Origin: a virus | Virus record (IMG/VR): IMGVR_UViG_3300020419_000010 | Span: 28,433 to 92,432 of that record | Length of the DNA: 64,000 bases | Direction: 5' to 3' (one strand) | Shown here: piece after piece, positions 1 through 64,000 of the stretch | Layout of the letters: every line of letters starts with the position of its first letter | Position numbering within the stretch: position 1 is the first letter of the stretch | Notes under the pieces: model-generated | Told to the model about the DNA's origin: nothing | Seen by the model: only the letters and a program-made list of their open reading frames with translations | The model's database searches: none | Translations under genes and position numbers: made by a program

Positions 1-1
1 A

Positions 2-265
2 AGATGTGACATGACAATGTATAATCCAAAAGGATATAGACATGACTTTCATACTGATGCTAAACAACCACACCGAGTTTGTATATATTATGTGAATGAT
101 AGTGATGGAGATACTATAATAATGGGAGAGGATAATTCAATACATAGAGTCACACCCAAAGCAAACAGAATGATTACCTTTAATGGTAAACATTTACACA
201 CAGGTCACAGTCCTCAACTACATAAATGTCGTATCTTGATTAATGCAAACTACTCACTTAACTGA
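2..265 (+). CDS. 2OG-Fe(II) oxygenase, 5'-truncated by window edge
   Basis: C-terminal part of a small iron/2-oxoglutarate-dependent dioxygenase; the reading frame is open to the left edge, so the first ATG (base 11) is probably internal. Visible residues: an HTD triad (metal-binding HxD) near the beginning, then HLHTGH and a following arginine about 55 residues later, the usual distal His and 2OG-binding Arg. The layout resembles the 176-residue oxygenase at 3077. The end overlaps the next oxygenase gene by 23 bases. Substrate unknown; phage members of this fold are suspected of hydroxylating proteins or nucleic acids, but nothing here decides. Confidence 0.7.
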   Translation, partial: RCDMTMYNPKGYRHDFHTDAKQPHRVCIYYVNDSDGDTIIMGEDNSIHRVTPKANRMITFNGKHLHTGHSPQLHKCRILINANYSLN

Positions 266-857
266 TAAAGTAATACCACTATTCTCTACACCTGTATTTG
301 TAGAGGTAGGTAAAGATATGCCTGATGTTATCCCTAACATTAAGGATTTAGAATATCATAATTATTCTAATAGGCATAAAGGTGGAGAACAAACAACCAA
401 CATGAATATACTGGACACATTACCAGAACTAACAGAGTGGTTAAGTCCATTTGTTAAAGAGTATGTGTATGGTGTCATGGGGTGTGATACTAAGAATGAT
501 ATAGACATACCTTGTTCATGGGTCAATAGACATAAGTTTCAAGATAAATCACATGAACATAATCATAGAAACTGTTTATATTCTGGAATAGTATATTTGG
601 AGTGCGAACCTAACGGTGGTGATTTGGTATTCACCAACCATAAATTTGAAATGATAAGTCCAGACAAGACACACCATAACATATACAATAGTATGAAGTG
701 GACTATCAGACCAGAGAAGGGCATGGTTATTATGTTCCCTAGTGACCTATTTCATTTTGTAACAGAGAACCTATCAAGTGAGATAAGATACTCGTTAGCA
801 TTTAATATGATGTTACGAGGAAAGTTTGGCAATCCCTCGTCATTCATAAACCTATGA
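243..857 (+). CDS. 2OG-Fe(II) oxygenase family protein (2OG-FeII_Oxy_5-like)
   Basis: 204 residues. Double-stranded beta-helix dioxygenase signature: HEHNH at 104-108 (metal ligands), YSGIVYLE at 113-120, then FPSDLFH at 165-171 with the distal His at 171 and Arg182 for 2-oxoglutarate. The SG-x-YY and FPS-x-x-x-H spacing is that of the PF13759-type family common in marine T4-like phages. Overlaps the preceding oxygenase and the following gene by ATGA, so it is translationally coupled. Substrate unknown. Confidence 0.8.
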   Translation: MQTTHLTDKVIPLFSTPVFVEVGKDMPDVIPNIKDLEYHNYSNRHKGGEQTTNMNILDTLPELTEWLSPFVKEYVYGVMGCDTKNDIDIPCSWVNRHKFQDKSHEHNHRNCLYSGIVYLECEPNGGDLVFTNHKFEMISPDKTHHNIYNSMKWTIRPEKGMVIMFPSDLFHFVTENLSSEIRYSLAFNMMLRGKFGNPSSFINL

Positions 858-1180
858 GTACACCTTTATTCATTTCAGAGAGCATACCATTGGAAATCAG
901 AGACATACTAAAAGCACTATCAGTTGGTAGTAAAGCAAGATGGCAAGGATTTGAAGGCACTATTGGATTTGTGAGTGATGACTACATCACATTAATATTA
1001 AGAGAGATACCTGACGAGAATACCAGATATGGATATAGAACAGTCAGTCTATTAGTCAGGCGGTGTGACTGGGAAGAACTAGAACTAGACCCAGTACACT
1101 TTAAGAGAGTGAGAGCATATAGAGGTAAGATCAATGACCACGCAGGCAATGATATGATGCCAGAGATAGACAAAAGATAA
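854..1180 (+). CDS. Conserved small phage protein, function unknown
   Basis: 108 residues, start in an ATGA overlap with the upstream oxygenase. The middle reads as beta strands (GSKARWQGFEGTIGFVSDD), suggesting a small SH3-like barrel, followed by a basic C-terminus. The ending with CDWEELEL is of a type I associate with small conserved cyanophage proteins, but no function is known to me. It is placed directly before the helicase and its promoter. Confidence 0.6.
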   Translation: MSTPLFISESIPLEIRDILKALSVGSKARWQGFEGTIGFVSDDYITLILREIPDENTRYGYRTVSLLVRRCDWEELELDPVHFKRVRAYRGKINDHAGNDMMPEIDKR

Positions 1181-1182
1181 AC

Positions 1183-1224
1183 TGTCACAAGGGGTTGACT
1201 ACTGTTCAATCTATGCACTATACT
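1183..1224 (+). promoter_or_regulatory. Putative sigma70-type promoter for the helicase
   Basis: TTGACT (1195-1200), 18-base spacer, TATACT (1219-1224). A TGTCAC motif at 1183-1188 sits just upstream, as it does before most operons in this window. If used, transcription would begin near 1231, which puts the first two candidate helicase start codons inside the promoter. Confidence 0.45.
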
Positions 1225-2502
1225 AAGGAATATTATATTATTATTGAGTTGACAATTACATTACGACCACATCAACAGCGAGCATTCACAGCAATGCGTG
1301 AGAACAACAAAGGTTCAGTTATAGTACCCACAGGTGGTGGTAAGACTATGGTTATGATTGAACACGCTCGTATGACATATTGTCAGAACTCAGTACCTAA
1401 AACTATTGTAGTGGTTGCACCTCGCATACTACTAGCAAATCAATTATGTTCAGAGTTTCTAGAACAGAACCTAGACGGTTGGTACAATCAGTCTATCGAG
1501 GTTATACATTGCCACTCAGGAGAGACTCACTTCAAGTCAACTACTAAGACTGAGCAATTAGAGGAGTGGTATCACAATACACCTAAGAACCTTATCATAT
1601 TTACTACATATCATTCATTACACAAGATTACAAATAGTCTTGATATTGAAGTTGACGTAGCATACTATGATGAAGCACATAACTCAGTTACTAGACGATT
1701 CTTTGATGGTACTCAGGCAATGAGTCACAGATCAAGACAATCATATTTTTTCACAGCAACACCTCGTATAGCACATCAACATGAGCGTAGTATGACTAAC
1801 GAGAAAGTATATGGTAAGACACTTATCAATGTACCCGCACCAGAACTCGTAGAGCAAGGTCATATACTACCACCAACTATCGTACCGTTTGAAGTTGATG
1901 CAACTAGAACCAGAGAAAATTGTCATGAAGTAGATGCAGAGTCAGTTGATGATATTATTGATACACTAGATGATACACACGCATCTAAGGTACTTGTAGC
2001 AGTTCCTAGTAGTGGTACGTTGCAAGGTATGATCTCTAAGACCACTCTATTGTATCGCTTGTCAGAGCGTGGATACGACACCTTACACATCACATCTAAG
2101 TTCGGTGCTATCATCAATGGTAAGAAGGTATCAAGAGAGTATTTCTTTGATACTCTTACATCATGGGGTAGAGACCCAGATAAGAAGTTTGTTATCTTTC
2201 ACTATTCTATTCTTAGTGAAGGTATCAATGTTCATGGACTGACCCATTGCATCTTGTTAAGAAACCTTAACGTAGTTGAAATGGCACAGACTATTGGTAG
2301 AGTTATACGTCTAGATAAGAGAGATAGTAACAGGTTGCAGAGTGGAGAACTAACACCTTGCAAGTGGTCACTATATCATAAACCTACTGGTTACATTACA
2401 GTTCCAGTACACAAGACATCTAAGAGAACTATCAAGAGACTAGAATTAGTTTGTGATAGTATCTTTAACAAAGGAGAACCACCACTTAGTATTGTTAGAT
2501 GA
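1213..2502 (+). CDS. Superfamily 2 DEAH-box helicase
   Basis: 429 residues from ATG 1213. Walker A PTGGGKT at 39-45, Walker B DEAH at 153-156, motif III FTATP at 180-184 and motif VI QTIGRVIR at 359-366 make an intact SF2 (SSL2/ResIII-like) ATPase that should unwind or remodel nucleic acid. It starts with a Q-motif-like LRPHQQRAF and lacks the N-terminal extension of T4 UvsW, so I do not call it UvsW. The start is uncertain: TTG 1195 and ATG 1213 fall within a putative promoter, and TTG 1249 would place the start just before LRPHQ. The 3' end overlaps the next oxygenase by ATGA. Confidence 0.85.
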   Translation: MHYTKEYYIIIELTITLRPHQQRAFTAMRENNKGSVIVPTGGGKTMVMIEHARMTYCQNSVPKTIVVVAPRILLANQLCSEFLEQNLDGWYNQSIEVIHCHSGETHFKSTTKTEQLEEWYHNTPKNLIIFTTYHSLHKITNSLDIEVDVAYYDEAHNSVTRRFFDGTQAMSHRSRQSYFFTATPRIAHQHERSMTNEKVYGKTLINVPAPELVEQGHILPPTIVPFEVDATRTRENCHEVDAESVDDIIDTLDDTHASKVLVAVPSSGTLQGMISKTTLLYRLSERGYDTLHITSKFGAIINGKKVSREYFFDTLTSWGRDPDKKFVIFHYSILSEGINVHGLTHCILLRNLNVVEMAQTIGRVIRLDKRDSNRLQSGELTPCKWSLYHKPTGYITVPVHKTSKRTIKRLELVCDSIFNKGEPPLSIVR

Positions 2503-3080
2503 GTCAAATCTGTACATTATTTCCACAATTCTATTATCATGGAGAGGTAGAGAAACATCAACAGTTAAAAGATAAACTATTATCTGAATTAACTGTTGAT
2601 AAACTATCTCAACCAAAGGAGTGGAATTGTAGTGTTCAATCATCATTTGAAACTGATAACAATTTCTCATGGGATTATTTTTATGAGTGCATTAAACCTA
2701 ACTTGTTAGATATGCACCAACAATTAAAAGGTAATCCATTGCACCAGTTTAATATGACCGAAGCATGGTTAAACAAATATGAGCGAGGAGATAGTCAAGA
2801 AGTACACACCCACATAGGTGCTGATAACACAACTTTCTCATGTTCATATTTTGCCCAATATGCCCCTAATGACGCTAGATTTTTGTTCTATGACCCAGAT
2901 CAAACTAAACATTTAGGAGAGTTCTCTAAACATTATGGTGGAGTGGTAAACACATGGTTTCCTGATGTACAAGAAGGAGATATAATAATATTTCCCTCAT
3001 GGATACATCATCAAGTAGAACCACATAGGTCAGACACCACACGCATTACAGTATCAGCAAACTTTAAAGTAACATCATGA
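2499..3080 (+). CDS. 2OG-Fe(II) oxygenase family protein (2OG-FeII_Oxy_5-like)
   Basis: 193 residues. HTH at 103-105 supplies metal ligands, FPSWIHH at 165-171 carries the distal His, and Arg182 (TRITVSANF) binds 2OG. The N-terminus (LFPQFYYHGEV) matches the family's typical opening. It is a clear paralogue of the 189-residue protein at 5969, sharing LFP-Q-YY and EWNCSV/KWNCSV. Coupled by ATGA to the helicase upstream and to another oxygenase downstream. Confidence 0.8.
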   Translation: MSQICTLFPQFYYHGEVEKHQQLKDKLLSELTVDKLSQPKEWNCSVQSSFETDNNFSWDYFYECIKPNLLDMHQQLKGNPLHQFNMTEAWLNKYERGDSQEVHTHIGADNTTFSCSYFAQYAPNDARFLFYDPDQTKHLGEFSKHYGGVVNTWFPDVQEGDIIIFPSWIHHQVEPHRSDTTRITVSANFKVTS

Positions 3081-3607
3081 CATATAGCACAAGTGACGTC
3101 AGAGTAATTGACGGATATTTCCCAGACTGGTTAATAGATGACGTAGGTAAATACTTGTCAACTGATTTCCCTATGTACTATAACAATACACCATACGGAG
3201 ACTATAAGAAAGCAAGATTCTGGGGTAATACTGTTATCAGGGATAACGAGTTTACAGGAGAGACACCTTGGTATTGGTTTTTTGCTTATCTTAATGAATG
3301 TATAATGAAAGATATATGTAAAGACCTACCTTTAAGTCATATCCATAGAGTTTTAGTCAATGCTCAACACCCACATCAAGTGAGTCAGACACATACAGAT
3401 TTTAACCATAAAGCAACAAGTATCATATACCACGCATACGGTCAGAGTGGCGATACAACATTTGCTGACGGTCACAGAGTGCCATTTAGAGAAGGTAGGT
3501 TAGTTATATTTGATTCCCAAAAGGAACATGATGGCGAACCACCTAGTGAAGATATAAGAATAACACTAGGAGTAATTGCACCACACAAAGGTGTGTCAGT
3601 ATATTAA
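3077..3607 (+). CDS. 2OG-Fe(II) oxygenase (HxD...H type)
   Basis: 176 residues. HTD at 106-108, His151 (QKEHDG) and Arg161 (DIRITLGVI) form the Fe(II)/2OG triad plus arginine. Its order of motifs resembles the truncated gene at the left edge, so two oxygenase subfamilies (HxD and HxH) alternate here. It is the last gene of this operon. Substrate unknown. Confidence 0.75.
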   Translation: MTYSTSDVRVIDGYFPDWLIDDVGKYLSTDFPMYYNNTPYGDYKKARFWGNTVIRDNEFTGETPWYWFFAYLNECIMKDICKDLPLSHIHRVLVNAQHPHQVSQTHTDFNHKATSIIYHAYGQSGDTTFADGHRVPFREGRLVIFDSQKEHDGEPPSEDIRITLGVIAPHKGVSVY

Positions 3608-3676
3608 GTGTCACATAGTTTGTTGAAATCGTACGACAATCATATAATATAGAACTATCAAACTATTTCAACCACT
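3608..3676 (+). promoter_or_regulatory. Promoter region with CAACCAC leader
   Basis: GTGTCACA at 3608-3615, -35-like TTGTTG, a 17-base spacer and TATAAT at 3643-3648. CAACCAC at 3669-3675 lies one base before the ATG at 3677. No Shine-Dalgarno sequence is visible. Confidence 0.55.
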
Positions 3677-3808
3677 ATGTCAAGAAAAGAATTTGAACTC
3701 ATGTATGATGCTTTCAAGAACTATCATATCTACATGACACCAGAACAAAAAGAATTAGCAGAACAATTATTGAATAGAGGTTTCTACAATACAGGTGCAT
3801 CAAAATGA
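3677..3808 (+). CDS. Small hypothetical protein (43 aa)
   Basis: First gene after the CAACCAC leader. It is a mostly helical 43-residue peptide (EFELMYDAFKNY...TPEQKELAEQLL) ending in an ATGA overlap with the next gene. No recognised family. Support comes from its position behind a promoter and the coupling. Confidence 0.5.
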   Translation: MSRKEFELMYDAFKNYHIYMTPEQKELAEQLLNRGFYNTGASK

Positions 3809-4026
3809 TGTATCCAGATATAAGAGACTTTCATAAACTTCAAGGTAAGAAAGTTGACATCAAACTATCATGGGAACAACTCAATGATATTATGTACTAC
3901 CTAGAATGGAAACTAACAGACATATCTGAATCAGGTAATGATCTAGAATTTCCAGAGGTAGAGGAAGCAATGCAATCACTTGAAGAACAACAGTATCAAA
4001 TTTACAAACAGGGGTGCGAAGCATGA
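3805..4026 (+). CDS. Small acidic hypothetical protein (73 aa)
   Basis: Contains the pattern KLSWEQLNDIMYYLEW, a strand followed by an amphipathic helix. This recurs in other small proteins of the region (genes starting at 9183 and 10494), so it is probably a paralogous family. Acidic C-terminal helix. Coupled on both sides by ATGA overlaps. Function unknown. Confidence 0.6.
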   Translation: MMYPDIRDFHKLQGKKVDIKLSWEQLNDIMYYLEWKLTDISESGNDLEFPEVEEAMQSLEEQQYQIYKQGCEA

Positions 4027-4262
4027 AGCATACAATCACACTAGATGACATGGAAATCACAGCACTCAATATCCTATTAGAAGGGGAGAGTGAGATTATG
4101 GTAGAGTCTAGACTCAATACTACTGGCAATGTTAATCCAGATAGACGAGAGATCTTAATAAATCTAGTTTATACCAAAGTCTTTGATGCCTGTTGGAAAG
4201 CAGATAAAGACCCGAATAACGATTATGACTTAATGAAAAACTATGATAGGGTTCTAGCGTGA
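4023..4262 (+). CDS. Small hypothetical protein (79 aa)
   Basis: The ATG at 4023 overlaps the preceding stop and has a purine-rich AGGGG stretch about 10 bases upstream, so I prefer it to a GTG nine bases earlier. It opens KHTITLDDMEITALN, again a strand-then-helix beginning like its neighbours. Function unknown. Confidence 0.6.
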   Translation: MKHTITLDDMEITALNILLEGESEIMVESRLNTTGNVNPDRREILINLVYTKVFDACWKADKDPNNDYDLMKNYDRVLA

Positions 4263-4342
4263 CAGTTATATTACTGGCACACTACTTGTTTAAATCGTAG
4301 AATTATACCTTTATAATGATTATATACTTCAACCACAAAGCA
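4259..4342 (+). promoter_or_regulatory. Promoter region with CAACCAC leader
   Basis: GTGACA at 4259-4264, -35-like TTTAAA, 17-base spacer, TATAAT at 4312-4317, then CAACCAC at 4330-4336, six bases before the ATG at 4343. An in-frame ATG at 4316 overlaps the -10 box and is not a credible start. Confidence 0.55.
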
Positions 4343-4645
4343 ATGGACACAATTACAAACAAAAGACAACTTGATGATTTTGTTGATTATGTATGGTCAT
4401 TCTATGGTAGTGATGATGATTCACTCTATCCAATAGAAGGACTAACAAAGTTATTAATCCACAAAGCAACTTCTATATACTTCAAAGCAATTATCTCATC
4501 AAGAGGTAACATCACATGGGGAGACGGAGACTCACTTGATAGAGAGCGTGTAAGAGATATATTAACTGGTGTTATGGGCATGACCATAGACTACAACCCA
4601 CAAAAGGGAATTACAGTTCAAGATTTAAAGGATTTAGCACTATGA
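4343..4645 (+). CDS. Hypothetical protein (100 aa)
   Basis: Start chosen downstream of the promoter and CAACCAC element; an upstream ATG lies inside the -10 hexamer. The opening helix MDTITNKRQLDDFVDYVWSF is followed by a compact mixed fold. It resembles no family I can name. Coupled by ATGA to the next gene. Confidence 0.6.
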   Translation: MDTITNKRQLDDFVDYVWSFYGSDDDSLYPIEGLTKLLIHKATSIYFKAIISSRGNITWGDGDSLDRERVRDILTGVMGMTIDYNPQKGITVQDLKDLAL

Positions 4646-4773
4646 TTGAATTAACACATGATGAAATCCGTAGAGCATCTACTACTAAACTACGCAATAT
4701 TCTTAAAGAGGATATTGACGTAGATCTAGATGACATGATTAACTATGAACTTTATATTAGGGAGTTTAGTTAA
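4642..4773 (+). CDS. Small hypothetical protein (43 aa)
   Basis: Acidic, helical 43-residue peptide (MIELTHDEIRRASTTKL...). Its start overlaps the upstream stop and its stop abuts the next ATG directly, so it is part of a tightly coupled operon. Function unknown. Confidence 0.5.
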   Translation: MIELTHDEIRRASTTKLRNILKEDIDVDLDDMINYELYIREFS

Positions 4774-5004
4774 ATGACTAGATTATGGGAATACCCAGAG
4801 GAAAATCCCTATGGAGAGTGTACTTATGATGGTAAAGTTGAAGTTTATTATAACATGACTTCATTCTTAGATGATGCAGAAGTACATCAAATTTGGGAAA
4901 TTGTGGGTAAAGCAATGGACAGAAAAGGTATTGTCACAACAGACAATGAACAACTCTCAGTAAGAGTGTATGATGAAATTAATTCAGAGGACAATGATGA
5001 ATAG
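4774..5004 (+). CDS. Small acidic hypothetical protein (76 aa)
   Basis: Start immediately follows the previous stop codon. Contains YDGKVEVYYNMTSFLDDAE and a strongly acidic tail (NSEDNDE). No recognised domain. Confidence 0.55.
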   Translation: MTRLWEYPEENPYGECTYDGKVEVYYNMTSFLDDAEVHQIWEIVGKAMDRKGIVTTDNEQLSVRVYDEINSEDNDE

Positions 5005-5128
5005 ATCAAAACTTGAACAACTCATTACTGATTTTGTAATAGAGAATAATCTTGATGCTTCATTTGTACAACAAACAGAAGGATTAACATACGTTAGATT
5101 TACAGTAGAAGAGGACAATCATGAATAG
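4997..5128 (+). CDS. Small hypothetical protein (43 aa)
   Basis: ATGATGAATAG overlap with the previous gene; either of two consecutive ATGs (4994 or 4997) could be used. It ends overlapping the next start. Its order (helix then beta strand, TYVRFTVEEDNHE) looks like a shortened relative of the strand/helix proteins around it. Third gene of exactly 43 codons in this stretch. Confidence 0.45.
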   Translation: MNRSKLEQLITDFVIENNLDASFVQQTEGLTYVRFTVEEDNHE

Positions 5129-5312
5129 TAATCAGATCAAAATTGAAACATTCGATAAGTACATCATGCGAGGTGGAGATCAATCACTCTCAAATATAGA
5201 GGACTTATGTGAATATGGTTTCATGCTATTAGGTGCTGAACCAAATGATGAAAATGTATTCAATGACGTAGTTATTGGAACTATTCAGAAACTAACACAA
5301 AATTTGACTTAA
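5121..5312 (+). CDS. Small hypothetical protein (63 aa)
   Basis: Overlaps the preceding gene by eight bases. Acidic and mostly helical; no motif recognised. Confidence 0.5.
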   Translation: MNSNQIKIETFDKYIMRGGDQSLSNIEDLCEYGFMLLGAEPNDENVFNDVVIGTIQKLTQNLT

Positions 5313-5330
5313 CATTATTATTAGAGTATT

Positions 5331-5525
5331 ATGGAAGTTGTTATTCAACCTATGAATCTATTTGAATCAGAAATTTGCGTAGATTGTGGAAAACCTTGTC
5401 ACATGGGTTCGGGAAGATTTGTTAATCGTTATGCTTACTACGGAGACGAGGTAGAAGGTTGGCGGTGTGGCGAATGTTCAGCAGAACTAGATAGGTTACA
5501 GGAAGAAATTGGAGGATTTGAATGA
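5331..5525 (+). CDS. Small zinc-ribbon-like protein (64 aa)
   Basis: Cysteines arranged CVDCGKPC ... WRCGECSAE, that is CxxC and CxxC pairs about 30 residues apart, expected to hold a zinc ion. A similar small zinc-ribbon protein with a GSG-x-FVNR centre occurs in other cyanophages as far as I recall. Possibly binds nucleic acid or a host protein; role unknown. Ends in an ATGA-type overlap with the next gene. Confidence 0.6.
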   Translation: MEVVIQPMNLFESEICVDCGKPCHMGSGRFVNRYAYYGDEVEGWRCGECSAELDRLQEEIGGFE

Positions 5526-5662
5526 AACCCTATTTTTTATACATCTTAATCGGACTTGTATTTTTATCACTCATTAGAACATCATTTAAAATTGATAGGA
5601 GTGAAAGAAACAATAGATTATACGAGGAATTATGCAAAGTAGATCAGGAGTATTGTAAATGA
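5522..5662 (+). CDS. Small membrane protein (46 aa)
   Basis: One N-terminal hydrophobic segment (residues 4-18, YFLYILIGLVFLSLI) followed by a charged tail, so probably a single-pass inner-membrane peptide. Overlaps both neighbours. Function unknown. Confidence 0.5.
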   Translation: MKPYFLYILIGLVFLSLIRTSFKIDRSERNNRLYEELCKVDQEYCK

Positions 5663-5871
5663 TAACACCAGAATCTAACGGTTACTTCACTAAAACAAGT
5701 GATAAACAATACGATAGAAACAAGTATAAGATTAATTGTAAAGACGGTAGTTCGCTCATTACATACGATTATAATGATGTTATAGAGAACTATTGGCATA
5801 AATCTAACTTAATAGAGAATGTAGAAGTACTGGACATTAAACCTAAGAGATCAGGCGGTAAGGGATTTTGA
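5659..5871 (+). CDS. Conserved small phage protein with GGKGF tail (70 aa)
   Basis: Beta-rich centre (YKINCKDGSSLITYDYNDV) and a C-terminal KPKRSGGKGF. I recall similar short cyanophage proteins ending in GGKGF, of unknown function. Start overlaps the membrane-protein stop. Confidence 0.55.
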   Translation: MITPESNGYFTKTSDKQYDRNKYKINCKDGSSLITYDYNDVIENYWHKSNLIENVEVLDIKPKRSGGKGF

Positions 5872-5969
5872 AATCAGATACATTACTAAGGATACTCAAA
5901 GTTGTTAGAGTCAAGAAGGTTAAGTATAAACCTACTCGTAAACACCATAATATGCACTTATACGGTTAA
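5868..5969 (+). CDS. Possible very small basic protein (33 aa, TTG start)
   Basis: TTGA overlap with the upstream stop and TAATG overlap with the next oxygenase, filling an otherwise empty 97-base gap. A purine-rich AAGGGA lies a few bases upstream of the TTG. Rich in Lys, Arg and His (KVVRVKKVKYKPTRKHH). The unusual start codon and small size keep confidence low. Confidence 0.35.
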   Translation: MKSDTLLRILKVVRVKKVKYKPTRKHHNMHLYG

Positions 5970-6538
5970 TGAAACATACATTATTTCCCATACAATACTA
6001 CCATTGCAAGATACATAACCATAAAGAGTTATTTGGTTCATTATTAGATAGTGCTAAACATTTACTCAAAGATGCTCAGGGTAAATGGAATTGTAGTGTT
6101 TATACAACATATTTTGAAGAGCAAGATGTAGTAGATGCTGATGAACTAGGCAAGGTTCTCGCACCCTATTTGTATCAATATTTCCCCACACATTGCAACA
6201 TAGATTTAATAAACTCATGGTTAAACTTATATAATAGTGGACACACACAAGAACCACACCATCATGTAAATTTCCCTGACTTTATTAATTTTAGTGGAGT
6301 AATATTCATACAGTATAAGAAGGGAGAAGATGCTAACTTTTATTTTGAGAATTTAAACTTAGAGCATACAGTACTAGGTTACACACATATATTCGAGCAA
6401 GATCAGATATTAACACCTGATATAACGGAAGGCGATTTGTTGTTATTTCCCTCGTTTGTACGACATGGAGTAAAGACTCAGAAATTTGATAATAACAGAT
6501 TAACGCTCAGTTTCAATCTTGCTGTGACACCTATGTAA
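5969..6538 (+). CDS. 2OG-Fe(II) oxygenase family protein (2OG-FeII_Oxy_5-like)
   Basis: 189 residues, paralogue of the 193-residue enzyme at 2499. HHH at 97-99 for metal binding, FPSFVRH at 160-166 with the distal His, Arg177 in NRLTLSFN for 2OG. N-terminal LFPIQYYHCKI and KWNCSV match the paralogue. Start overlaps the tiny basic ORF. Last gene of this operon. Confidence 0.8.
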   Translation: MKHTLFPIQYYHCKIHNHKELFGSLLDSAKHLLKDAQGKWNCSVYTTYFEEQDVVDADELGKVLAPYLYQYFPTHCNIDLINSWLNLYNSGHTQEPHHHVNFPDFINFSGVIFIQYKKGEDANFYFENLNLEHTVLGYTHIFEQDQILTPDITEGDLLLFPSFVRHGVKTQKFDNNRLTLSFNLAVTPM

Positions 6539-6603
6539 GTGTCACATAGTTTGACACAAGTGCTAGACGTATGATTATAATGGATATATCAACCACAGAT
6601 AAC
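6539..6603 (+). promoter_or_regulatory. Promoter region with CAACCAC leader
   Basis: GTGTCACA at 6539-6546, TTGACA at 6551-6556, TATAAT at 6576-6581 (19-base spacer), CAACCAC at 6590-6596, ATG at 6604. The first 13 bases (GTGTCACATAGTT) repeat the sequence at 3608. Confidence 0.6.
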
Positions 6604-7194
6604 ATGATTTTCAACTTCTTAGAAACAAGTTTCCAAAACGTAAGATCATCTAAGAGAACTGACCAGTTGCATGATGCACTACTAACTCAGTTCCTAGAAA
6701 CATATCCAGAACTAAAATCATTACATTGGAGACAAGAGTATAAACTACAAAAAGACGCATTTGGCGGTACATTCGATATTGATATTGTAGGACTTGATGA
6801 CAATGGTTATATCAAGTATGCAATTCTTGCTAAGGCAATCAACAGCAATGTCAACAAGAATATCAAGAACTATGCAAATACTACCATAGGCGAAGCATCA
6901 AGACTATTCTATGCACCTATCGTAAATGAAACAATCGAAAAGATATTATTTGTTTCATTACTACCTAGAACAGCACCTAGATTCAATAAGAAGGGAGAAG
7001 TTGTAGGATTTGATGACGTCAAGTCAGCGAAGGATAGAACTAATATCAAACCAGTACTAAAAACACAGTATGGTAACAAAGTACAATCTATTGATCTATT
7101 CTATACTATTGATGATGTAAGATCAGGATTAACTAACGAGGACTATAATACAATAACACCTAGTTTTATTGATTCATTTGTATTCGAGGTTTAA
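6604..7194 (+). CDS. Hypothetical protein, possible PD-(D/E)XK-like fold (196 aa)
   Basis: Start placed at the first ATG after the CAACCAC element; an ATG at 6571 overlaps the -10 box. The core WRQEYKL ... GGTFDIDIVGLDDNG ... YAILAKAI has the strand-D-strand-xK layout of restriction-endonuclease-like nucleases, with Glu, Asp and Lys in suitable order. The match is by eye only and could be coincidental. No helicase or methylase partner is adjacent. Coupled to a small downstream gene. Confidence 0.55.
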   Translation: MIFNFLETSFQNVRSSKRTDQLHDALLTQFLETYPELKSLHWRQEYKLQKDAFGGTFDIDIVGLDDNGYIKYAILAKAINSNVNKNIKNYANTTIGEASRLFYAPIVNETIEKILFVSLLPRTAPRFNKKGEVVGFDDVKSAKDRTNIKPVLKTQYGNKVQSIDLFYTIDDVRSGLTNEDYNTITPSFIDSFVFEV

Positions 7195-7196
7195 TC

Positions 7197-7367
7197 ATGA
7201 AAACATTTGTAGCAACATTCTCAGAGTATAAAGCAATCTGGTTACAGAGGTGTGATGAAGATGACCGCACCATACCAACATTTGAGCAGTATTTACATGC
7301 CACTAAACTAGGCAGAGACTACTCAGCAATCTATGATAAGTACGGTTTCTTAAAGGAGGACTATTAA
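7197..7367 (+). CDS. Small hypothetical protein (56 aa)
   Basis: Follows the previous gene by two bases and its stop abuts the next ATG. It ends with AAAGGAGGAC, a strong Shine-Dalgarno for the next gene. Mostly helical (FSEYKAIWLQRCDEDD). Function unknown. Confidence 0.55.
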   Translation: MKTFVATFSEYKAIWLQRCDEDDRTIPTFEQYLHATKLGRDYSAIYDKYGFLKEDY

Positions 7368-7601
7368 ATGACATACAAAACATTTGAGGAAATTTCAATA
7401 GGAGACATTGTATCATACAATCGGGTATGGGGATATGTTTTAGCAAGATTTGATGACGTTAAACAAATTAAAATAGTAGATGAATATACTGACGATAAGA
7501 TCATGGTAGATTATAGAAGAGTGCAGTTATTACAGAAATTCGATCTCAATACTACCTATGAAGATGATATGTTGAGACAAGACCCCAGACGGTTAAAATA
7601 G
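7368..7601 (+). CDS. Small hypothetical protein (77 aa)
   Basis: Preceded by AAAGGAGG at good spacing. The N-terminal half (ISIGDIVSYNRVWGYVLARFD) resembles a small SH3-like barrel with alternating strands. Function unknown; last gene of its operon. Confidence 0.6.
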   Translation: MTYKTFEEISIGDIVSYNRVWGYVLARFDDVKQIKIVDEYTDDKIMVDYRRVQLLQKFDLNTTYEDDMLRQDPRRLK

Positions 7602-7739
7602 TGTCACACACATTATAGTAATCGACATTCACTCGACTATAATGAATACATGGGATAAGTTAGTACTCACACCTCTAAGGTCAAAGTTGAGTGAAGCACC
7701 TCTTGACTATCCCTAATCAATTTAATTAATTCAACCACA
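7601..7739 (+). promoter_or_regulatory. Long promoter/leader region with CAACCAC
   Basis: GTGTCACA at 7601-7608 and TATAAT at 7638-7643, but CAACCAC (7732-7738) is 89 bases further on, directly before the ATG at 7740. A second possible promoter (TTGACT near 7703, A+T-rich box near 7720) is closer to the usual distance. If the first is used the leader is about 90 bases, with only a two-codon ORF inside it. Confidence 0.45.
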
Positions 7740-7940
7740 ATGAATGCAAACAAATTAAAGCAAGTCAGACTTTCAGTATTACTTGATAAGTTAACTGAAC
7801 TAGGTTGGGATTATTCTTGTAATAGAATGTCTAGATCTGGTATGCAAATCTATGATGAGATTATGCAATATGTTGGAGTTCTAGATGCTAACGAGCATTG
7901 GAATGAAGATGTTTATGCTGATTCTAACGGAGACTGGTAG
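7740..7940 (+). CDS. Small hypothetical protein (66 aa)
   Basis: Starts one base after CAACCAC. Helical N-terminus (NANKLKQVRLSVLLDKLTELGWDY) and acidic C-terminus. No known family. Confidence 0.55.
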   Translation: MNANKLKQVRLSVLLDKLTELGWDYSCNRMSRSGMQIYDEIMQYVGVLDANEHWNEDVYADSNGDW

Positions 7941-7941
7941 T

Positions 7942-8265
7942 ATGAACTTCACAGATAGAGAACTAGGATTAATCGCTCATAAACTAGGTATGGCATATTG
8001 CGACCTAGACACACCCAATAGTGGTAACACATGGACATTTGAGAGATATGGTAAAGACGCAGTTGTAGGAGCATTTAAGAAGGTTCAAGAAGAAATTAAG
8101 AACAGAGGATTAAATGCTGACACACTTGAACTAAAACGTCAACCGTACCGTAGTCCAGTTACAAAAGAGTCCGCCTTTGGACTTGATAGAGACTTTGAGG
8201 TGCTAGGATTATATCGTAAAGATCAATCCAAGATCAGGAAAAGACCAACCACATTTTATTGCTAG
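7942..8265 (+). CDS. Hypothetical protein (107 aa)
   Basis: The ATG one base after the upstream stop is preferred to an in-frame ATG at 7885 that lies within the upstream gene. It opens NFTDRELGLIAHKLGMAYC; the rest is mixed and basic at the C-terminus. Function unknown. Confidence 0.55.
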   Translation: MNFTDRELGLIAHKLGMAYCDLDTPNSGNTWTFERYGKDAVVGAFKKVQEEIKNRGLNADTLELKRQPYRSPVTKESAFGLDRDFEVLGLYRKDQSKIRKRPTTFYC

Positions 8266-8267
8266 TC

Positions 8268-8489
8268 ATGACCAAAAGAGAACTAACAGATCAACAGTTT
8301 AAAGACTTAAAAGAGTTATATGTTGATAGAATCGTTGACAATATGTCAATGAAGGATTTAATCATCTATGCTACCGAGGATATGCAGAAGTGGATAGACT
8401 CACTAACATTCAATGATGCAATGGTAGAAATAGAGGAGTATTTTGATGAGTATTTTACAGACACTATCGAGGAAGTAATCAATGGTTAA
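8268..8489 (+). CDS. Small acidic hypothetical protein (73 aa)
   Basis: ATG 8268 is chosen over a TTG nine bases earlier. It begins TKRELTDQQFKDLKELYVDRIVD and ends in a highly acidic helix (EIEEYFDEYFTDTIEEV). Overlaps the next gene by eight bases. Confidence 0.55.
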   Translation: MTKRELTDQQFKDLKELYVDRIVDNMSMKDLIIYATEDMQKWIDSLTFNDAMVEIEEYFDEYFTDTIEEVING

Positions 8490-8745
8490 ACAACAGTATG
8501 TTATGCAGTTCACAACAAGAACTGACTATTACCAAAGTTTTGAAATTTCATTTGATGAATTTTGGGAAGATTATTGTAAAGAGTGTGATTTTGATGAAGA
8601 GGAGTCAGATCTCTCAATGTGGGAGAATAGAGACTTGATGGAAATTGCATGGGATTTCATACTCAAAAATCCAGACAAGTATCGTTATGGAAATTCTGAT
8701 TATGATAATGAAGAGATCATGAACTACAACTTACAGAGGATTTAA
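8482..8745 (+). CDS. Small acidic hypothetical protein (87 aa)
   Basis: Very acidic (CKECDFDEEESDLSMWEN). The first strand (QYVMQFTTRTDYYQSFEISFDEF) followed by helices resembles other operon members. No known family. Confidence 0.55.
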   Translation: MVKQQYVMQFTTRTDYYQSFEISFDEFWEDYCKECDFDEEESDLSMWENRDLMEIAWDFILKNPDKYRYGNSDYDNEEIMNYNLQRI

Positions 8746-8748
8746 ACA

Positions 8749-8961
8749 ATGACTGAACAGATTTATAGAGTACTGGTATCTAAACAAATAGAATACTCAG
8801 TTGAAGTTGAAGCGGAGAATCCACAGGAAGCAATGGAACTAATAGAAGAAGAGATACAAGAGAATGAAGGTATCTACAACTATGAGATCGAAGCATCATG
8901 TGAAGAGTTCAATGTAACATCAGCAGAACTACATGATGGATACTATGTGACAGCATCATAA
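8749..8961 (+). CDS. Small DpnD/PcfM-like protein (70 aa)
   Basis: Pattern IYRVLVSKQIEYSVEVEAENPQ-EAMELIEE: beta hairpin, then an Ala-rich helix after a VEVEAENPxEA turn. This is reminiscent of the small DpnD/PcfM-type domain seen next to various mobile-element genes. The match is by eye. Last gene of this operon; role unknown. Confidence 0.5.
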   Translation: MTEQIYRVLVSKQIEYSVEVEAENPQEAMELIEEEIQENEGIYNYEIEASCEEFNVTSAELHDGYYVTAS

Positions 8962-9028
8962 GTGTCTACTTTTTGTTTAAATTGCCCTTATAGTCCATTA
9001 TAATAATATTAATGATTCAACCACTATC
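8962..9028 (+). promoter_or_regulatory. Promoter region with CAACCAC leader
   Basis: TTTAAA, 17-base spacer containing TTGCCCTTATAGTCC, TATAAT at 8999-9004, CAACCAC at 9018-9024, ATG at 9029. The spacer is nearly the same as that before the gene at 10294. Confidence 0.6.
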
Positions 9029-9190
9029 ATGAAGAAATTAAACATCACAGTCACATCAGGTCAGTACAACCTATTATGGTTAATGATCGCAGAGCATGGC
9101 GAACAGATCGTTGCTAATTCCAATGGAGACATGGATATGCAGACTTTCGATAATCTATTTGATGCAGTATGTCAGGCGGATTATGTGTAA
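9029..9190 (+). CDS. Small hypothetical protein (53 aa)
   Basis: First gene after the promoter and CAACCAC element. It reads MKKLNITVTSGQYNLLWLMIAEHG, then a short acidic helix. Its 3' end overlaps the ATG of the next gene in another frame, which is why a longer reading through this stretch (from 9096) is not accepted. Confidence 0.55.
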   Translation: MKKLNITVTSGQYNLLWLMIAEHGEQIVANSNGDMDMQTFDNLFDAVCQADYV

Positions 9191-9413
9191 TAGAGGAATT
9201 CCACCAATAAGGAAAACAAGTCCTAGAAAGTACTTAGAGGGAGATCACTACCTCGATTATAAACTTACTTTCGATCAAGTAGAAGAAATACTTGATTCAA
9301 TCGAGTGGATAGCAGAGGAGAATGAAGAACACATGAAGGTTCTAATATCCGCCTATTACGCTCTAAGAGACCAAAACGGTTACACTATACCAAAAGAATG
9401 GAGGAACGGTTAA
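9183..9413 (+). CDS. Small hypothetical protein (76 aa)
   Basis: Start taken as the ATG overlapping the previous stop, with GGCGGA just upstream; an in-frame ATG at 9096 would lie wholly inside the previous gene. Contains YKLTFDQVEEILDSIEW, close in pattern to the proteins at 3805 and 10494. Confidence 0.55.
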   Translation: MCNRGIPPIRKTSPRKYLEGDHYLDYKLTFDQVEEILDSIEWIAEENEEHMKVLISAYYALRDQNGYTIPKEWRNG

Positions 9414-9679
9414 TGAATTTTAAAGAAGAGATTTATGAAATAGCATTCGGAGACAATGCTATAAACAGAGATTTTGATGAACTCGAAGTAATCGAGAGAA
9501 TACAATCATATAGTGATGGGAGTAACCCAGTACTAATAGAGGAAGCATGGAATGAAGCAGAGGAACTAAACACTTCACTCAGAGAACTATCAGATCAGGA
9601 CTTGATAGAATGCAGACAGGCATTAATTGATAGAACTAATCTTATTATGTCAGCACTTGATGAGATAGGAGTAGAATAA
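9413..9679 (+). CDS. Small acidic hypothetical protein (88 aa)
   Basis: TAATG overlap with the previous stop and GGAGG nine bases upstream decide this start over an ATG at 9398. Acidic, all-helical (EEAWNEAEELNTSLRELSDQ). Function unknown. Confidence 0.6.
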   Translation: MNFKEEIYEIAFGDNAINRDFDELEVIERIQSYSDGSNPVLIEEAWNEAEELNTSLRELSDQDLIECRQALIDRTNLIMSALDEIGVE

Positions 9680-9927
9680 TGTCATATTGTGATGTATGTG
9701 GCAACTATGATGAGTCACATATCGAAGATATTAAAGAGAATATCAAAACAGTTCCAGATGAGGACTATCAACCAGATTTATATTATTATTGGGATAGTTG
9801 GACAGGACTATGTGATGAGGATTATGACTGGCGAGAGAAATATCCAAAAGTTGACTGTATGTGTGAGATCTGTTTTGATATAGCAAATCAAAATAAGGAA
9901 ATCAAGTGGGAGTGTACCAGTTTATGA
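9679..9927 (+). CDS. Small zinc-ribbon-like acidic protein (82 aa)
   Basis: CDVCGNYDESH at the N-terminus and CMCEICFD near the C-terminus give two CxxC pairs, a likely zinc site, flanking a Tyr/Asp-rich acidic middle. TAATG overlap with the upstream gene. Possible nucleic-acid mimic or adaptor; unknown. Confidence 0.55.
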   Translation: MSYCDVCGNYDESHIEDIKENIKTVPDEDYQPDLYYYWDSWTGLCDEDYDWREKYPKVDCMCEICFDIANQNKEIKWECTSL

Positions 9928-9998
9928 GGTGTCACACATATTTCCCATTTAATGTAATTATCGGTTATATTAAATAATATAAGACAACCACAGAAATT
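9928..9998 (+). promoter_or_regulatory. Promoter region with CAACCAC leader
   Basis: GTGTCACA at 9929-9936, -10-like TATATT at 9966-9971, CAACCAC at 9985-9991, ATG at 9999. The -35 is not clear. Confidence 0.5.
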
Positions 9999-10196
9999 AT
10001 GAGCAGTTTAACTAATACAGCAATCTTTGAAGATATTGCAGACAAGTGGGATATAGTAGAATGCACCAACGGAGTTGGAGTATTTGAACTCACTTATGAA
10101 GGAGAGCATACAGGAGACACATTCGACACCGAAGCAGAGTGTTGGCACTTCATTAAGCACGCAGTTTACAATGAATTTGATTCAAGGTGTGAGTGA
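9999..10196 (+). CDS. Small acidic hypothetical protein (65 aa)
   Basis: Monocistronic between two promoters. Beta-rich centre (WDIVECTNGVGVFELTYEG) and helix (TEAECWHFIKHAVYNEF). No known family. Confidence 0.55.
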   Translation: MSSLTNTAIFEDIADKWDIVECTNGVGVFELTYEGEHTGDTFDTEAECWHFIKHAVYNEFDSRCE

Positions 10197-10293
10197 GACA
10201 GTTGAGACTTGTGACAGTCTATATACTGACCACACACCGCCCACTTTGCCCTTTTAGTCCATTACAATAGAAACATACAACAACCACAGAAAA
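10197..10293 (+). promoter_or_regulatory. Promoter region with CAACCAC leader
   Basis: GTGACAG at 10211-10217, TTTGCCCTTTTAGTCC spacer-like block, TACAAT at 10263-10268, CAACCAC at 10281-10287, ATG at 10294. The block before the -10 closely matches that at 8980-9000. Confidence 0.55.
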
Positions 10294-10494
10294 ATGCCAC
10301 AATTCAAATATACAATCGAAACACCAAAATTATTCAAAAGTGAGGTTTTTACAGATGATTTACAGAAAGCAGAAGATTTATGTTTTGACATGGGTCTTGA
10401 CTACGAGTATTCTTGTGTTAGAGATAATGCCACAGGCGAAATTGTTTACGAAATGGGGAATGTTATGGGTTTAGTTGAGGAGGGCATAGTATAA
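10294..10494 (+). CDS. Small hypothetical protein (66 aa)
   Basis: MPQFKYTIETPKLF then helix and a second hairpin; acidic. Stop overlaps the next start (TAATG). Function unknown. Confidence 0.55.
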   Translation: MPQFKYTIETPKLFKSEVFTDDLQKAEDLCFDMGLDYEYSCVRDNATGEIVYEMGNVMGLVEEGIV

Positions 10495-10748
10495 TGTCAG
10501 CATTTAATAGACTCAATCATCTAAAAGAGTTAACAACACCAGTTATAGACGATAATGCAGGCACTATCTCAGTCACATTTACATTTGACGAGTTACACGC
10601 ATTTCAGCAACACGTTGATTGGTGCATTTATGAGCAAGATCAACCAGTAAATGATAATTTACAGTCATTTATTGATAAATTACTCTATAATAAGAGAAAT
10701 ACAGCACCTAAAATCAAGCAAGTTAATCTACCGAAGGAGGAATGGTAA
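10494..10748 (+). CDS. Small hypothetical protein (84 aa)
   Basis: Contains ISVTFTFDELHAFQQHVDW, the strand/helix/W pattern also seen at 3805 and 9183. The 3' end carries a GGAGG for the next gene. Function unknown. Confidence 0.55.
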   Translation: MSAFNRLNHLKELTTPVIDDNAGTISVTFTFDELHAFQQHVDWCIYEQDQPVNDNLQSFIDKLLYNKRNTAPKIKQVNLPKEEW

Positions 10749-10749
10749 A

Positions 10750-10989
10750 ATGAGTTTTGAAACATGGTTAAAACAATGCCCTGACCCTAGTAGATTCGCA
10801 ACTGAATATGTTGATATTAGGTCAGATATTCAGAACGTAATTGATACTTATGACCGCCCAGAGTGGAAGAAGATCAACTTTAATAAGGATAAATTAGATG
10901 ATCTAGTTTATCAAGTTTACGATCAAGACTGGTCAGAGTGGAACGATTTTATTGCTTATTTAATAGACAATGAGGTTACATGGTCATGA
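10750..10989 (+). CDS. Small acidic hypothetical protein (79 aa)
   Basis: GGAGG at 10736-10740 at good spacing selects ATG 10750 over an in-frame ATG at 10651 inside the upstream gene. Trp- and Asp-rich (YDQDWSEWNDFIAYL). Unknown function; ATGA overlap with the next gene. Confidence 0.6.
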   Translation: MSFETWLKQCPDPSRFATEYVDIRSDIQNVIDTYDRPEWKKINFNKDKLDDLVYQVYDQDWSEWNDFIAYLIDNEVTWS

Positions 10990-11153
10990 ATGAAAAGTTA
11001 TTCAAACAAATAAGATTTCCTACAAGAGAGAAATTACTTGAATATCGTTATGAACAGTTCCAAGAGTGGTTAAATAAATGCCCACTTGTTGTAACAGATT
11101 ATCAGGATTTTACAGATCGTTTTCAAGTTACTTTCGATTTGGAAGCAGACTAA
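10986..11153 (+). CDS. Small hypothetical protein (55 aa)
   Basis: ATGA overlap with the upstream stop. Helical and basic first half (NEKLFKQIRFPTREKLLEYR), acidic end. Last gene before a 240-base stretch without genes. Confidence 0.5.
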   Translation: MNEKLFKQIRFPTREKLLEYRYEQFQEWLNKCPLVVTDYQDFTDRFQVTFDLEAD

Positions 11154-11154
11154 A

Positions 11155-11384
11155 TACAATCGGCATGAGGTGGGTACACTATACGATTCCCTATCTGTAA
11201 GTCCGATATGATACGAAATCGTATCACTAGGCAGTAAGCATACGAACTTTAAAACACCAACTTTAATTAGATGTGGCAGTTGCAATCTTACATAAGACCT
11301 AATCAAAGACCTTACCATAAAGAGAATTAAATTTGTTATGTGGTTGTGACAGTTTAATTACTTACACATGGTGAGGTCTTTTTT
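11155..11384 (+). ncRNA. Candidate structured non-coding RNA between two operons
   Basis: No credible ORF on either strand across 240 bases, unusual in a genome with overlapping genes. A TACAAT (11155-11160) could serve as a -10. Inside lie a perfect 8-bp hairpin (TGATACGA / TCGTATCA at 11209-11226), then a nested double stem ending in a U-tract. This fits either a processed 3' UTR or a small RNA with its own terminator. No known RNA family recognised; tRNA and tmRNA hallmarks are absent. Confidence 0.3.
11305..11384 (+). terminator. Long-loop intrinsic terminator with nested stem
   Basis: Outer arms AAAGACCTTACCAT (11305-11318) and ATGGTGAGGTCTTT (11368-11381) pair over 14 positions with one G-U wobble. 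Inside, AATTAAA pairs with TTTAATT (about 11326-11332 with 11353-11359). The 3' arm runs into a TTTTTT tract. It ends the operon that begins at 10294, or a small RNA. Confidence 0.5.
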
Positions 11385-11426
11385 CACCTTTATATGATTA
11401 TAATAGAATCAAACAACCACAGGATT
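11385..11426 (+). promoter_or_regulatory. Promoter with CAACCAC leader
   Basis: TATAAT at 11399-11404, directly after the terminator, then CAACCAC at 11414-11420 and ATG at 11427. GTGACAG lies in the terminator loop at 11346-11352. The -35 would overlap the terminator's T-tract. Confidence 0.55.
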
Positions 11427-11795
11427 ATGAGCAAATTAAACACTTATCAGCAATTAGTAGTAGATGCAATCAATACATACGGAAGCGGAGACTGGAAAAA
11501 TTGGATCTCAGTTCATTATGTTCATGAGTCAGGTTACTCAAATATTATATGTCATTCTGAAATAATAGGTAAAGTATTCTATGAGTATAAGAAGAGAGAC
11601 CTAGACATGGAAGAGTACACAGAAATAATAATGGATAAGACTAAGAAAGCACCAGTTGATGTAATTTTCATGATGGATAGAAAAGGAGCAGAGGAGAGTT
11701 TTAACGAAACACAGATAACCAGATACAGAAATATGTTTGTAAAGCAAGGTTTCACAGTTGTTAATGTACATAAGAAAGCATTAGCACAATATTAA
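11427..11795 (+). CDS. Hypothetical protein (122 aa)
   Basis: Start chosen after the CAACCAC element; an in-frame ATG at 11394 falls in the -10 region. Mixed alpha/beta (VVDAINTYGSGDWKNWISV ... APVDVIFMMDRKGAEESF). Monocistronic. No family recognised. Confidence 0.6.
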   Translation: MSKLNTYQQLVVDAINTYGSGDWKNWISVHYVHESGYSNIICHSEIIGKVFYEYKKRDLDMEEYTEIIMDKTKKAPVDVIFMMDRKGAEESFNETQITRYRNMFVKQGFTVVNVHKKALAQY

Positions 11796-11904
11796 TCAAA
11801 ATACAGGTGTGAGTGTGACAGTTATATTAGTGTCACTTCGCACCAGAAAACACCTCTATATTCGCTATAATATAGACATAAGCAACCACACAGGAATTTT
11901 TAAA
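11796..11904 (+). promoter_or_regulatory. Promoter region with stem-loop operator candidate and CAACCAC leader
   Basis: Stem-loop 11806-11844: GGTGTG and GTGACA pair with TGTCAC and CGCACC. Then TATAAT at 11866-11871 and CAACCAC at 11883-11889, 15 bases before the ATG at 11905. AGGTGT/ACACCT form a further outer arm. The stem-loop could be a terminator without a U-tract or a dyad operator. Confidence 0.5.
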
Positions 11905-12231
11905 ATGAGAATCATTGAAAAGAACATGAACAGAGCAATCAGAGGTCAGAGAAATTGGGCATCTGGTAATACAACTGTATTCACTACTGACAATGGTTTA
12001 GAGTCAACAGTATATCTACATGGCAATCATATCGCAACTTTCGATCATGTACATCAGAATCTTTATATCTTTGATGGCGGTTGGCAGTCTAACACCACTA
12101 AGTCTAGACTCAATGCACTTTGCTATGAGTTCAACACAGGTTTCAAAGTTATTCAACGTGACTGGACATGGTACTTAGTCAACTTCCTAGGCACTAAGCA
12201 GTTATTCAACTCAGGCATGGAGGTTGCATAA
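11905..12231 (+). CDS. Conserved small phage protein (108 aa; DUF8033-like pattern)
   Basis: An upstream in-frame GTG at 11809 lies in the stem-loop, so ATG 11905 is used. Sequence such as TVYLHGNHIATFDHV and GGWQSNTTKSRLNAL matches a short domain I recall from many tailed phages (beta hairpins then TTKSRLNAL helix), of unknown function. TAATG overlap with the next gene. Confidence 0.6.
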   Translation: MRIIEKNMNRAIRGQRNWASGNTTVFTTDNGLESTVYLHGNHIATFDHVHQNLYIFDGGWQSNTTKSRLNALCYEFNTGFKVIQRDWTWYLVNFLGTKQLFNSGMEVA

Positions 12232-12410
12232 TGTCAAATTTAGAATATGATGCAATGGCAGTAATGGAGCAAATACACATGGCAGAATCTAGGCATATGC
12301 AGATGGGTGCTTTATGTTCCTATCTACTACAATATCCTGATATGACAATCAGAGATTTCTTTGCAATGGCAAGTAAGGAATTAGAAGAGCAGGAGGAAGA
12401 TTTATGTTAA
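12231..12410 (+). CDS. Small hypothetical protein (59 aa)
   Basis: Met-rich helical peptide (NLEYDAMAVMEQIHMAES) with an acidic C-terminus containing GGAGG in its codons, which probably serves as ribosome site for the next gene. Overlaps both neighbours. Confidence 0.5.
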   Translation: MSNLEYDAMAVMEQIHMAESRHMQMGALCSYLLQYPDMTIRDFFAMASKELEEQEEDLC

Positions 12411-12601
12411 GAAGAGAAAAGTCATATTACTCAATCTTTGAACCAGTAAGGGAACTAATCGAAGAATACGCAAACGATCATTTTTCAACATTTGGATACT
12501 ATCCCGCCACAGTTCGATTATATCCACCAGTAGGCGAAGGATTACCGAGGGAATTAAGTTATGAAGAATACCAGTTTATCATAACTGGAAAGGAAGTATA
12601 A
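12404..12601 (+). CDS. Small hypothetical protein (65 aa)
   Basis: Overlaps the previous stop by seven bases, with GAGGAAGA upstream. Contains FGYYPATVRLYPPVGEGLP, a beta-rich centre. Unknown function; last gene before a terminator. Confidence 0.5.
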   Translation: MLRREKSYYSIFEPVRELIEEYANDHFSTFGYYPATVRLYPPVGEGLPRELSYEEYQFIITGKEV

Positions 12602-12664
12602 CACATTTTCAGAGTATTTCCCAATCGAGTGTGACGATTTTTTTAGTTGCACACCGCACCAGAG

Positions 12665-12689
12665 AAAGCACCCCAAACAGGTGCTTTTT
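12665..12689 (+). terminator. Rho-independent terminator
   Basis: AAAGCACC, a 7-base loop, GGTGCTTT, then a run of T (12685-12689): a perfect 8-bp stem with a T-tract. It ends the operon starting at 11905. Confidence 0.75.
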
Positions 12690-12728
12690 ATGGTACAATT
12701 AATATATAAGCAACCACAGGTAACACAC
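12690..12728 (+). promoter_or_regulatory. Promoter with extended -10 and CAACCAC leader
   Basis: TGGTACAAT (extended -10, hexamer 12694-12699) immediately follows the terminator, then CAACCAC at 12711-12717 and ATG at 12729. A GTGTGAC motif is at 12629-12635 and CGCACCAGAGAAAGCACC just before repeats part of the leader at 11839. Confidence 0.55.
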
Positions 12729-13073
12729 ATGAATTTATTTGACGCAGTTCCAGTTATCGTTAACGATATGTTCTCAGGATACAGACCAGAGCAGAGCATA
12801 TCCACAGGAGAGAAAGCAATGGCAGTAAAGAACAGTATATTAGCGACAGATTCGCTAGATTATGGTAATATGAAGAGAGCGACATATTCGCATGTTCACA
12901 CTATGGTATCGAACGCAATCGACCTATTAATAAACGATAAAGACACATTTTGGAATGTACTATATCCAGACAATCTAACACCAGAGCAGAAACTATCCCC
13001 ACTATTCAGATATAACACACTATACGGAGATACAATCTATTCTACCGAAGTCCCAACACTAAAATTTCAGTAA
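12729..13073 (+). CDS. Hypothetical protein (114 aa)
   Basis: A GTG at 12681 in the same frame lies in the terminator, so the first ATG after CAACCAC is used. All-helical looking (NLFDAVPVIVNDMFSGYR ... KNSILATDSLDYGNMK). No family recognised. The stop codon overlaps an AAGGAG ribosome site for the next gene. Confidence 0.6.
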   Translation: MNLFDAVPVIVNDMFSGYRPEQSISTGEKAMAVKNSILATDSLDYGNMKRATYSHVHTMVSNAIDLLINDKDTFWNVLYPDNLTPEQKLSPLFRYNTLYGDTIYSTEVPTLKFQ

Positions 13074-13085
13074 GGAGCAATAACA

Positions 13086-13331
13086 ATGATTTTTAACTAT
13101 GATGACTGTACATTTGAAGCATACGAGAGAGACGGATATATGTATTACAGAGAGGTTTCCCAAGGCGGAGACCCATTATACGACTTTATTAAGTTAGAGT
13201 GGCATCAGTTCGATTTTATCAACACCACAGAGGACTTAGTAGAGATATTAGAGGATATGGAGTCATGTTTCGATAATGTCATAAATACGCATGACCAGAC
13301 AGAGCAAACACCTTATAGTTTTTATCATTAA
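13086..13331 (+). CDS. Small acidic hypothetical protein (81 aa)
   Basis: AAGGAG about 8 bases upstream. Beta hairpin (CTFEAYERDGYMYYREV) then an acidic helix. TAATG overlap with the next oxygenase. Confidence 0.55.
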   Translation: MIFNYDDCTFEAYERDGYMYYREVSQGGDPLYDFIKLEWHQFDFINTTEDLVEILEDMESCFDNVINTHDQTEQTPYSFYH

Positions 13332-13957
13332 TGAGCGACTCTACAATTAACTTATCCGATAGTCTCGAAACAGCGATTGATTTTGAGACTTATGGATTAT
13401 TCATGATACCAGTTACAAAGTATTCAGCAACCGCACTTGTTGATGATGTTTTGAAGTGGGCAAGAAATCAGGATTTTGTTAAACATGATAGGCAGGCAAT
13501 TTCCCATAACATTCAACAAATCGGAGAGACTAACCAAATTTTAACAGATATACCAGAGTTAAAGGCATTACTGTTAGAAGTGGCAAGAAAGCATAATGAA
13601 AGCGGATTAAACTATGCTAGTAATTTTGAGATAAGCGACTGTTACCTAGAAGTTGCACATCAGGGAGCGATTTATGCACCACATGAACACAGTAATTGCT
13701 TATTCTCAGGCACTTATTTTATATCATACGAGAAAGATGCACACAGTTATTTGAAATTCAAACGTAATACAATTTCAAATACATATCCTATTATGATGCT
13801 ACCATACGAGAGCATGACCGCATTCAATTTACAGGAAGCGACAATCCCATACGCAGCAGGGGATATTGTGATTTATCCAAGTAACCTAACACATGGTTTT
13901 GACAGCAATCCAACAGACAATCGGATAACATTAACCTTTAATGTGATACCTATTTAA
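13331..13957 (+). CDS. 2OG-Fe(II) oxygenase family protein (2OG-FeII_Oxy_5-like)
   Basis: 208 residues. HEH at 118-120, FSGTYFISY at 125-133, YPSNLTH at 182-188 and Arg198 (NRITLTFNV) reproduce the family's metal and cosubstrate residues, with Tyr for Phe in the FPS motif. Last gene of its operon. Substrate unknown. Confidence 0.8.
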   Translation: MSDSTINLSDSLETAIDFETYGLFMIPVTKYSATALVDDVLKWARNQDFVKHDRQAISHNIQQIGETNQILTDIPELKALLLEVARKHNESGLNYASNFEISDCYLEVAHQGAIYAPHEHSNCLFSGTYFISYEKDAHSYLKFKRNTISNTYPIMMLPYESMTAFNLQEATIPYAAGDIVIYPSNLTHGFDSNPTDNRITLTFNVIPI

Positions 13958-14148
13958 AATGTACAAATAAATGTATGTGTGTGTTCAATAGGTCTCGGTA
14001 CATTGCTACCTCGGACTGTAACACATCAGGCGAGAGTTGTCAAGTAATGCGAGGAAATTCTGACAGTTCGCCCTGACTGTTTTGCCCCTCTTGACTCTAC
14101 CGACAGATCTGGTATAATATATAATGAGCAGACTTTGCCCTGATCGCT
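13958..14148 (+). promoter_or_regulatory. 191-base intergenic region with strong extended -10 promoter
   Basis: AATGTAC (13958-13964) and GTACATT (13998-14004) form an inverted repeat after the upstream stop; ACAGT/ACTGT with a short T-run near 14062-14083 may be a weak terminator. TTGACT (14091-14096 area), then TGGTATAAT (hexamer 14113-14118) gives a strong extended -10 promoter reading toward the structural genes. No CAACCAC element here. Confidence 0.55.
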
Positions 14149-14173
14149 TTGCCCTCTTTGACTTCGCTGGCAG
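14064..14173 (+). repeat. Imperfect tandem repeat flanking the promoter
   Basis: Two copies of a 40-base block, spaced 67 bases apart (from 14067 and 14134), each containing GCCCTGA, TTTGCC and TTGACT. I count 28 of 40 identical positions, and all 12 differences are transitions. The promoter -10 lies between the copies. Confidence 0.45.
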
Positions 14174-14352
14174 TATTTCCCCCTGTTGTATTAGAGACAG
14201 TTCCCCCTGTTACTATTATAATAGGTAAATCTCATGCTGGTTACTATTGGAAGTATAATTATACAGGGTGCGAACCAATGGGGTATTTCTTTAATTACTC
14301 ACAGGCATTGCAAGATGCTTTAACCTACTCAACTAAACACTATGCCGACTAA
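14149..14352 (+). CDS. Small hypothetical protein (up to 67 aa, start uncertain)
   Basis: The frame has no ATG before its conserved-looking part (IIIGKSHAGYYWKYNYTG ... QALQDAL), so the start must be TTG 14149, TTG 14158 or another rare codon. It lies behind the extended -10 promoter and overlaps the next start. The N-terminal 20 residues contain repeated Pro-Pro-Val from a DNA repeat and may not be translated. Confidence 0.4.
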   Translation: MPSLTSLAVFPPVVLETVPPVTIIIGKSHAGYYWKYNYTGCEPMGYFFNYSQALQDALTYSTKHYAD

Positions 14353-14530
14353 GTATAAATTACTACTAGACTTATACGACATGGGAGGGTTGCCACCTGA
14401 TGAACAGATAGACCTTATCCAGTTCTTAATAGATACAGAGTTAAGGGAGGAGTTACACCAGTATGCACCCATATGTGAGTATTTCATTCTAGAAGGACTA
14501 TGTTATGATGTAGCAATTCATGATACATAA
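14342..14530 (+). CDS. Small phage protein (62 aa; DUF7417-like pattern)
   Basis: All-helical: LDLYDMGGLPPDEQIDLIQF followed by LIDTELREELHQYAPICEYFILEGLC. This layout resembles the small phage domain with LIDTGLxxxLQGxYGR and a final LIxxG, of unknown role. ATG overlaps the previous stop. Confidence 0.5.
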   Translation: MPTKYKLLLDLYDMGGLPPDEQIDLIQFLIDTELREELHQYAPICEYFILEGLCYDVAIHDT

Positions 14531-14719
14531 GACAGTTAATTACAGTTGTTAATTAACACTTAGGACAGTTATTTCATGCTGTTTGTTATTATATTGGGTT
14601 GCCGATATAAAAGGGTTCCTAGTTCATAAGCTATAAAAGTATCCCAGAGGGGTAGATATAATTCGATTCTTTGTCAAAGTCTATATACAAAAAATTCCCC
14701 AGGTAGAAAATCACTCTCT
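14531..14719 (+). promoter_or_regulatory. 189-base intergenic region upstream of the structural block
   Basis: GTTAATT (14535-14541) and AATTAAC (14551-14557) make a 7-bp hairpin. Further on, GATATAAAAG, CTATAAAAG and GATATAATT boxes between about 14600 and 14670 could be late-promoter variants or a sigma70 -10, but none is an exact TATAAATA. No gene seen. Confidence 0.35.
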
Positions 14720-15403
14720 ATGTCTTCACTAATTGCTAACATGCCCGCTGAGGAGGTCTGGGTAAGGAAAGAATACCTTACTGACTTTAAGAGTGGTCAT
14801 GGTGAGTTTACCCCTGGTGTGTGGGTATCATGTAAGAGTATGCCTGGTAGAGCATTCTACTTTGAGACATATCTACCTGAGTATGCTGCCATATATGATA
14901 AGTTACCTATCAGTGCGTTCGTCAGTCGCCCCGAGACACCTTCTCCTGATATGGATTTACCTAACTTACAGTTCTGGAATTGTATGGACTATGGGGTGAC
15001 TGCTATATGTAAACAGTTTATAGGGAGTATGGATTATGAAATATACAGTAGAGATTATGGGAATATTCGTGGTAAGTACGTTGTTACACTGGATAATTAT
15101 CATGATGATATAGATAGAGTCGATTACAGTACTGCTGAGACTCCTGCTGAACACAAGAGTCATAACTTAATAGAACTTGACAATGGACAGTTTGCATTGT
15201 ATCCTAATAACAGGATAAGGATATATGATAACTCTCTTACACCTAAACAACCTAAGATGCCAGATTTCAAAGTGTCTACTAGGATATACAGTGTAGAGAG
15301 AGGACACATGGAACGTTATGGAGACACAGATGACTACCACTATGGACTATCAGAGACCGTCAATGGAGATGATGAGGAAGACATATTGTCAGTGGGTGGA
15401 TAG
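14720..15403 (+). CDS. Conserved cyanophage protein, function unknown (227 aa)
   Basis: Opens MSSLIANMPAEEVWVRKEYL, and FTPGVWVSCKSMPGRAFYFE looks familiar from conserved hypothetical proteins of cyanomyoviruses near baseplate genes. Mostly beta with an acidic tail. Overlaps the peptidase gene in another frame. No catalytic motif seen; probably structural or assembly-related by context. Confidence 0.65.
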   Translation: MSSLIANMPAEEVWVRKEYLTDFKSGHGEFTPGVWVSCKSMPGRAFYFETYLPEYAAIYDKLPISAFVSRPETPSPDMDLPNLQFWNCMDYGVTAICKQFIGSMDYEIYSRDYGNIRGKYVVTLDNYHDDIDRVDYSTAETPAEHKSHNLIELDNGQFALYPNNRIRIYDNSLTPKQPKMPDFKVSTRIYSVERGHMERYGDTDDYHYGLSETVNGDDEEDILSVGG

Positions 15404-15866
15404 ACCATGGATTAAGGAGAAGATGAAGGTTGGTGATTGTTATGGTATATGCATGGAGTTCTATGATAAGTTCTTTGATCTAAACCTGAGAGACTATCCA
15501 AATATTAATAGGAAGGCATTGTTTATGCCTGAGTTTATCGCTGATCAGGCAGACAGATGGGAGGATGGTGTAATACATGTTTATCAGGGAGATAGGGATA
15601 CACCACCACCTAGTTTAGATGATCTTATGTTTGGTGACATGATGGTCATGAAACTGTACTTAAATCCCCTACAAGGCGGTTATGCGAGTAAGGATGGGCG
15701 AATGTGTAACCACAGTGGCATTTACCTAGGACATGGTTATATGCTCCATCATGCATGGTTAGATCCAAGTAACATAGTGGACTTAAAGATTGATGGGTAT
15801 TTGCTGAGGGCAGTAGAACTTGTTCTTAGATCACCACATGTTGCAAACTATACAAATCCTATATAA
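15318..15866 (+). CDS. NlpC/P60-like cysteine peptidase
   Basis: 182 residues from ATG 15318; later in-frame ATGs at 15363 and 15369 would shorten the overlap with the upstream gene. Catalytic Cys41 in VGDCYGICMEFYDKFF, His132 in NHSGIYLG and the YMLHHA motif (His144/145) give the papain-like NlpC/P60 layout, as in tail-assembly protein K of lambdoid phages. FGDMMVMKL before the His is the usual GD strand. It likely cuts peptidoglycan stem peptides during DNA entry, or acts as a tail-tip hydrolase. It lies upstream of the PAAR tip and baseplate genes. Confidence 0.7.
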   Translation: METQMTTTMDYQRPSMEMMRKTYCQWVDRPWIKEKMKVGDCYGICMEFYDKFFDLNLRDYPNINRKALFMPEFIADQADRWEDGVIHVYQGDRDTPPPSLDDLMFGDMMVMKLYLNPLQGGYASKDGRMCNHSGIYLGHGYMLHHAWLDPSNIVDLKIDGYLLRAVELVLRSPHVANYTNPI

Positions 15867-16057
15867 TGATGACACACATTTGTAACAAGAGTATGAGTAG
15901 ACGATTCACATTACCTGTTGAGGTTGATGATTTCGGTGACATGTCGATAACATTCCCAGCAGAGTTAATGACTGAATTGGGATGGTACGAAGGAACCGAG
16001 ATAGAATATACTGAGGAACTCGACGGAAGTATTATATTAAGAAAAGCAGAAAAATAA
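15866..16057 (+). CDS. Small AbrB/SpoVT-like protein
   Basis: 63 residues from ATG 15866, or 54 from ATG 15893 (MSRRFTLPV), which looks the more natural domain start. SITFPAELMTELGWYEGTEIEY followed by DGSIILRK matches the swapped-hairpin AbrB pattern (IPxELxxxLGW-xxGDxIExxxxxDGxIxL). Such domains bind DNA as dimers, so it may be a regulator, though short AbrB-like proteins are common in cyanophages without known role. Confidence 0.65.
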   Translation: MMTHICNKSMSRRFTLPVEVDDFGDMSITFPAELMTELGWYEGTEIEYTEELDGSIILRKAEK

Positions 16058-16069
16058 CCCCTTAACATT

Positions 16070-16738
16070 ATGAAGAGCGTGAGTCAACAGATGCAATGGT
16101 TCGGAGTCGAAGCATGTGCAGGGAGAGTAAAATACGATGATCCAAGAATGTATCATTTTAGGAGTTGGGAACCAAAGACTCCTTTTGCTCCAAGGTTTGA
16201 TTGCCCGATGTGGTTAGATCAGGTAGAACCAGAGAAATGTAAAAAAATCCTAGAACAATGGGAAGAAGAAAAACGTCCGTGGGCAACATATAACTTCTTT
16301 GACGAGCAAACAGAAAATAACCTCTTACCTGAGATTAGTTTGATGACTGGGGCATTTTGTGATATACTTGAAGTAGAGATGCCTGAGAACTTATGGGTTC
16401 GTGGTTGGATTCATAAATTAACTGTCGGGCAGCACTTGCCAACTCATCATCATAGTATTCATGAGAATACTTTCCTATCGGGTAATATGTTACTTACACA
16501 TAGTAAGACACCTACTGAGTATTACATTCCTGGGTACTCTCTATATGGTGGTAACCTAACTCCTGCCCCTATCCCTGGTATGACTACGATCTTCCCTTCT
16601 TGGTTAGAACATAAAGTAGGCACAGTCAAGGAAACAAGGATTGCTCTTGCATGGGACATATATACTCAGGAAGCAATAGACTACTGTAAGAGAAGTTCAC
16701 CTTCTAATGAAATGATGATGTCTATACCTTTTAACTAA
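16070..16738 (+). CDS. 2OG-Fe(II) oxygenase family protein
   Basis: 222 residues. HHH at 126-128, FPSWLEH at 175-181 and Arg190 (ETRIALAWDI) place it in the same family as the other oxygenases, but it is longer at the N-terminus (RSWEPKTPFAPRFDCPMW) and sits inside the structural block. TAATG overlap with the next gene suggests it is made with virion proteins. Confidence 0.75.
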   Translation: MKSVSQQMQWFGVEACAGRVKYDDPRMYHFRSWEPKTPFAPRFDCPMWLDQVEPEKCKKILEQWEEEKRPWATYNFFDEQTENNLLPEISLMTGAFCDILEVEMPENLWVRGWIHKLTVGQHLPTHHHSIHENTFLSGNMLLTHSKTPTEYYIPGYSLYGGNLTPAPIPGMTTIFPSWLEHKVGTVKETRIALAWDIYTQEAIDYCKRSSPSNEMMMSIPFN

Positions 16739-16986
16739 TGGATAACGAATTCTTAGACGCATATAAAGAACACATGGATATGATCTCCAAGGCATTGGAG
16801 AACCTTGCTGCTCGTATGCAAACACTAGAAGGTGCTATGGGTCGTATGCCTGCACCTGGGGCAGACATGATAAAGTATAAACCAGATGGTTACCAAGATC
16901 ACCTAAACATTAAGGAAGTGTTAGATGATCTGTATATGCGACTAAATATGTTAGAAGACAGAGTTAATCAACACAACATACCTTAG
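16738..16986 (+). CDS. Small coiled-coil protein (82 aa)
   Basis: Heptad-like helices (ISKALENLAARMQTLEGAM and LDDLYMRLNMLEDRVNQH) separated by a Pro/Gly linker. TAATG with the previous gene and TAGTG with the next. Possibly a trimerising partner or chaperone for the large protein that follows. Confidence 0.6.
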   Translation: MDNEFLDAYKEHMDMISKALENLAARMQTLEGAMGRMPAPGADMIKYKPDGYQDHLNIKEVLDDLYMRLNMLEDRVNQHNIP

Positions 16987-19900
16987 TGGCAATATACATC
17001 CTCGAAACTGGGAGAGGATTTCCAAATGTAGATGCAGGGGGAGAATATCAACAGACATGGGAACGTCCATCGTCTAGTAGATACAAATCACACAAGTTTC
17101 ATTCGGGACCTGGCACCAACTACAACATAACCTTTAATGACGACGGACCTGGGTCCAGTATCTTCGGTCAGGACAAGGTGTATTATATTGGGAATCAGGA
17201 AGAGATATGTGTAGGTAACTGTGATAATGAAAGAATAGGATTCCATCGCTTCTATCGTGCTGATGGTAGTAACAGAGATCATAAGTATTCTCCTAACAGT
17301 GAACTCAGATATCCAGAAGACTTTCCTGGTGACACAAGAGGAAGTAGAAAGAACTTAGCACACTCATATAACAAAGAACCAAGAAACGGTCAAGCAGTAT
17401 TCTTTATGTCAGGCACTAATGTGTCAGGCACAACTCAACTATACCAATGGTATAACGCAACTCTTAACGATAGTGCACTCAGTACAGCAACTTCATACCT
17501 AAGTGGGTATGTCAATGTAGGCACAGTTGGATACATTTATACATCTGCATCAAATGCATCGACCTATGCTGACACTGGTGAGACAGCAGTGCCACTATAT
17601 GAGTATTATAGAAACACAAATAACAGAAAGAGAGATCACTTCTACACAGCAGACCCAACAGTAGAAGTAAATTTACAGACAAACGTTGCAGGAGTACCTA
17701 ATCCAAGAGATCCTCGTGAACAAGAGTATCAGTATGTGGGTATTGTGGGGTATGTCTTTCAAGAAGACCTAGGTCAAGGTAACAGAAAGACACTAAGAGA
17801 CCAAGGAATCATAGGACCAACTGGTTATGGTAGTCCAGTAACCTATGGAACGAGAGCAGGATGGTATAATTGGGACGCAACTGGTGCTGGAATCTATACT
17901 CAGAAGAATTATGAGTATCAATATGATGCAAATGCTGGTCCACTCAACCCAACTCCGACTCAAAGACGTAATAATCGGTGGAGAGGAACTCCATCAACCT
18001 CTGCATTTCCTAATTTTGGTTGGGGAGATCCAACTCTCTGCCCAAATTTAAACACAGATGCATTATTTGAGTGGGTCTATGGTAAAAGTGGAGCAGTCAA
18101 AGCAGCAGTTCCGAGGTATTTGGAGTTTCATACTCTCTTTGATAGTCAATTTACCTATTATGTGTACGATACTTCCTATCCATGGAAGGGTCCTGTCTTC
18201 GGAATCCAGTATGCGACGTCAAATCGTAACTGTTGCCCCAATCAATCCTCTGGTGACAACTGTATTTGTAACGAATCACTCCTTACTTACGACTACTACT
18301 CACATTTTTATGAGATTAGAGAGGATTCTTGGAAGACTACACGTTCTAAGATGGCAATTACTGGTGCACCTGGCGGAACTGGTGTCAATGAGTCGTTCAA
18401 AACTGTTGACACAGACACAAAACGTATACTTTTCCGTTACACATCCAGATTTGGTGACTCATTTAGCGTAGGTGACACCGTAAATGGGTGGGAAATTAGT
18501 GAAGTTGCATATTTTGGTAACAAACTAAGAGCAGGATACATGGAATTGAAGGGAGATGGTAAGATATTTACTTACAATCAGACAATTACTGCGAATGGAG
18601 AGAACGGAAAGACAGCAAATGTGATATGTGGTTATGGAATACAGGACAAAGCAGGGTTCTTTGGAGTATATGAGTTCCCTAAACGTATATCTTACTACCG
18701 AGTTGAGATAGATAAGACCGCATTGGTCAGTAAACAGTCGATTGATATCGCAGATGTGGAGTGTGAGGTCAATAAGAACGGAGAAATTCAGTCAATTAAG
18801 ATAATCAATGGTGGAAGAGGGTATCTAAATCCGAAAATTGTCATAGAAGAACCCGCACAACTCACAGAAGGTGGTGCGATGGACAATGTAAAAGAGAATA
18901 TGAGGCAATTAGATGGTTGGGAAGGTGCACCTTTGCGTTCTCCTACCTCTACATTGGACAATCCTGACGGAACTAAGCACAATTTTACCTTCAATAGCAT
19001 CAAAGAGAACCAAAGAGACTCGGAAAGAAGCATAGAATCCGATATGTCGGAGCGTGAAGCGAAGGTTCCTTATGGAAAAGACTCAAATACACAGATTGTT
19101 GGTGCAGATGAAGAACCAGATGTGGATGAAGTCTCCGTATCTATGAACGATAGATCAAAAGTAAGAACAATTAGTGCGGAACATAGGAGAAGAGGTAAGT
19201 TCAGACAGGCAAAAGTGGAGGTTTTATCCCTAACTGACGACGGAGCGATAGATGAGATCGTGATTAGAGACCGTGGATTTGGTTATGACACCGATCCTAA
19301 CCGCAAACCAAAGGTTTGGATCATCCAAACAGAGGATGAGCAGTATAAAATGCGTGGTCCTAATACAAAAACACAGCAAAAGGAGTTCAAGAACACCATA
19401 GATGCTAATGAAAAGACCGAAGACCTTACTGAAAGGATGCGTGGAACTGGTGTAGAACCCTCACAGGGGTCACAAGAGGTCACTGGTATCAAAGGAGAGG
19501 TGCGTACGAAGAGTGGAGCGAAAGAAAATCAACTTTCTATCATGGATGATGGTGTCATGGGGTCATTTGAAAGCATGATGGAAGGGTTCACTGCTGAATA
19601 TCCTACTGGATACATCAAGATGACCAGTCCTGACGACGTTGAGAAGACTAAACTCTGTAATAACTTACCAGCAGGGTGTGTAAACATCGAAATGCCATCA
19701 GTTGTAGGTAAAGCATTGTTCCCAGTAGAGACCGTACAGGGCATTATAGAGGTCAATAGCAGTTTTAAGAGTGTAATGGAGAATCAATACCCAGAAATGA
19801 AACGTGGTGCAACCACATCTGACGATTCTACGTCCTCTCTAAGCGATTTGTACGGGTGGAATAGTGGTGATGAGTGTATTTCCATAGCCCAACCCAAGTT

Positions 19901-21074
19901 TAAGACCGTTACACGTCTCCAAGACCTACCTTGTCCCTATGTTGATGATGATACTGGTAAGAACTTTGGGTGGATGATCTACAAATACTGTGCAGCAGAG
20001 GGTGACAACGCATCATTTAAGGTTTCTTTGTCTGTTGAGGGCAAAACAACAGGTCCACAGGGTGAAGCATTCATGGAATTCATGCAAAAGTTGGCAAGAC
20101 CCCAAGTTCAAGCAACTAGACCTGTGATTGATAGTGGAAATAAGAAGAAAATGTGGAGATGTACTCGTCAGAACATTGAAGGAAGGTGTTATTGGGCACC
20201 TAGCGGAGCAGATGACGTAGTTTTCGTGCCAGTTGGACTTGATGAGAACACTTTTAGTTGGGATGCTGCTGGTTTTTCGGAAGTACAGCAACTTGAACTC
20301 TGGTTAGGCAACAATTTTGTCCATTCTACTAAGAGTGTAACTGGAAGTGGCAACAATTTCTCCCAAACCTTCAATGTAATTTCGGTTTCTGCGCTTTCTG
20401 GTGGAGTTCCACCTAATGAATGTTGGGATACATACCTTAGACACGGTAATAATGCTAACGGAGTGTTAGATGTTTACTCTGCGTACTACAATAACAACAA
20501 TACGCAAGGTAGAACAGCAGGAGGAGGGTACTGGACGAGTAGTGGACTGTACAATGGTTATACTTGCGGGTCTAGTCCATGCTCAGGAAGTCTGAATTAC
20601 TCATACGGAACATCTGGATTCAATAATAACAACGCTTGCGGTCTTGAATACGTCAATGACATCTCTGTTGCTGTTGATCCGCGTATGTTTACGCAACTTG
20701 GTATGCGTATGGGACCATATACAGGAACCATGAACGTGAAAAACTGGAACACGGGCTCTAACATCGCATTTGGGCAAGCAGTGCAGAATATGGGCAACCC
20801 ATTTTTCGCAGAATGTGAAGGAGAAGCATTTGGTCAGTCTCCTGCACAGATAAATCCACAACCTCCACTAAAAAGACGTCGAGTTCACAAAGCGTCGCAT
20901 GATCCAGGTGATGCTGAACTGTTAAAATCACAAGCACGCGATATTAACGACCTAGAATTCAGCGATGACTCATGGAGAGAAAATTATGATCCTGATTTTG
21001 ACTATGAAGCAGAAATAGCGAACAATCCAGTTTCTGATTTCTCAACTAACCCCATAACGGACATGACACAATAA
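16986..21074 (+). CDS. Large virion structural protein with DUF5648-like repeats (1362 aa)
   Basis: GTG start overlapping the previous stop. Residues about 70-270 contain repeats of the DUF5648 type: FHRFYRADGSNRDHKYS and LYEYYRNTNNRKRDHFYT, each followed by a GYV/GYI strand. Two GxGY units (GGRGYLNP and RGFGYDTD) link it to the repeat family of downstream baseplate proteins. A Cys-rich stretch lies near residues 410-425, and the Asn/Gly-rich region about 1130-1250 looks like a beta receptor-binding domain. With the PAAR-like gene next to it, a tail-tip or baseplate fibre is likely; I see no OB-fold or lysozyme motif of T4 gp5. Confidence 0.65.
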   Translation: MAIYILETGRGFPNVDAGGEYQQTWERPSSSRYKSHKFHSGPGTNYNITFNDDGPGSSIFGQDKVYYIGNQEEICVGNCDNERIGFHRFYRADGSNRDHKYSPNSELRYPEDFPGDTRGSRKNLAHSYNKEPRNGQAVFFMSGTNVSGTTQLYQWYNATLNDSALSTATSYLSGYVNVGTVGYIYTSASNASTYADTGETAVPLYEYYRNTNNRKRDHFYTADPTVEVNLQTNVAGVPNPRDPREQEYQYVGIVGYVFQEDLGQGNRKTLRDQGIIGPTGYGSPVTYGTRAGWYNWDATGAGIYTQKNYEYQYDANAGPLNPTPTQRRNNRWRGTPSTSAFPNFGWGDPTLCPNLNTDALFEWVYGKSGAVKAAVPRYLEFHTLFDSQFTYYVYDTSYPWKGPVFGIQYATSNRNCCPNQSSGDNCICNESLLTYDYYSHFYEIREDSWKTTRSKMAITGAPGGTGVNESFKTVDTDTKRILFRYTSRFGDSFSVGDTVNGWEISEVAYFGNKLRAGYMELKGDGKIFTYNQTITANGENGKTANVICGYGIQDKAGFFGVYEFPKRISYYRVEIDKTALVSKQSIDIADVECEVNKNGEIQSIKIINGGRGYLNPKIVIEEPAQLTEGGAMDNVKENMRQLDGWEGAPLRSPTSTLDNPDGTKHNFTFNSIKENQRDSERSIESDMSEREAKVPYGKDSNTQIVGADEEPDVDEVSVSMNDRSKVRTISAEHRRRGKFRQAKVEVLSLTDDGAIDEIVIRDRGFGYDTDPNRKPKVWIIQTEDEQYKMRGPNTKTQQKEFKNTIDANEKTEDLTERMRGTGVEPSQGSQEVTGIKGEVRTKSGAKENQLSIMDDGVMGSFESMMEGFTAEYPTGYIKMTSPDDVEKTKLCNNLPAGCVNIEMPSVVGKALFPVETVQGIIEVNSSFKSVMENQYPEMKRGATTSDDSTSSLSDLYGWNSGDECISIAQPKFKTVTRLQDLPCPYVDDDTGKNFGWMIYKYCAAEGDNASFKVSLSVEGKTTGPQGEAFMEFMQKLARPQVQATRPVIDSGNKKKMWRCTRQNIEGRCYWAPSGADDVVFVPVGLDENTFSWDAAGFSEVQQLELWLGNNFVHSTKSVTGSGNNFSQTFNVISVSALSGGVPPNECWDTYLRHGNNANGVLDVYSAYYNNNNTQGRTAGGGYWTSSGLYNGYTCGSSPCSGSLNYSYGTSGFNNNNACGLEYVNDISVAVDPRMFTQLGMRMGPYTGTMNVKNWNTGSNIAFGQAVQNMGNPFFAECEGEAFGQSPAQINPQPPLKRRRVHKASHDPGDAELLKSQARDINDLEFSDDSWRENYDPDFDYEAEIANNPVSDFSTNPITDMTQ

Positions 21075-21607
21075 TGGCAGCAGGAATTTTACTACCAGTA
21101 GCACCTATTACAGGTTTACCTTGCTCGGGACATGGTATTTGTATCCCAAGTACGGTTCACTCTGTGCAATCTTGTGGTTCACCACCTATTCCCTATACTA
21201 TTAAGATAAAAGAGTGGACATGTTGGTGGCCACCCACTCCATTGGTACCTCTTGGACCACTTAGTCCATTGAAAGCAATGGTATTGACCAATGGGTTGCC
21301 TACAATGACATTTGGTGATAGATTCATACCACATATTTCACCATGTACCAATATTATCATCTATATGTGCCCATGTGGTAAATCTTTATGCCCAGTTCCG
21401 ACTCCAATCCCTTGTAGCATACTTACAACCGAAGATATGGGTGGTGTAGGTCATATGAGAATCTTATTTGCGACCTCTTTGACTGTATATGTTACTAAGT
21501 TACCAATCGGACGTGTTCTAGACCCTCTGGGTGTAGGTACGTTGGCATATAGTTATCCATGTAACAGTGTGGTTGCATATGGGTCACCAAATGTGCTATC
21601 ATCATAG
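21074..21607 (+). CDS. PAAR-like tail spike tip protein
   Basis: 177 residues, rich in Pro, Gly and Cys. KAMVLTNGLPTMTFGDRFIPHIS and later GVGTLAYSYPCNSVVAYGS resemble the PAAR pattern in which a beta cone is built from VxxNGxPxxxxGD units and capped by a metal held by His and Cys. GHG near residue 20 and several CxC/HxxxC groups provide ligands. Expected at the tip of the central spike, piercing the outer membrane. TAATG overlap with the large protein upstream suggests the two act together. Confidence 0.7.
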   Translation: MAAGILLPVAPITGLPCSGHGICIPSTVHSVQSCGSPPIPYTIKIKEWTCWWPPTPLVPLGPLSPLKAMVLTNGLPTMTFGDRFIPHISPCTNIIIYMCPCGKSLCPVPTPIPCSILTTEDMGGVGHMRILFATSLTVYVTKLPIGRVLDPLGVGTLAYSYPCNSVVAYGSPNVLSS

Positions 21608-21626
21608 AATATTGCTTTTTTACTAA

Positions 21627-21779
21627 ATGCCAGTTAGAACAAAGACAGGAAATTTCGGATCTCAGGTAGTTTCGGACACAGTTCCAAAAAAGACAAGACA
21701 GGGACAATCTCAGAATACAAAAATCAGTGCTACGTCGAGAAATAAGGCGAAAAAGAAGTATAGAGGGCAAGGTCGCTAA
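21627..21779 (+). CDS. Short basic conserved protein (50 aa)
   Basis: MPVRTKTGNFGSQVVSD followed by a Lys/Arg-rich tail ending KKKYRGQGR. It fills the gap before the gp25 promoter. I recall a similar 50-residue basic protein in cyanomyoviruses next to gp25. Unfolded-looking; could be a virion or assembly peptide. Confidence 0.6.
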   Translation: MPVRTKTGNFGSQVVSDTVPKKTRQGQSQNTKISATSRNKAKKKYRGQGR

Positions 21780-21785
21780 AACTGC

Positions 21786-21793
21786 TATAAATA
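21786..21793 (+). promoter_or_regulatory. T4-type late promoter upstream of gp25
   Basis: Exact TATAAATA 26 bases before the gp25 start, the box read by the T4-type late sigma (gp55). It continues as ATAAAACTGTA, shared with the box at 47174. Confidence 0.75.
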
Positions 21794-21818
21794 AAACTGT
21801 AACGACTAAATAATCGTA

Positions 21819-22232
21819 ATGTCGACATACAGATTCCGATCAGAAAAGTTCTTATCTCGTGGATTCAAAGATTTAGCGATTTCTTTTGAAGCAAATCCTA
21901 ATACTAATGATTTCTCAGCAGTAACAAACGAAAATGCTATCAAGCAATCGATTCGGAACCTTGTATTGACAAGTTTTGGTGAAAGACCTTTCCAACCGAC
22001 CATTGGGTCAAGAGTGAGAGGTCTATTATTTGAACCGTTTGATGTTTTCATGTCAGAAGACTTGAAAGATGAAATATCAAACACAATAGAACGATTAGAA
22101 CCAAGAGTAGAGTTGGTTGACGTTGACGTGAGACTTTCTGAGGATGAACATAGTATAGACGTTGGTGTTGAATATGCCATCGTTGGACAACCACAAACAC
22201 AAGTGGTTGAATTCCTTTTAGAGAGAACATAA
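21819..22232 (+). CDS. 25: Baseplate wedge subunit gp25
   Basis: 137 residues, the usual size of T4 gp25. Contains NENAIKQSIRNLVLTSFGERPFQP (the conserved SIRNLxLTxxGERPFxP of the gp25/GPW family) and a C-terminal QVVEFLLERT. It forms the wedge core with gp6 and gp53 and bridges baseplate to sheath. One base before the gp6 start. Confidence 0.92.
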   Translation: MSTYRFRSEKFLSRGFKDLAISFEANPNTNDFSAVTNENAIKQSIRNLVLTSFGERPFQPTIGSRVRGLLFEPFDVFMSEDLKDEISNTIERLEPRVELVDVDVRLSEDEHSIDVGVEYAIVGQPQTQVVEFLLERT

Positions 22233-22233
22233 C

Positions 22234-24333
22234 ATGCCTGCCACCCCATCGAATCTAACGTCATTAGATTTCTTCGAGATTAAGGAGTCCATTAAGTCAT
22301 ATCTCAGAACAAGACCTGAGTTTAGTGATTATGACTTTGAAGGATCTAGTGCATCATACCTAATAGACACATTAGCGTACAATACTTATTACAGCGCATT
22401 CACCGCTAACATGTCGATGAATGAAGCGTTCCTAGAATCAGCGACAGTAAGAGATAATGTTGTAAGAATTGCAAAGCAGATAAACTATACACCTAGATCA
22501 ATAAAGGCAGCAAAAGCATGTGTTCGTATTACTGCACAGGCAGCAGTGTTACCTGGTGCTCAGAGTTACCCTGATAGTATTACTATCAAGAAGGGTGATG
22601 TGTTTATATCTGAGATCAATGGTGAGACATTTACATATGCTCTTACAAGAGACACACAAGCAACAGTTGACCAAACTACTGGATTAGCAACATTCTCTCA
22701 ACTTATAATCTATCAAGGCAACTTTGTTAGTTTCAATTATACAGTTGATGATACTGCTAAGGCAAACTATGTAATCCCTGCTGAGGGAGTTGATACTGAG
22801 TTACTTACAGTATCTGTAAAACCAAACGAACAGTCTGCTGAGATTGATGAATACTCTCTATCATCAAACGTAACAGCATTGACTGCAACTTCTCGTGTTT
22901 ACTTTTTAGAAGAGACAGAAGATCTTAGATACAAGGTAATATTTGGTGATGGTGTTCTAGGACGTAAGTTAATTGATAATGAGTTTATTGTATTAGAGTA
23001 CATTACTACTGACGGACCAAAAGCAAACGGTGCTAATAAGTTTAGTTTCATAGGTCAAGCAGTGGATGTCACAGGACGTGCTGTACTACCTTCTCAGATG
23101 TCCCTAGCAACGATTGACAGCAGTCAAAGTGGCGAGGAGAGAGAATCTGCCCTGTCAGTTAAGTTTCGCGCTCCTAGGGCATTCTCGACGCAGAACAGAG
23201 CAGTTACAGAGAATGACTACGCTCACATTGTTCAAGACATCTATCCCCAGGCAGCAGCAGTAACTGCCTATGGTGGTGAGAAACTTTCACCCCCTGAGTA
23301 CGGTAAAGTGTTTATTGCAGTCAGATCAAAGTCTGGTGTAAACTTAAACACTACAACAAAGAAACGTATTCAGAATCAACTACTTGCATACTCCATGGCG
23401 TCGATTCAACCAGTAGTTGTTGATCCACGCATTTTCTACTTGTCACCTAAGATCTATCCATCATTTGATGGTAACAGTACAACAAGGTCTGCTAACGAAT
23501 TAGCATCTGCTATTTTAAAGTCAGTTGATAAGTTTAACTCACAGAATAGAGATGACAGATTTAGTGGTCGTCTTGAAATGTCAAAATTTAATAGTATGAT
23601 TGACTCTGCTGATAATGCTATCGCTGGTACAACGACACAGATGTCTATTGGTCAGAATTTAGACCAGTTTACATTTGGTAACGTATTTACCCAGTGTCTT
23701 GACTTTGGTAATGTACTAACAGACCCTAGTTCATTAGGTGGTGGTGATGGTGCTGATTGTGATCCTAAGTTCTCATCTGTTAAGTCTGGTTCATTCTATG
23801 CAACTGGTTATACAGAGGAAGTAGCAGACTTAATTGCTGCTGGTGAAGCAGCGGGATCCCTTACTACGTCTCAACAGTCAAGTGGTCTTGAAGCAGCAGT
23901 ATTTAATGGCACCCTAGTAGAATCAAGTACATTAGTACCAGTAAATCTTCGTGATGATGGAAAAGGTAACTTATTGATGGTTACTAATAGAAATGAAAAA
24001 GAGGTCATCCTTTCTTCATCAGTTGGAACAGTAGATTACTCAACTGGAAAAGTCTGTGCTGGACCGCTAAATATTGCAGATACCCCTGACAGTACAACTC
24101 GTGTTCCTATTGTAGTATTACCTGACGGTGATGGATTAACAATCCCACCAGGTGTCGATCCTACGTTATTTGATCCGAAAGTTTTCCCTGTTGATTATAT
24201 TACTAACCCATCAAACGTAAGTGGGTTTGATCCTTACAACTTTGGTGGTTGGAACTATGGTGGAGGCACCATAAATACAATTAATTACCCGATAGATGCG
24301 TTTACCTATCCAGAAATCGACTCCTGTTTCTAA
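22234..24333 (+). CDS. 6: Baseplate wedge subunit gp6
   Basis: 699 residues against 660 in T4. The N-terminus YDFEGSSASYLIDTLAYNTYY, then MNEAFLESATVRDNVVRIA, matches gp6 (baseplate J-like), which dimerises into the inner ring of the baseplate. EERESALSVKFRAPRAF and VTENDYAHIV are the conserved central region. Pro/Gly-rich C-terminal tail beyond residue 640 looks specific to this phage. Adjacent to gp25 as expected. Confidence 0.92.
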   Translation: MPATPSNLTSLDFFEIKESIKSYLRTRPEFSDYDFEGSSASYLIDTLAYNTYYSAFTANMSMNEAFLESATVRDNVVRIAKQINYTPRSIKAAKACVRITAQAAVLPGAQSYPDSITIKKGDVFISEINGETFTYALTRDTQATVDQTTGLATFSQLIIYQGNFVSFNYTVDDTAKANYVIPAEGVDTELLTVSVKPNEQSAEIDEYSLSSNVTALTATSRVYFLEETEDLRYKVIFGDGVLGRKLIDNEFIVLEYITTDGPKANGANKFSFIGQAVDVTGRAVLPSQMSLATIDSSQSGEERESALSVKFRAPRAFSTQNRAVTENDYAHIVQDIYPQAAAVTAYGGEKLSPPEYGKVFIAVRSKSGVNLNTTTKKRIQNQLLAYSMASIQPVVVDPRIFYLSPKIYPSFDGNSTTRSANELASAILKSVDKFNSQNRDDRFSGRLEMSKFNSMIDSADNAIAGTTTQMSIGQNLDQFTFGNVFTQCLDFGNVLTDPSSLGGGDGADCDPKFSSVKSGSFYATGYTEEVADLIAAGEAAGSLTTSQQSSGLEAAVFNGTLVESSTLVPVNLRDDGKGNLLMVTNRNEKEVILSSSVGTVDYSTGKVCAGPLNIADTPDSTTRVPIVVLPDGDGLTIPPGVDPTLFDPKVFPVDYITNPSNVSGFDPYNFGGWNYGGGTINTINYPIDAFTYPEIDSCF

Positions 24334-24338
24334 ATTAG

Positions 24339-27300
24339 ATGTTTGCTGACAAAATAAACATTTCGGACAGAGTTAGTAATCAACTCCCAGAGTTTATAAG
24401 GGATGAAGATCAACAACTCGTTAACTTTCTCTTTGAATACTATAAGTCACAAGAGAAGACTGGTCGTGCGTATAATGTACTAAACAATTTACTTGAATAT
24501 CTTGATATTGATGCTTATGATCCTAAGATCTTAACATCTAACACAATTCTTATCAAAGATGTTGATACAAGTGTAGAAAAGATTGAAGTAGAAGCAATAG
24601 ATGGATTCTTATCGAAAGATGGTTCGGTAATGATCGATAATGAAGTAATATATTACCAAGAAACAGTTCGTGGTCCTGATGCTATATTAACACCAGGAAT
24701 TTCACTAGAAGAATTTAATAAAAAGCGTCAAAACCTAGAAAGTCCTATAAGTTTGTTCGATGGAGTCAAAACTACCTTCGATCTTAAATTCTTAGGCACC
24801 CCAGTCTCACCTGTCTCAGCAGAACACCTTGTTGTCACTGTTTATGGGACAATGATGCAACCAGTTGTTGATTATACAATTAGTGGTTCTCAAATTGTCT
24901 TTACAACACCTCCAAGATCAAAAACTGGTACTGACCAAGTAGAGTTTACACAAATTCTTTATTATATTGGTTTTGCTGACTCAGTAATCAAAAAATTAGA
25001 ATATCCTGATGTTGCGACTCTTGCTGGTGAAGAGTCAATGCCTATTACTTACAATAGTCAACCATATTCACCTATTTCAGAGATTGGTCTAATTATTAAT
25101 CGTAATGGTACTCTACAAAGACCATATATCGATTATGTACTAACTGACAACAATACAAGAATCAAATTCTTTGTAAATATCACCTCACAGGATGTTTACC
25201 ATATAAGGTCTATCGAATACGTCTCTCCGTCCGTTGGATCGGGTGCTGAGGCGGTTACAAGGATAGGAGTCAATGGTGAGATTGAAGCAATCATAATCAA
25301 AAACGGAGGATCAGGATATGAACTTAACTTTGCTCCAAAAGTTTCTATATACAGTTCGACTGGTGTCGGTGGCAACTCAGCTGCAAGATCACTTGTCTCG
25401 GGTATCAAAAACATCCAACTTATAAGTGGTGGACAAGGATATACATCATATAACCCTCCACTTATTAATATCACACCCCCTAGTGATTTAATCAACGGTT
25501 CAAGGGCAACTGCTGCTATTACAGTTGATGATACTACTGGTCAGGTAGATAGTGTTACTATCACAGACTCTGGTTCTGGATATGACTTTATTCCAGCAAT
25601 CACTTTCCAAAACCCAGGTGGTGCATCAATTAGTGATCCTACTATTGATGGTGAGGGTAGATTAAACGTTGATTCTATCACAGTTACTTCAACAGGTATA
25701 GGATACAGCAACCCTCCAACAATTTACATTGATCCTGCTCCTGTTGATGGTATTAATGCAGAAGCATCATGTACAGTATCACCTGATGGACAGGTTGTTC
25801 AAGTTACTATTAATAATAGAGGTAGAGGATATTTAACTGCACCAAGAGCAAGAATTATACAACCAGTTGGTGCACAGGTTTTAGATGTAACTGTTGCTAA
25901 TGGTAGTGTTACTAATATCAACCTATTAACTGGTGGTGCTGGATATACAGATGCACCTTCTGTTTATATTGTGGATGATCGTAAAGGACCACTAGGAGAA
26001 GCAATCGGTGGTACAGGAGCATTGGCAGCAGCGACTATATTCAACGGAGAAATTACTGATATCAATATCATTAGTTTTGGTACAGGATACTCAACAGAAA
26101 CGCCCCCAAAGGTGTACATAGCCGAACCTTTATCCGCTGCATCGTCCTGTGACGTTGGATTTGGTGAAATCACTGGTTGTAAGATTTTAAGTGCTGGTTC
26201 TTATTACGAACCCTCTGCATTCCTTAATTGTGCTCGTGGTGTATCTGATATAGTACAGTTTGACAACTATGGTAATCAGATATATGCAAAAGAAGCACAA
26301 CTAGCACAAACTAACCATTCAAGTGGTGCTGTTGTACATAACCTTGACTCTCAGATCATTAGACAGGTATTTGACAAGTTTAGACGTCAATATATGCCTA
26401 CTATCAACATTGACTACTCACAGGTCAATCCGATACAGGTTATTAAGACTATTAAGGACTTCTATATCTCTAAGGGTACAAAAACTGCTGCACAATACCT
26501 ATTCAAGATATTATTTGGTGAACAGGTTGATGTTTACTACCCAAGAGAAGAATTAGTTACACCATCTGCTGCTTCATGGATAGTTGACACTATTTTAAGA
26601 GCAGAGTTGATATCTGGTGATCCTGCTAACTTACCTAACTCACAACTTAATCAATTTGCTGATGCTGTTGATCCAAACATAGGAGATGCTAATGTATTGA
26701 TTGAAAACGTCATTTCAATCATAGAAGGTACTGATGTAATTTACGAATTAGCAATATCAGAAGAAACATTATCAGGGGTATTCAAGATTCCCTATAAAAC
26801 AGTTCTTGCAGAACCATTAACAACAACAGAGAACATAATAACAGTTGACTCAACTATTGGGTGGCCCGAGAAGAACGGAACTATCATTATTGGTGATTCT
26901 GAGATTGTACAGTATAAAGAAAAATCACTAAACCAGTTTATTGAGTGTACACGTTCTAAAAACGGTGTAGTAGAAGACTGGGACCCAGGAACTACTATAT
27001 TCTCTGACATATTTGTATATGTCAACCGTGGTTTAACAACAGAAGTCAAACTTCGTGTTCTAGGTATTGCAGAAGCGGGTACAACAGTCTTAGAAGACAG
27101 TGGATCATATTATCTACCTGGTGACAAGTTAAATGTTGCTGCGTTAGGTTCTACTGCTAATGATAAGCGTCTAAACTCATGGTTATACAACGTTAAGAAG
27201 TTAATCTCTGTTACCGAGATTAATCCTACACAAAATAGCAATTCAATAAGTCAAATTGCTAACGTTGTTTGTTCTAACCCACATGGTTTACTTGTAGAAG

Positions 27301-30300
27301 ACAAGGTTACCATCTATGGTGCTAACCCTGCTGTATATAATGGCACGTTTGAAGTAACGTCACGTCTTGATGAATTTACCTTTACATATAACTTACCTGT
27401 TCCTACTGATATTGTTCCACAGGGTAATATTCTATTATCAGTTGACCTCAACAGAGGTAAGTCAACTGTAACCTCTATTAATGAAGTTATATCACTCTTT
27501 ACATCTAACATACAGAACTCCTTCTTCAATAGTGCTTATGTTTACATTGCTGCATCTGGATTACCCAACTATAAGGTTGGACCATTTACAGGATCTGCAC
27601 TTATTCCAGGAAACCAACGTAAGTTACTAAGATTCCCTAGAACAGTTGAGACAGTATCTACAAGAACAATAGTTGCACCCAATACTCCTATTGGATCATG
27701 GGTAAATGGTGTTGCTGCATGGTCTTACAAGTCTGCTGATGTTGTAACATTTGGACCTTTAACCAGTATTAGTATTCTTACAAATGGACAAGACTATGAT
27801 GCTGGATCAAAACCAGCATTAGAAATAACTGGTGGTGGAGGTACAGGTGCTGCTGCTGCGGTAACTGTTAATGGTTCTTTATTCTCTATTGCTGTAACTA
27901 ATGAAGGATCTAATTACACAACACAACCATTAATCTCTATTGTTGGTGGTGGTGGATCTGGTGCAACTGCACAAGCGGTTGTTACTAATGGTAGAGTAAC
28001 AAGAGTACTTGTAGAGAATGCTGGAACTGGATATACATCTCAACCTACTATATCAATAACTGGTGGTGGCGGTATAGGTGCCCTTGCATCTGCACAAGTT
28101 CGTGGTCCTATATCAGGTGTAACTCTAACATCCCCTGGTGCTGGATATACATCAACTCCTTCAATCAGACTAAATTCTGGTGAAGGTGCTCTGGCACAAC
28201 CTATTGTTATTAATGGTCGTATTGTATCAATCGCTATTATTAACTCTGGATCTGGATATACAACTGCACCTACTATCTTTATTAATGGTGATGGATTTGG
28301 TGCTCAGGCAGTTGCTGTTATTGGAACATTAGGAGAAGATAAAGGTAAAGTTATATCTGTAACAATTACAAATAGAGGTGTTGGATATACACAAGGAATG
28401 ACAACCGTACGTTTAGAAGCGGTTGGTCAACTAGCAACATTCCAAGCAAACGTATTCCAGTGGAATAAAAACCTTGAATACGATTTAGCATCAAAGTATG
28501 ACGTAGCGAGAGGATATGTATTTACTGGATTCAATAACCAGTATGGTGGTGAGTATGCACATATATCAGATCCAAAAGAACTAAGATATGTTGTTGGTGA
28601 TAACGTTGTATTAGATCCAGTCACACAATCATTCAGAGAGATAGGTGTTAACGAAGCACACTCTCCTATTATTGGTTGGGCATTTGATGGTAACCCAATC
28701 TACGGTCCATATGGATATATCGACCCAACTGATCAGAACAGTGGATTAAGAAGAATGCGTTCCTCTTATAAACTTAAAGACGAAGTTGTATATGATCTAG
28801 ATACTAACCCAACACCATCAAGAACAGATGGTCCTGCATTATCAGAGTATCCTGCTGGTATATTTGTTAATGACTATGAATACACATTCCAAAGAGGTGA
28901 CTTAGATCCTTACAATGGTAGATTCTGTAAGACACCTGATTTCCCTGCTGGAACTTATGCATACTTCATTACTATTGATGAATCAGATACAGGTTTACCA
29001 GTATTCCCTTATATTATTGGTCCACAGTTTAACTCTGTTGTTGATACATGGAACTTATCATTAAATGCAGTTCAAGAGAATATACCTCTTGATGTTTCTC
29101 GTTTCAGAGATCCATATGCTAATGTTGATATTGATATTGACCGCCAACCTAACCAAGAGTCAGATTCTTTCGTTACTGAGAAAGAAGGTGATGTACTTAT
29201 CTTTGAAATAGAGGATATTGACGGTGATGGATTAATTACTCCTGTTGAGATTGCAAATCAGCAAGCAATTACAGAAGAAGCAGCATTACAGATATATGAT
29301 TACTTCCCATTAGTATCTGCTGAGTCAAGAGTTGATATTGAAGTAGAAACAACTACAAAATTTGAATCTGCACAGATTGATGGGTTTGTTATTGAAAACC
29401 CAGGTGTATCATATCAGGTTAATGATACATTGTTCTTTGACAACACAGGAACAGGTGGATTTGGTGCATCTGCACAAATTGAGTCAGTGGTAGGTCAAAG
29501 TATTGCTGCTTATCAGAAACAAATTATAAATGACATACCATACGGTAAAATTATTACTTCTGCTAACCATGAACTTATTGCACAAGATGAAATCATCGTA
29601 AGTTCACGAGTTATTACAGAAAACACAAATAAGAGATTCTACATGTCAGTTGTTACTGGTATTGAGACAATCTCTGTTGATCAGATAGGTGTTGGTTATA
29701 ATGAGCAGATTCCTGCAACTTATGAGATTATTGCAAGTCAAGGACAAGACGTAGAACTAGATGTCGTTCTTGATACTACTACTGGTAAGATTGATACTGT
29801 TAATATCATTAATTCTGGTTATGGATACTCAGTAGATGCTATACCACAAATTAGAGTATCACATCCACAACAATACAAGAAAACTTACTATTGGTTAAAC
29901 CAGTATGCTGAATCTTCTGCATCATTTGAAATATTTGACATTCAACCAGCAGATGATCGTACATGGTATGCGTGTGGTGAACTTACAGAGACAAATGGCA
30001 ATAGTTCTGCATTCTTAGCTAAGTTCTCTGATCTTGGTGGTGTAATTTGGGATAGAACACTTTTACCAAGTGCAAGTATCAAGAAAGCAAGATTTAAACG
30101 TATATACTTAGATCAAACAACTGCTGATGACCATATCATCTATGTTCTTGGTGAAACAGAGTCACAATCAACTGCTGCATACAATCCTGACATATTAGTT
30201 GTCAAATATCAATCTGGTCTTGATAATGCTAACAACCCAGAGGGTATTGTTGAGTGGCAGAAGGAAATTGCTGGTGTATCGGGTTCAACAAGGTCTGACT

Positions 30301-33300
30301 ATGCTGGTGACCTCTATATGGACGATGAACAACGTCTATACATCTGTGGTTGGACAGATACTAACTCAGTTGACCCAGATGACATCTGGATCATGCAACT
30401 TAACAGTTTAGGTGATGTTATCGAGAAACGTAAGTTTGCTTCACCTAATAAAGGAGAACAATTACATCAGATTCATTATATTGGAAATGATAAGATTATA
30501 TTCACTGGTATTGACTTAGATAACAACGATCTCATGTTTGGTGAGATGATCTATGATGGATCTAACATTGAAATGAGATATGTTAAGAAATTAGCAGTAT
30601 CTGGTGGTCAGGTAAGAAGACCACAGTTTGTTATTGATTCTTACAATGATTTGTTCTTCACATGTGATATGTGGAACGGAACTAAGCATTATGGTGTTGC
30701 ATTGTTCAAAATTGCAATGTCACAGGTTGAAACCACTGCTGCTAACCCAACATGGGTATTCTCAAAGATTATTGCACCTAGTATTCCTTTTGAGTCAATT
30801 ACACACGCTGGTGTCTCTCTTGATGAGTTTGGAAACATTAATCTTGTTACACACGTTTTATATGAAGATAATAACCAACAAGCAATTATTAATTACATCA
30901 AATACGATGGAACGACTCTTAAAAAGTCAAATGTCATTTCTGGTGCTTGGAATAGTGGAACTTCAACAACAGATTACGGTTTAGGGTTTACTGCACATAA
31001 TCATACTGTTGATAACTCTGGTGATGTCATAATTCCAGCAAATATCCAAAAATCAGTTCAAAGTGCTGTATATCGTTTTAATGACACTAACGATCTTTAC
31101 TTTGACGCTACAAAACAGAAAAAGGCGATTCCTACGATTGTAAACAGTGCACAACTTGTTTATGACAGTACAGTTCAAAAATTTGGTACAGGATCACTTA
31201 AATTCCAACAATACGGTTCTTTATCATGGGCAAACCTTGATAACAATGATGATTGGACTGTTGCAATGTGGGTCAAGATGGATACGTCTCATGACTCCAA
31301 TAATCCAATAATGGAGATGATTACAGCGATAGATGACGCTGGTTCGACTGTAAAACTTAATATTATCGGTGCAGCGTCAGATGCCAACTTTGGTAAGATC
31401 AGAATGGTGATTGCACCGCAAGGTGCAAGTGCAGTGACTGTTGATTCAGTTGGATCAACATATTTCACTACAATGGACGCTGGTAACTGGCATCACATTG
31501 CATTTGTTAAAGAAGAACCTAGTTTGGGTTCATATGACTATTCTGTTTATTTTGATGGTGTAAGAACAAATACTGCAACTAGCACTGCTGATATTGCAAT
31601 GGATGACCTTACAATCGGTTGTGCAACATCAGGACAAGCAATTACTAACTCATTCCTTGGACATATTGATGATATCGCTATTGAAGCAAGAGCAGTCTAT
31701 ACTGGATCATCTTTACAAGTTCCTACCGAAAGATATCGTATTACAACAGTTAATAGCAATACTGACTACATTAAGTTTGATAGGGAGCATATTAAGCGTG
31801 CTGATTACCAAACATCAACAGATGGACTCGTATTTACAGAAAATACAAATCTCAACATTAATAATCTTAATAATCCAGTAATTACCGTTTGGAACGAAGG
31901 TGCAAGTGGATTACAGATATTAGACTACTCTGACGTGACTTCTCAACTAAGTCCAGGAACTTATACGTTCTCAGAGACAGTTACAACATTTGCGTCTAAA
32001 ACTTCGACTATTCCAACTCCATTAGGTAAGAGACTACTTATTACACCTAATGTTGTTGCAAAATACTATATTAGGGATGCTGGGTATTCTAAGATTGATA
32101 ACGTCCTAGAATTCACATTTAACCAAGCAATCAAGTATTCTAAGGGAACTATCATTCAACAGTTCAATTCCCAAGGTGTAACACAAGCATTTGGTACTAT
32201 TGTTGGAGTTCCAACAGGAACACTTAATAATCCTGGATTAGGCACCAAATACAAGATTGGTAAGATATATGGTACTTTTAACGATTCTGACAGATTTAGA
32301 AACGATACTAACGAAGAAAACACTATTGACAACGTAGAGTTCAATGTTAAGCGTCCACAGGAACAATGGGTAACTGGTAAGGCATATGTCGTTGGAGATC
32401 AAGTTTATAGTGCTGGTAAGATATATGCTGCTACAAACTCTGCTACATCAGGTGGAACTGCTCCTACACACTCTATTGGTATAGTTACTGATGGTGCTGT
32501 TACATGGAACTTTATTAGCGTATCTGGAACATTACAAGTTAATCTTGCAGACTATGCTTGGCCCAGACCATCAGAACCAGAATGGGAAGAAAATAGATCT
32601 TATTCTGCTAATGATTTTGTTTACTATGGTAGATACAAGTATCAGGCACAAGCAGATGGTATTGCTGGACCAACTGCTCCTGTACATACAACTGGTACTG
32701 TTAGTGATGGAAATGTCAACTGGGCATACGTTTCAACATATACAGGATTAGATTCGTTTGCTAGATTCAGACCATATGCTGAGAACGATTATCGAATACA
32801 AATTATGGGAATCTACACAGATTCCGATTTCATAGTTGGTGACGTAATTTCGCTAGGTAATAGTATCACGGCTATACCAAACGCAGATAATCCAAAGATA
32901 GCAGATATCGATGGAATTGGATCTGTAAGTAAGATTAGATTTACTGTAAACCTTGATAAAGATATTATTAGAACTGCTAATACAAGAACTGACTTAATAT
33001 ATGCAACTGCTACTACTAAGCATAATCTAAACGTAAATGACATTCTATATGTTGAAGGATTCACAACTGCTGAATTTAATGGATCATTCTTTGTACAAGA
33101 ACTATTCTCTTCAAGAGATTACACATATAGACTTCGTTCAACTGCAAGTGCTGACCCACTATTTGTAAACAGTGGTATTGCGAATGTCAAGATATCATCT
33201 AAGCACCCAACATTAATGTTGGTTAGAAATCATTCTTATATCTTTGATATGAGTGATGTATCTAACTTCGGATATTTCTTATCATTCTCACAAGACAACC

Positions 33301-36300
33301 AGTTTAAACTTGAATACTCATTCAACGTTATTGAAAGAGAAGGAACCCCTGGTGTAGCATCTGCAACTGAGACACCTACCGTTCAGTTTACAATCGGTGG
33401 AGAAGTTACTAATATTACTTACTACTTTGACCCATCAAGACTTGGTTCTAATTCACCTGTTGGTACAAACTCATTTATTGATGTTATTAAGACACCGTTT
33501 GATGGTACATTTAGAATTTCTGAGGTTCTAAGTGATACTGAGTTTAGATTCCCACTATTATATGAACCAGAATTTACAAATGCTAATATAGGACTTGATG
33601 ATCAAGATGAACCTAATTCCAAATACTCTACTACATCAGTAAAAGCGATTGGTCCTATTAATAATATTAAACTGATATCCCCAGGTGGATTCTATCAAAG
33701 ACTACCTGTTGTATCTGATATTGCATCAGATCGTAAGATTGAGAAAGTTAGAATTGTTAATGGTGGTACTGAATATGCAGTTGGTGTTTACACACAAGTT
33801 CCTATTTTAGGTGATGGTGAAGGTGGTCTTGTTCAACTTACTGTTGAAGTTGATGAAGAGATTGGATCAGGAACTATTACTGCTGTTGCATTAACAGATC
33901 CAGGAAAAGGATATACAGAGGCATCTATTGATGTAGATGGTATTGAAGGTATTTTAGGACCTACATTGTCAGGTTCTGGTGCTGAATTAAATGTTGTAAT
34001 TCCTGCTGAGGGTACTGGTGCTGCTGTATTCTTAACTGGTAGACAGATTGGTAAGATTAAAACTCTTAAAAACAATGAATTTGGTTATGGTTACTCACAT
34101 GACTATACCTTACGTCCTGAGATTGCATTCCCAGTCAACTTACAGTTATTCAATACATCTATTCTTTCACAGATTACGATTACAAATCCTGGTGCTGGTT
34201 ATACATCTCCTCCTTCTGTTATCATCGAAGGTGGTGGTGGAACAGGTGCTGAGGCAGAGGCAATCGTTAAGAACAATAGATTATCAGAGATTCTAATTAA
34301 AAATCCTGGTGCTGGATATAGTTCACAACCATCAGTAACACTTAAATCAGAATTTACATACGTTGTAAACCTTGACTTGAACTACTTACAGTTTAACTTC
34401 CCACATGGTATTACAACTGGTGCTGCTGTACAGTTTAGAGCAGAAGATATTGGTTCTACTGTCGGTGTACTACCAAAACCAAGTTCAGTTGGTTTGACAT
34501 CATTATCATCAACACAAACATACTATGCTATCACTGGTGATGCTAACTCACTAGAATCTGATCAGTTAAGATTTGCTTTAACACCTGTTGATGCACAGTC
34601 TGGTAACTTTATCACATTCTTAACACAGGGTGATGGTCGTCAGGTTCTTCTTACTGAGGTATTTGGTGGTCAAGCAGATGCTGTTGTTGAAACATCACGT
34701 TTCTTAGAAGGTGAAGAAGTATTCCAAGGTGAGACATATGAATTAGCAAGTGCATTTGGTATTGTATCAGAAAATGAAGGTTGGCAGATACAACCTAAGA
34801 TTTTAAAGATTACTAACCCACGAGGAGATTTTGTTGTTGGTGGTAAAGTACAAGGTGTGATATCTCGTGCATCTGGTATTATTGATAACTTGAATATTGC
34901 TAAGGGTGTTCTTAATATTGACGCTCTTACTAGAACTCCTGGTAGATTTATTGATGACGTTGGTAAACCATCAGAGATTGTACAAAAGATTCAAGACTCT
35001 TACTTCTATCAGAACTTCTCTTATGTTATTAAGTCTAAGATTCCTATCAATAGATGGAAAGAACAAATATTAGAAAACAACCATCCTGTTGGATTCAGCA
35101 TGTTTGGTCAGTTAGAACTAACTGGTGGTAAAGACGTATCTGGACGTAAAGTTGTTGCTGGATTTACAAAACAGGTAAACATCAATGAGTATTCTAATGT
35201 AAACCAAATTACATCCTTTGGTGCTGCACAACCTATCTACTCTACATTCAACAACTCTGAGGTTCTATTCCGTAAGAAGAGATTAACTAACTCTGAGGAA
35301 ATTCTAACTTCTATTGTTAAAAAGATTGATAATATTGCATCACAGTTTGATGGATCTAAGAAATCATTCCCAATCGCTGTTGAAGGTGAGAACTTAGTTG
35401 TAAATGAGAACCAGTTACTAATTACACTTAATGGTATTATACAGGCACCTGGAACTTCATATAGTGTTGTTGGTAATAACCTTGTATTTGCTGAACCTCC
35501 AAAACCTGATTCTAAGGTTGTATACAGAAATGTAGAAGTTGATCTATATCCAATTACAAGATTTAACTTGAATACTATTGGTGGTATATTCCCATCAATA
35601 GGTGATACAGTATTTGGTTTTGTTTCTAATGCAACTGCAAGAGTTGTTGCAACTGGTGCTACATCTGTTGATGTTGTAGATATTCAAAATGGTCCATTCG
35701 TACTTAATGAAAGAATTGATGTTAGTAGAACAGGATTCAGTGCTCTTATTGGATCAATAGATGACTCTATTACTAAAATATTCTTACAGAATATAGGTGG
35801 AACATTTACACAAAGTGCACTTGCTGGTGATAGGGTAACTGGTGCTACAACAGGAGCAACCGCTACTATACAAACTGTTGATACTGTTAACCAGACTATT
35901 GACGTTACTGACATGGCAAATGGTTACTTTGATAGAGGAGAGAATGTATCATTCTTTAATGCTGGATATGGTGCTAATGTATTAAACGTAGATAGCGTAA
36001 ACTATAAGACTATCTTTGAGTTTGGTGAAACTGTAACAAGTCTTGATGGTAATACTGCTGTAATTGAAGAGAACAACCTTGACCTTGATGGTGTTATTGA
36101 TGATAAGTTAGTTCTTTCTAAAACATCAGGTACATCTGAATATGAAACAGGAACATACAGTATATTCTTAAACGATATAATCTATTCAGCAAGTTCTAAT
36201 ATCGCTGCTAAGATTACAAGTATTTCTCCATATAGAGATCCTATTGTTTCTATCAACTTAGTACGTCCTGTTGGTAGTACAACTGGATCATGGTCTAGTT

Positions 36301-39300
36301 TTGAAGAAGGTGATAAATTCCAAGGACCTGGTGGAACTGCTACTGGTGAAATTGTAAGAATTGACTTTGAAGCAAACCCTGTAATATTATACTACTTAAA
36401 GTCTAGTGAGGCAGAGATTTCAGATGGAGAAACAATACAAAGATACTTCCCTGATGCACAAGGAAATAGATTACTAGATTCTCTTACAGAGGTAGTTGCT
36501 GGTTCCAATACATTAGGTGATATTGTTGATACTCTTATTATTAACAAAGGATCTACATTTAACGGTATTATATTTGAGAGACTTATATCTCTATCTAATC
36601 AGAACGTAATTCTTGACAATATTGCTGAGACTACAATTACACCTACTACATTAACAGATGCAAGTGATCGTATCAACGCTGACTTCCTAGATTTTGAAGA
36701 AGTAAGATCTACTGAAATTGAATATGAGAACTTAACTGGTGGTGTAATAGCAGCAAACGATATGCTTCGTTCTATTACATTTGAGTATGGTAACCAAGTA
36801 ACTAACGCTAAGAATAGATGGCAAGATGGTGGTCGTATGATCTCTCTAAACAAAGACGAGATCGTTGACTTTGCTAATGCACAGATAGCAGTTGAGCACC
36901 CAGGATTCTACTACCCAGGTGATAACATGACTGATGCTTGGAGTAGATATGCTGATGCTTATCGTCTAATCATCAAGAATATAGATTACATTGCTAACAA
37001 AGCATATGCATTGATGGTTGCACAATATCCATCATTAACAATTCCATCTGGACCTAAGTGTGTTAGAGATACCAAGTATATGATCGAGGCATTAGCATTC
37101 GACGTTTATAGTGGTGGTACGAAATACACACGCAAATTGTTACAAAAGTATTTCTCAACCGATGGTACGACCTTCTTATATGTAAATAATGAGGCAGAGG
37201 CAACTAACTATGCATTTGGTCAGGCAGTTAGTTTGATGAAACAGGCATTGAGCAATATGCTCACTGGTTCTGAAACTGTTGACGGTGTGACCTACGTTAA
37301 GTATAATGAAAGAACTGCTGGTGGTTCCAGCGGAACTGGGATTACTGCTGACCCTTCACCAGGTAATCCTTATGGAACTGCTGGCACCAATACCACAAAC
37401 TATGGTGCTACTAATTGTTCAGATGTTCAGTCAGCTTTACAAACTTTATATGACAACGTTTCTGTTGTACTTACTGCTGGTTCTCTCGCTGATTTACTTG
37501 ACGAGGTAACTGTCACACAGTACACTGCACATGAAATTAAGTGCAGAAGAGACATAGGATATCTTGTAGATGCATTATCAACAGATATCACAACTGATGG
37601 TAACTTCCAAACTGTCAAGTTTATTAAGACATACTTTGATAATATTGGTGTTCCTATTTCTAATGGATTTGTAGGAGAGGTAAAAGAATATCTATCTGCA
37701 TTTAAACATGTAGCAGAATTATGTAAGAGAGCAATCAATAATTTATTATATGTACAGGTTAACACTAGAACACCTGAGACAGGTTATATGTTGAAAGATC
37801 CAACAACATATCAAGGTCCTTATCTTGGTGCTGCTGGAACTACACTAACACAATTTACACCAACTGCTGTTACATATACTCCTGCTAATGGTCAGTTAGT
37901 AATGACTATTGGTAATCATAGTTTGACCACATCAGATACTGTTAAGATTAGACCTTACAGTTTGAACTTCACATGTACTATGGACGGTGGTGCTTCATTC
38001 CACCCATATCCTAGAACAGGTGACCCAGCATTTAACGCTGATCTAAATATATCTGCTACAACTCAAACTTCTATTACAGTTGACGTTGGGGCATCTCCTC
38101 TTGTACAATATACACCTACTGGTGCAACCTACGATCCAGCAACAGGTGTAATGGTTCTTACTATTGGAACTCATTCACTTGAAATAGGTGATCCAGTAAC
38201 ACTTGCCGACCTCTCAATTACATTTACTTGTACACAAGACGATAACACTACACCAAAACAATATCCAAGAACAACTGACCCTGCGTCTGGTGCATCTTTA
38301 CCAGTTGTTGCTAAGGATACAAATACTATTTCTATAAACGTCGGTGCTTCTGCACAGACTGATCAATATGCTCACACATTTGTTTCTGCCTCTGCTAACG
38401 CTGTTAGTTCTGGTGGTGGTTTTACTCATACATTTGTTTCTGCTGAACCTAATGCTGTATACAATGGGGGCGGAACCGAAGCAGCATATTATGATCCTAA
38501 TTATTATAGTGGAGTTAACGAAGGTCTTGGTAATTGTGCAGACGTTCAAGCAGGCATTCATACATTAATATCACACGTTACTACTGCAATAGGTGCAGGA
38601 TCACTTAGTGCTGTTCCTACTGGTGCTGCTCTAAATGATGGTGGATATGTAGAGAATGAAAACCTTAGAGTATTTAAGATTGCATATAAAGATTTACAAG
38701 GTAATGGATTCTTCCTTCCTGGTGAAACAATCAGAGGTTCAAGTTCCAATGCTAACTTTATATGTAAGGGAACAAATGCTGGATTGAAGTGGTTATTTAC
38801 TAACGCTGTTACTGGTACATTTACAGATAGAGAGTACGTCTCTAACTCTAAATTAACTGTTAATGGTTCTGCTGTTCTAACAAAATTACAGAAGAAAGCA
38901 GGAACACAATCAATAAGATTTGACGCTGGTTCTTACTTAGCACATACATTATCTGATCGTCAGAAGTTTGGTACTGCTGACTTTACTATTGAGATGTGGA
39001 TACGTCCTAATGCAGTAACTGGTACACAGTTCTTATATGATACAAGAACTACAAGTGCAACATTGGTAGGATCTCCTGTATTGTATCTCGATGGAACACA
39101 AATCAAATACTGGTATGATAGCACAGATCATATCGTAGGTGCACATAACTTAACTGCTAATGTTTGGGGTCATATTGCTCTTACTAGAACAACAGGTATT
39201 ACTAAGTTGTTTGTAAATGGTACACAAGTTGGTGGTGACTATAATGATACTAATAACTACCTAGAAAGACCATTTAATATTGCTGCTGATTGGCAGGGTG

Positions 39301-42300
39301 CTAATGGATTTGTTGGACATATGGATAACTTCATACTCCACACAGAATCTAAGTACTCAAATACATTCACCCCAGGATTTACATATCCAACAGATACTGC
39401 TAAGGTAACATTTGGATTAGATTGTGAGTCACCTATAATCATCAGTACAGAAGATTGCTTCGGTACATATACAGGTCAGACAAACTCTACTGCTACAAGT
39501 AAGAAAGTTAACTATGATAATAAGACAGTTATTATTGAGGATATTGATTTAGGTAGAGACTCATATAGAGAAGCAGCAGATATATTAGAACTTAACTTAG
39601 ATTGGATGGCAGAAACTGCTGTTGGTTTAATGGCAGCAAAATATCCTGATTTCATAATTCCAGGTGACAGTAGTACTAGCACAACTGGTACTGCTAAGTG
39701 TGTTCGTGATACTAAGGAATATATCGCAAAAGCAATTATTGCTGATATCAGATATGGTGGTAATTACAACAGTACAATCTCTGGTAGAGGATATCTAACC
39801 AAGGCGGGTGGTTTAGATTACGTTGGTAATGAACTTTTACAATCTGTATATGCTTGGAATGAACTTGCTAATGTAATGAACTATATCATTACAACTACAA
39901 GTAGTGATCTTGTAAATTATCCTGCTGGTGGAACAAAATATACAGAGATTCTAAGAGTTCCTAATAACTTCTCTTCCCCTGCATCTCAGGCAATACAAGA
40001 TGAGATAACAAGTCTATCAGATCAGATAATTAATATTCTTGCTCCTACTGGTGATAGATTTAGGGATGCTGGTGATGCATTGTGGAAGAACAGAGATTAC
40101 ATTGCAGAAGAAGTTGCTCTTAAAATACAAAATGACTATAAAGCAAATATCAATGGCACAGAATATGACTTCTTAGTAATGCCTGGATATGGTCAACCAT
40201 ATTGCGAAAGAGATATTAAGGTTTACATTCTTCCTGCTGTTGTTACTGATTTACTAACAGGTGGTAACTCTGCTACACAATATGCTATCGATCAATATAT
40301 CAATCCTTCTAGTCAGATCATTCATGTAGAAGATCAACTAAGTGCTATGTTAGATGCATTTGAACATACTAAGAAATTAGCACATCATGCAATCAACCAA
40401 ACATTATTAACATTTGGTACAACTGCATCTAGTATTGGAATCTCAGCTGAATATGCAGATGATTACTATGTTGCTGAGTACACACAGATAGAAGCATATA
40501 GAGACACAACAGTCACAATAGACACACAAGCACCTGATCAAAGTAGAGTTTCTCCAAGTCATAATATTTGGATGGATACTGCTGATCAGTTAGAAAGAAA
40601 CAAACATGTTATTGCATGGGAAGCAGTTCACACAATGAATGATATGTCTTACTTCCTAGACTTCCAAGTTCCAGGTGGTAGAACAAATTGTGCTGATGAC
40701 CTAGTAGATGTTATAGAAGCAATGGTTCATGATATTAGACTAGGTGGTAACTCTAAGACTTGGGATGCTGCTGCACTATATCTTGATCCAGAAGATAGCA
40801 GTCTTATCCATGTAGAAGGTGAAGATAAAGCATCTAAGTGGGCAATGACATGGGCAATGGAAATAGCAATCCTTACCATGAGAAATGGATTTGGTAGAGA
40901 GAACCTTTACATCTACGATCCAGAAGATAATACTGGTGCAGAAGGTGGAGAAGCAACTGGTGGTGGCGGTGCTTCTGAATCATTTAATGAAGTTGAGACA
41001 AGTACATATGAACAGAATGGTGCTATTGATAGATTTATTGATGCTGCAAATATAGTTGAAAGAAATATTAGATTCATTGCAGAGCAAGCAGTACATGAAA
41101 TGCTTGTACAATTCCCATCACTACACAACACTGATTGGGTAAGTGGCGTGGGTCCATTCACCCCAGCAGCAGGAAGCATAACATATGATGCTGCTACTGG
41201 TGTCATAACATATGACCATGGTTCTGCTCATGGACTAACAACAGGGCGTAAGATCTATGTACGCCAAGAGTCATTAGTATTCACATGTACTAAGGATAAT
41301 AATAATTCTGAGCATGCATATCCTAGAACAACCGATCCATGGTATAACAAAGGTATTGCAATTACATCAACAGGTACAAATACATTTACATTTAATGTTG
41401 GTGCTGCTGGTGCAAACGATCAATATGTACATACATTTGTAAGAGCAGAGCATGAAGCAATCACTGTTGCTGGTAAGCATGACTGTGTACAAGACGTTAC
41501 TGATGTTCTTGATGCAATCCAGTGGAACTTACGTCACGGTGGTAACAACAAAGTATTCCATGCTGCTGAAATGTATACAGATGGAACTGCACTTGCACAC
41601 GTTTCTGGTTACGTTACAGAAGTAACTTGGGTAATGAATAAAGCAAGAGATCTTGCTATACAAGTAATGAGACAGGAGACTGTTACTACTACTGGTTCTA
41701 CACATGGATTCTCACAGAAATTATTCACTGACTTAGACTTCTTCCCATATAATCAATCAAACTATACTATTACTGCTGATGGTAGTACACCTCTTTGTGC
41801 TGACGTAGCATCTGCTATAACAACATTTGCATCTATCGTTACTGATACACTTGCTAACCCTGTACAGATAACTGATGGTACGATTCAGAAATCACTACCA
41901 AATATTTGGCCAATCAAGTATGCTAATGATATGGCAAATCGTGATACATCAATCACATTTGATGAAAATGGTGGTACATCTGGTTGGAACAATACTTGTG
42001 CACAGGCAGCATCTGGTATTGAGACATTATTCAATCTTGTAATGGATACAATAGAGAAGGCAGCATCTTCAAGTCCTGCTCCTAGTCATCTAACAACTGT
42101 TACTAGAACAACCCCATACAATAGTAATGCTGCATATCAATACTATACATGTTACAACGTTATATCTGCATCTGATACATTATTTGATCTAATGATTGAT
42201 ACACTTGGTGGTGGTAATTCTCCACATACAGGTGGTAACTATTCTGAACGTTTCATTGCAAGATACCTAACATTTAACAAAGGAGCAATCTCTCGTAAGG

Positions 42301-45300
42301 CATTTGCTGAGGTACAATCACAATATCCTACAACCAATGCTGAAATAGGGTTTGCAGAAACTATAATGGATGCTGTTATCTACGACTTGAACACTCGTGG
42401 TAATGCTGGAATGATGAAGTATGTAAATACATGGTTTGATGGTGAAGGTAACTTTATTGCATTCCCAACTGTTGTTAGACAACACTTAGTATTCTATCTC
42501 TTGCGTATTGCAGAGGCAGCAAAACGTATATCCTATGACCAGAATAATACATCAGAATGGGGAGCACAAAATACTTATGATGCATACTTTGATCCTACTC
42601 TTTCTGCTGCTATACTCAATCGTATTGAATATCAGAAGGAATCTACTGAGTTCTTCATGGACGCATCAATTAACGTTGCTGAGTTTGCATTAACCAGAGG
42701 TACACCTCCAACAAATAATACTATTACATGGATCAATAATACACATGCAACCAATGATCGCAACTTATACGATGAAGGTAATGACTGGAACACTGACCCT
42801 GATCTTGTTCTTAATACACCAACAGTCGAGGTTGGATTCGAGAGAAGAGAACATAGAGTTAAGATTACTCGTCCTAATTTCTATTCTCGTGGTGATGTAT
42901 TAACTTACGTTCCTGCATCAGCAGATATTGAGCAAGGATTACAAGGACAGAATTGGTTCTATGTTCTTAATGCAACTCCAACATACTTTGAGATTTCAAG
43001 AGAGATTAGACACGATGCAAGATACTCACGTTTCCGTGTAGACACTCTTACAACTGGTCAACAACAGTTTGCTGTTGATGTAAGATCTGGTATCGAAAGA
43101 GCAACTACAACATTTGGTGTCAGAGATATTGATACACCTGTAAGTGGTGGATTTAATATTGCTGATGTTGTTGCTGGTATCACATCTGATTCTCGTGCTG
43201 ACGTTATAAGCACTAGAAATAACGAAGCAAAAGTTATTAAGTTGTATAGCAAGTTCTTTATCGACGCTGCATCTGGTAGATTTACAAATGGAGAGACAAT
43301 ACAGGTTCAAGGTTCTGCATCTAACAATGGTAGTATCGTTCAGACATCTGTACTGACAGGTGATAATAGTAACGAAGGTTATATTTACGTTGAGAATATT
43401 ACTGGTGCATTCAGTGACGATGATGTATTAGAAGGTGTTGATAGTGGTGTTACTGCTAGTGTAAATGGCACAGGTAAGACTCGTATGTTGGTCAACCTAG
43501 ACAGAGGAGCATTTGCTGTTAATGAAATGATATTCAACAAAGCAAACTCCGCTGAGGCAGATATCATTCTTTATGAAAACTCTGCTGGTGCTCTTACAAG
43601 TAACACAGGTGGTAGAATTAGTATTGATATTGAATCACTAGATCAAGACTTTGTTGATGGTGATATCATCTATGGTTCTGTAACAGATAAGATTCTTGAT
43701 ATTGCAGACATTAGAGTATCAGGATTAGATCAGATTGAACTTAATCAGTTTGTACATGGTACTAAGACTGTTCAGTATCAGGTTGCTAGTGTCACAAGAG
43801 ACCAAGGATTTACAGGTGACTTTGCAGCAGGAGATTTAGTATATCTCCTACAAGGAACTATTCCAAAAGAACCAGGTTGGACTGCTGTTGTAACTGAATA
43901 CAACTACGATCAGGAGAATAGTATTCATAACATCTATCTTGCTAACTTTACACCTTATGGTTCAGCAGCAGATGGTACAACAGTTGATGATCCAAATCTA
44001 GCAGTCAATGGTGCTATCGGTAAATTTGAGAACCTTAATAACTTCCCAATTATATTTGCTAACCTAAGTAGTGCAACAATTACTAACTACACATCTTATG
44101 GACGTGTTGCTGGTAAGGCAATCTCTGGTACAACTGGTAGAATATGGTTAGAAGATATAAGTGGTGACTTCCCAAGTAATTTAAGCATCATATCTGACTA
44201 TGGTTGGACTGCTGGTGTTACACAGAGTAAAGGACTACTCGGACGTTGTGATAGATATTTCAGAGGATTTGATGGGGTTGCAACAACATTCAAGTTGACC
44301 GTCAACAATGGCGAAAGATACTTCCCCGACCCTGCTGGTCACATCCTCACATTTGTCAATGGTGTACTACAACCCCCAGGAGCAAACTTTGCATACACTG
44401 CCTTCTCAGACCAGATCCAATTTACAGAACCTCCAACTATCGGATCTGAGTTTATCGGATACTATGTCGGTAAGTTACGCCAGTTGGACGACATTAGTTT
44501 TGAATTTGATTCACTTCGTTCGTCCTTCAACCTCAAATACCTTGGTGGATTCTACTCACTAACATTAACAGAGGGTGTTGATTCTGCGACAATATTACCA
44601 GAAAACAATATTATCTGTTCATTGAACGGTGTTATACAGGAACCTGGAATAGGTTACGAACTTGTTGGTTCAAGAATAATCTTTGCTGAAACTCCTCGTG
44701 CAGGATCTACATTTGTAGCATTCTCATACATTGGTTCTGATGCTGACGTTATCGCTGCAACTGTTGTACCTCCTATCGAAGCAGGAGACGTATTAGAGAT
44801 CGAAGGAGAAGGTTCTCCTCGTGAAGTTGCGTTGATCGAATCTTCAAACTCCTTAATTACTTTCGAGTACACAGGAACTGTTAAGGGTCGTGACGCTTCT
44901 GCGTTATCAACTATAAAAGCGGGTGAAATAACAAAAGCAATAATCACAACTCCTGGTGATGGTTATTCATCACGTCCACAAGTTGATGTCATATCATCTA
45001 CTGGATTTGATGGTCGTGTTCGTGCGTTGATGGGTATATCAAGTATCGTTGTTAAGAACGCTGGTATTGGTTATGCATTACCTGATGTTGTTGTAGAAAC
45101 AACTGTTGAAGATGATTTCGTTGCACCTACTGGTGGTGGTGTTAACGGTGGATTTGACACATACCTTGGACAAGGTACAGATGCAGATGGTAATCCAATC
45201 GTTATCGTTGCTGGTTATATTGTCATCAATGCTCAACCAACAAACGTAACTGTTAACCAAGGTCAGACTGCATCATTCACAGTAGATGGATCATTCAGAC

Positions 45301-45569
45301 TACAATCTGATAACAGTGTGGGAACTACACCTCTCAACTATCAGTGGCAGCGTAAGCAATACGGTGAAACTGCATGGTCAAACATCACTGGTTCTACACA
45401 AGCAGTTTACACATCTAACGCTGCTGAACAGGCAGATGATGGTGATGAGTTCAGAGTTGCTATCACCGCTGCTGGTGCACAACCTGTTTACTCCAACTCT
45501 GTAATCCTAACAGTACAGACTGGTGCTACTGTAATTTCTAACTTCACACCTAATCAACTCTTCCAATAA
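24339..45569 (+). CDS. Giant modular virion protein, baseplate/adhesin (7076 aa)
   Basis: One uninterrupted 21.2 kb frame. The N-terminus (LPEFIRDEDQQLVNFLFEYY) and the KDFYISKGTKTAAQYLFKILFGE segment (about 690-725) are typical of large cyanophage structural proteins following gp6. Modules by approximate residue: FDG/LNG-like 140-210; GxGY repeats 300-607, 1140-1365, 3135-3340 and 6865-6915; YHYH-like 1370-1546; beta-propeller-like 1845-2218; LamG-like lectin folds 2240-2470 and 4820-5030; CBM-like pairs 2676-2800; SGA modules 3750-4030; at least seven helical repeats with C-x-RD and GGN between 4200 and 6065; TCTxD beta modules 4500-4700 and about 5610-5710; Ig-like domain 6958-7061. It probably occupies the gp7 position of the wedge and carries receptor-binding arms. 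The exact T4 equivalent is not clear. Confidence 0.8.
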   Translation: MFADKINISDRVSNQLPEFIRDEDQQLVNFLFEYYKSQEKTGRAYNVLNNLLEYLDIDAYDPKILTSNTILIKDVDTSVEKIEVEAIDGFLSKDGSVMIDNEVIYYQETVRGPDAILTPGISLEEFNKKRQNLESPISLFDGVKTTFDLKFLGTPVSPVSAEHLVVTVYGTMMQPVVDYTISGSQIVFTTPPRSKTGTDQVEFTQILYYIGFADSVIKKLEYPDVATLAGEESMPITYNSQPYSPISEIGLIINRNGTLQRPYIDYVLTDNNTRIKFFVNITSQDVYHIRSIEYVSPSVGSGAEAVTRIGVNGEIEAIIIKNGGSGYELNFAPKVSIYSSTGVGGNSAARSLVSGIKNIQLISGGQGYTSYNPPLINITPPSDLINGSRATAAITVDDTTGQVDSVTITDSGSGYDFIPAITFQNPGGASISDPTIDGEGRLNVDSITVTSTGIGYSNPPTIYIDPAPVDGINAEASCTVSPDGQVVQVTINNRGRGYLTAPRARIIQPVGAQVLDVTVANGSVTNINLLTGGAGYTDAPSVYIVDDRKGPLGEAIGGTGALAAATIFNGEITDINIISFGTGYSTETPPKVYIAEPLSAASSCDVGFGEITGCKILSAGSYYEPSAFLNCARGVSDIVQFDNYGNQIYAKEAQLAQTNHSSGAVVHNLDSQIIRQVFDKFRRQYMPTINIDYSQVNPIQVIKTIKDFYISKGTKTAAQYLFKILFGEQVDVYYPREELVTPSAASWIVDTILRAELISGDPANLPNSQLNQFADAVDPNIGDANVLIENVISIIEGTDVIYELAISEETLSGVFKIPYKTVLAEPLTTTENIITVDSTIGWPEKNGTIIIGDSEIVQYKEKSLNQFIECTRSKNGVVEDWDPGTTIFSDIFVYVNRGLTTEVKLRVLGIAEAGTTVLEDSGSYYLPGDKLNVAALGSTANDKRLNSWLYNVKKLISVTEINPTQNSNSISQIANVVCSNPHGLLVEDKVTIYGANPAVYNGTFEVTSRLDEFTFTYNLPVPTDIVPQGNILLSVDLNRGKSTVTSINEVISLFTSNIQNSFFNSAYVYIAASGLPNYKVGPFTGSALIPGNQRKLLRFPRTVETVSTRTIVAPNTPIGSWVNGVAAWSYKSADVVTFGPLTSISILTNGQDYDAGSKPALEITGGGGTGAAAAVTVNGSLFSIAVTNEGSNYTTQPLISIVGGGGSGATAQAVVTNGRVTRVLVENAGTGYTSQPTISITGGGGIGALASAQVRGPISGVTLTSPGAGYTSTPSIRLNSGEGALAQPIVINGRIVSIAIINSGSGYTTAPTIFINGDGFGAQAVAVIGTLGEDKGKVISVTITNRGVGYTQGMTTVRLEAVGQLATFQANVFQWNKNLEYDLASKYDVARGYVFTGFNNQYGGEYAHISDPKELRYVVGDNVVLDPVTQSFREIGVNEAHSPIIGWAFDGNPIYGPYGYIDPTDQNSGLRRMRSSYKLKDEVVYDLDTNPTPSRTDGPALSEYPAGIFVNDYEYTFQRGDLDPYNGRFCKTPDFPAGTYAYFITIDESDTGLPVFPYIIGPQFNSVVDTWNLSLNAVQENIPLDVSRFRDPYANVDIDIDRQPNQESDSFVTEKEGDVLIFEIEDIDGDGLITPVEIANQQAITEEAALQIYDYFPLVSAESRVDIEVETTTKFESAQIDGFVIENPGVSYQVNDTLFFDNTGTGGFGASAQIESVVGQSIAAYQKQIINDIPYGKIITSANHELIAQDEIIVSSRVITENTNKRFYMSVVTGIETISVDQIGVGYNEQIPATYEIIASQGQDVELDVVLDTTTGKIDTVNIINSGYGYSVDAIPQIRVSHPQQYKKTYYWLNQYAESSASFEIFDIQPADDRTWYACGELTETNGNSSAFLAKFSDLGGVIWDRTLLPSASIKKARFKRIYLDQTTADDHIIYVLGETESQSTAAYNPDILVVKYQSGLDNANNPEGIVEWQKEIAGVSGSTRSDYAGDLYMDDEQRLYICGWTDTNSVDPDDIWIMQLNSLGDVIEKRKFASPNKGEQLHQIHYIGNDKIIFTGIDLDNNDLMFGEMIYDGSNIEMRYVKKLAVSGGQVRRPQFVIDSYNDLFFTCDMWNGTKHYGVALFKIAMSQVETTAANPTWVFSKIIAPSIPFESITHAGVSLDEFGNINLVTHVLYEDNNQQAIINYIKYDGTTLKKSNVISGAWNSGTSTTDYGLGFTAHNHTVDNSGDVIIPANIQKSVQSAVYRFNDTNDLYFDATKQKKAIPTIVNSAQLVYDSTVQKFGTGSLKFQQYGSLSWANLDNNDDWTVAMWVKMDTSHDSNNPIMEMITAIDDAGSTVKLNIIGAASDANFGKIRMVIAPQGASAVTVDSVGSTYFTTMDAGNWHHIAFVKEEPSLGSYDYSVYFDGVRTNTATSTADIAMDDLTIGCATSGQAITNSFLGHIDDIAIEARAVYTGSSLQVPTERYRITTVNSNTDYIKFDREHIKRADYQTSTDGLVFTENTNLNINNLNNPVITVWNEGASGLQILDYSDVTSQLSPGTYTFSETVTTFASKTSTIPTPLGKRLLITPNVVAKYYIRDAGYSKIDNVLEFTFNQAIKYSKGTIIQQFNSQGVTQAFGTIVGVPTGTLNNPGLGTKYKIGKIYGTFNDSDRFRNDTNEENTIDNVEFNVKRPQEQWVTGKAYVVGDQVYSAGKIYAATNSATSGGTAPTHSIGIVTDGAVTWNFISVSGTLQVNLADYAWPRPSEPEWEENRSYSANDFVYYGRYKYQAQADGIAGPTAPVHTTGTVSDGNVNWAYVSTYTGLDSFARFRPYAENDYRIQIMGIYTDSDFIVGDVISLGNSITAIPNADNPKIADIDGIGSVSKIRFTVNLDKDIIRTANTRTDLIYATATTKHNLNVNDILYVEGFTTAEFNGSFFVQELFSSRDYTYRLRSTASADPLFVNSGIANVKISSKHPTLMLVRNHSYIFDMSDVSNFGYFLSFSQDNQFKLEYSFNVIEREGTPGVASATETPTVQFTIGGEVTNITYYFDPSRLGSNSPVGTNSFIDVIKTPFDGTFRISEVLSDTEFRFPLLYEPEFTNANIGLDDQDEPNSKYSTTSVKAIGPINNIKLISPGGFYQRLPVVSDIASDRKIEKVRIVNGGTEYAVGVYTQVPILGDGEGGLVQLTVEVDEEIGSGTITAVALTDPGKGYTEASIDVDGIEGILGPTLSGSGAELNVVIPAEGTGAAVFLTGRQIGKIKTLKNNEFGYGYSHDYTLRPEIAFPVNLQLFNTSILSQITITNPGAGYTSPPSVIIEGGGGTGAEAEAIVKNNRLSEILIKNPGAGYSSQPSVTLKSEFTYVVNLDLNYLQFNFPHGITTGAAVQFRAEDIGSTVGVLPKPSSVGLTSLSSTQTYYAITGDANSLESDQLRFALTPVDAQSGNFITFLTQGDGRQVLLTEVFGGQADAVVETSRFLEGEEVFQGETYELASAFGIVSENEGWQIQPKILKITNPRGDFVVGGKVQGVISRASGIIDNLNIAKGVLNIDALTRTPGRFIDDVGKPSEIVQKIQDSYFYQNFSYVIKSKIPINRWKEQILENNHPVGFSMFGQLELTGGKDVSGRKVVAGFTKQVNINEYSNVNQITSFGAAQPIYSTFNNSEVLFRKKRLTNSEEILTSIVKKIDNIASQFDGSKKSFPIAVEGENLVVNENQLLITLNGIIQAPGTSYSVVGNNLVFAEPPKPDSKVVYRNVEVDLYPITRFNLNTIGGIFPSIGDTVFGFVSNATARVVATGATSVDVVDIQNGPFVLNERIDVSRTGFSALIGSIDDSITKIFLQNIGGTFTQSALAGDRVTGATTGATATIQTVDTVNQTIDVTDMANGYFDRGENVSFFNAGYGANVLNVDSVNYKTIFEFGETVTSLDGNTAVIEENNLDLDGVIDDKLVLSKTSGTSEYETGTYSIFLNDIIYSASSNIAAKITSISPYRDPIVSINLVRPVGSTTGSWSSFEEGDKFQGPGGTATGEIVRIDFEANPVILYYLKSSEAEISDGETIQRYFPDAQGNRLLDSLTEVVAGSNTLGDIVDTLIINKGSTFNGIIFERLISLSNQNVILDNIAETTITPTTLTDASDRINADFLDFEEVRSTEIEYENLTGGVIAANDMLRSITFEYGNQVTNAKNRWQDGGRMISLNKDEIVDFANAQIAVEHPGFYYPGDNMTDAWSRYADAYRLIIKNIDYIANKAYALMVAQYPSLTIPSGPKCVRDTKYMIEALAFDVYSGGTKYTRKLLQKYFSTDGTTFLYVNNEAEATNYAFGQAVSLMKQALSNMLTGSETVDGVTYVKYNERTAGGSSGTGITADPSPGNPYGTAGTNTTNYGATNCSDVQSALQTLYDNVSVVLTAGSLADLLDEVTVTQYTAHEIKCRRDIGYLVDALSTDITTDGNFQTVKFIKTYFDNIGVPISNGFVGEVKEYLSAFKHVAELCKRAINNLLYVQVNTRTPETGYMLKDPTTYQGPYLGAAGTTLTQFTPTAVTYTPANGQLVMTIGNHSLTTSDTVKIRPYSLNFTCTMDGGASFHPYPRTGDPAFNADLNISATTQTSITVDVGASPLVQYTPTGATYDPATGVMVLTIGTHSLEIGDPVTLADLSITFTCTQDDNTTPKQYPRTTDPASGASLPVVAKDTNTISINVGASAQTDQYAHTFVSASANAVSSGGGFTHTFVSAEPNAVYNGGGTEAAYYDPNYYSGVNEGLGNCADVQAGIHTLISHVTTAIGAGSLSAVPTGAALNDGGYVENENLRVFKIAYKDLQGNGFFLPGETIRGSSSNANFICKGTNAGLKWLFTNAVTGTFTDREYVSNSKLTVNGSAVLTKLQKKAGTQSIRFDAGSYLAHTLSDRQKFGTADFTIEMWIRPNAVTGTQFLYDTRTTSATLVGSPVLYLDGTQIKYWYDSTDHIVGAHNLTANVWGHIALTRTTGITKLFVNGTQVGGDYNDTNNYLERPFNIAADWQGANGFVGHMDNFILHTESKYSNTFTPGFTYPTDTAKVTFGLDCESPIIISTEDCFGTYTGQTNSTATSKKVNYDNKTVIIEDIDLGRDSYREAADILELNLDWMAETAVGLMAAKYPDFIIPGDSSTSTTGTAKCVRDTKEYIAKAIIADIRYGGNYNSTISGRGYLTKAGGLDYVGNELLQSVYAWNELANVMNYIITTTSSDLVNYPAGGTKYTEILRVPNNFSSPASQAIQDEITSLSDQIINILAPTGDRFRDAGDALWKNRDYIAEEVALKIQNDYKANINGTEYDFLVMPGYGQPYCERDIKVYILPAVVTDLLTGGNSATQYAIDQYINPSSQIIHVEDQLSAMLDAFEHTKKLAHHAINQTLLTFGTTASSIGISAEYADDYYVAEYTQIEAYRDTTVTIDTQAPDQSRVSPSHNIWMDTADQLERNKHVIAWEAVHTMNDMSYFLDFQVPGGRTNCADDLVDVIEAMVHDIRLGGNSKTWDAAALYLDPEDSSLIHVEGEDKASKWAMTWAMEIAILTMRNGFGRENLYIYDPEDNTGAEGGEATGGGGASESFNEVETSTYEQNGAIDRFIDAANIVERNIRFIAEQAVHEMLVQFPSLHNTDWVSGVGPFTPAAGSITYDAATGVITYDHGSAHGLTTGRKIYVRQESLVFTCTKDNNNSEHAYPRTTDPWYNKGIAITSTGTNTFTFNVGAAGANDQYVHTFVRAEHEAITVAGKHDCVQDVTDVLDAIQWNLRHGGNNKVFHAAEMYTDGTALAHVSGYVTEVTWVMNKARDLAIQVMRQETVTTTGSTHGFSQKLFTDLDFFPYNQSNYTITADGSTPLCADVASAITTFASIVTDTLANPVQITDGTIQKSLPNIWPIKYANDMANRDTSITFDENGGTSGWNNTCAQAASGIETLFNLVMDTIEKAASSSPAPSHLTTVTRTTPYNSNAAYQYYTCYNVISASDTLFDLMIDTLGGGNSPHTGGNYSERFIARYLTFNKGAISRKAFAEVQSQYPTTNAEIGFAETIMDAVIYDLNTRGNAGMMKYVNTWFDGEGNFIAFPTVVRQHLVFYLLRIAEAAKRISYDQNNTSEWGAQNTYDAYFDPTLSAAILNRIEYQKESTEFFMDASINVAEFALTRGTPPTNNTITWINNTHATNDRNLYDEGNDWNTDPDLVLNTPTVEVGFERREHRVKITRPNFYSRGDVLTYVPASADIEQGLQGQNWFYVLNATPTYFEISREIRHDARYSRFRVDTLTTGQQQFAVDVRSGIERATTTFGVRDIDTPVSGGFNIADVVAGITSDSRADVISTRNNEAKVIKLYSKFFIDAASGRFTNGETIQVQGSASNNGSIVQTSVLTGDNSNEGYIYVENITGAFSDDDVLEGVDSGVTASVNGTGKTRMLVNLDRGAFAVNEMIFNKANSAEADIILYENSAGALTSNTGGRISIDIESLDQDFVDGDIIYGSVTDKILDIADIRVSGLDQIELNQFVHGTKTVQYQVASVTRDQGFTGDFAAGDLVYLLQGTIPKEPGWTAVVTEYNYDQENSIHNIYLANFTPYGSAADGTTVDDPNLAVNGAIGKFENLNNFPIIFANLSSATITNYTSYGRVAGKAISGTTGRIWLEDISGDFPSNLSIISDYGWTAGVTQSKGLLGRCDRYFRGFDGVATTFKLTVNNGERYFPDPAGHILTFVNGVLQPPGANFAYTAFSDQIQFTEPPTIGSEFIGYYVGKLRQLDDISFEFDSLRSSFNLKYLGGFYSLTLTEGVDSATILPENNIICSLNGVIQEPGIGYELVGSRIIFAETPRAGSTFVAFSYIGSDADVIAATVVPPIEAGDVLEIEGEGSPREVALIESSNSLITFEYTGTVKGRDASALSTIKAGEITKAIITTPGDGYSSRPQVDVISSTGFDGRVRALMGISSIVVKNAGIGYALPDVVVETTVEDDFVAPTGGGVNGGFDTYLGQGTDADGNPIVIVAGYIVINAQPTNVTVNQGQTASFTVDGSFRLQSDNSVGTTPLNYQWQRKQYGETAWSNITGSTQAVYTSNAAEQADDGDEFRVAITAAGAQPVYSNSVILTVQTGATVISNFTPNQLFQ

Positions 45570-45572
45570 ATA
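45565..45572 (+). promoter_or_regulatory. Probable T4-type late promoter
   Basis: AATAAATA (7 of 8 to TATAAATA) overlapping the stop of the giant gene and 5 bases before the next start. The short distance to the ATG makes the transcript almost leaderless. Confidence 0.4.
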
Positions 45573-45576
45573 AATC

Positions 45577-47178
45577 ATGGCAGGGACCGCAACCTACAAT
45601 CCAGCAACACGAATCATAGATGTATCAGCAGATGGTTTACCAAACCCTGTACTCTATGGTACGTTTCCTAATGCGAATAATCCTAGTTCGGTAACTGAGC
45701 AAGACTTTGACCATGACTTTTATTTTAGAGGTGGTACATTTGGTGTTACAAGAACATTTGATACTGCAACATACACACAGAATGGATACCTAGTATCATT
45801 ACCACTCTCGGCTAACGACAATACGCTGCTCGGAACTACTGAGAGTGGACAGATTAGGGTTAACGATAGGATTCTATTTGTATTCGATAAGGACACTGCT
45901 AACGAACGTAAACAAGTATTCATATACAGAGGGACAACTCAGACTGCTATTGCTGGGGAGTTTTGGAGAGAGACAAGTAATAATTTACAACTTATTGTAG
46001 ACTTTGCTTCTGATCAAAATGGTACAGTAGAGTATTACGATCAAAGAAATGCTCGTGTTGCAACACCTCTTGGTGCTATTGGTGTAGCATCTAATGGTGT
46101 AGTATTCTTTAATCCTAGTGCTGGTGATGGAGGTAATCCCCCAGCAGGATTTAATTGGAATGCACACTTTGAAGATGCTGTGGTAAGTTTTGGAGATGAT
46201 AATTGTGGTGGACACCCAGAACAGACAGGACAATATCATTACCATGACACTGACTTCTTAGCATGCTGGAAAGCAAATGCTGTTATGTCAACATACAATG
46301 ATTACTATGGTTCATCACAGTATAATGGTGACAATCTAAGGCACCCAGATGGGCACTCAAAGATGGTTGGAATAGCATTTGATGGATTCCCTATCTATGG
46401 ACCTTATTTCTACACAAGTCCTTGGAACAATGGATCTGGTATATCATTAGCAACAAGTTCTTATAGAATAAAAGCAGAAGAGGTTGCAGGCAGACCTACC
46501 TATGGTACCAGTCAACTTAATCCTCCTGCTGGTTCTCTGATGCAAGACTGGGAGTATGCAGAGGGTCTTGGTGTATTAGATTATCATAATGGTAGATTCT
46601 GTGTAACACCAGAATATCCAAATGGAACATATGCATATTTCTTATCTACTGAGTTAGATAGTGAGTCAAATTTGAAAGCAATATTCCCATACTTGATGGG
46701 TTTCACATGTAGGGAATCAATAGATCAACCACCAAACAACGGAGCACAGGCACCCCCTGCACCTCCATCAGGAGGAGGAGAAGCACCTCCTGCAACTATT
46801 CAGATTGGTGCACAACCAGCAAACGCAACTGCTGCTGCAAATCAAACAGTCACATTTGTTGTTACTGCTGCTATATCACCCGAAGATGGTCCCAAGTCTT
46901 ATCAGTGGTATAGATCAACTGATGGTGGATTCTCTTTTGCTGTTGTTACTGGTGCAACAAGCAATTCATATGCATTCACTGCATTATCATACATGACAGG
47001 ATACAAATTCCGTTGTGTAATTGCAGGACCTATTGGACAAACACCAGCAACAAACTCACCATTAACAACTGAAATCGCTACATTAACTGTTACTGGTGTT
47101 GGCGGTGGAACTGCTGAGGACTTCTCATCAACTAACTTGAAGTTGGATAGCACACAAGTTTCCTTCGACGCCACATAA
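45577..47178 (+). CDS. YHYH-domain virion protein with Ig-like C-terminus (533 aa)
   Basis: Residues about 185-375 form a YHYH domain: literal YHYH at 220-223 after HPEQTGQ, then GIAFDGFPIYGPYFY and the ending DYHNGRFCVTPEYPNGTYAYF. A Pro-rich linker (APPAPPSGGGEAPP) leads to an Ig-like domain (about 410-510, QPANATAAANQTVTF ... YQWYRSTDGG). The same two modules occur in the giant protein upstream. Likely an exposed adhesin or decoration. The YHYH domain has no established function that I know. Confidence 0.75.
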   Translation: MAGTATYNPATRIIDVSADGLPNPVLYGTFPNANNPSSVTEQDFDHDFYFRGGTFGVTRTFDTATYTQNGYLVSLPLSANDNTLLGTTESGQIRVNDRILFVFDKDTANERKQVFIYRGTTQTAIAGEFWRETSNNLQLIVDFASDQNGTVEYYDQRNARVATPLGAIGVASNGVVFFNPSAGDGGNPPAGFNWNAHFEDAVVSFGDDNCGGHPEQTGQYHYHDTDFLACWKANAVMSTYNDYYGSSQYNGDNLRHPDGHSKMVGIAFDGFPIYGPYFYTSPWNNGSGISLATSSYRIKAEEVAGRPTYGTSQLNPPAGSLMQDWEYAEGLGVLDYHNGRFCVTPEYPNGTYAYFLSTELDSESNLKAIFPYLMGFTCRESIDQPPNNGAQAPPAPPSGGGEAPPATIQIGAQPANATAAANQTVTFVVTAAISPEDGPKSYQWYRSTDGGFSFAVVTGATSNSYAFTALSYMTGYKFRCVIAGPIGQTPATNSPLTTEIATLTVTGVGGGTAEDFSSTNLKLDSTQVSFDAT

Positions 47179-47181
47179 ATA
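47174..47181 (+). promoter_or_regulatory. Probable T4-type late promoter
   Basis: CATAAATA (7 of 8) followed by AAACTGTA, sharing ATAAATAAAACTGTA with the gp25 promoter. It is 22 bases before the next ATG. Confidence 0.5.
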
Positions 47182-47203
47182 AAACTGTACAAACTGTAAA
47201 AAG

Positions 47204-48691
47204 ATGGCTAAACAAACGATTGGGATTGGATCTTCTGCAAATGATGGCACAGGTGACACCCTGCGTGATGGTGCTATCAAGGCAAATTCTAATTTCACAG
47301 ATATTTACGATAAACTAGGGGATAGTACAAATGTTCTCATAGACATCGGTGCTGGAATAACCGAGGGACAAGTTCTTAAATGGACTTCATCTCCAACTCC
47401 TGCATTCCGTGGTTCAGATTATAATTTACTAAGCAGTAATTTAGACACTAATGGTAATGATATTGTTTCTGACGGAACTGATGCTATTACAATACATCAA
47501 ACAGGAACTGGGCATATTAATCTTAGAGCAGGCGGTTCTGGGTCAGCTTATACACGAATAGATGGCACAACAGGTTATCTAACGTGGTATGCTCCATACG
47601 CACTCGAATCTGATCTTCCTAGTGCAACAGACCAGCATGGTATGTTTGCACATGTACATGGCACAGGTAAAGGTTACTTCGCTCATGCTGCTGCATGGGT
47701 CAAGTTGATGGACTATAACGATGGTATATCTGCACTTACTGATGTAGATACAACTGTCAACGGTGGTCCTTCTGATGGACAAGTTCTAAAATGGAACGAC
47801 ACTAATAGTAAGTGGGAACCAGCAAACGACCAGCAATCTGGTGGTGGAGGTGGTGGAACCACACAAAACTTATTTGAAACTGTTAACGCAGACACAGGAA
47901 CAACAACTGCATCTGCTGCAAACGACACTTTAATTATTGCTGGTGGTACAAATATTGCAACTTCACTTACAGGAGATACATTAACCATCAACATGACAGG
48001 TTCACTGGGTGCACCTGATCAAAACATATTTGCAACGTTAGGTGCTGACAACGCAACTATCACAGCAAACACTACAACTGATACATTAACATTTACTGGT
48101 GGAACAGGAATCACCACAAATGCAAATGCTGGTGCTATTACAATAACAAATGATTCACCTAACGTGGTGCAGAATGTTATTAAAACTATTGCTGCAACAA
48201 GTGGATCTTACACTGGTGTTGCTGCTGACTCAACTATGAACATAGTTGGTGGAACAGGTATTACAACTGCGGTTTCAAGTAATACTCTTACAATTACAAA
48301 TACAGTTGCTCTCCCTAGTGCAACATCAGGACAGTCACTTCTATATGGTGCAAGTTCATATGAAGCAGTTGCATCACCTACATTGTCATATAGCTTTACA
48401 TCAGATGGCACATCGCAGAATTATTTGGTAACAGGTCCTGGTCTGTCTAGTGGTAGTGACTCAACGATCTATGTGTACAGAGGATTCACATACAGATTTG
48501 ATAATACAACTGGAAGTGGACACCCACTAGCAATCAGGGTATCTGATGGTGGTTCATCTGTTTCTAATGTCAGTGGTTCAGTGAATGGTGTTCAGTTATG
48601 GACAGTTCCACAAACACTTGCTGCTGGTACAACTTATGTTTATCAGTGTACTATACACGGTAATATGAAAGGAGATATAGTAGTAGTATAA
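47204..48691 (+). CDS. Virion protein with C-terminal cupredoxin-like domain (495 aa)
   Basis: The N-terminus (QTIGIGSSANDGTGDTLRDG) is that of many marine phage structural proteins. The middle is Thr/Gly-rich beta repeats. Residues about 395-495 fold like a small blue-copper domain: YRFDNTTGSGHPLAIRV gives His440, and QCTIHGNMKGDIVVV gives Cys482, His485, Met488, the C-x2-H-x2-M spacing seen in amicyanin. All four type 1 copper ligands are thus present. It may bind copper or keep the fold only. TAATG overlap with the next gene. Confidence 0.7.
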   Translation: MAKQTIGIGSSANDGTGDTLRDGAIKANSNFTDIYDKLGDSTNVLIDIGAGITEGQVLKWTSSPTPAFRGSDYNLLSSNLDTNGNDIVSDGTDAITIHQTGTGHINLRAGGSGSAYTRIDGTTGYLTWYAPYALESDLPSATDQHGMFAHVHGTGKGYFAHAAAWVKLMDYNDGISALTDVDTTVNGGPSDGQVLKWNDTNSKWEPANDQQSGGGGGGTTQNLFETVNADTGTTTASAANDTLIIAGGTNIATSLTGDTLTINMTGSLGAPDQNIFATLGADNATITANTTTDTLTFTGGTGITTNANAGAITITNDSPNVVQNVIKTIAATSGSYTGVAADSTMNIVGGTGITTAVSSNTLTITNTVALPSATSGQSLLYGASSYEAVASPTLSYSFTSDGTSQNYLVTGPGLSSGSDSTIYVYRGFTYRFDNTTGSGHPLAIRVSDGGSSVSNVSGSVNGVQLWTVPQTLAAGTTYVYQCTIHGNMKGDIVVV

Positions 48692-50574
48692 TGACAAGAA
48701 CTGTACCTGGAAGCGGAGCATCAATTCAACCTGTATTCAATAGTGTGTACGGTGTGAAGGATGTTATCGTGACAAATTCTGGGTCAGGTTATAGTGCTGC
48801 GGATCCTCCTAAATTAACTATTGGTAATTGTGGTACACCTATTCGTGATGCTGTACTAGCAGCGAATATTGCTGATAATGGTGAAATATTATCAGTAGAT
48901 GTTATAGACCCTGGTGAAGGATATAACCCATTACGTCTTATTATTGATTCTGACGAAAGTAATATCGTACAGGCAGATGCAAATATTATATTGAATGAAA
49001 GTGATATTGTAGATCAACAAGGTACTATAATTGCTCCTGCTGGTTCTATAAATTATATCCAAGTTACTAGACCTGGTGATGGTTATTTCAGTGCTAATGC
49101 AAGACTAGAAGGTGGTGGTGGATCTGGTGCTGAACTTGTACCTACTGTTGGACAGGTAACAGGTTTATCTGTTGAGAACAATGGTAGATCATATACAGCA
49201 GAAGATATTACTTTGGTTATATCTGGTGGTGGTGGACAAAATGCTACTGGTGTTTGTGAGGTAAATCAATTCGGTACAGTTGAAGGTATAACAATATCAA
49301 ACCCTGGTGAGTTCTTTGAGACACCTCCTCTTATTCAACTTATTGGTGGTGGTGGATCTGGTGCTCAGGCAGAGGCAGAAATAAATCTTGGTAAGATTAC
49401 TGCAATTAATATATTGAACCCTGGTGGTGGATATACTTCTCCTCCTAGTGTAATCTTTACAAGAGATACAAACTTAATAAGAACTCAGAGAAATAGAACA
49501 TCATTAGTATCTGCATTCTTTGAGATAACTGCATTGATTCGTAATGCAACTGCGACTGATAGCACAATATATGTTGAGACAACCGATGCTTTCCCTGGAT
49601 CTGGTAAGTTCCAAATAGGTAGAGAGATTGTCAGATATACAGGTAAGACTGCTATATCATTTACTGGTTGTGATAGAGGTATTAACTTCCGATATGACCA
49701 GCGTGTCTTACTGGACAATCTTGCTGATGATCCTTCAACTGGTATATCTGGTTATAACTTTACTGTATCTGATAGAGTTAGAAGAGTACAGGAAGATAAA
49801 ACTAACAAAGTTGCTATCGTATATGACTGGCGTCCAGAGACAAGAGAATTATTCCTAATCTTCCAAGTTGACGAACTAGCATTTATTGATGGTGGTAGAT
49901 CTAACGAAAGAACTGCTGTTATCCAATTCATTGGTGGTACTGCGTCATCTACTGAAACAGGAGAGGCACCACACGTCCTTATTGATGATGAGACATCTTC
50001 TATTGTTACATTTGAGAGTCCTCTCGGTGTATTAGAAGGAAAGAGATTTGAAGATGATGATGAATTACAAGGTGCTGGTGATGGAATACCTGACCTAGTA
50101 AATACTGGTACAGATTATGAGAATGAAATCAGTCTTGATGGTGGTATAGCATCATCACTATATGGTATTGAGGAGACTGTTGGTGGACAGAACACTACAC
50201 TGTTCCAGACAGCAGACCAATTATATGATTCAAGTTTAGTTCCACTAACTGCATCTGTGCAGCAAGCAGGAGCATTAGATGATGGTATTGAGCATACTTC
50301 TCTATCAACTATTAAGTTGAGAAATGCTCAGAACAACTTTACAGTTGGTGAGACAGTAACTGGTTCAACAACTGGTGTTACTGCGATTGTGGTAGAGACA
50401 CAATCTGCTGCTGATGACTTTGGATATGTATATTTAAAGGTACAAACCATGACTAACAGCGGATCAAATTACAAATTTACAACTTCTGATACACTAAACG
50501 GAGGCAGTTCGGGTGCCAACGGTGTGTTTGTATCACAAGAATATACTAACCTTGTCAGAAAAGAGCAAGAGTAA
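48691..50574 (+). CDS. GxGY-repeat virion structural protein (627 aa)
   Basis: Residues 1-260 are about six copies of a 35-50-residue unit with GSGYSAADPP-like turns and GGGGSGAxAxA loops, probably a beta-solenoid. Residues 290-350 (STIYVETTDAFPGSGKFQIG) resemble a module in the giant protein. Near residue 550, FTVGETVTGSTTGVTAIV is one GE..G..SGA module. It lies between the cupredoxin protein and gp8, so it is probably a baseplate or fibre component; no T4 equivalent recognised. Confidence 0.7.
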   Translation: MTRTVPGSGASIQPVFNSVYGVKDVIVTNSGSGYSAADPPKLTIGNCGTPIRDAVLAANIADNGEILSVDVIDPGEGYNPLRLIIDSDESNIVQADANIILNESDIVDQQGTIIAPAGSINYIQVTRPGDGYFSANARLEGGGGSGAELVPTVGQVTGLSVENNGRSYTAEDITLVISGGGGQNATGVCEVNQFGTVEGITISNPGEFFETPPLIQLIGGGGSGAQAEAEINLGKITAINILNPGGGYTSPPSVIFTRDTNLIRTQRNRTSLVSAFFEITALIRNATATDSTIYVETTDAFPGSGKFQIGREIVRYTGKTAISFTGCDRGINFRYDQRVLLDNLADDPSTGISGYNFTVSDRVRRVQEDKTNKVAIVYDWRPETRELFLIFQVDELAFIDGGRSNERTAVIQFIGGTASSTETGEAPHVLIDDETSSIVTFESPLGVLEGKRFEDDDELQGAGDGIPDLVNTGTDYENEISLDGGIASSLYGIEETVGGQNTTLFQTADQLYDSSLVPLTASVQQAGALDDGIEHTSLSTIKLRNAQNNFTVGETVTGSTTGVTAIVVETQSAADDFGYVYLKVQTMTNSGSNYKFTTSDTLNGGSSGANGVFVSQEYTNLVRKEQE

Positions 50575-50578
50575 CCAC

Positions 50579-50586
50579 TATAAATA
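50579..50586 (+). promoter_or_regulatory. T4-type late promoter upstream of gp8
   Basis: Exact TATAAATA, 20 bases before the gp8 start. It is followed by AAGGAAGG, a plausible ribosome site. Confidence 0.75.
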
Positions 50587-50606
50587 AAAGGAAGGTAAAC
50601 TAAACA

Positions 50607-52142
50607 ATGGCACTCCTAACCGACCAATTTAGAATTTTCACTGCTAAAAGATTCATAAAATCTTTGGAGGGTGCTGATGCGACTCAATCTGACTTGCAAG
50701 CAGGATCTAACAGAGATCGTTTGTATGTTTTCATAGGACGTCCACAAGAGTGGGATAATGAAAACGCACCTCCGACTCCCGTTGATTCTTTCCAAGAGTT
50801 CAGTGATACATTCTCCGACATGATTTCACTGAAACGTGTCTTAGCAAACGATACAATTCAAGTTGTAAGACGAATTGACTGGACTCCCCCAGAGCAGACT
50901 ACTGGTGGATTAGGTTACGTCTATGACATGTATCGTCATGATTACAGTTCAACTAAGACTGCATCTTCTGGTGCTACTAAGTTATATGACGCAGATTTCT
51001 ACGTTGTAAACTCACAGTATCAGACATATAAGTGCATCTATAACGGTACATCACCTAGTGACCCTAACGGTAAACCTTCTACTGTTGAACCTACTGGTAC
51101 ATCTACATCTATTATCACAACCTCCGATGGTTATCGTTGGAAGTATTTGTACACCATTCCTGTTGGTCAGGTTTTAAAGTTCTTCTCGAACGATTATATG
51201 CCTGTGCTTGCCGACGTTGCTGTTACAGGTGACGCTGTTGGTGGAGAGATTGACACAGTTGTTATCCAAGCATCTGGTACAGGTTACAACAACGGTACAT
51301 ATGAAAACGTACCGATCAAAGGTGACGGAGTTGGTGGTAGAGTTTCACTTGTTGTTGACGGTGGTAAGGTTGTATCCGCTACTGTGACATCTGGTGGTTC
51401 TGGTTACACCTTCGGTAAGATTATCATTGATGAGGTTAATGGTATTGGTGCTGGTACAGGTACTGGTGCTGCTATTGACGTTATCATTCCCCCAGAATTA
51501 GGTCATGGTTCTGATCCTACCAAAGAACTTGGTGGATATAGAGTTATGATCAATACGAAGTTCACCTATGATGAAGGATCAGGTGACTTCCCAACTGATA
51601 ACGATTATCGTCGTATCGGTCTTGTTATAAACCCAAACCAGTATGGTACGACAGAACTGACATCTGCTATTACGTTGTCTGCTACTCGTGCTGTTATCTT
51701 CTCACCTACCTTTACAGGTACGTTCTCAACTGATGAGATTATCACACAGTCAAGAACCGTAGGTGGACAACAGGTAACTGCAAGAGGTCGTGTTATATCA
51801 TGGAATACTACAACAAAAGTTTTGAAGTATTATCAAAACAGAATTGATGGTGTGTTCCCAGAAATTACTGGTAACCTAACAGAATTTGAAGGAGGTAACC
51901 CTGTAACAGGTGCTACTTCTGGTACATCCGCTGATCCTGATATCAACTTCCCAGTTGTATCTGGTATCTCGACCCGAGTCATTAACAACACTGAATACGA
52001 CTTAGGTATGTCCTTTACTAATGGTTATGCGAAACCAGAGATCGATCCTAACTCAGGGGAGATTATCTACATAGATAACAGAGGAGCAATCTCTCGTGCT
52101 GGTGACCAAATTGAAGATATTAAAATTGTAATCGAGTTCTAA
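50607..52142 (+). CDS. 8: Baseplate wedge subunit gp8
   Basis: 511 residues against 334 in T4. The first 200 residues follow gp8: YVFIGRPQEWDNENAPPTP, VVRRIDWTP, then YKCIYNG...PSTVEPTGT and TSDGYRWKYLYTIP, each with a counterpart in T4 gp8. An insertion near residues 215-300 contains two GxGY units (GTGYNNG, GSGYTFG), absent from T4. gp8 joins gp6, gp7 and gp10 in the wedge arms. Confidence 0.9.
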   Translation: MALLTDQFRIFTAKRFIKSLEGADATQSDLQAGSNRDRLYVFIGRPQEWDNENAPPTPVDSFQEFSDTFSDMISLKRVLANDTIQVVRRIDWTPPEQTTGGLGYVYDMYRHDYSSTKTASSGATKLYDADFYVVNSQYQTYKCIYNGTSPSDPNGKPSTVEPTGTSTSIITTSDGYRWKYLYTIPVGQVLKFFSNDYMPVLADVAVTGDAVGGEIDTVVIQASGTGYNNGTYENVPIKGDGVGGRVSLVVDGGKVVSATVTSGGSGYTFGKIIIDEVNGIGAGTGTGAAIDVIIPPELGHGSDPTKELGGYRVMINTKFTYDEGSGDFPTDNDYRRIGLVINPNQYGTTELTSAITLSATRAVIFSPTFTGTFSTDEIITQSRTVGGQQVTARGRVISWNTTTKVLKYYQNRIDGVFPEITGNLTEFEGGNPVTGATSGTSADPDINFPVVSGISTRVINNTEYDLGMSFTNGYAKPEIDPNSGEIIYIDNRGAISRAGDQIEDIKIVIEF

Positions 52143-52143
52143 G

Positions 52144-55100
52144 ATGCCACAGAATACCAATCTGAATATAGCTCCTTATTTTGACGACTTTGATAAGGAC
52201 AAAAACTTTTATAGAGTTCTCTTTCGACCAGGATTCCCAATCCAAGCGAGAGAACTTACCACTATGCAATCTATTTTGCAGAACCAAGTGGAAGCAATGG
52301 GATCACACCTCTTCAAAGAAGGTGCAATGGTTATCCCTGGTCAAGTTGGATATGACCTTAATGTAGATTGTTTAATAATCCAGCAGTCATTCTTAGGAGT
52401 AGACGTAGAGACATATCGTACACAGTTAAATGGAAAAATTGTAGAGGGTCTTACCACTGGCATCAAGGCAAAGATTCTTTTCTCTATTCCAGCAACAACA
52501 AGTACAAGAGGATATATCACATTCTATGTTAAGTACGTTGAGTCAGGAGACACAACATCATCTGCTACTACAAAGAAGTTTGGTGATAATGAACAGTTAA
52601 TATGTGAAAATGAGATAACTTTCGGTAATAGTTTGATCGAAGTTGGATCACCATTCTCACAGTTACTTCCAGTAAATTCTACTGACATTGGATCTGCTGC
52701 TTATATAAGTGAAGGCGTATATTTCATAAGAGGACACTTTGTAGATATTCCTACTGAGTACATCATATTAGAACAGTATGATAACAACCCATCATACAGA
52801 GTTGGTTTTGATATCTCAGAATCTATCATTACGCCAGAAGATGACCCATCATTAACAGATAATGCTATTGGTTCATCTAACTATTCTGCCCCTGGTGCAC
52901 ATAGATTTAGAATTAAAACACAGTTAGTTAAGAAACCTATTAATGATGATACAGATAAGAACTTCATTGAACTTCTTCGTATCAGAAATTCTACTGTTGA
53001 AAACTTTGTTGACACAACATCATACAACGAGATTGAGAAATCTATTGCTCGTCGTACATTTGAAACACATGGTGACTATGTTGTTAACTCATTCGAGGTT
53101 CGTGCAAGAGAACACTTAAACGATCAGTTTAACAATGGTGTGTATCTTCCAGGAACTTCATCTCCTGCTGAACAGGTTGCTAGTGAGAACTTTGCTGCAC
53201 TTGAAGTAGGACCTGGTAAAGCATATGTAAAAGGTTATAGAACTCAATTACTTGCATCTACATATGTTGATGCTCCTAAACCAAGAACATTTATAGGACG
53301 TCAGAACCAAATTATTCCTATTGACTTATCACAGTCAGTAGAGGTATATGACATTTGGGGGTGGCCAAGTATTGCAGGAGAAGGTGTTACTAACTGCTAT
53401 CAGGTTGTTGATCTTAGAGACGACTGGTTAGGAACTGGTGCTTCTAATGCTGCACAAGGAAATAAAATTGGTAAGGCAAGAGTCTTACAACTAGAAGCAG
53501 ATGGATCAAAATATAACTTGTTCTTATTTGATATACAGATGTTTACTGCAATTAACTTTGCAAGTTCACAGACTATAAATGATGGTGAGGTAATTGTAGG
53601 ACGTTCATCTGGTGCAAGAGGATATGTATATGAAGCATCTGGTGACTCTGCTGTTGTTCATCAGGTATCTGGTGAGTTCCAAATAGGAGAAGTTCTTGAA
53701 AGAGATGGTCGTGTATTAGATACATGTTCTGCTGTATTCAACTATGAACAATCTGATGTACGTCAGGTAGTTGGATATGAAGATCCAGCAACTTCTGCTA
53801 CTGTAACATTTACTGCGTCATTAGCATTAAATGAATCAATATCATTAATTGGTAAAACAGTTACAGTTGACCAAGCATCTTCTACTAAAACAATTACTGG
53901 TTTCGATACTGCATTCTCTGCTGATATCAGACCTGGTGAAGTTATATCTCCTGTTGCTACTACTAACAAAGGTCAGACATCACTTAGAGTTCAGAGAATA
54001 GATTCTACTAGCATTGCATTTACTTCTGCTAATAGAAAGAACACTGGTCTAACTCCTGTATTTAATTTTGGATTACAGACTGCTGTATTAGATTCTAGTT
54101 TAACAAAAGGTAGTATAACTGATGCAGAATATCCTGCTATTCAGTTTACACGTTTACGTCCTATCTTCACACAGAAGAATGTAAGAGACGGTGAACTTGT
54201 AATTGATATGCCCAAGAAAGCAATCAAGTCTATTGCTGATGAATCATTTACATCTATCAAGACTTTCTATAACAAACAGTTATCATCTGGTGACGTTACA
54301 TTTACACTACCAGAGAACGAACAGTTTACTACATTAGATAACGAGAACTATAACTTAACTATCGTTACTGGATCTAACTCTAACACAGGATATGGTTGGA
54401 CCCCAGGAACTAATATTGATATAGAGAATGAGTCGACTAAGAACTCTCCTACTATCTCAGTTACATTTGGTGCTAACAGACAGTCACTACAAGTTACTGG
54501 TATCAACAATGGTTCTGGTGGTAGTGCTAACATTACTCGTGTTACATTGACTGCTGCTGTATCTGTAAACACTGTATCTAAGAAGATTAAAACTGCTGCT
54601 AAGATGAGAACCATGAAGGTTATCAGAACCAGAGAGCAGAATGATGTAATGAAATACGGACTAGCATTTGGTAACTTGTATGGTACAAGAATTGAAGATG
54701 AAGAAATATCTTTTGCATTGAATGATGTTTATAAAGTGCATGCTGTATATGAATCTACTGATGATAATGATGCACAAGTCCCTTACGTTGTATTAACAGA
54801 AAACGTATTCTTCGAGAACGGTAGTGTTGTTGTAGGAAGAACATCTGGTGCAAGGGCAAGGGTAGTATCATTCAACTCCAACAACAATAGGTTGTATGTA
54901 GTTCCATTAAGTTCTGATTACTTCGGAACTGGTGAATCTATTGATGGATTTGATGCTGACTTGAATGCACTTGTCGGTGTTACTGAGGATGGTGATGGAG
55001 CAATCGAAAGAGGATCCAGAGACATCTCAGGTAATTTTGAATTAGATTCAAACCAAACACCATTCATGTATGGTGTATCAAAAATTGTTAGGAAGGCAGG

Positions 55101-58100
55101 AACCAGCGAACCAAAGAGAAAACTTGCTGTTGTATTTGACTACTTTATTCACGAACCATCTGGCGATTATTTCTCTAACCAATCTTACTCTGGTATAACA
55201 TTCTCTGAGATACCTAGGTATAGATCCGAACGCAACTCAAAATACTTAACAGATGGAATCGATTTTCGTCCTGGTGTTGGTGAACTTGCTAGTGGCTCGG
55301 GTACTGTGGAGCAACCGTACTTCACAAATTGTAAGTCTCTTGACTTCGACTCTCGTATTTTTACAAGCACAGGTGGTGCTGGTGGTTCTACTATTTTTAA
55401 TATACCCAAAGTAGAAGAATTCTTCCGTGCCGACTACGACTACTATCTACCACGTCAGGATAAACTCTTCATGACACATGATGGAGATCTAAAACTCTCC
55501 ATGGGTGTACCAAATGAAGATCCCCCAGAAGCAGATAACATTGATAAAGCAATGTTACTTGCTAAAATTACATATGAACCTTATGTGTATGATGTAGAAG
55601 AAGACATCTTAATTATAATAAACCAGCAACGTCGTTACACTATGGAAGACATAGGTAACATGGATAGACGTTTACAGTCTCTTGAATACTATACATCATT
55701 ATCATTACTAGAAGCAGACGCTAGAAATACAAGAGCGTATGACTCTGATGGTTTTGATAGATTGAAAAACGGTTTCATGGTAGATGACTTTACAGATCAT
55801 TCTACTTCTGCTGTTGAGAATATAGACTTCAAGTGTTCTATGGACTTTAATAATGGTATACTACGTCCTTCACACTTCACCTCTAATATATCTCTTGAAT
55901 TTAGCGGTAGTGCATCAAGTAATATAACAGACCATAATACTAGATCACTTCGTTCTGGTAAGACAGGTGCTAACGTATTGACTCTTCCATATACAGAAGA
56001 AGCAATCATTATCCAACCTTATGCTTCTAGAATGGAGAACGTTAACCCATTTAACGTATTCACATTCATAGGACGTATTGACTTACTTCCAGCATCTGAT
56101 GACTGGACAGATACAAGACGTGCTCCAACAAGAGTTACATCTATCGAAGGTAATTTCAGTGCAACAAGACGTAGATTCAGAACTAACAATGCTGGATTTG
56201 CTCCTGTACAATGGAATGCATGGAGAACTAACTGGACAGGTACTAGAACATCAGAGACAAGAACATGGAGGGAAACAACATTTGCAAGGGGTACACCTAG
56301 AAGAGTCCTACGAGGTGAGACTATTACTACAACTCGTCGTCAGGTAAGATCTGGTACTCGTATCAGAGTTGTGCCTAGAATTGACAGACGTTCACTTGGT
56401 GATAGTATTATTGATAGCACATTTATACCATGGATCAGATCTAGGAACGTTGCATTTGATGTGGAACGTATAAAACCAAAAACAAGAATGTATGGATTCT
56501 TTGATGGTGATAATGTAATGAATTACATTACTCCAAAACTAATTGAATTAGTTAAGAACTCATCAGAAGATCCTAAGACAAATGAGACACCATTTGTTAT
56601 TGGCGAAACTGTTATTGGATTAAACTCAGGTTGTCGTTTAAAAGTTGTAGCACCTAATAATGGTCTAACAACTAACCCATATACATCAACTAATGATTCA
56701 TTACCAGACTCTTATGCATCACAAACAGCAGTCTTAAATATTGATACAACTGAGATTGCAAGACAAACAAGAGGAGACTCTTACGGAAATATAGCAGTGG
56801 GAGAAGTATTACTAGGTCAAACATCTGGTGCTCGTGCTGTTGTCAAAGATCGACGTCTCATCTCCGATCTCTTGGGTATTGTAAAAGGAACATTCTTTAT
56901 ACCTAACCCAAGAAGAGACGCGAACCCAAGATGGGCAACTGGTGCCAGAACTATGCGTCTAACATCTTCTGAGGAAGATAGTAGGTTGCCAGGTGCTGTT
57001 GATTCTGCTGCTGAGGCAGAATATACTGCAAGAGGTACATTGAATACGTTACAAGAAAACGTACTTGCAGTTAGAAACGCATCCATCGTTCGTGATACTG
57101 TCAACGATACAAGGACAGTAAGGTCGGTGAGAACAAACACAAGACAAGTTGGTTGGTGGGATCCACTAGCACAATCATTCCTACTTGAAGCACAAGGTGG
57201 TATGTTTGTAACTGGTGTTGATATCTACTTTGCAACTAAGGATCAGAAGATCCCTATCTCTATGCAGATCAGACCTATGGAGAATGGTTATCCTACTAAG
57301 GACATTCTACCTTTCTCTGACTGTACATTGATTCCATCACAGGTTGAGATATCAGAGAACGCATCTATTGCGACTAAGTTTGAGTTCCCTGCACCTGTAT
57401 ACATTCCAGAATCAGAAGAACATTGTTTTGTTCTATTCTCTGACTCTAACGAATATAAGGTATGGATATCTCGTATGGGTGATATTGATATCACAGGTAC
57501 AAGAACTATATCTGAACAACCTTATGCTGGTGTTCTATTCAAATCACAGAACGCATCTACATGGACTGCTGACCAATATGAAGATTTGAAATTCAATCTT
57601 TATAGAGCGAAGTTTAATACAAGTGTAACTGGTAGTGCTGTATTTAATAACGCATCACTTGGTGCTGGTAATGATGGTCTTGCATCGCTTGTAAACAATC
57701 CTATTACAACGATACAACCACAACAAAACATTACATTAGCAACTGGTGTAACTTATGCATTCACTGTGGGTGCAAGAGTTATACAGTCACCATCTAATGC
57801 ACAGGGTACAGTTAAAGAATTTGATTCTACATCAGATCCACAAGTCTTAACTGTTACAGATATCAGTGGTACATTCGTACAAGGTATTGTAGATAACTCT
57901 GGTAATATTACCAACGCAATGAAGTCATCACAGTCATCCGCTACTATTGTTTTATCAGCAATATCTAATGGTGTGTTTGAAGTTGGTGATGTAATTACTG
58001 GATCATCTTCTGGTGCTACTGCAACTGTTACTGCATACAATACTGGTACATCTACCATAACTGCTAACTACGTTTCCAAAGCATTTGACGTAGGTAACGA

Positions 58101-59589
58101 TACACTGTCAGAACCTGGTGGTGTAAGTGGTACTATCTCATCTGCATCATATAGTGGTGACTCATATACAGGATACCCTGTGACACAACCTACTGTAAGA
58201 GCAGGAGACAAGAAAATTATTATATACCAACCTAATCATGGTATGCATAATAGAGCAAATAACGTTGAGTTAAAGAACGTTGTTTCAGAAATACCATCAA
58301 CTACATTGACATCTAACTTATCATCTACTGCTACTACATTGTCAGTAAATGATGCAGGAAGTTTCCATAAGGTAGTTAACGGTAGACCTATCAGTACAAC
58401 TAACCCAGGATATGTAATGTTAGTTGGTGAGAGTGCAGATAACCTTGCTCTTGATCCTCCATCACCTCCTGGTGGTGAAGATGATGCAACCGAAGCATGG
58501 AGAAGTATCATGCATGTTGTTGCTGCAAAAGAGATTATATCTTACTCAGCAATATCAGATAACGGTAAAGAGATTACTGTTGCACCATCTGGTAGAGGTA
58601 TTACATCTGCTGTTATGAACACAGGTGCTGCCCTCACATGGCCATCAGAAACAACTGTAAGATGTTACAACCTTGATGGTATACCATTAACAGAAATCAA
58701 TAAGATTCACACTGCTATTGGAGATCCTACCCTTGATACTTACTCACTAACAACACAATCTGTTGCTACTGTTGGTATAGCAACTGGTGGATCTAATGTT
58801 AGTTCATCACAGAACATACCATTTGAACTTATCACACCTACTATACAGGTTCTAAATTTCAAAGAAACTGATATAGCACCTACCTTGAATACCACATCTG
58901 GTACATCTATCGGTACTGGTGGACAAGTTGTTGACCAAGCATCATTCGTTAACAATGGTCAGTATGATCAGATTCAGTTGAACGAAGCAAACTATTATGA
59001 TAATCCTAGAATTATATGCTCCAATATTAATGAAGCAAATAAACTAGAAGGTGCTAAGTCTCTAACCATGAGAATTAACATGACAACTGAGAAGGACAAC
59101 TTAACTCCTGTTGTTGACCTTGATCGTGTGTCTGTAATCACTACATCAAATAGAATCAACAAGTGGCCAGGTGGTCCACAAGTCTTGGGAATACAGAGTG
59201 AGATAGATACCACAGGGGATGTTTCATTACTCTCTGGTGGTGATCAAAACGAAGCAATTTACTTGACTAAGATAGCAAAACTTGCTAACATATCAAGAAG
59301 TATTCGCCTTATGATTTCCATGCAACGTTATGGAGATTCTACTATCGACATATATTACCGAACTCAGAAAGCAGGTTCTGACAAACCAATGAATGAAGTT
59401 GGATTTGTTAAGATACCTGTACCAGATGTCGGTTCAACTAATGTCGGTGAGGAAGAATGGGAAGACTTTGAATACACAGTTGAAGGTCAGGAGTTCCAAG
59501 CATTCCAGATCAAGATTGTTATGAAAGCGATGAACCAAGCAAAGGTTCCTCTCATCAAAGATCTTCGTGCTATTGCCTTCGCATCATAA
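52144..59589 (+). CDS. DUF4815-type large baseplate protein (2481 aa)
   Basis: Starts one base after gp8. The N-terminal 400 residues (NIAPYFDDFDKDKNFYRVLF, RPGFPIQARELTTMQSILQN) are typical of DUF4815 proteins in T4-like cyanophages, occupying the T4 gp9/gp10 position. Further features: several GE..G..SGARA modules (about residues 485, 900, 1480, 1550, 1945), a helix RRLQSLEYYTSLSLLEADAR near 1175, an Arg/Thr-rich segment about 1320-1450, and a conserved C-terminal-half domain WWDPLAQSFLLEAQGGMFVT near 1670. Probably a baseplate outer-ring or fibre-connecting protein. Confidence 0.8.
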   Translation: MPQNTNLNIAPYFDDFDKDKNFYRVLFRPGFPIQARELTTMQSILQNQVEAMGSHLFKEGAMVIPGQVGYDLNVDCLIIQQSFLGVDVETYRTQLNGKIVEGLTTGIKAKILFSIPATTSTRGYITFYVKYVESGDTTSSATTKKFGDNEQLICENEITFGNSLIEVGSPFSQLLPVNSTDIGSAAYISEGVYFIRGHFVDIPTEYIILEQYDNNPSYRVGFDISESIITPEDDPSLTDNAIGSSNYSAPGAHRFRIKTQLVKKPINDDTDKNFIELLRIRNSTVENFVDTTSYNEIEKSIARRTFETHGDYVVNSFEVRAREHLNDQFNNGVYLPGTSSPAEQVASENFAALEVGPGKAYVKGYRTQLLASTYVDAPKPRTFIGRQNQIIPIDLSQSVEVYDIWGWPSIAGEGVTNCYQVVDLRDDWLGTGASNAAQGNKIGKARVLQLEADGSKYNLFLFDIQMFTAINFASSQTINDGEVIVGRSSGARGYVYEASGDSAVVHQVSGEFQIGEVLERDGRVLDTCSAVFNYEQSDVRQVVGYEDPATSATVTFTASLALNESISLIGKTVTVDQASSTKTITGFDTAFSADIRPGEVISPVATTNKGQTSLRVQRIDSTSIAFTSANRKNTGLTPVFNFGLQTAVLDSSLTKGSITDAEYPAIQFTRLRPIFTQKNVRDGELVIDMPKKAIKSIADESFTSIKTFYNKQLSSGDVTFTLPENEQFTTLDNENYNLTIVTGSNSNTGYGWTPGTNIDIENESTKNSPTISVTFGANRQSLQVTGINNGSGGSANITRVTLTAAVSVNTVSKKIKTAAKMRTMKVIRTREQNDVMKYGLAFGNLYGTRIEDEEISFALNDVYKVHAVYESTDDNDAQVPYVVLTENVFFENGSVVVGRTSGARARVVSFNSNNNRLYVVPLSSDYFGTGESIDGFDADLNALVGVTEDGDGAIERGSRDISGNFELDSNQTPFMYGVSKIVRKAGTSEPKRKLAVVFDYFIHEPSGDYFSNQSYSGITFSEIPRYRSERNSKYLTDGIDFRPGVGELASGSGTVEQPYFTNCKSLDFDSRIFTSTGGAGGSTIFNIPKVEEFFRADYDYYLPRQDKLFMTHDGDLKLSMGVPNEDPPEADNIDKAMLLAKITYEPYVYDVEEDILIIINQQRRYTMEDIGNMDRRLQSLEYYTSLSLLEADARNTRAYDSDGFDRLKNGFMVDDFTDHSTSAVENIDFKCSMDFNNGILRPSHFTSNISLEFSGSASSNITDHNTRSLRSGKTGANVLTLPYTEEAIIIQPYASRMENVNPFNVFTFIGRIDLLPASDDWTDTRRAPTRVTSIEGNFSATRRRFRTNNAGFAPVQWNAWRTNWTGTRTSETRTWRETTFARGTPRRVLRGETITTTRRQVRSGTRIRVVPRIDRRSLGDSIIDSTFIPWIRSRNVAFDVERIKPKTRMYGFFDGDNVMNYITPKLIELVKNSSEDPKTNETPFVIGETVIGLNSGCRLKVVAPNNGLTTNPYTSTNDSLPDSYASQTAVLNIDTTEIARQTRGDSYGNIAVGEVLLGQTSGARAVVKDRRLISDLLGIVKGTFFIPNPRRDANPRWATGARTMRLTSSEEDSRLPGAVDSAAEAEYTARGTLNTLQENVLAVRNASIVRDTVNDTRTVRSVRTNTRQVGWWDPLAQSFLLEAQGGMFVTGVDIYFATKDQKIPISMQIRPMENGYPTKDILPFSDCTLIPSQVEISENASIATKFEFPAPVYIPESEEHCFVLFSDSNEYKVWISRMGDIDITGTRTISEQPYAGVLFKSQNASTWTADQYEDLKFNLYRAKFNTSVTGSAVFNNASLGAGNDGLASLVNNPITTIQPQQNITLATGVTYAFTVGARVIQSPSNAQGTVKEFDSTSDPQVLTVTDISGTFVQGIVDNSGNITNAMKSSQSSATIVLSAISNGVFEVGDVITGSSSGATATVTAYNTGTSTITANYVSKAFDVGNDTLSEPGGVSGTISSASYSGDSYTGYPVTQPTVRAGDKKIIIYQPNHGMHNRANNVELKNVVSEIPSTTLTSNLSSTATTLSVNDAGSFHKVVNGRPISTTNPGYVMLVGESADNLALDPPSPPGGEDDATEAWRSIMHVVAAKEIISYSAISDNGKEITVAPSGRGITSAVMNTGAALTWPSETTVRCYNLDGIPLTEINKIHTAIGDPTLDTYSLTTQSVATVGIATGGSNVSSSQNIPFELITPTIQVLNFKETDIAPTLNTTSGTSIGTGGQVVDQASFVNNGQYDQIQLNEANYYDNPRIICSNINEANKLEGAKSLTMRINMTTEKDNLTPVVDLDRVSVITTSNRINKWPGGPQVLGIQSEIDTTGDVSLLSGGDQNEAIYLTKIAKLANISRSIRLMISMQRYGDSTIDIYYRTQKAGSDKPMNEVGFVKIPVPDVGSTNVGEEEWEDFEYTVEGQEFQAFQIKIVMKAMNQAKVPLIKDLRAIAFAS

Positions 59590-59837
59590 TGGATAAACCT
59601 AGATTCCTCCCTGTTGAAGGAGAAGAAAACAAAGGTTTGTTTCGTGATACCGAAAGTAACGCGATTGTATATCGGGACTCTGATGAGTACGATAAATATA
59701 TGCAGTCGTATAATCAAAGGCAAAGGAAAAAGGAGGAGTTTACCAATCTGCAAGGAGAGGTAAAGGATCTCAAATCTGATGTTTCTGACATCAAAAATTT
59801 ACTACTGAAACTTATTAACAAAGAAAATGACAGTTGA
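59589..59837 (+). CDS. Small coiled-coil protein (82 aa)
   Basis: TAATG overlap with the upstream gene. The C-terminal heptads (EEFTNLQGEVKDLKSDVSD then IKNLLLKLI) predict a coiled coil. A short conserved protein placed before the tail fibre; perhaps a fibre connector or chaperone. Confidence 0.6.
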   Translation: MDKPRFLPVEGEENKGLFRDTESNAIVYRDSDEYDKYMQSYNQRQRKKEEFTNLQGEVKDLKSDVSDIKNLLLKLINKENDS

Positions 59838-60057
59838 TGTGAAAGAAAATAGTTCACCTGATGAACTACTTGAAGGGTTTAAAACCCGCTATCAAAAGAT
59901 ACTTGATGAGAACAAATCATTAAGTAATAAGATTAGAGACAATGAAACTACTGCACTAAAACTGTTAGGTGCAATAGAAACTTTGGAATATCTTTATCCA
60001 CATACACCAGAAGCAAAGACAGAGGAAGCACCAGGAACACCAGCATCAGTCGAGTAG
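59827..60057 (+). CDS. Small coiled-coil protein (76 aa)
   Basis: Overlaps the previous gene by 11 bases in another frame. Central helix (FKTRYQKILDENKSLSNKI) and Pro/Ala/Glu-rich tail. Similar in size and character to its neighbour; role unknown. Confidence 0.55.
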   Translation: MTVDVKENSSPDELLEGFKTRYQKILDENKSLSNKIRDNETTALKLLGAIETLEYLYPHTPEAKTEEAPGTPASVE

Positions 60058-60071
60058 CATCGTATTTGCGG

Positions 60072-60079
60072 TATAAATA
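60072..60079 (+). promoter_or_regulatory. T4-type late promoter upstream of the tail fibre
   Basis: Exact TATAAATA, 35 bases before the fibre ATG, in a 56-base gap. A CAGGAGA stretch follows. Confidence 0.75.
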
Positions 60080-60113
60080 ACAGGAGACCTCCTTGTGTCA
60101 TTCAATATAAACA

Positions 60114-63100
60114 ATGGCAAATAGACTACAACTACGACGTGACGGTGCACAGCAATGGGCAAACGTTAACCCAATTCTTGCACAGGGCGAACTTGGTATT
60201 GAACTCGATACCTCTCGTCTAAAAATCGGTGATGGTGTTACACCATGGAACTCACTGAAATATGAACGTCCACTAGAAACTGAAAGTAATACTGCAAATA
60301 CACTTGTTAAGCGTGACGCTGACGGTAACTTTGAAGCGGGTGCCATTACTGCTTCAATCGTTGGTAACGCTGCTACTGCAACTAGACTTGCTAACGCTAG
60401 ATCATTCACCCTAACAGGTGACATGACTGGTTCTGCTAGTTTTGATGGTTCTGCAAACATTAACATTACTGCTGAACTAAACTACCAACCAGGTCTACCT
60501 CACTATGACGCAAACAATCTTAGCGCGACTGGAACTTATACTCAAATTACACTTGACTCTCGTGGTCGTGTTACTACTGCTAATAACCCTACAACACTAG
60601 CAGGATATGGTATCACTGACGCGACACCAAGTGACCCAGATCTAATTGCACTTGCTGCTATAACATCTCTTGGTTTACTATCAAGAACTGGAAATGGAAC
60701 TGCTGTAACCAGACAGATTACAGGTGCATCTGGTCAGATTGTTATGACCAATGGTTCTGGTGCAACAGGTGACCCACAGGTAGGACTTGCTGATACACCA
60801 GTTGTTGTTGGATCATATAACCCAACAGGATCTGTATCATTAGATCAACCTCAGTTATCTGTATCAGAGACAGCAAGTATTCACCAAACAGTTAATACAC
60901 CTGACTTTACAGTAGACAGATATGGTAGATTAACATATGCAGCAACAGCACCTATCGCTACTGCGACACAGGGTACAGAATCAGCACTATGGGACTCAGG
61001 AACAACATATGCACGATATGCAAAGGTTAAAAATTCAAATGATCGCCTCTATGAGGCTATCCTTGCTGTTAACAGTGGTGGCAGCGAACCTACACACACC
61101 GACACCAGTGATACAGGATCTTGGAGATATCTCGGATCTGCTCTAAGTCCACAAAAGGGTTTAGCATCATTCAACCAAGAAGACTTTGACGTAACAGCAT
61201 GGAATAGTGCGGGTAACTACGAAGGTGGTTTCGTTACTATTGCACAGGCAGGGGTAGATAATACACAACTACAAAATAACAGAGTTTCATTTGCAGACGG
61301 TAATACAAAAGAAGACTTTGAACTAGATCAAGAATTAACTGCAACCACAGGTTACAGAGGATTCAATTACTTAAACTATATTAAAATTAATGATACCAGT
61401 GGTAACCTATTAATTGGTGCTAATAACACTGGTGATAGTGGATCAGGAGAGATTGACATAAACGTCAGATCATATTATAGTGATCCTGACATTACACTTG
61501 ATGGTTCTGTTGATCAGAAACTTGATAAGACTGGTGATGGTAATTTAACATTCCAGTTAACTCAAAGCAGTTCTAGTGCTAGAACAGTCTTAATCAACGC
61601 TACAAACTCTGGTGCTGGTGATGCAAAGATTGATATCACATCAGAAAATGATATTACAATCAATGCAACTAACGTTTCTAATAGAGTAAACGTAGAAGGT
61701 TTCCAGTTCCAAGATGATACTCTAAGTAGCACTGCTGCTACTATGATCTTGGACCCAGGTGATGACGATGCTGCAACTGGTAAAGTTCAGATTCGTGGTG
61801 ACCTACAAGTAGATGGTACTACAACAACTGTTAACTCAACTGTTGTAACTATTGATGATCCTATCATCGTATTAGGTGGAGATACTACACCTGTATCAGA
61901 TGACAATAAGGATCGTGGTGTCGAGTTTTCTTATTACGATAGTCAGGCACGAAAAGGATTCTATGGATGGGACGAAGATTACGCGAACGCTAACATGTGG
62001 TCTGGCACTGGTGGGTATCGCTTCCTCTACAACGCGACTAACACAAGTGAAGTTTTTACTGGTACTGATGCTCCTATCATCGCTGGTAACCTCAGACTAA
62101 CAACAAACACAGGATCTACTTGGAAGACACCTACAACAGGTACATTGGTTGTAACTGGTGGTGTAGGTATTTCTGAAAACATTAACGTTGGTGGAACATC
62201 CCACTTAAACGGTAACGTTGAGATAGATGGCACAGTTGATATTGATGCAGACTTTGCAGTCAGATCTGGCACGACTGATAAATTTACAGTCGCATCAAGT
62301 TCTGGTAATACAGTAATTGAAGGTACATTAGATGTACAGTTAGAAACTGAGATAACAGATAACTTAATAATAAAAGCAGACAATAAAAAGTTTGATATCC
62401 AAACTGCTGCTGGTGTCAGTAAGTTTGAGGTAGATACTGACAATGGTAATATACACACAGATGGTACTCTTGATGTAGACAGTGGTGTTACACTCAACAG
62501 TACTCTCGATGTTGATAACAACGTTACATTAAATGCAGAATTAGATGTTGATGGCAACTCATTATTCCATAACAACATCACTCTTGATACAACTGGTAAG
62601 AACTTTAAGATCACAAATGGATCACAAGATAAGTTCTCTGTTCTATCTACAAATGGTAATACAGATATCAGAGGTACATTAGATGTAGGATCTAATGCTA
62701 TCTTCGAGACAAACCTATCTGTAAATGGTAATACTACATTAGGTAACCAAGCATCTGATAATCTTACAGTAAATGCTGACGCTGTATTTACTGATAACCT
62801 TACAGTTAATCAGGCAGTAGATTTTGATTCTACTCTTAATGTAGATCAAGCAGTAGATTTCAATTCAACTCTTGTAGTTGATGGTCAAACAACAATCTAT
62901 GATTCTTTAATCTTACAGTCTGACAACGAAGTATTAAACATTAATAATGATGCTGCACAGACACAGTTCTCTATTGACTTTGATAATGGTAATACAATCA
63001 TTGGTAGAAGTGGACAAGGTACAGGTACATTAACAGTCCATGGTAATTCTACATTCAATGATCTAGCAACATTTACTGACAATGTAATTGTTGGTAATGC

Positions 63101-64000
63101 AAATACTGACACTCTCACAGTAAATTCTGTTTCACAATTTACAGATGATGTCACAGTTGATGGTAGTCTAACTGTAAACACAAACGCATTAATAGAAGGT
63201 AACCTAACAGTTAACGGAGTCACTACAACTGTTAACAGCACTACGGTTACATTAGATGACCCTATAATTACATTGGGTGGAGATACTGCTCCTGCATCTG
63301 ACGACGCAAAAGATCGTGGTGTAGAGTTCCGTTATTTCAATTCATCTGCTAAACTAGGATTCTTCGGGTGGGATGATTCTGCATTAAGATATGTATTCTT
63401 ACATGACGCAACAAACAACTCAGAAGTGTTCGGTGGTACCAAGTCAGGAATTGACGCAGGGTCCATAAAATTATTCAATACAACAAATGCAACTAACTCT
63501 GCAACTGGTACTCTCATTGTTGGCGGTGGGGCTGGTATCGGTCTTGATCTTTATGTTGGGGATGATCTTACAGTCGGTGACAATGGATCATTTGGTGGCA
63601 ACGTTGACATCACTGGAACTCTTGATGTAACAGATGACTTCGCTGTTGCTTCTACATTTACAGTTGATGCCCAAACAGGTAACACATTTGCTAATGGTAC
63701 ATTCACTGTCAACGGTGACGCTACGATTGGTAATCAGGCGGGTGACTCACATACTGTCACTGGTACTGTACAATTCAATCAGGCAGTAACTGGTAGTGCA
63801 AGATTCAACATCAGAAACCTCAAAGTTGGTACTGATGCTGCTAATGAAATATCCACATCTTCTGGTAATCTAATATTAGATTCTGCTGGTGGTACAGTAA
63901 ACATAACAGACCACGCTGACGTGGATGGAGACTTAAATGTTGACGGTAATACTAAGGTTGATGGCACTCTTACTGTCGATGGTAATACTACTATCGGTAA
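60114..64000 (+). CDS. Tail fibre protein, 3'-truncated by window edge
   Basis: Open for at least 1295 codons to the right edge. The first 50 residues (LQLRRDGAQQWANVNPIL ... SRLKIGDGVTPWNSL) match the Mtd-type N-terminal domain by which fibres attach. Next is a phage tail repeat segment (GNAATATRLANARSF, TLTGDMTGSASFDGSANI), then one CBM-like W..Y unit (about 285-335). Two diverged copies of a 90-120-residue module (TVNSTxVTxDDPIIxLGGD ... KDRGVEF ... NSEVFxG) begin near residues 570 and 1035. Between and after them are short LDVDGN/LTVNGN beta repeats as in trimeric fibre shafts. Attaches to the baseplate and recognises the host surface. Confidence 0.8.
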   Translation, partial: MANRLQLRRDGAQQWANVNPILAQGELGIELDTSRLKIGDGVTPWNSLKYERPLETESNTANTLVKRDADGNFEAGAITASIVGNAATATRLANARSFTLTGDMTGSASFDGSANINITAELNYQPGLPHYDANNLSATGTYTQITLDSRGRVTTANNPTTLAGYGITDATPSDPDLIALAAITSLGLLSRTGNGTAVTRQITGASGQIVMTNGSGATGDPQVGLADTPVVVGSYNPTGSVSLDQPQLSVSETASIHQTVNTPDFTVDRYGRLTYAATAPIATATQGTESALWDSGTTYARYAKVKNSNDRLYEAILAVNSGGSEPTHTDTSDTGSWRYLGSALSPQKGLASFNQEDFDVTAWNSAGNYEGGFVTIAQAGVDNTQLQNNRVSFADGNTKEDFELDQELTATTGYRGFNYLNYIKINDTSGNLLIGANNTGDSGSGEIDINVRSYYSDPDITLDGSVDQKLDKTGDGNLTFQLTQSSSSARTVLINATNSGAGDAKIDITSENDITINATNVSNRVNVEGFQFQDDTLSSTAATMILDPGDDDAATGKVQIRGDLQVDGTTTTVNSTVVTIDDPIIVLGGDTTPVSDDNKDRGVEFSYYDSQARKGFYGWDEDYANANMWSGTGGYRFLYNATNTSEVFTGTDAPIIAGNLRLTTNTGSTWKTPTTGTLVVTGGVGISENINVGGTSHLNGNVEIDGTVDIDADFAVRSGTTDKFTVASSSGNTVIEGTLDVQLETEITDNLIIKADNKKFDIQTAAGVSKFEVDTDNGNIHTDGTLDVDSGVTLNSTLDVDNNVTLNAELDVDGNSLFHNNITLDTTGKNFKITNGSQDKFSVLSTNGNTDIRGTLDVGSNAIFETNLSVNGNTTLGNQASDNLTVNADAVFTDNLTVNQAVDFDSTLNVDQAVDFNSTLVVDGQTTIYDSLILQSDNEVLNINNDAAQTQFSIDFDNGNTIIGRSGQGTGTLTVHGNSTFNDLATFTDNVIVGNANTDTLTVNSVSQFTDDVTVDGSLTVNTNALIEGNLTVNGVTTTVNSTTVTLDDPIITLGGDTAPASDDAKDRGVEFRYFNSSAKLGFFGWDDSALRYVFLHDATNNSEVFGGTKSGIDAGSIKLFNTTNATNSATGTLIVGGGAGIGLDLYVGDDLTVGDNGSFGGNVDITGTLDVTDDFAVASTFTVDAQTGNTFANGTFTVNGDATIGNQAGDSHTVTGTVQFNQAVTGSARFNIRNLKVGTDAANEISTSSGNLILDSAGGTVNITDHADVDGDLNVDGNTKVDGTLTVDGNTTIG

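Follow-up and report, generated by a model that had tools for sequence, protein, structure and literature searches.

Phycobiliprotein-like domains in the giant protein at the gp7 position of a cyanophage baseplate locus

The window, by which we mean the whole 64,000-nucleotide stretch of IMG/VR virus record IMGVR_UViG_3300020419_000010 that was analysed, carries a giant gene for a protein of 7,076 amino acids (positions 24339-45569), a single open reading frame of which all seven pieces scanned match phrog_701. This gene, like every feature of the window given with coordinates below, lies on the plus strand. Immediately upstream is the gene for the baseplate wedge protein gp6 (22234-24333; phrog_219, E 1e-195), and downstream come three further genes and then a gp8-like baseplate wedge gene (50607-52142; phrog_438, E 6.4e-217), whose gp8 label is taken from the annotation of relatives; a baseplate wedge tail-fibre connector is encoded at 47204-48691 (phrog_677, E 1.7e-132). 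The gp6–giant–gp8 order of this module matches the gp6–gp7–gp8 order of T4, in which gp7 has about 1,030 residues.

The original prediction described the giant as one uninterrupted frame, and this is borne out. The sole stop in the frame is its terminal one, the window contains no N, and each of the 14 full 500-codon blocks has a coding-like codon-position composition (GC3 0.16-0.26, GC1 0.43-0.52), while stops in the other two forward frames number 16-36 and 48-82 in every full block, which together exclude a chance origin of the frame. The size of a 21-kb frame does by itself hint at an assembly join or at several genes, but a single uninterrupted gene of 6,619-8,573 aa, not a set of split homologues, follows gp6 in all six related cyanophage genomes examined, and IMG/VR contigs carry both of the queried stretches of the giant gene at 91-100% identity. 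Codon composition and the six relatives rule out an assembly or split-gene artefact, and we regard a join as extremely improbable. The same comparison removes the idea that the giant is exceptional in size: it belongs to the usual size class of its relatives, phrog_701 itself is 6,136 positions long, and the size as such is ordinary for a protein of this kind. Besides phrog_701, which matches every piece, phrog_18802 and phrog_4527 match parts of the protein, and PHROGs describes these families either as virion structural protein or as short tail fiber protein; the giants of the six relatives are labelled virion structural protein in RefSeq, two GenBank copies using 'baseplate wedge initiator' instead, and none of these labels mentions phycobiliproteins.

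Two blocks of the giant are shared with gp7-sized proteins of other phages. Block A (residues ~674-1357, approximate edges, 26358-28409) matches by blastp a 1,016-aa protein of HTVC008M (residues 674-933, E 4.5e-10) and a 1,030-aa protein of phiM12 (residues 676-1357, E 2e-12), and block B (residues ~3081-3626, approximate edges, 33579-35216) matches the same two proteins (HTVC008M, E 5.6e-19; phiM12, residues 3183-3601, E 1.2e-8), with long extra stretches separating the matching blocks in the giant. The HTVC008M protein, like the giant, follows a frame of gp6 size (618 aa). PF23786 gives weak matches throughout: it falls below the cut-off in the giants (residues 699-740 in this one) and in HTVC008M, and above it in phiM12. 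A PF23786 search of the T4 genome gave no match, so it is gene order that ties the giant to T4 gp7 itself; a phmmer search of the first 1,000 aa of the giant against the PDB returned nothing at E<=1. The suggestion that the giant is the counterpart of gp7 thus stands as regards its place next to gp6, its being one gene and the blocks common to gp7-sized proteins, and as regards T4 gp7 it stands on gene order. The gp7-position proteins of HTVC008M and phiM12 are seven times shorter than the giant, and no phycobiliprotein-like domain was found at E<=0.001 in HTVC008M, phiM12 or T4. We suggest that a gp7-sized core has grown by inserted modules and by a C-terminal extension of ~3,400 residues.

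Several of the modules that had been proposed from the sequence were recovered by profile searches. The YHYH domain (residues 1401-1547, 28539-28979) matches PF14240 (E 7.6e-29), the two LamG-like domains (residues 2291-2452, 31209-31694; residues 4870-4998, 38946-39332) match PF13385, Laminin_G_3 (E 4e-12 and 2.5e-15), and the predicted Ig-like end corresponds to a Hoc/Ig-like C-terminal stretch (residues 6945-7060, 45171-45518; phrog_613, E 1.2e-11; phrog_4069, E 6.7e-4). A carbohydrate-binding-like module is present only as a weak CBM_5_12-like match (E 7e-5) that at 23.2 bits stays below the curated cut-off of 26.2. The 'helical repeats' of the original prediction do exist, but they are not generic: they are phycobiliprotein-like domains.

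Seven copies were found, all in the C-terminal extension. Domain 1 (residues 4204-4310, 36948-37268) carries C4241 (37059-37061) at the position equivalent to Cys84. Domain 2 (residues 4364-4472, 37428-37754; C4402), domain 4 (residues 5241-5358, 40059-40412; C5289), domain 5 (residues 5411-5520, 40569-40898; C5451) and domain 7 (residues 5971-6071, 42249-42551), the one copy that lacks the cysteine, were found with a profile built from the repeats themselves, and domain 3 (residues 5076-5190, 39564-39908; C5121) with PF00502. Domain 6 (residues 5566-5607 and 5689-5783, 41034-41687; C5716) is split by an inserted stretch, and the repeat profile picks it up as two half matches. PF00502 matches residues 4205-4310 above its curated cut-off, and residues 5078-5129 above the cut-off in one scan and below it in another; among relatives, S-WAM1 scores above the cut-off, P-RSM6 and S-SZBM1 score below it, and no PF00502 match was found in P-TIM40, ACG-2014d or S-SSM4.

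The repeat profile comprises 42 repeats and was seeded with a pattern requiring C-x-x-D. Searched with hmmsearch against 177,635 PDB sequences, it gave 101 matches at E<=10 (best E 1.1e-7); among the 60 listed, 57 are named phycobiliproteins and three are fluorescent proteins, namely two entries of smURFP, which we take to be derived from a phycobiliprotein, and 8u0f, a 'bacterial fluorescent protein'. The C-x-R-D of the repeats aligned onto the KCARD bilin site. Comparison of the repeats with 154 phycocyanin-type sequences by hhalign gave a probability of 95.4 (E 1.7e-8); none of 30 column-shuffled controls exceeded 2.1, and the reversed control gave 0.5. A phycocyanin-only HMM run on the giants gave a weak signal (best 7.1 bits, first decoy 0.3). 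The AF2 model of domain 1 (pLDDT 92.4) aligns with phycoerythrin beta at Z 13.4, with 101 of its 107 residues superposed at 1.7 A, and 49 of the 50 entries listed from 785 chains aligned by VIA-align are phycobiliproteins, the other being 8u0f. A three-domain model aligns with phycoerythrin beta at Z 17.5 (2.3 A over 145 residues, extending to its C-terminus), residues 1-164 of the tandem model that includes domain 3 giving Z 17.2-17.5; 8u0f is again the sole entry that is neither a phycobiliprotein nor a phycobilisome entry among the 50 listed of 999 chains aligned. The predicted models have the globin-like helical fold of the phycobiliproteins (PF00502; phycocyanin, phycoerythrin and allophycocyanin), with the same helix order, and the repeats share in part the C-x-R-D pattern of the bilin site.

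An unrelated helical repeat might resemble the phycobiliprotein helix pair by chance, and some of the evidence leans that way. Single sequences compared pairwise within 338 ORFs show weak similarity (the two lowest E values are 1e-6 and 1e-4, and four of six repeats score E 0.06 or worse), the significant similarity in the PDB profile search is limited to ~60 residues, and none of 200 Foldseek matches reached E<=0.001. The 50 Foldseek matches listed are phycobiliprotein or phycobilisome entries except for two chains of smURFP and one near-infrared fluorescent protein designed de novo. Against such convergence stand the ranking among the PDB matches listed, the shuffled controls, the agreement of fold across the whole domain and a reciprocal search, in which the phage profile run on 12 cyanobacterial genomes gave hits at 64 places, each within an ORF of 162-261 aa, with all 20 loci fetched matching a phycocyanin-type HMM. 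We consider convergence very unlikely and the fold kinship of the domains with phycobiliproteins, which profile searches, structure prediction and the reciprocal search all show, to be firm; the giant most probably acquired this light-antenna fold of the host from cyanobacteria. The models align only from residue 31-37 of the target onward and lack the N-terminal X/Y helices, which in phycobiliproteins serve alpha-beta pairing, and for this reason we term the domains phycobiliprotein-like and not light-harvesting phycobiliproteins. They differ from phycobiliproteins further in that seven copies are strung inside a viral protein at a baseplate position and in that Arg86 is often replaced.

To describe the bilin site more widely, the 1,063 matches that the profile gave across 229 IMG/VR loci were reduced to 499 distinct full-length repeats by dropping short, duplicate and X-bearing matches, and these together with the 42 from the giants were thinned at 70% identity to 104. 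The equivalents of Cys84 and Asp87 occur in 86% and 87% of the 104, frequencies possibly inflated by the seed pattern demanding C-x-x-D, and that of Arg86 in 51%, with Asp instead in 26%; Arg86 and Asp87 we take to be bilin-contacting residues of phycobiliproteins. The cysteine is present in six of the seven window copies and in 53/53 rows at each of three neighbouring repeats, domains 4 and 5 among them. A second cysteine, C4360 (37416-37418), precedes a helix and may correspond to Cys153, at which beta subunits hold their second bilin. It is kept in 56 of 57 non-redundant orthologue rows, and its sequence window ranks first of 299 against the phycocyanin-beta Cys153 segment with an absolute probability of at most 14%; repeat 3 has no cysteine at this position, and the assignment in repeat 1 is suggestive. 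According to one study (PMC10452541), CpcT acts at a Cys153-type site and CpeT may do so as well, so the missing cysteine in repeat 3 weighs against bilin loading.

These residues bear on whether the domains carry pigment, which we put forward as a hypothesis at about even odds. Domains descended from phycobiliproteins could instead be pigment-free, serving the baseplate or fibre as a spacer, an oligomerisation module or a host-binding module in which Cys and Asp are kept for packing. The fold evidence fits this alternative equally well, Arg86 is variable, domain 7 has no cysteine, and the tandem copies and the insertion within a domain look like modular shuffling. Invariance of the cysteine at three separate repeats and its prevalence across the set, given a Cys content of just 0.44% in the protein, speak against it. 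We give the pigment-free alternative somewhat less than an even chance.

A possible partner for the domains is CpeT, the cyanophage member of the T-type phycobiliprotein lyase family (PF06206), which is encoded by a gene separate from the giant. Among 28 isolate genomes, a non-random set in which six were chosen by giant-gene similarity and 22 by accession for diversity, 20 have both the domains and a lyase-like cpeT and the other 8 have neither. S-SM2 and P-SSM2 are two phages with no domains and no CpeT. PF06206 alone found CpeT in 15 of 26 records, all within the 19 carrying domains, and a phage-built CpeT profile found it in 19 of 26, identical to those 19; 11 of the 19 CpeTs had served as seeds, and the other eight, like those of the later isolates S-SSM5 and S-CAM1, had not. 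The P-SSM7 match contains one internal stop, and P-SSM2 has one first-look candidate, short of E 0.001. In S-PM2, S-RSM4 and S-CAM1, cpeT lies 1.0-1.8 kb from the domain-bearing gene or its domain matches, on the same strand. If the domains were pigment-free, the pattern over the 28 isolates would be a coincidence of lineage. The co-occurrence is phylogenetically thin, amounting to three changes on the best gp23 tree and to one independent pair on supported branches, in a tree of 24 records that excludes the window, S-TIM5 and later additions.

Phycobiliprotein-like domains occur in tail proteins from 323 phage records, a number that includes many near-copies. The IMG/VR records added here were two from gp23 scans (L433 and L523, the only ones added from that source because most gp23-scan contigs are short and these two exceed 100 kb) and ten others >100 kb that carry domains. 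In a 189.9-kb metagenomic record (G001) five domain matches and no CpeT were found, which breaks the pattern of the isolates and favours the pigment-free alternative, and CpeT was likewise not found in two further domain-bearing records (G002 and G008). Other candidate partners fared poorly: bilin reductase (PF05996) is weakly linked to the domains (10/19 records with domains, 1/7 without; P-SSM2 has the reductase and no domains), and the S-type lyase PF09367, considered where CpeT is missing, was found in 0/32 records.

Taken as a whole, our best explanation is that the giant is the baseplate protein encoded at the gp7 position of a T4-like, Kyanoviridae-like cyanophage, that its extension carries phycobiliprotein-like domains, and that CpeT loads bilin onto their cysteines, and we think this has about one chance in two of being right. 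During infection the phage lyase would attach a linear tetrapyrrole, made by the host or by the phage (HO, PebS, PcyA), to the conserved cysteines, and the tail would thereby carry pigment, whose possible roles are stabilisation of the fibre, screening of light and light-responsive attachment. Phages carry bilin genes even when their hosts lack phycobilisomes, and light-dependent adsorption has been reported for several marine cyanomyoviruses. A wider and rather doubtful possibility is that T4-like cyanophages build pigmented virions through CpeT-loaded domains in baseplate and tail-fibre proteins, so that the phage bilin genes would work for the particle instead of for the host antenna, with the pigment a possible light sensor or switch for light-dependent adsorption.

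A search of openly accessible journal papers found none that describes a phycobiliprotein-like, PF00502 or phycobilisome domain in phage structural proteins. What is new here is that the helical repeats of the giant are phycobiliprotein-like domains, its size being already usual. A phage-encoded acceptor in the virion, if true, would answer both points taken from Sullivan et al., 2010 (PMC3037559). It would also mean that a common group of marine viruses has reused the photosynthetic antenna fold, a reuse of which the literature searched gives no report. Antenna-type domains in tail proteins are unexpected even without pigment, and domains that keep the pigment-site cysteine may explain why cyanophages carry pigment-attaching genes.

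The giant gene (24339–45569, plus strand) is open for 7,076 codons with its sole stop at the end, and its GC3 of 0.16–0.26 forms one coding signature across 14 of 14 full 500-codon blocks, as the original prediction of one uninterrupted frame would have it. The other two forward frames carry 16–82 stops per full block, and the window, which takes in bases 28433–92432 of an IMG/VR record 92,432 bases long, contains no N bases. The gp6 gene (phrog_219) directly precedes the giant. After the giant stand, in order, a gene for a virion structural protein, one for a fibre connector, another of baseplate type and one resembling gp8. The giant's size is ordinary for its kind: PHROG 701, with 6,136 positions, matches all seven scanned pieces, and the nearest annotated relatives belong to the cyanophages P-RSM6, S-WAM1, S-SZBM1 and P-TIM40. 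An assembly join, or homologues split into separate genes, is excluded in practice, because in all six relatives' genomes examined gp6 is followed by one uninterrupted ORF (P-RSM6, 8,573 aa; P-TIM40, 7,351; S-SSM4, 6,932; ACG-2014d, 6,817; S-WAM1, 6,737; S-SZBM1, 6,619). Elsewhere in the window are two more very large genes, at 52144–59589 (2,481 aa) and 60114–63998 (1,295 aa or more, running off the window end), matching phrog_358 (unknown function) and phrog_697 (structural protein), as well as three genes of the 2OG-Fe(II) oxygenase family phrog_81 (243–857, 13331–13957 and 16070–16738) and a match to phrog_3704, described as ferredoxin, at 14720–15403.

Proteins of 1,016 aa from HTVC008M (Pelagibacter) and 1,030 aa from phiM12 (Sinorhizobium) have PF23786 matches and share two aligned blocks with the giant, the first at giant residues 674–933 (HTVC008M) or 676–1357 (phiM12) and the second at 3081–3626 or 3183–3601, respectively. 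Two PF23786 parts, about 520 residues apart in HTVC008M, lie near residues 680–695 and 3,540–3,590 in four of six relatives, the second matches being weak (E 1e-4 to 5e-3); the family stays below its cut-off in all giants and has no match in T4. We interpret these alignments as a core the size of gp7, carrying large insertions and extended at its C-terminus; the exact borders are uncertain, since the recurring GxGY repeats align locally at several places.

The helical repeats of this extension resemble phycobiliproteins. In a Pfam scan PF00502 (Phycobilisome) exceeded its curated cut-off at giant residues 4205–4310 (E 2.8e-5) and 5078–5129 (E 4.1e-6), only the former being flagged above cut-off in a whole-record search; three of six relatives gave PF00502 matches at E 0.001 or better, and in one of them, S-WAM1, the match reached the cut-off. 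A repeat HMM derived from seven giant proteins, with a seed picked by the C-x-x-D pattern and then iterated, which favours cysteine-bearing repeats, found seven copies in the window, one split by an insert. Their consensus is a helix with N-x-x-x-I-A, then a proline, then C-x-R-D and G-G-N. Separately, an 'FTCT.D' / 'HTFVSA' stretch recurs in the giant, inserted within or between these domains (41034–41687; residues 4546, 4631 and 5650).

Kinship is best supported by a PDB-wide profile search aimed at no family, in which a 42-repeat profile gave 101 matches at E ≤ 10 among 177,635 distinct sequences, with a best E of 1.1e-7. Among the 60 matches listed, 57 are named phycobiliproteins or phycobilisome components (phycocyanins, phycoerythrins, phycoerythrocyanins, allophycocyanins, phycobilisome components and cryptophyte forms) and three are fluorescent proteins (two smURFP and 8u0f), and the bilin-attaching KCARD cysteine aligns with the repeat cysteine. 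Profile-profile comparison with 154 phycocyanin-type sequences gave a probability of 95.4 (E 1.7e-8), against at most 2.1 for 30 column-shuffled controls and 0.5 for the reversed alignment. Run over 12 cyanobacterial genomes picked for holding phycocyanin, the phage profile gave 64 hits (E ≤ 0.1), each within an ORF of 162–261 aa, and a phycocyanin-type HMM matched all 20 of the loci fetched. A phycocyanin-only HMM matched the giants weakly (best 7.1 bits), although 11 matches to real proteins, most of them within the repeats, rank ahead of the first decoy (0.3 bits). Pairwise BLAST of six repeats against 338 cyanobacterial ORFs was clear for two (1e-6 and 1e-4), the remaining four scoring 0.06 or worse.

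A one-domain AlphaFold2 model from 142 repeat rows of the window and IMG/VR loci (pLDDT 92.4, pTM 0.84) returned 200 Foldseek matches in the PDB at E ≤ 10, beginning at E 0.056 and none at E ≤ 0.001; the 50 listed, with probabilities of 0.82–1.00, comprise 47 phycobiliprotein or phycobilisome entries, two smURFP and one designed near-infrared fluorescent protein. By VIA-align, phycoerythrin beta (2vjh_B) ranks first (Z 13.4, 1.7 Å over 101 of 107 residues), and the 50 entries listed are 49 phycobiliproteins and 8u0f, as again for a three-domain model (pLDDT 78.9, pTM 0.65). Since chance can give helical models such Z, we rely on which proteins fill the list, combined with the evidence from sequence. 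Residues 1–164 of the three-domain model, residues 5072–5235 of the window's protein, align to phycoerythrin beta from residue 31–33 through the C-terminus (Z 17.5, 2.3 Å over 145 residues, or Z 17.2, 2.0 Å over 138), which makes the modelled phage domain a phycobiliprotein-like unit that lacks the hairpin at the N-terminus. At the level of fold, the models show the repeats to be kin of phycobiliproteins.

The cysteine and aspartate of the bilin site are conserved in the domains. Among 104 repeats, non-redundant at 70% and subject to the C-x-x-D seeding bias, the Cys84 position is cysteine in 86% and the Asp87 position aspartate in 87%; the Arg86 position is arginine in 51% and aspartate in 26%. 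In the three-domain stretch, C50, C218 and C380 and D53, D221 and D383 are invariant in 53 rows, namely the window's own and 52 relatives 43–99% identical to it. The giant is cysteine-poor, with 31 in 7,076 residues, six of them at C-x-x-D sites within repeats. In phycobiliprotein beta subunits bilin is also attached at a second cysteine, Cys153, which is served by CpcT lyases and possibly by CpeT (excerpts of PMC10452541). An N-C-[SA]-D-V motif, its cysteine kept in 56 of 57 rows, follows the first domain ahead of a helical-looking stretch. A relaxed hhalign run puts this cysteine on Cys153 with a probability of 65 and with confidence limited to the first 54 columns. Of 299 windows compared with the Cys153 segment of phycocyanin, the six that score highest cover this site (11.6–13.5; 60 shuffles of the target window, at most 10.4; the next window, which lacks the cysteine, 11.4), at an absolute probability of 14% or less. 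This cysteine is a candidate Cys153 equivalent, a lead and not a result.

With two domains as tblastn query, which diverged copies escape, we found 323 phage records (first word Synechococcus in 267, Cyanophage in 49, Prochlorococcus in 6 and 'Marine' in 1), and the giant's N-terminal 800 residues found 426, including Sinorhizobium (7), Methylophilales (4), Agrobacterium (2) and Ochrobactrum (1). The profile also detects the domains in the Prochlorococcus phages P-HM1, P-HM2, MED4-213, P-SSM4, P-SSM7, P-RSM4 and P-SSM3, and other fibre genes bear them too, for example in S-PM2 and S-RSM4. Within S-PM2 160000–180000, 16 tRNA genes are annotated inside the coding frame of the domain-bearing 11.3-kb fibre gene, perhaps a coordinate problem of the record or a real overlap.

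The domains occur in 20 of 28 isolate genomes and a CpeT-family gene in the same 20 (E ≤ 0.001), and neither was found at that threshold in P-SSM2, S-SM2, S-SSM7, S-CRM01, S-TIM5, HTVC008M, phiM12 or T4. The Pfam model by itself detected CpeT in 15 records out of the first 26, and each of the 15 bears the domains. The association of bilin reductases with the domains is looser (10 of 19 with domains versus 1 of 7 without). Among 13 IMG/VR records, all domain-bearing and most chosen on that ground, ten have CpeT; it was not found in G001 (189.9 kb), G002 (106.8 kb) or G008 (112.5 kb), of which the latter two are probably fragments. G001 (3300042453_001086, 189,882 bases), with five domain-profile matches in frames of 3,496 and 1,695 aa and neither CpeT nor CpeS detected, is the clearest exception. 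On the same strand and with few genes between, cpeT (163952–164479) and the fibre gene (165928–177267) lie 1.4 kb apart in S-PM2, as do cpeT (176523–177047) and the fibre gene (162121–175569) at 1.0 kb in S-RSM4; in S-CAM1, domain matches lie 1.8 kb from cpeT (74963–75487) and share its strand. In the window's record cpeT stands at 4619–5071, remote from the giant. CpeT co-occurrence holds in the sample, and the pattern is striking, yet it is not statistically independent evidence, because only three changes on a 24-record gp23 tree explain the joint presence or absence, with only one independent pair on supported branches. We also find CpeT in P-SSM4 (NC_006884, 16633–17073), contrary to its stated absence there in excerpts of PMC2984593; excerpts of Sullivan 2010 (PMC3037559) give cpeT in 12 of 16 genomes.

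Excerpts of PMC10665884, PMC2984593, PMC10452541, PMC3037559 and PMC13198022 discuss cpeT, cpcV, pebS and pcyA mostly as host-antenna genes or with their role unresolved, and name no phage-encoded bilin acceptor; exact-term searches of open-licence literature for phycobiliprotein-like or phycobilisome domains in phages or their structural proteins gave no match. We suggest that the domains are probably of host origin, that the giant, by its gene position and 'virion structural' annotation, is probably located in the virion, that bilin would be loaded onto the domains, and that the pigment may have a part in stabilisation, light screening or a response to light. Several marine cyanomyoviruses are reported to adsorb in a light-dependent way (excerpts of PMC2984593), which, speculatively, might be tied to these domains.

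Follow-up and report, generated by a model that had tools for sequence, protein, structure and literature searches.

In cells, cupredoxins serve as electron carriers and as domains of enzymes. A phage gene whose product ends in what appears to be a complete type 1 copper site raises the question of whether such a domain can also be part of a virion, and what a metal would do there. The gene (47204..48691, + strand, 495 aa) lies in the window, the whole stretch of 64,000 nucleotides that was analyzed (positions 28,433 to 92,432 of the 92,432-base IMG/VR record IMGVR_UViG_3300020419_000010). The nearest isolate of the 42-64 kb region in the phage collection is cyanophage P-RSM6 (~76% identity over 70% of the query), followed by Synechococcus phage S-WAM1. 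The window is therefore a cyanomyovirus (Kyanoviridae-like) tail region. A YHYH-domain virion protein (45577-47178, PF14240 at 1.7e-36) is encoded upstream. Downstream genes encode a wedge protein of the gp8 family and a 2481-aa protein that occupies the gp10 position. The baseplate region also holds one 7076-aa open reading frame (24339-45569), which contains a YHYH-like sequence as well. Comparable giant proteins of 7078 and 7079 aa are found in related contigs, and a 6619-aa 'baseplate wedge initiator' is present in S-SZBM1 virions (PMC9146016).

Searched at its full length of 495 aa, the protein falls into PHROG 677 ('baseplate wedge tail fiber protein connector') with an E value of 1.7e-132. 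Since the last 112 aa match the same family on their own (5.2e-36), the cupredoxin ending is a regular part of PHROG 677 and not a private addition. The N-terminal segment (aa 3-48, 47210..47347, + strand) resembles T4 gp9 and gp10. It matches PF07880 with an E value of 4.8e-8 (33.7 bits, above the cut-off of 25), and in the PDB it matches the chains of T4 gp10 (2e-5) and T4 gp9 (0.0016). An orthologue that is 66% identical over 494 aligned residues, S-SZBM1_206, shares both gene order and the H/C/H/M ending with the window protein. LC-MS of S-SZBM1 particles purified on CsCl identified S-SZBM1_206 from 9 peptides (24.9% coverage, emPAI 0.98; PMC9146016 Table 1). It is through this orthologue, and not the window protein itself, that this type of protein is placed on virions by experiment. 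An earlier note made from the DNA sequence had called the product a virion protein, and both the PHROG 677 membership and the proteomics of the orthologue support that call.

The putative copper ligands are His440 in GSGHPLA (48521..48523, CAC) and Cys482 (48647..48649, TGT), His485 (48656..48658, CAC) and Met488 (48665..48667, ATG) in CTIHGNM, all on the + strand. Codons and translation agree with the positions and the C-x2-H-x2-M spacing given in the earlier note. This is the sole C-x2-H-x2-M motif in window frames of at least 50 aa, and one arises in 0.0125% of shuffles of the 112-aa domain; a chance motif was rejected on these two grounds. A profile built from 15 divergent copies was compared with PDB sequences, and amicyanin ranked first (E 3.2e-5), followed by nitrite reductase (NirK) and plastocyanin. 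The alignment puts H440, C482, H485 and M488 all on the amicyanin ligands, which we take to be H53, C92, H95 and M98, in line with the type 1, amicyanin-like reading proposed before. Direct profile comparison with a manually entered amicyanin sequence gave a probability of 94.8 (E 5e-8). A profile was needed for these firmer matches, as the single-sequence PDB search found weak amicyanin similarity only (E 0.5). The Pfam Copper-bind model (PF00127) matches 11/15 family members, with a best E value of 4.6e-4, and gives the window copy 14.6 bits, below the gathering cut-off of 21.2, which counts against the copper-site reading. The amicyanin model TIGR02657 gives the window domain 18.2 bits, far from the equivalog cut-off of 110.2. 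Thus the domain resembles amicyanin at the predicted copper site but is not an amicyanin. Cys482 is the only cysteine of the protein and the only invariant cysteine of the family, so there is no conserved disulfide, and a disulfide or cross-linking role for this residue was rejected.

An AlphaFold2 model of aa 384-495, derived from an alignment of 22 family members, has nine strands, a pLDDT of 90.8 and a pTM of 0.83. His440 (domain residue 57) is located between strands 46-51 and 59-62, strand 94-99 ends in Cys482 (domain residue 99), and His485 and Met488 (domain residues 102 and 105) are in the loop that precedes the last strand, 106-111. As modeled, this layout of strands and ligands is the cupredoxin arrangement in a cupredoxin-type beta sandwich. 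To judge from the alignment and the high-confidence model, the four ligand side chains would probably converge on one metal site. A Foldseek search of the PDB points to the same fold, as the best 50 matches listed are all cupredoxin-fold proteins (best E about 1e-5, probability 1.0), including rusticyanin, nitrite reductase, plastocyanin, amicyanin and laccase-type domains. The structural match to cupredoxins of known structure is of moderate quality (TM about 0.4-0.6, rmsd 4-6 A), which weighs against the copper-site reading. The earlier note had staked its claim on a Greek-key barrel with a fitting strand order and on ligands clustered in space. The confident cupredoxin-type prediction and the best 50 matches bear out the fold, and the His loop, Cys strand and His-Met loop are placed in the model as in cupredoxins. 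The domain that it had drawn at 48380-48690 was also upheld, with slightly larger limits (aa 384-495, 48353..48688, + strand) replacing those first given.

To examine conservation, 162 distinct sequences of the wider family were gathered from viral contigs and phage records; 153 of them aligned in full. H, C, H and an axial residue are kept in 145/153 copies (138 Met, 7 Gln), a count to be read with the fact that the family profile was seeded with ligand-bearing copies and so under-counts ligand-less ones. When phage copies were clustered at 60% identity, 50 of the 58 clusters keep the full set (48 Met, 2 Gln). The remaining eight comprise five that lack H, C and H together and three that are partial. 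By column, His440 is kept in 51 clusters, Cys482 in 52 and His485 in 51, and position 488 is Met in 51 and Gln in two. Ranked by relative entropy, C482, M488, H440 and H485, in that order, are conserved more strongly than all other columns. The ligand conservation that the earlier note had asked about is therefore high. In gp9 C-termini alone (31 distinct sequences; 22-member alignment) the ligands are invariant, as are many other positions. Across copies, both synonymous codons are used at the His and Cys ligand positions. The residues between the ligands vary freely (CTIHGNM, CNIHSLM, CTQHPLM, CTLHAAM), which argues that a metal site, and not a fixed partner surface, explains the conservation. 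Together, the ligand-aligned amicyanin profile match, the exclusively cupredoxin best 50 folds and the four most conserved columns make the motif more than a chance resemblance.

Two features of the family weigh against the copper-site reading. Proline follows the first His ligand in 56/58 clusters. Classical blue copper proteins usually have asparagine there, whose backbone NH bonds the Cys sulfur, and because proline replaces it the site may be tuned differently from plastocyanin. Copies with Gln for Met, such as the one at residues 194-300 of L048, suggest further tuning. That copy belongs to a second, internal cupredoxin at residues about 194-300 in four gp9 proteins of 641-645 aa (L048, L053, L079 and L080), in which the axial position holds Gln and not Met (CHHHTGQ), a feature of stellacyanin-type sites. 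The second feature is the existence of ligand-less copies in other phage proteins, from which it follows that the fold can serve without metal. In four phage structural proteins (L142, L121, L164 and L161) cupredoxin-like domains have the His/Cys/His replaced (YYYQSSASLGVGG, YYYRSSTSNIGG), and these domains are, to judge from the residues at the ligand positions, natural metal-free versions. A segment of the 7076-aa protein in the window (33081-33560) is very conserved, lacks the ligands and bears a faint likeness to the N-terminal half of a cupredoxin. It is not claimed as a ligand-less sister domain (E 0.005, hhalign probability 16%, fold pLDDT 34).

How far the domain has spread was examined by tblastn against annotated phages. 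The window domain found 299-308 records, nearly all of them Synechococcus or Prochlorococcus phages and usually at the end of gp9. With a divergent query the count was 354, and Pelagibacter phages, podovirus P-GSP1 and an Actinomycetia phage were among the records. Apart from gp9, the domain is found in P-SSM2 tail spikes (two copies), Sf-CH5 tail fibers, a collagen-like P-SSM2 protein, an S-SCSM2R protein named PetE and, in many isolates, the gene region adjoining gp9. In that region, a further cupredoxin copy, in which the ligands are unchanged and the loops longer, is carried by structural-gene ORFs of ~497 aa in P-SSM7 (L256), S-SM1 (L260), P-RSM4 (L258), Syn33 (L263), S-RIM2 (L259), S-RIM14 (L262) and ACG-2014d (L261). 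A motif scan of window frames of at least 50 aa found no second cupredoxin copy in the genes neighboring gp9. A scan of genome contigs returned no relative with the window domain as query and 14 relatives, mostly MAGs, with a P-SSM2 copy as query. The clearest cellular relatives found are 155-aa putative lipoproteins of Marinifilum (Bacteroidota). As far as sequence searches reach, the domain is common in cyanophages and not unique to the window contig, and the earlier note was right that other marine phage proteins have endings of this kind.

The domain is thus real, metal-competent by sequence and, via the orthologue, on virions. A single-Cys C/H/H/M site in a cupredoxin fold is a high-affinity copper site in characterized relatives, and on that basis we infer that the domain binds copper. 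Because the cupredoxin fold and all four ligands are kept across hundreds of relatives, cyanophage tails probably carry copper. With moderate confidence, we favor a wedge/tail-fiber connector whose copper-binding type 1 site acts as a copper-stiffened docking or adhesion module. The connector N-terminus would plug into the baseplate wedge, leaving the C-terminus to end in the cupredoxin domain. Cu(I)/Cu(II) would be loaded into the site at host lysis or from seawater. By tying the two ligand loops to each other, the copper could then cross-brace the sandwich and set the form of its exposed end, which may offer a tail fiber or the host surface a place for docking or adhesion. The same module recurs in tail fibers, a collagen-like fiber and other structural proteins.

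A role in bracing is structural, and the same site might instead do redox work, trading electrons with or sensing the host surface or periplasm, for example as a redox trigger for baseplate commitment. The complete type 1 ligand set with a Met axial ligand is compatible with such a role, as is the use of plastocyanin-type chemistry by the cyanobacterial hosts. So are the natural Met-to-Gln variants, since this axial change tunes the potential in stellacyanin-type proteins. However, the domain is also found in an Actinomycetia phage and in Bacteroidota lipoproteins and MAGs, so it is not tied to photosynthesis. There is no linked redox partner gene, and the exposed His485 sits in a loop of variable sequence, where an electron-transfer docking patch would be conserved. 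Variation in the residues near this His and the recurrence of the module in many fiber-like contexts are why bracing is favored over electron transfer; a structural rather than a redox role is inferred, and the redox role appears improbable. We give slightly less credence still to a piggy-back role, in which copper or another soft metal on the virion is recognized by or delivered to host uptake systems, as in the iron 'Trojan/Ferrojan horse'. An iron precedent has been proposed for marine phage tails (PMC11705849). The site is likewise placed on tail proteins, and the same gp9 has a mostly conserved HxH stretch, AHVHGTGKGYFAH. Against it, no host receptor is known, a buried cupredoxin metal is poorly reachable by a receptor, and copper is toxic to marine cyanobacteria, and not limiting, in most settings.

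The remaining alternatives concern the metal itself. The domain could be a structural relic, a beta-sandwich spacer or adhesin only, with no metal and with ligands that persist by descent. Cupredoxin apo-forms fold on their own, and ligand-less copies do occur in other phage proteins. Descent alone, however, does not give the pattern observed. Among clusters that share less than 60% identity, no column is conserved as strongly as the four ligands, their neighbors vary, and H, C and H are usually lost as a set (5/8 non-intact clusters). We regard a metal-free domain as unlikely. A little less likely than that is a site that holds zinc, stored Cu(I) or another metal as a structural staple in place of a blue copper center. 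With the same ligands, substituted cupredoxins can bind Zn(II), Ni(II) or Co(II), bacterial cytoplasmic copper is so low that loading in the cell could favor another metal, and conservation speaks for the upkeep of the ligand set but does not identify the metal. Conversely, C/H/H/M with such spacing is the classic copper set, and seawater offers dissolved copper once the host has lysed.

If the copper-stiffened module is taken further, abundant marine cyanomyovirus virions would be copper metalloproteins with many type 1 sites per particle, at connector ends and in fibers. Occupancy of the sites would control fiber docking, adsorption or triggering, infection would be copper-sensitive, and particles would be tied to the marine copper cycle. 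We regard this extension as rather doubtful. A family of cupredoxins built into phage tails would itself bring copper into the set of metals used for phage attachment, in which iron in HxH fibers has so far been the main one, and would make copper dependence testable for infection by viruses that are among the most common in the ocean. The gene family, PHROG 677, is already known. No report of a cupredoxin on a phage virion, tail or baseplate was found in the literature searched, a body with most subscription journals outside it, and it seems that nobody has so far remarked on a strongly conserved copper site in the tails of marine viruses as abundant as these. What the family offers is a virion cupredoxin whose predicted copper site is more constrained than any other part.

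Annotation is affected as well. PetE is a free photosynthetic electron carrier and an auxiliary metabolic gene of cyanophages. The S-SCSM2R 'PetE' (L063:2800-3306, PQ898602.1) has a tail-fiber-like N-terminus, which begins in the way that the P-SSM2 tail spike does, joined to a virion-type cupredoxin, and is probably a misannotated structural protein, judging from this architecture. Viral 'petE' or copper-protein calls in metagenomes can therefore be tail proteins, a trap for auxiliary-gene surveys. Phage plastocyanin PetE belongs to the same superfamily as the window domain and has the same type of ligands. The window domain is not a stand-alone carrier of that kind, being the C-terminal end of a 495-aa baseplate protein. 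An origin from host petE was also considered and is unsupported, because, in profile comparison, the closest solved relative is amicyanin and not plastocyanin.

A His-rich HxH stretch lies at about aa 147-162 of the window gp9 (FAHVHGTGKGYFAHAA, near 47642-47689). It is kept in most gp9 proteins, is lost in some (L059, L060), and resembles HxH motifs proposed to bind iron on tail-fiber axes. Iron binding by HxH motifs is known or proposed in the tails of T4 (gp37) and Alteromonas phage R22Y (PMC11705849). The window protein is like these fibers in having a metal-binding motif in a phage tail protein. The fibers hold iron at a trimer axis, whereas the window domain has one predicted metal site per domain with a Cys thiolate.

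Among known systems, the window protein belongs fully to PHROG 677, the cyanomyovirus gp9 family, and shares its gene order beside gp8 and gp10-like genes; the family name makes no mention of a cupredoxin domain. With T4 gp9, the long-tail-fiber connector of PF07880, it shares the N-terminal segment and a presumed place on the wedge. This likeness is limited to the N-terminus, the alignment ending at about aa 61, and to our knowledge T4 gp9 has no copper site. The Marinifilum proteins are stand-alone copies with THPFYI ... YYQCSAHPKMG. They differ in having a lipobox-type N-terminus and a cell-envelope setting, and are not phage genes as far as seen. Amicyanin (TIGR02657; PDB 1aac and others) is the closest system by profile, sharing the H...C-x2-H-x2-M set, its spacing and its placement on strands and loops. 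The window domain differs from amicyanin in its low identity (~25%), in having His-Pro and not His-Asn at the first ligand, and in being fused to a phage baseplate protein.
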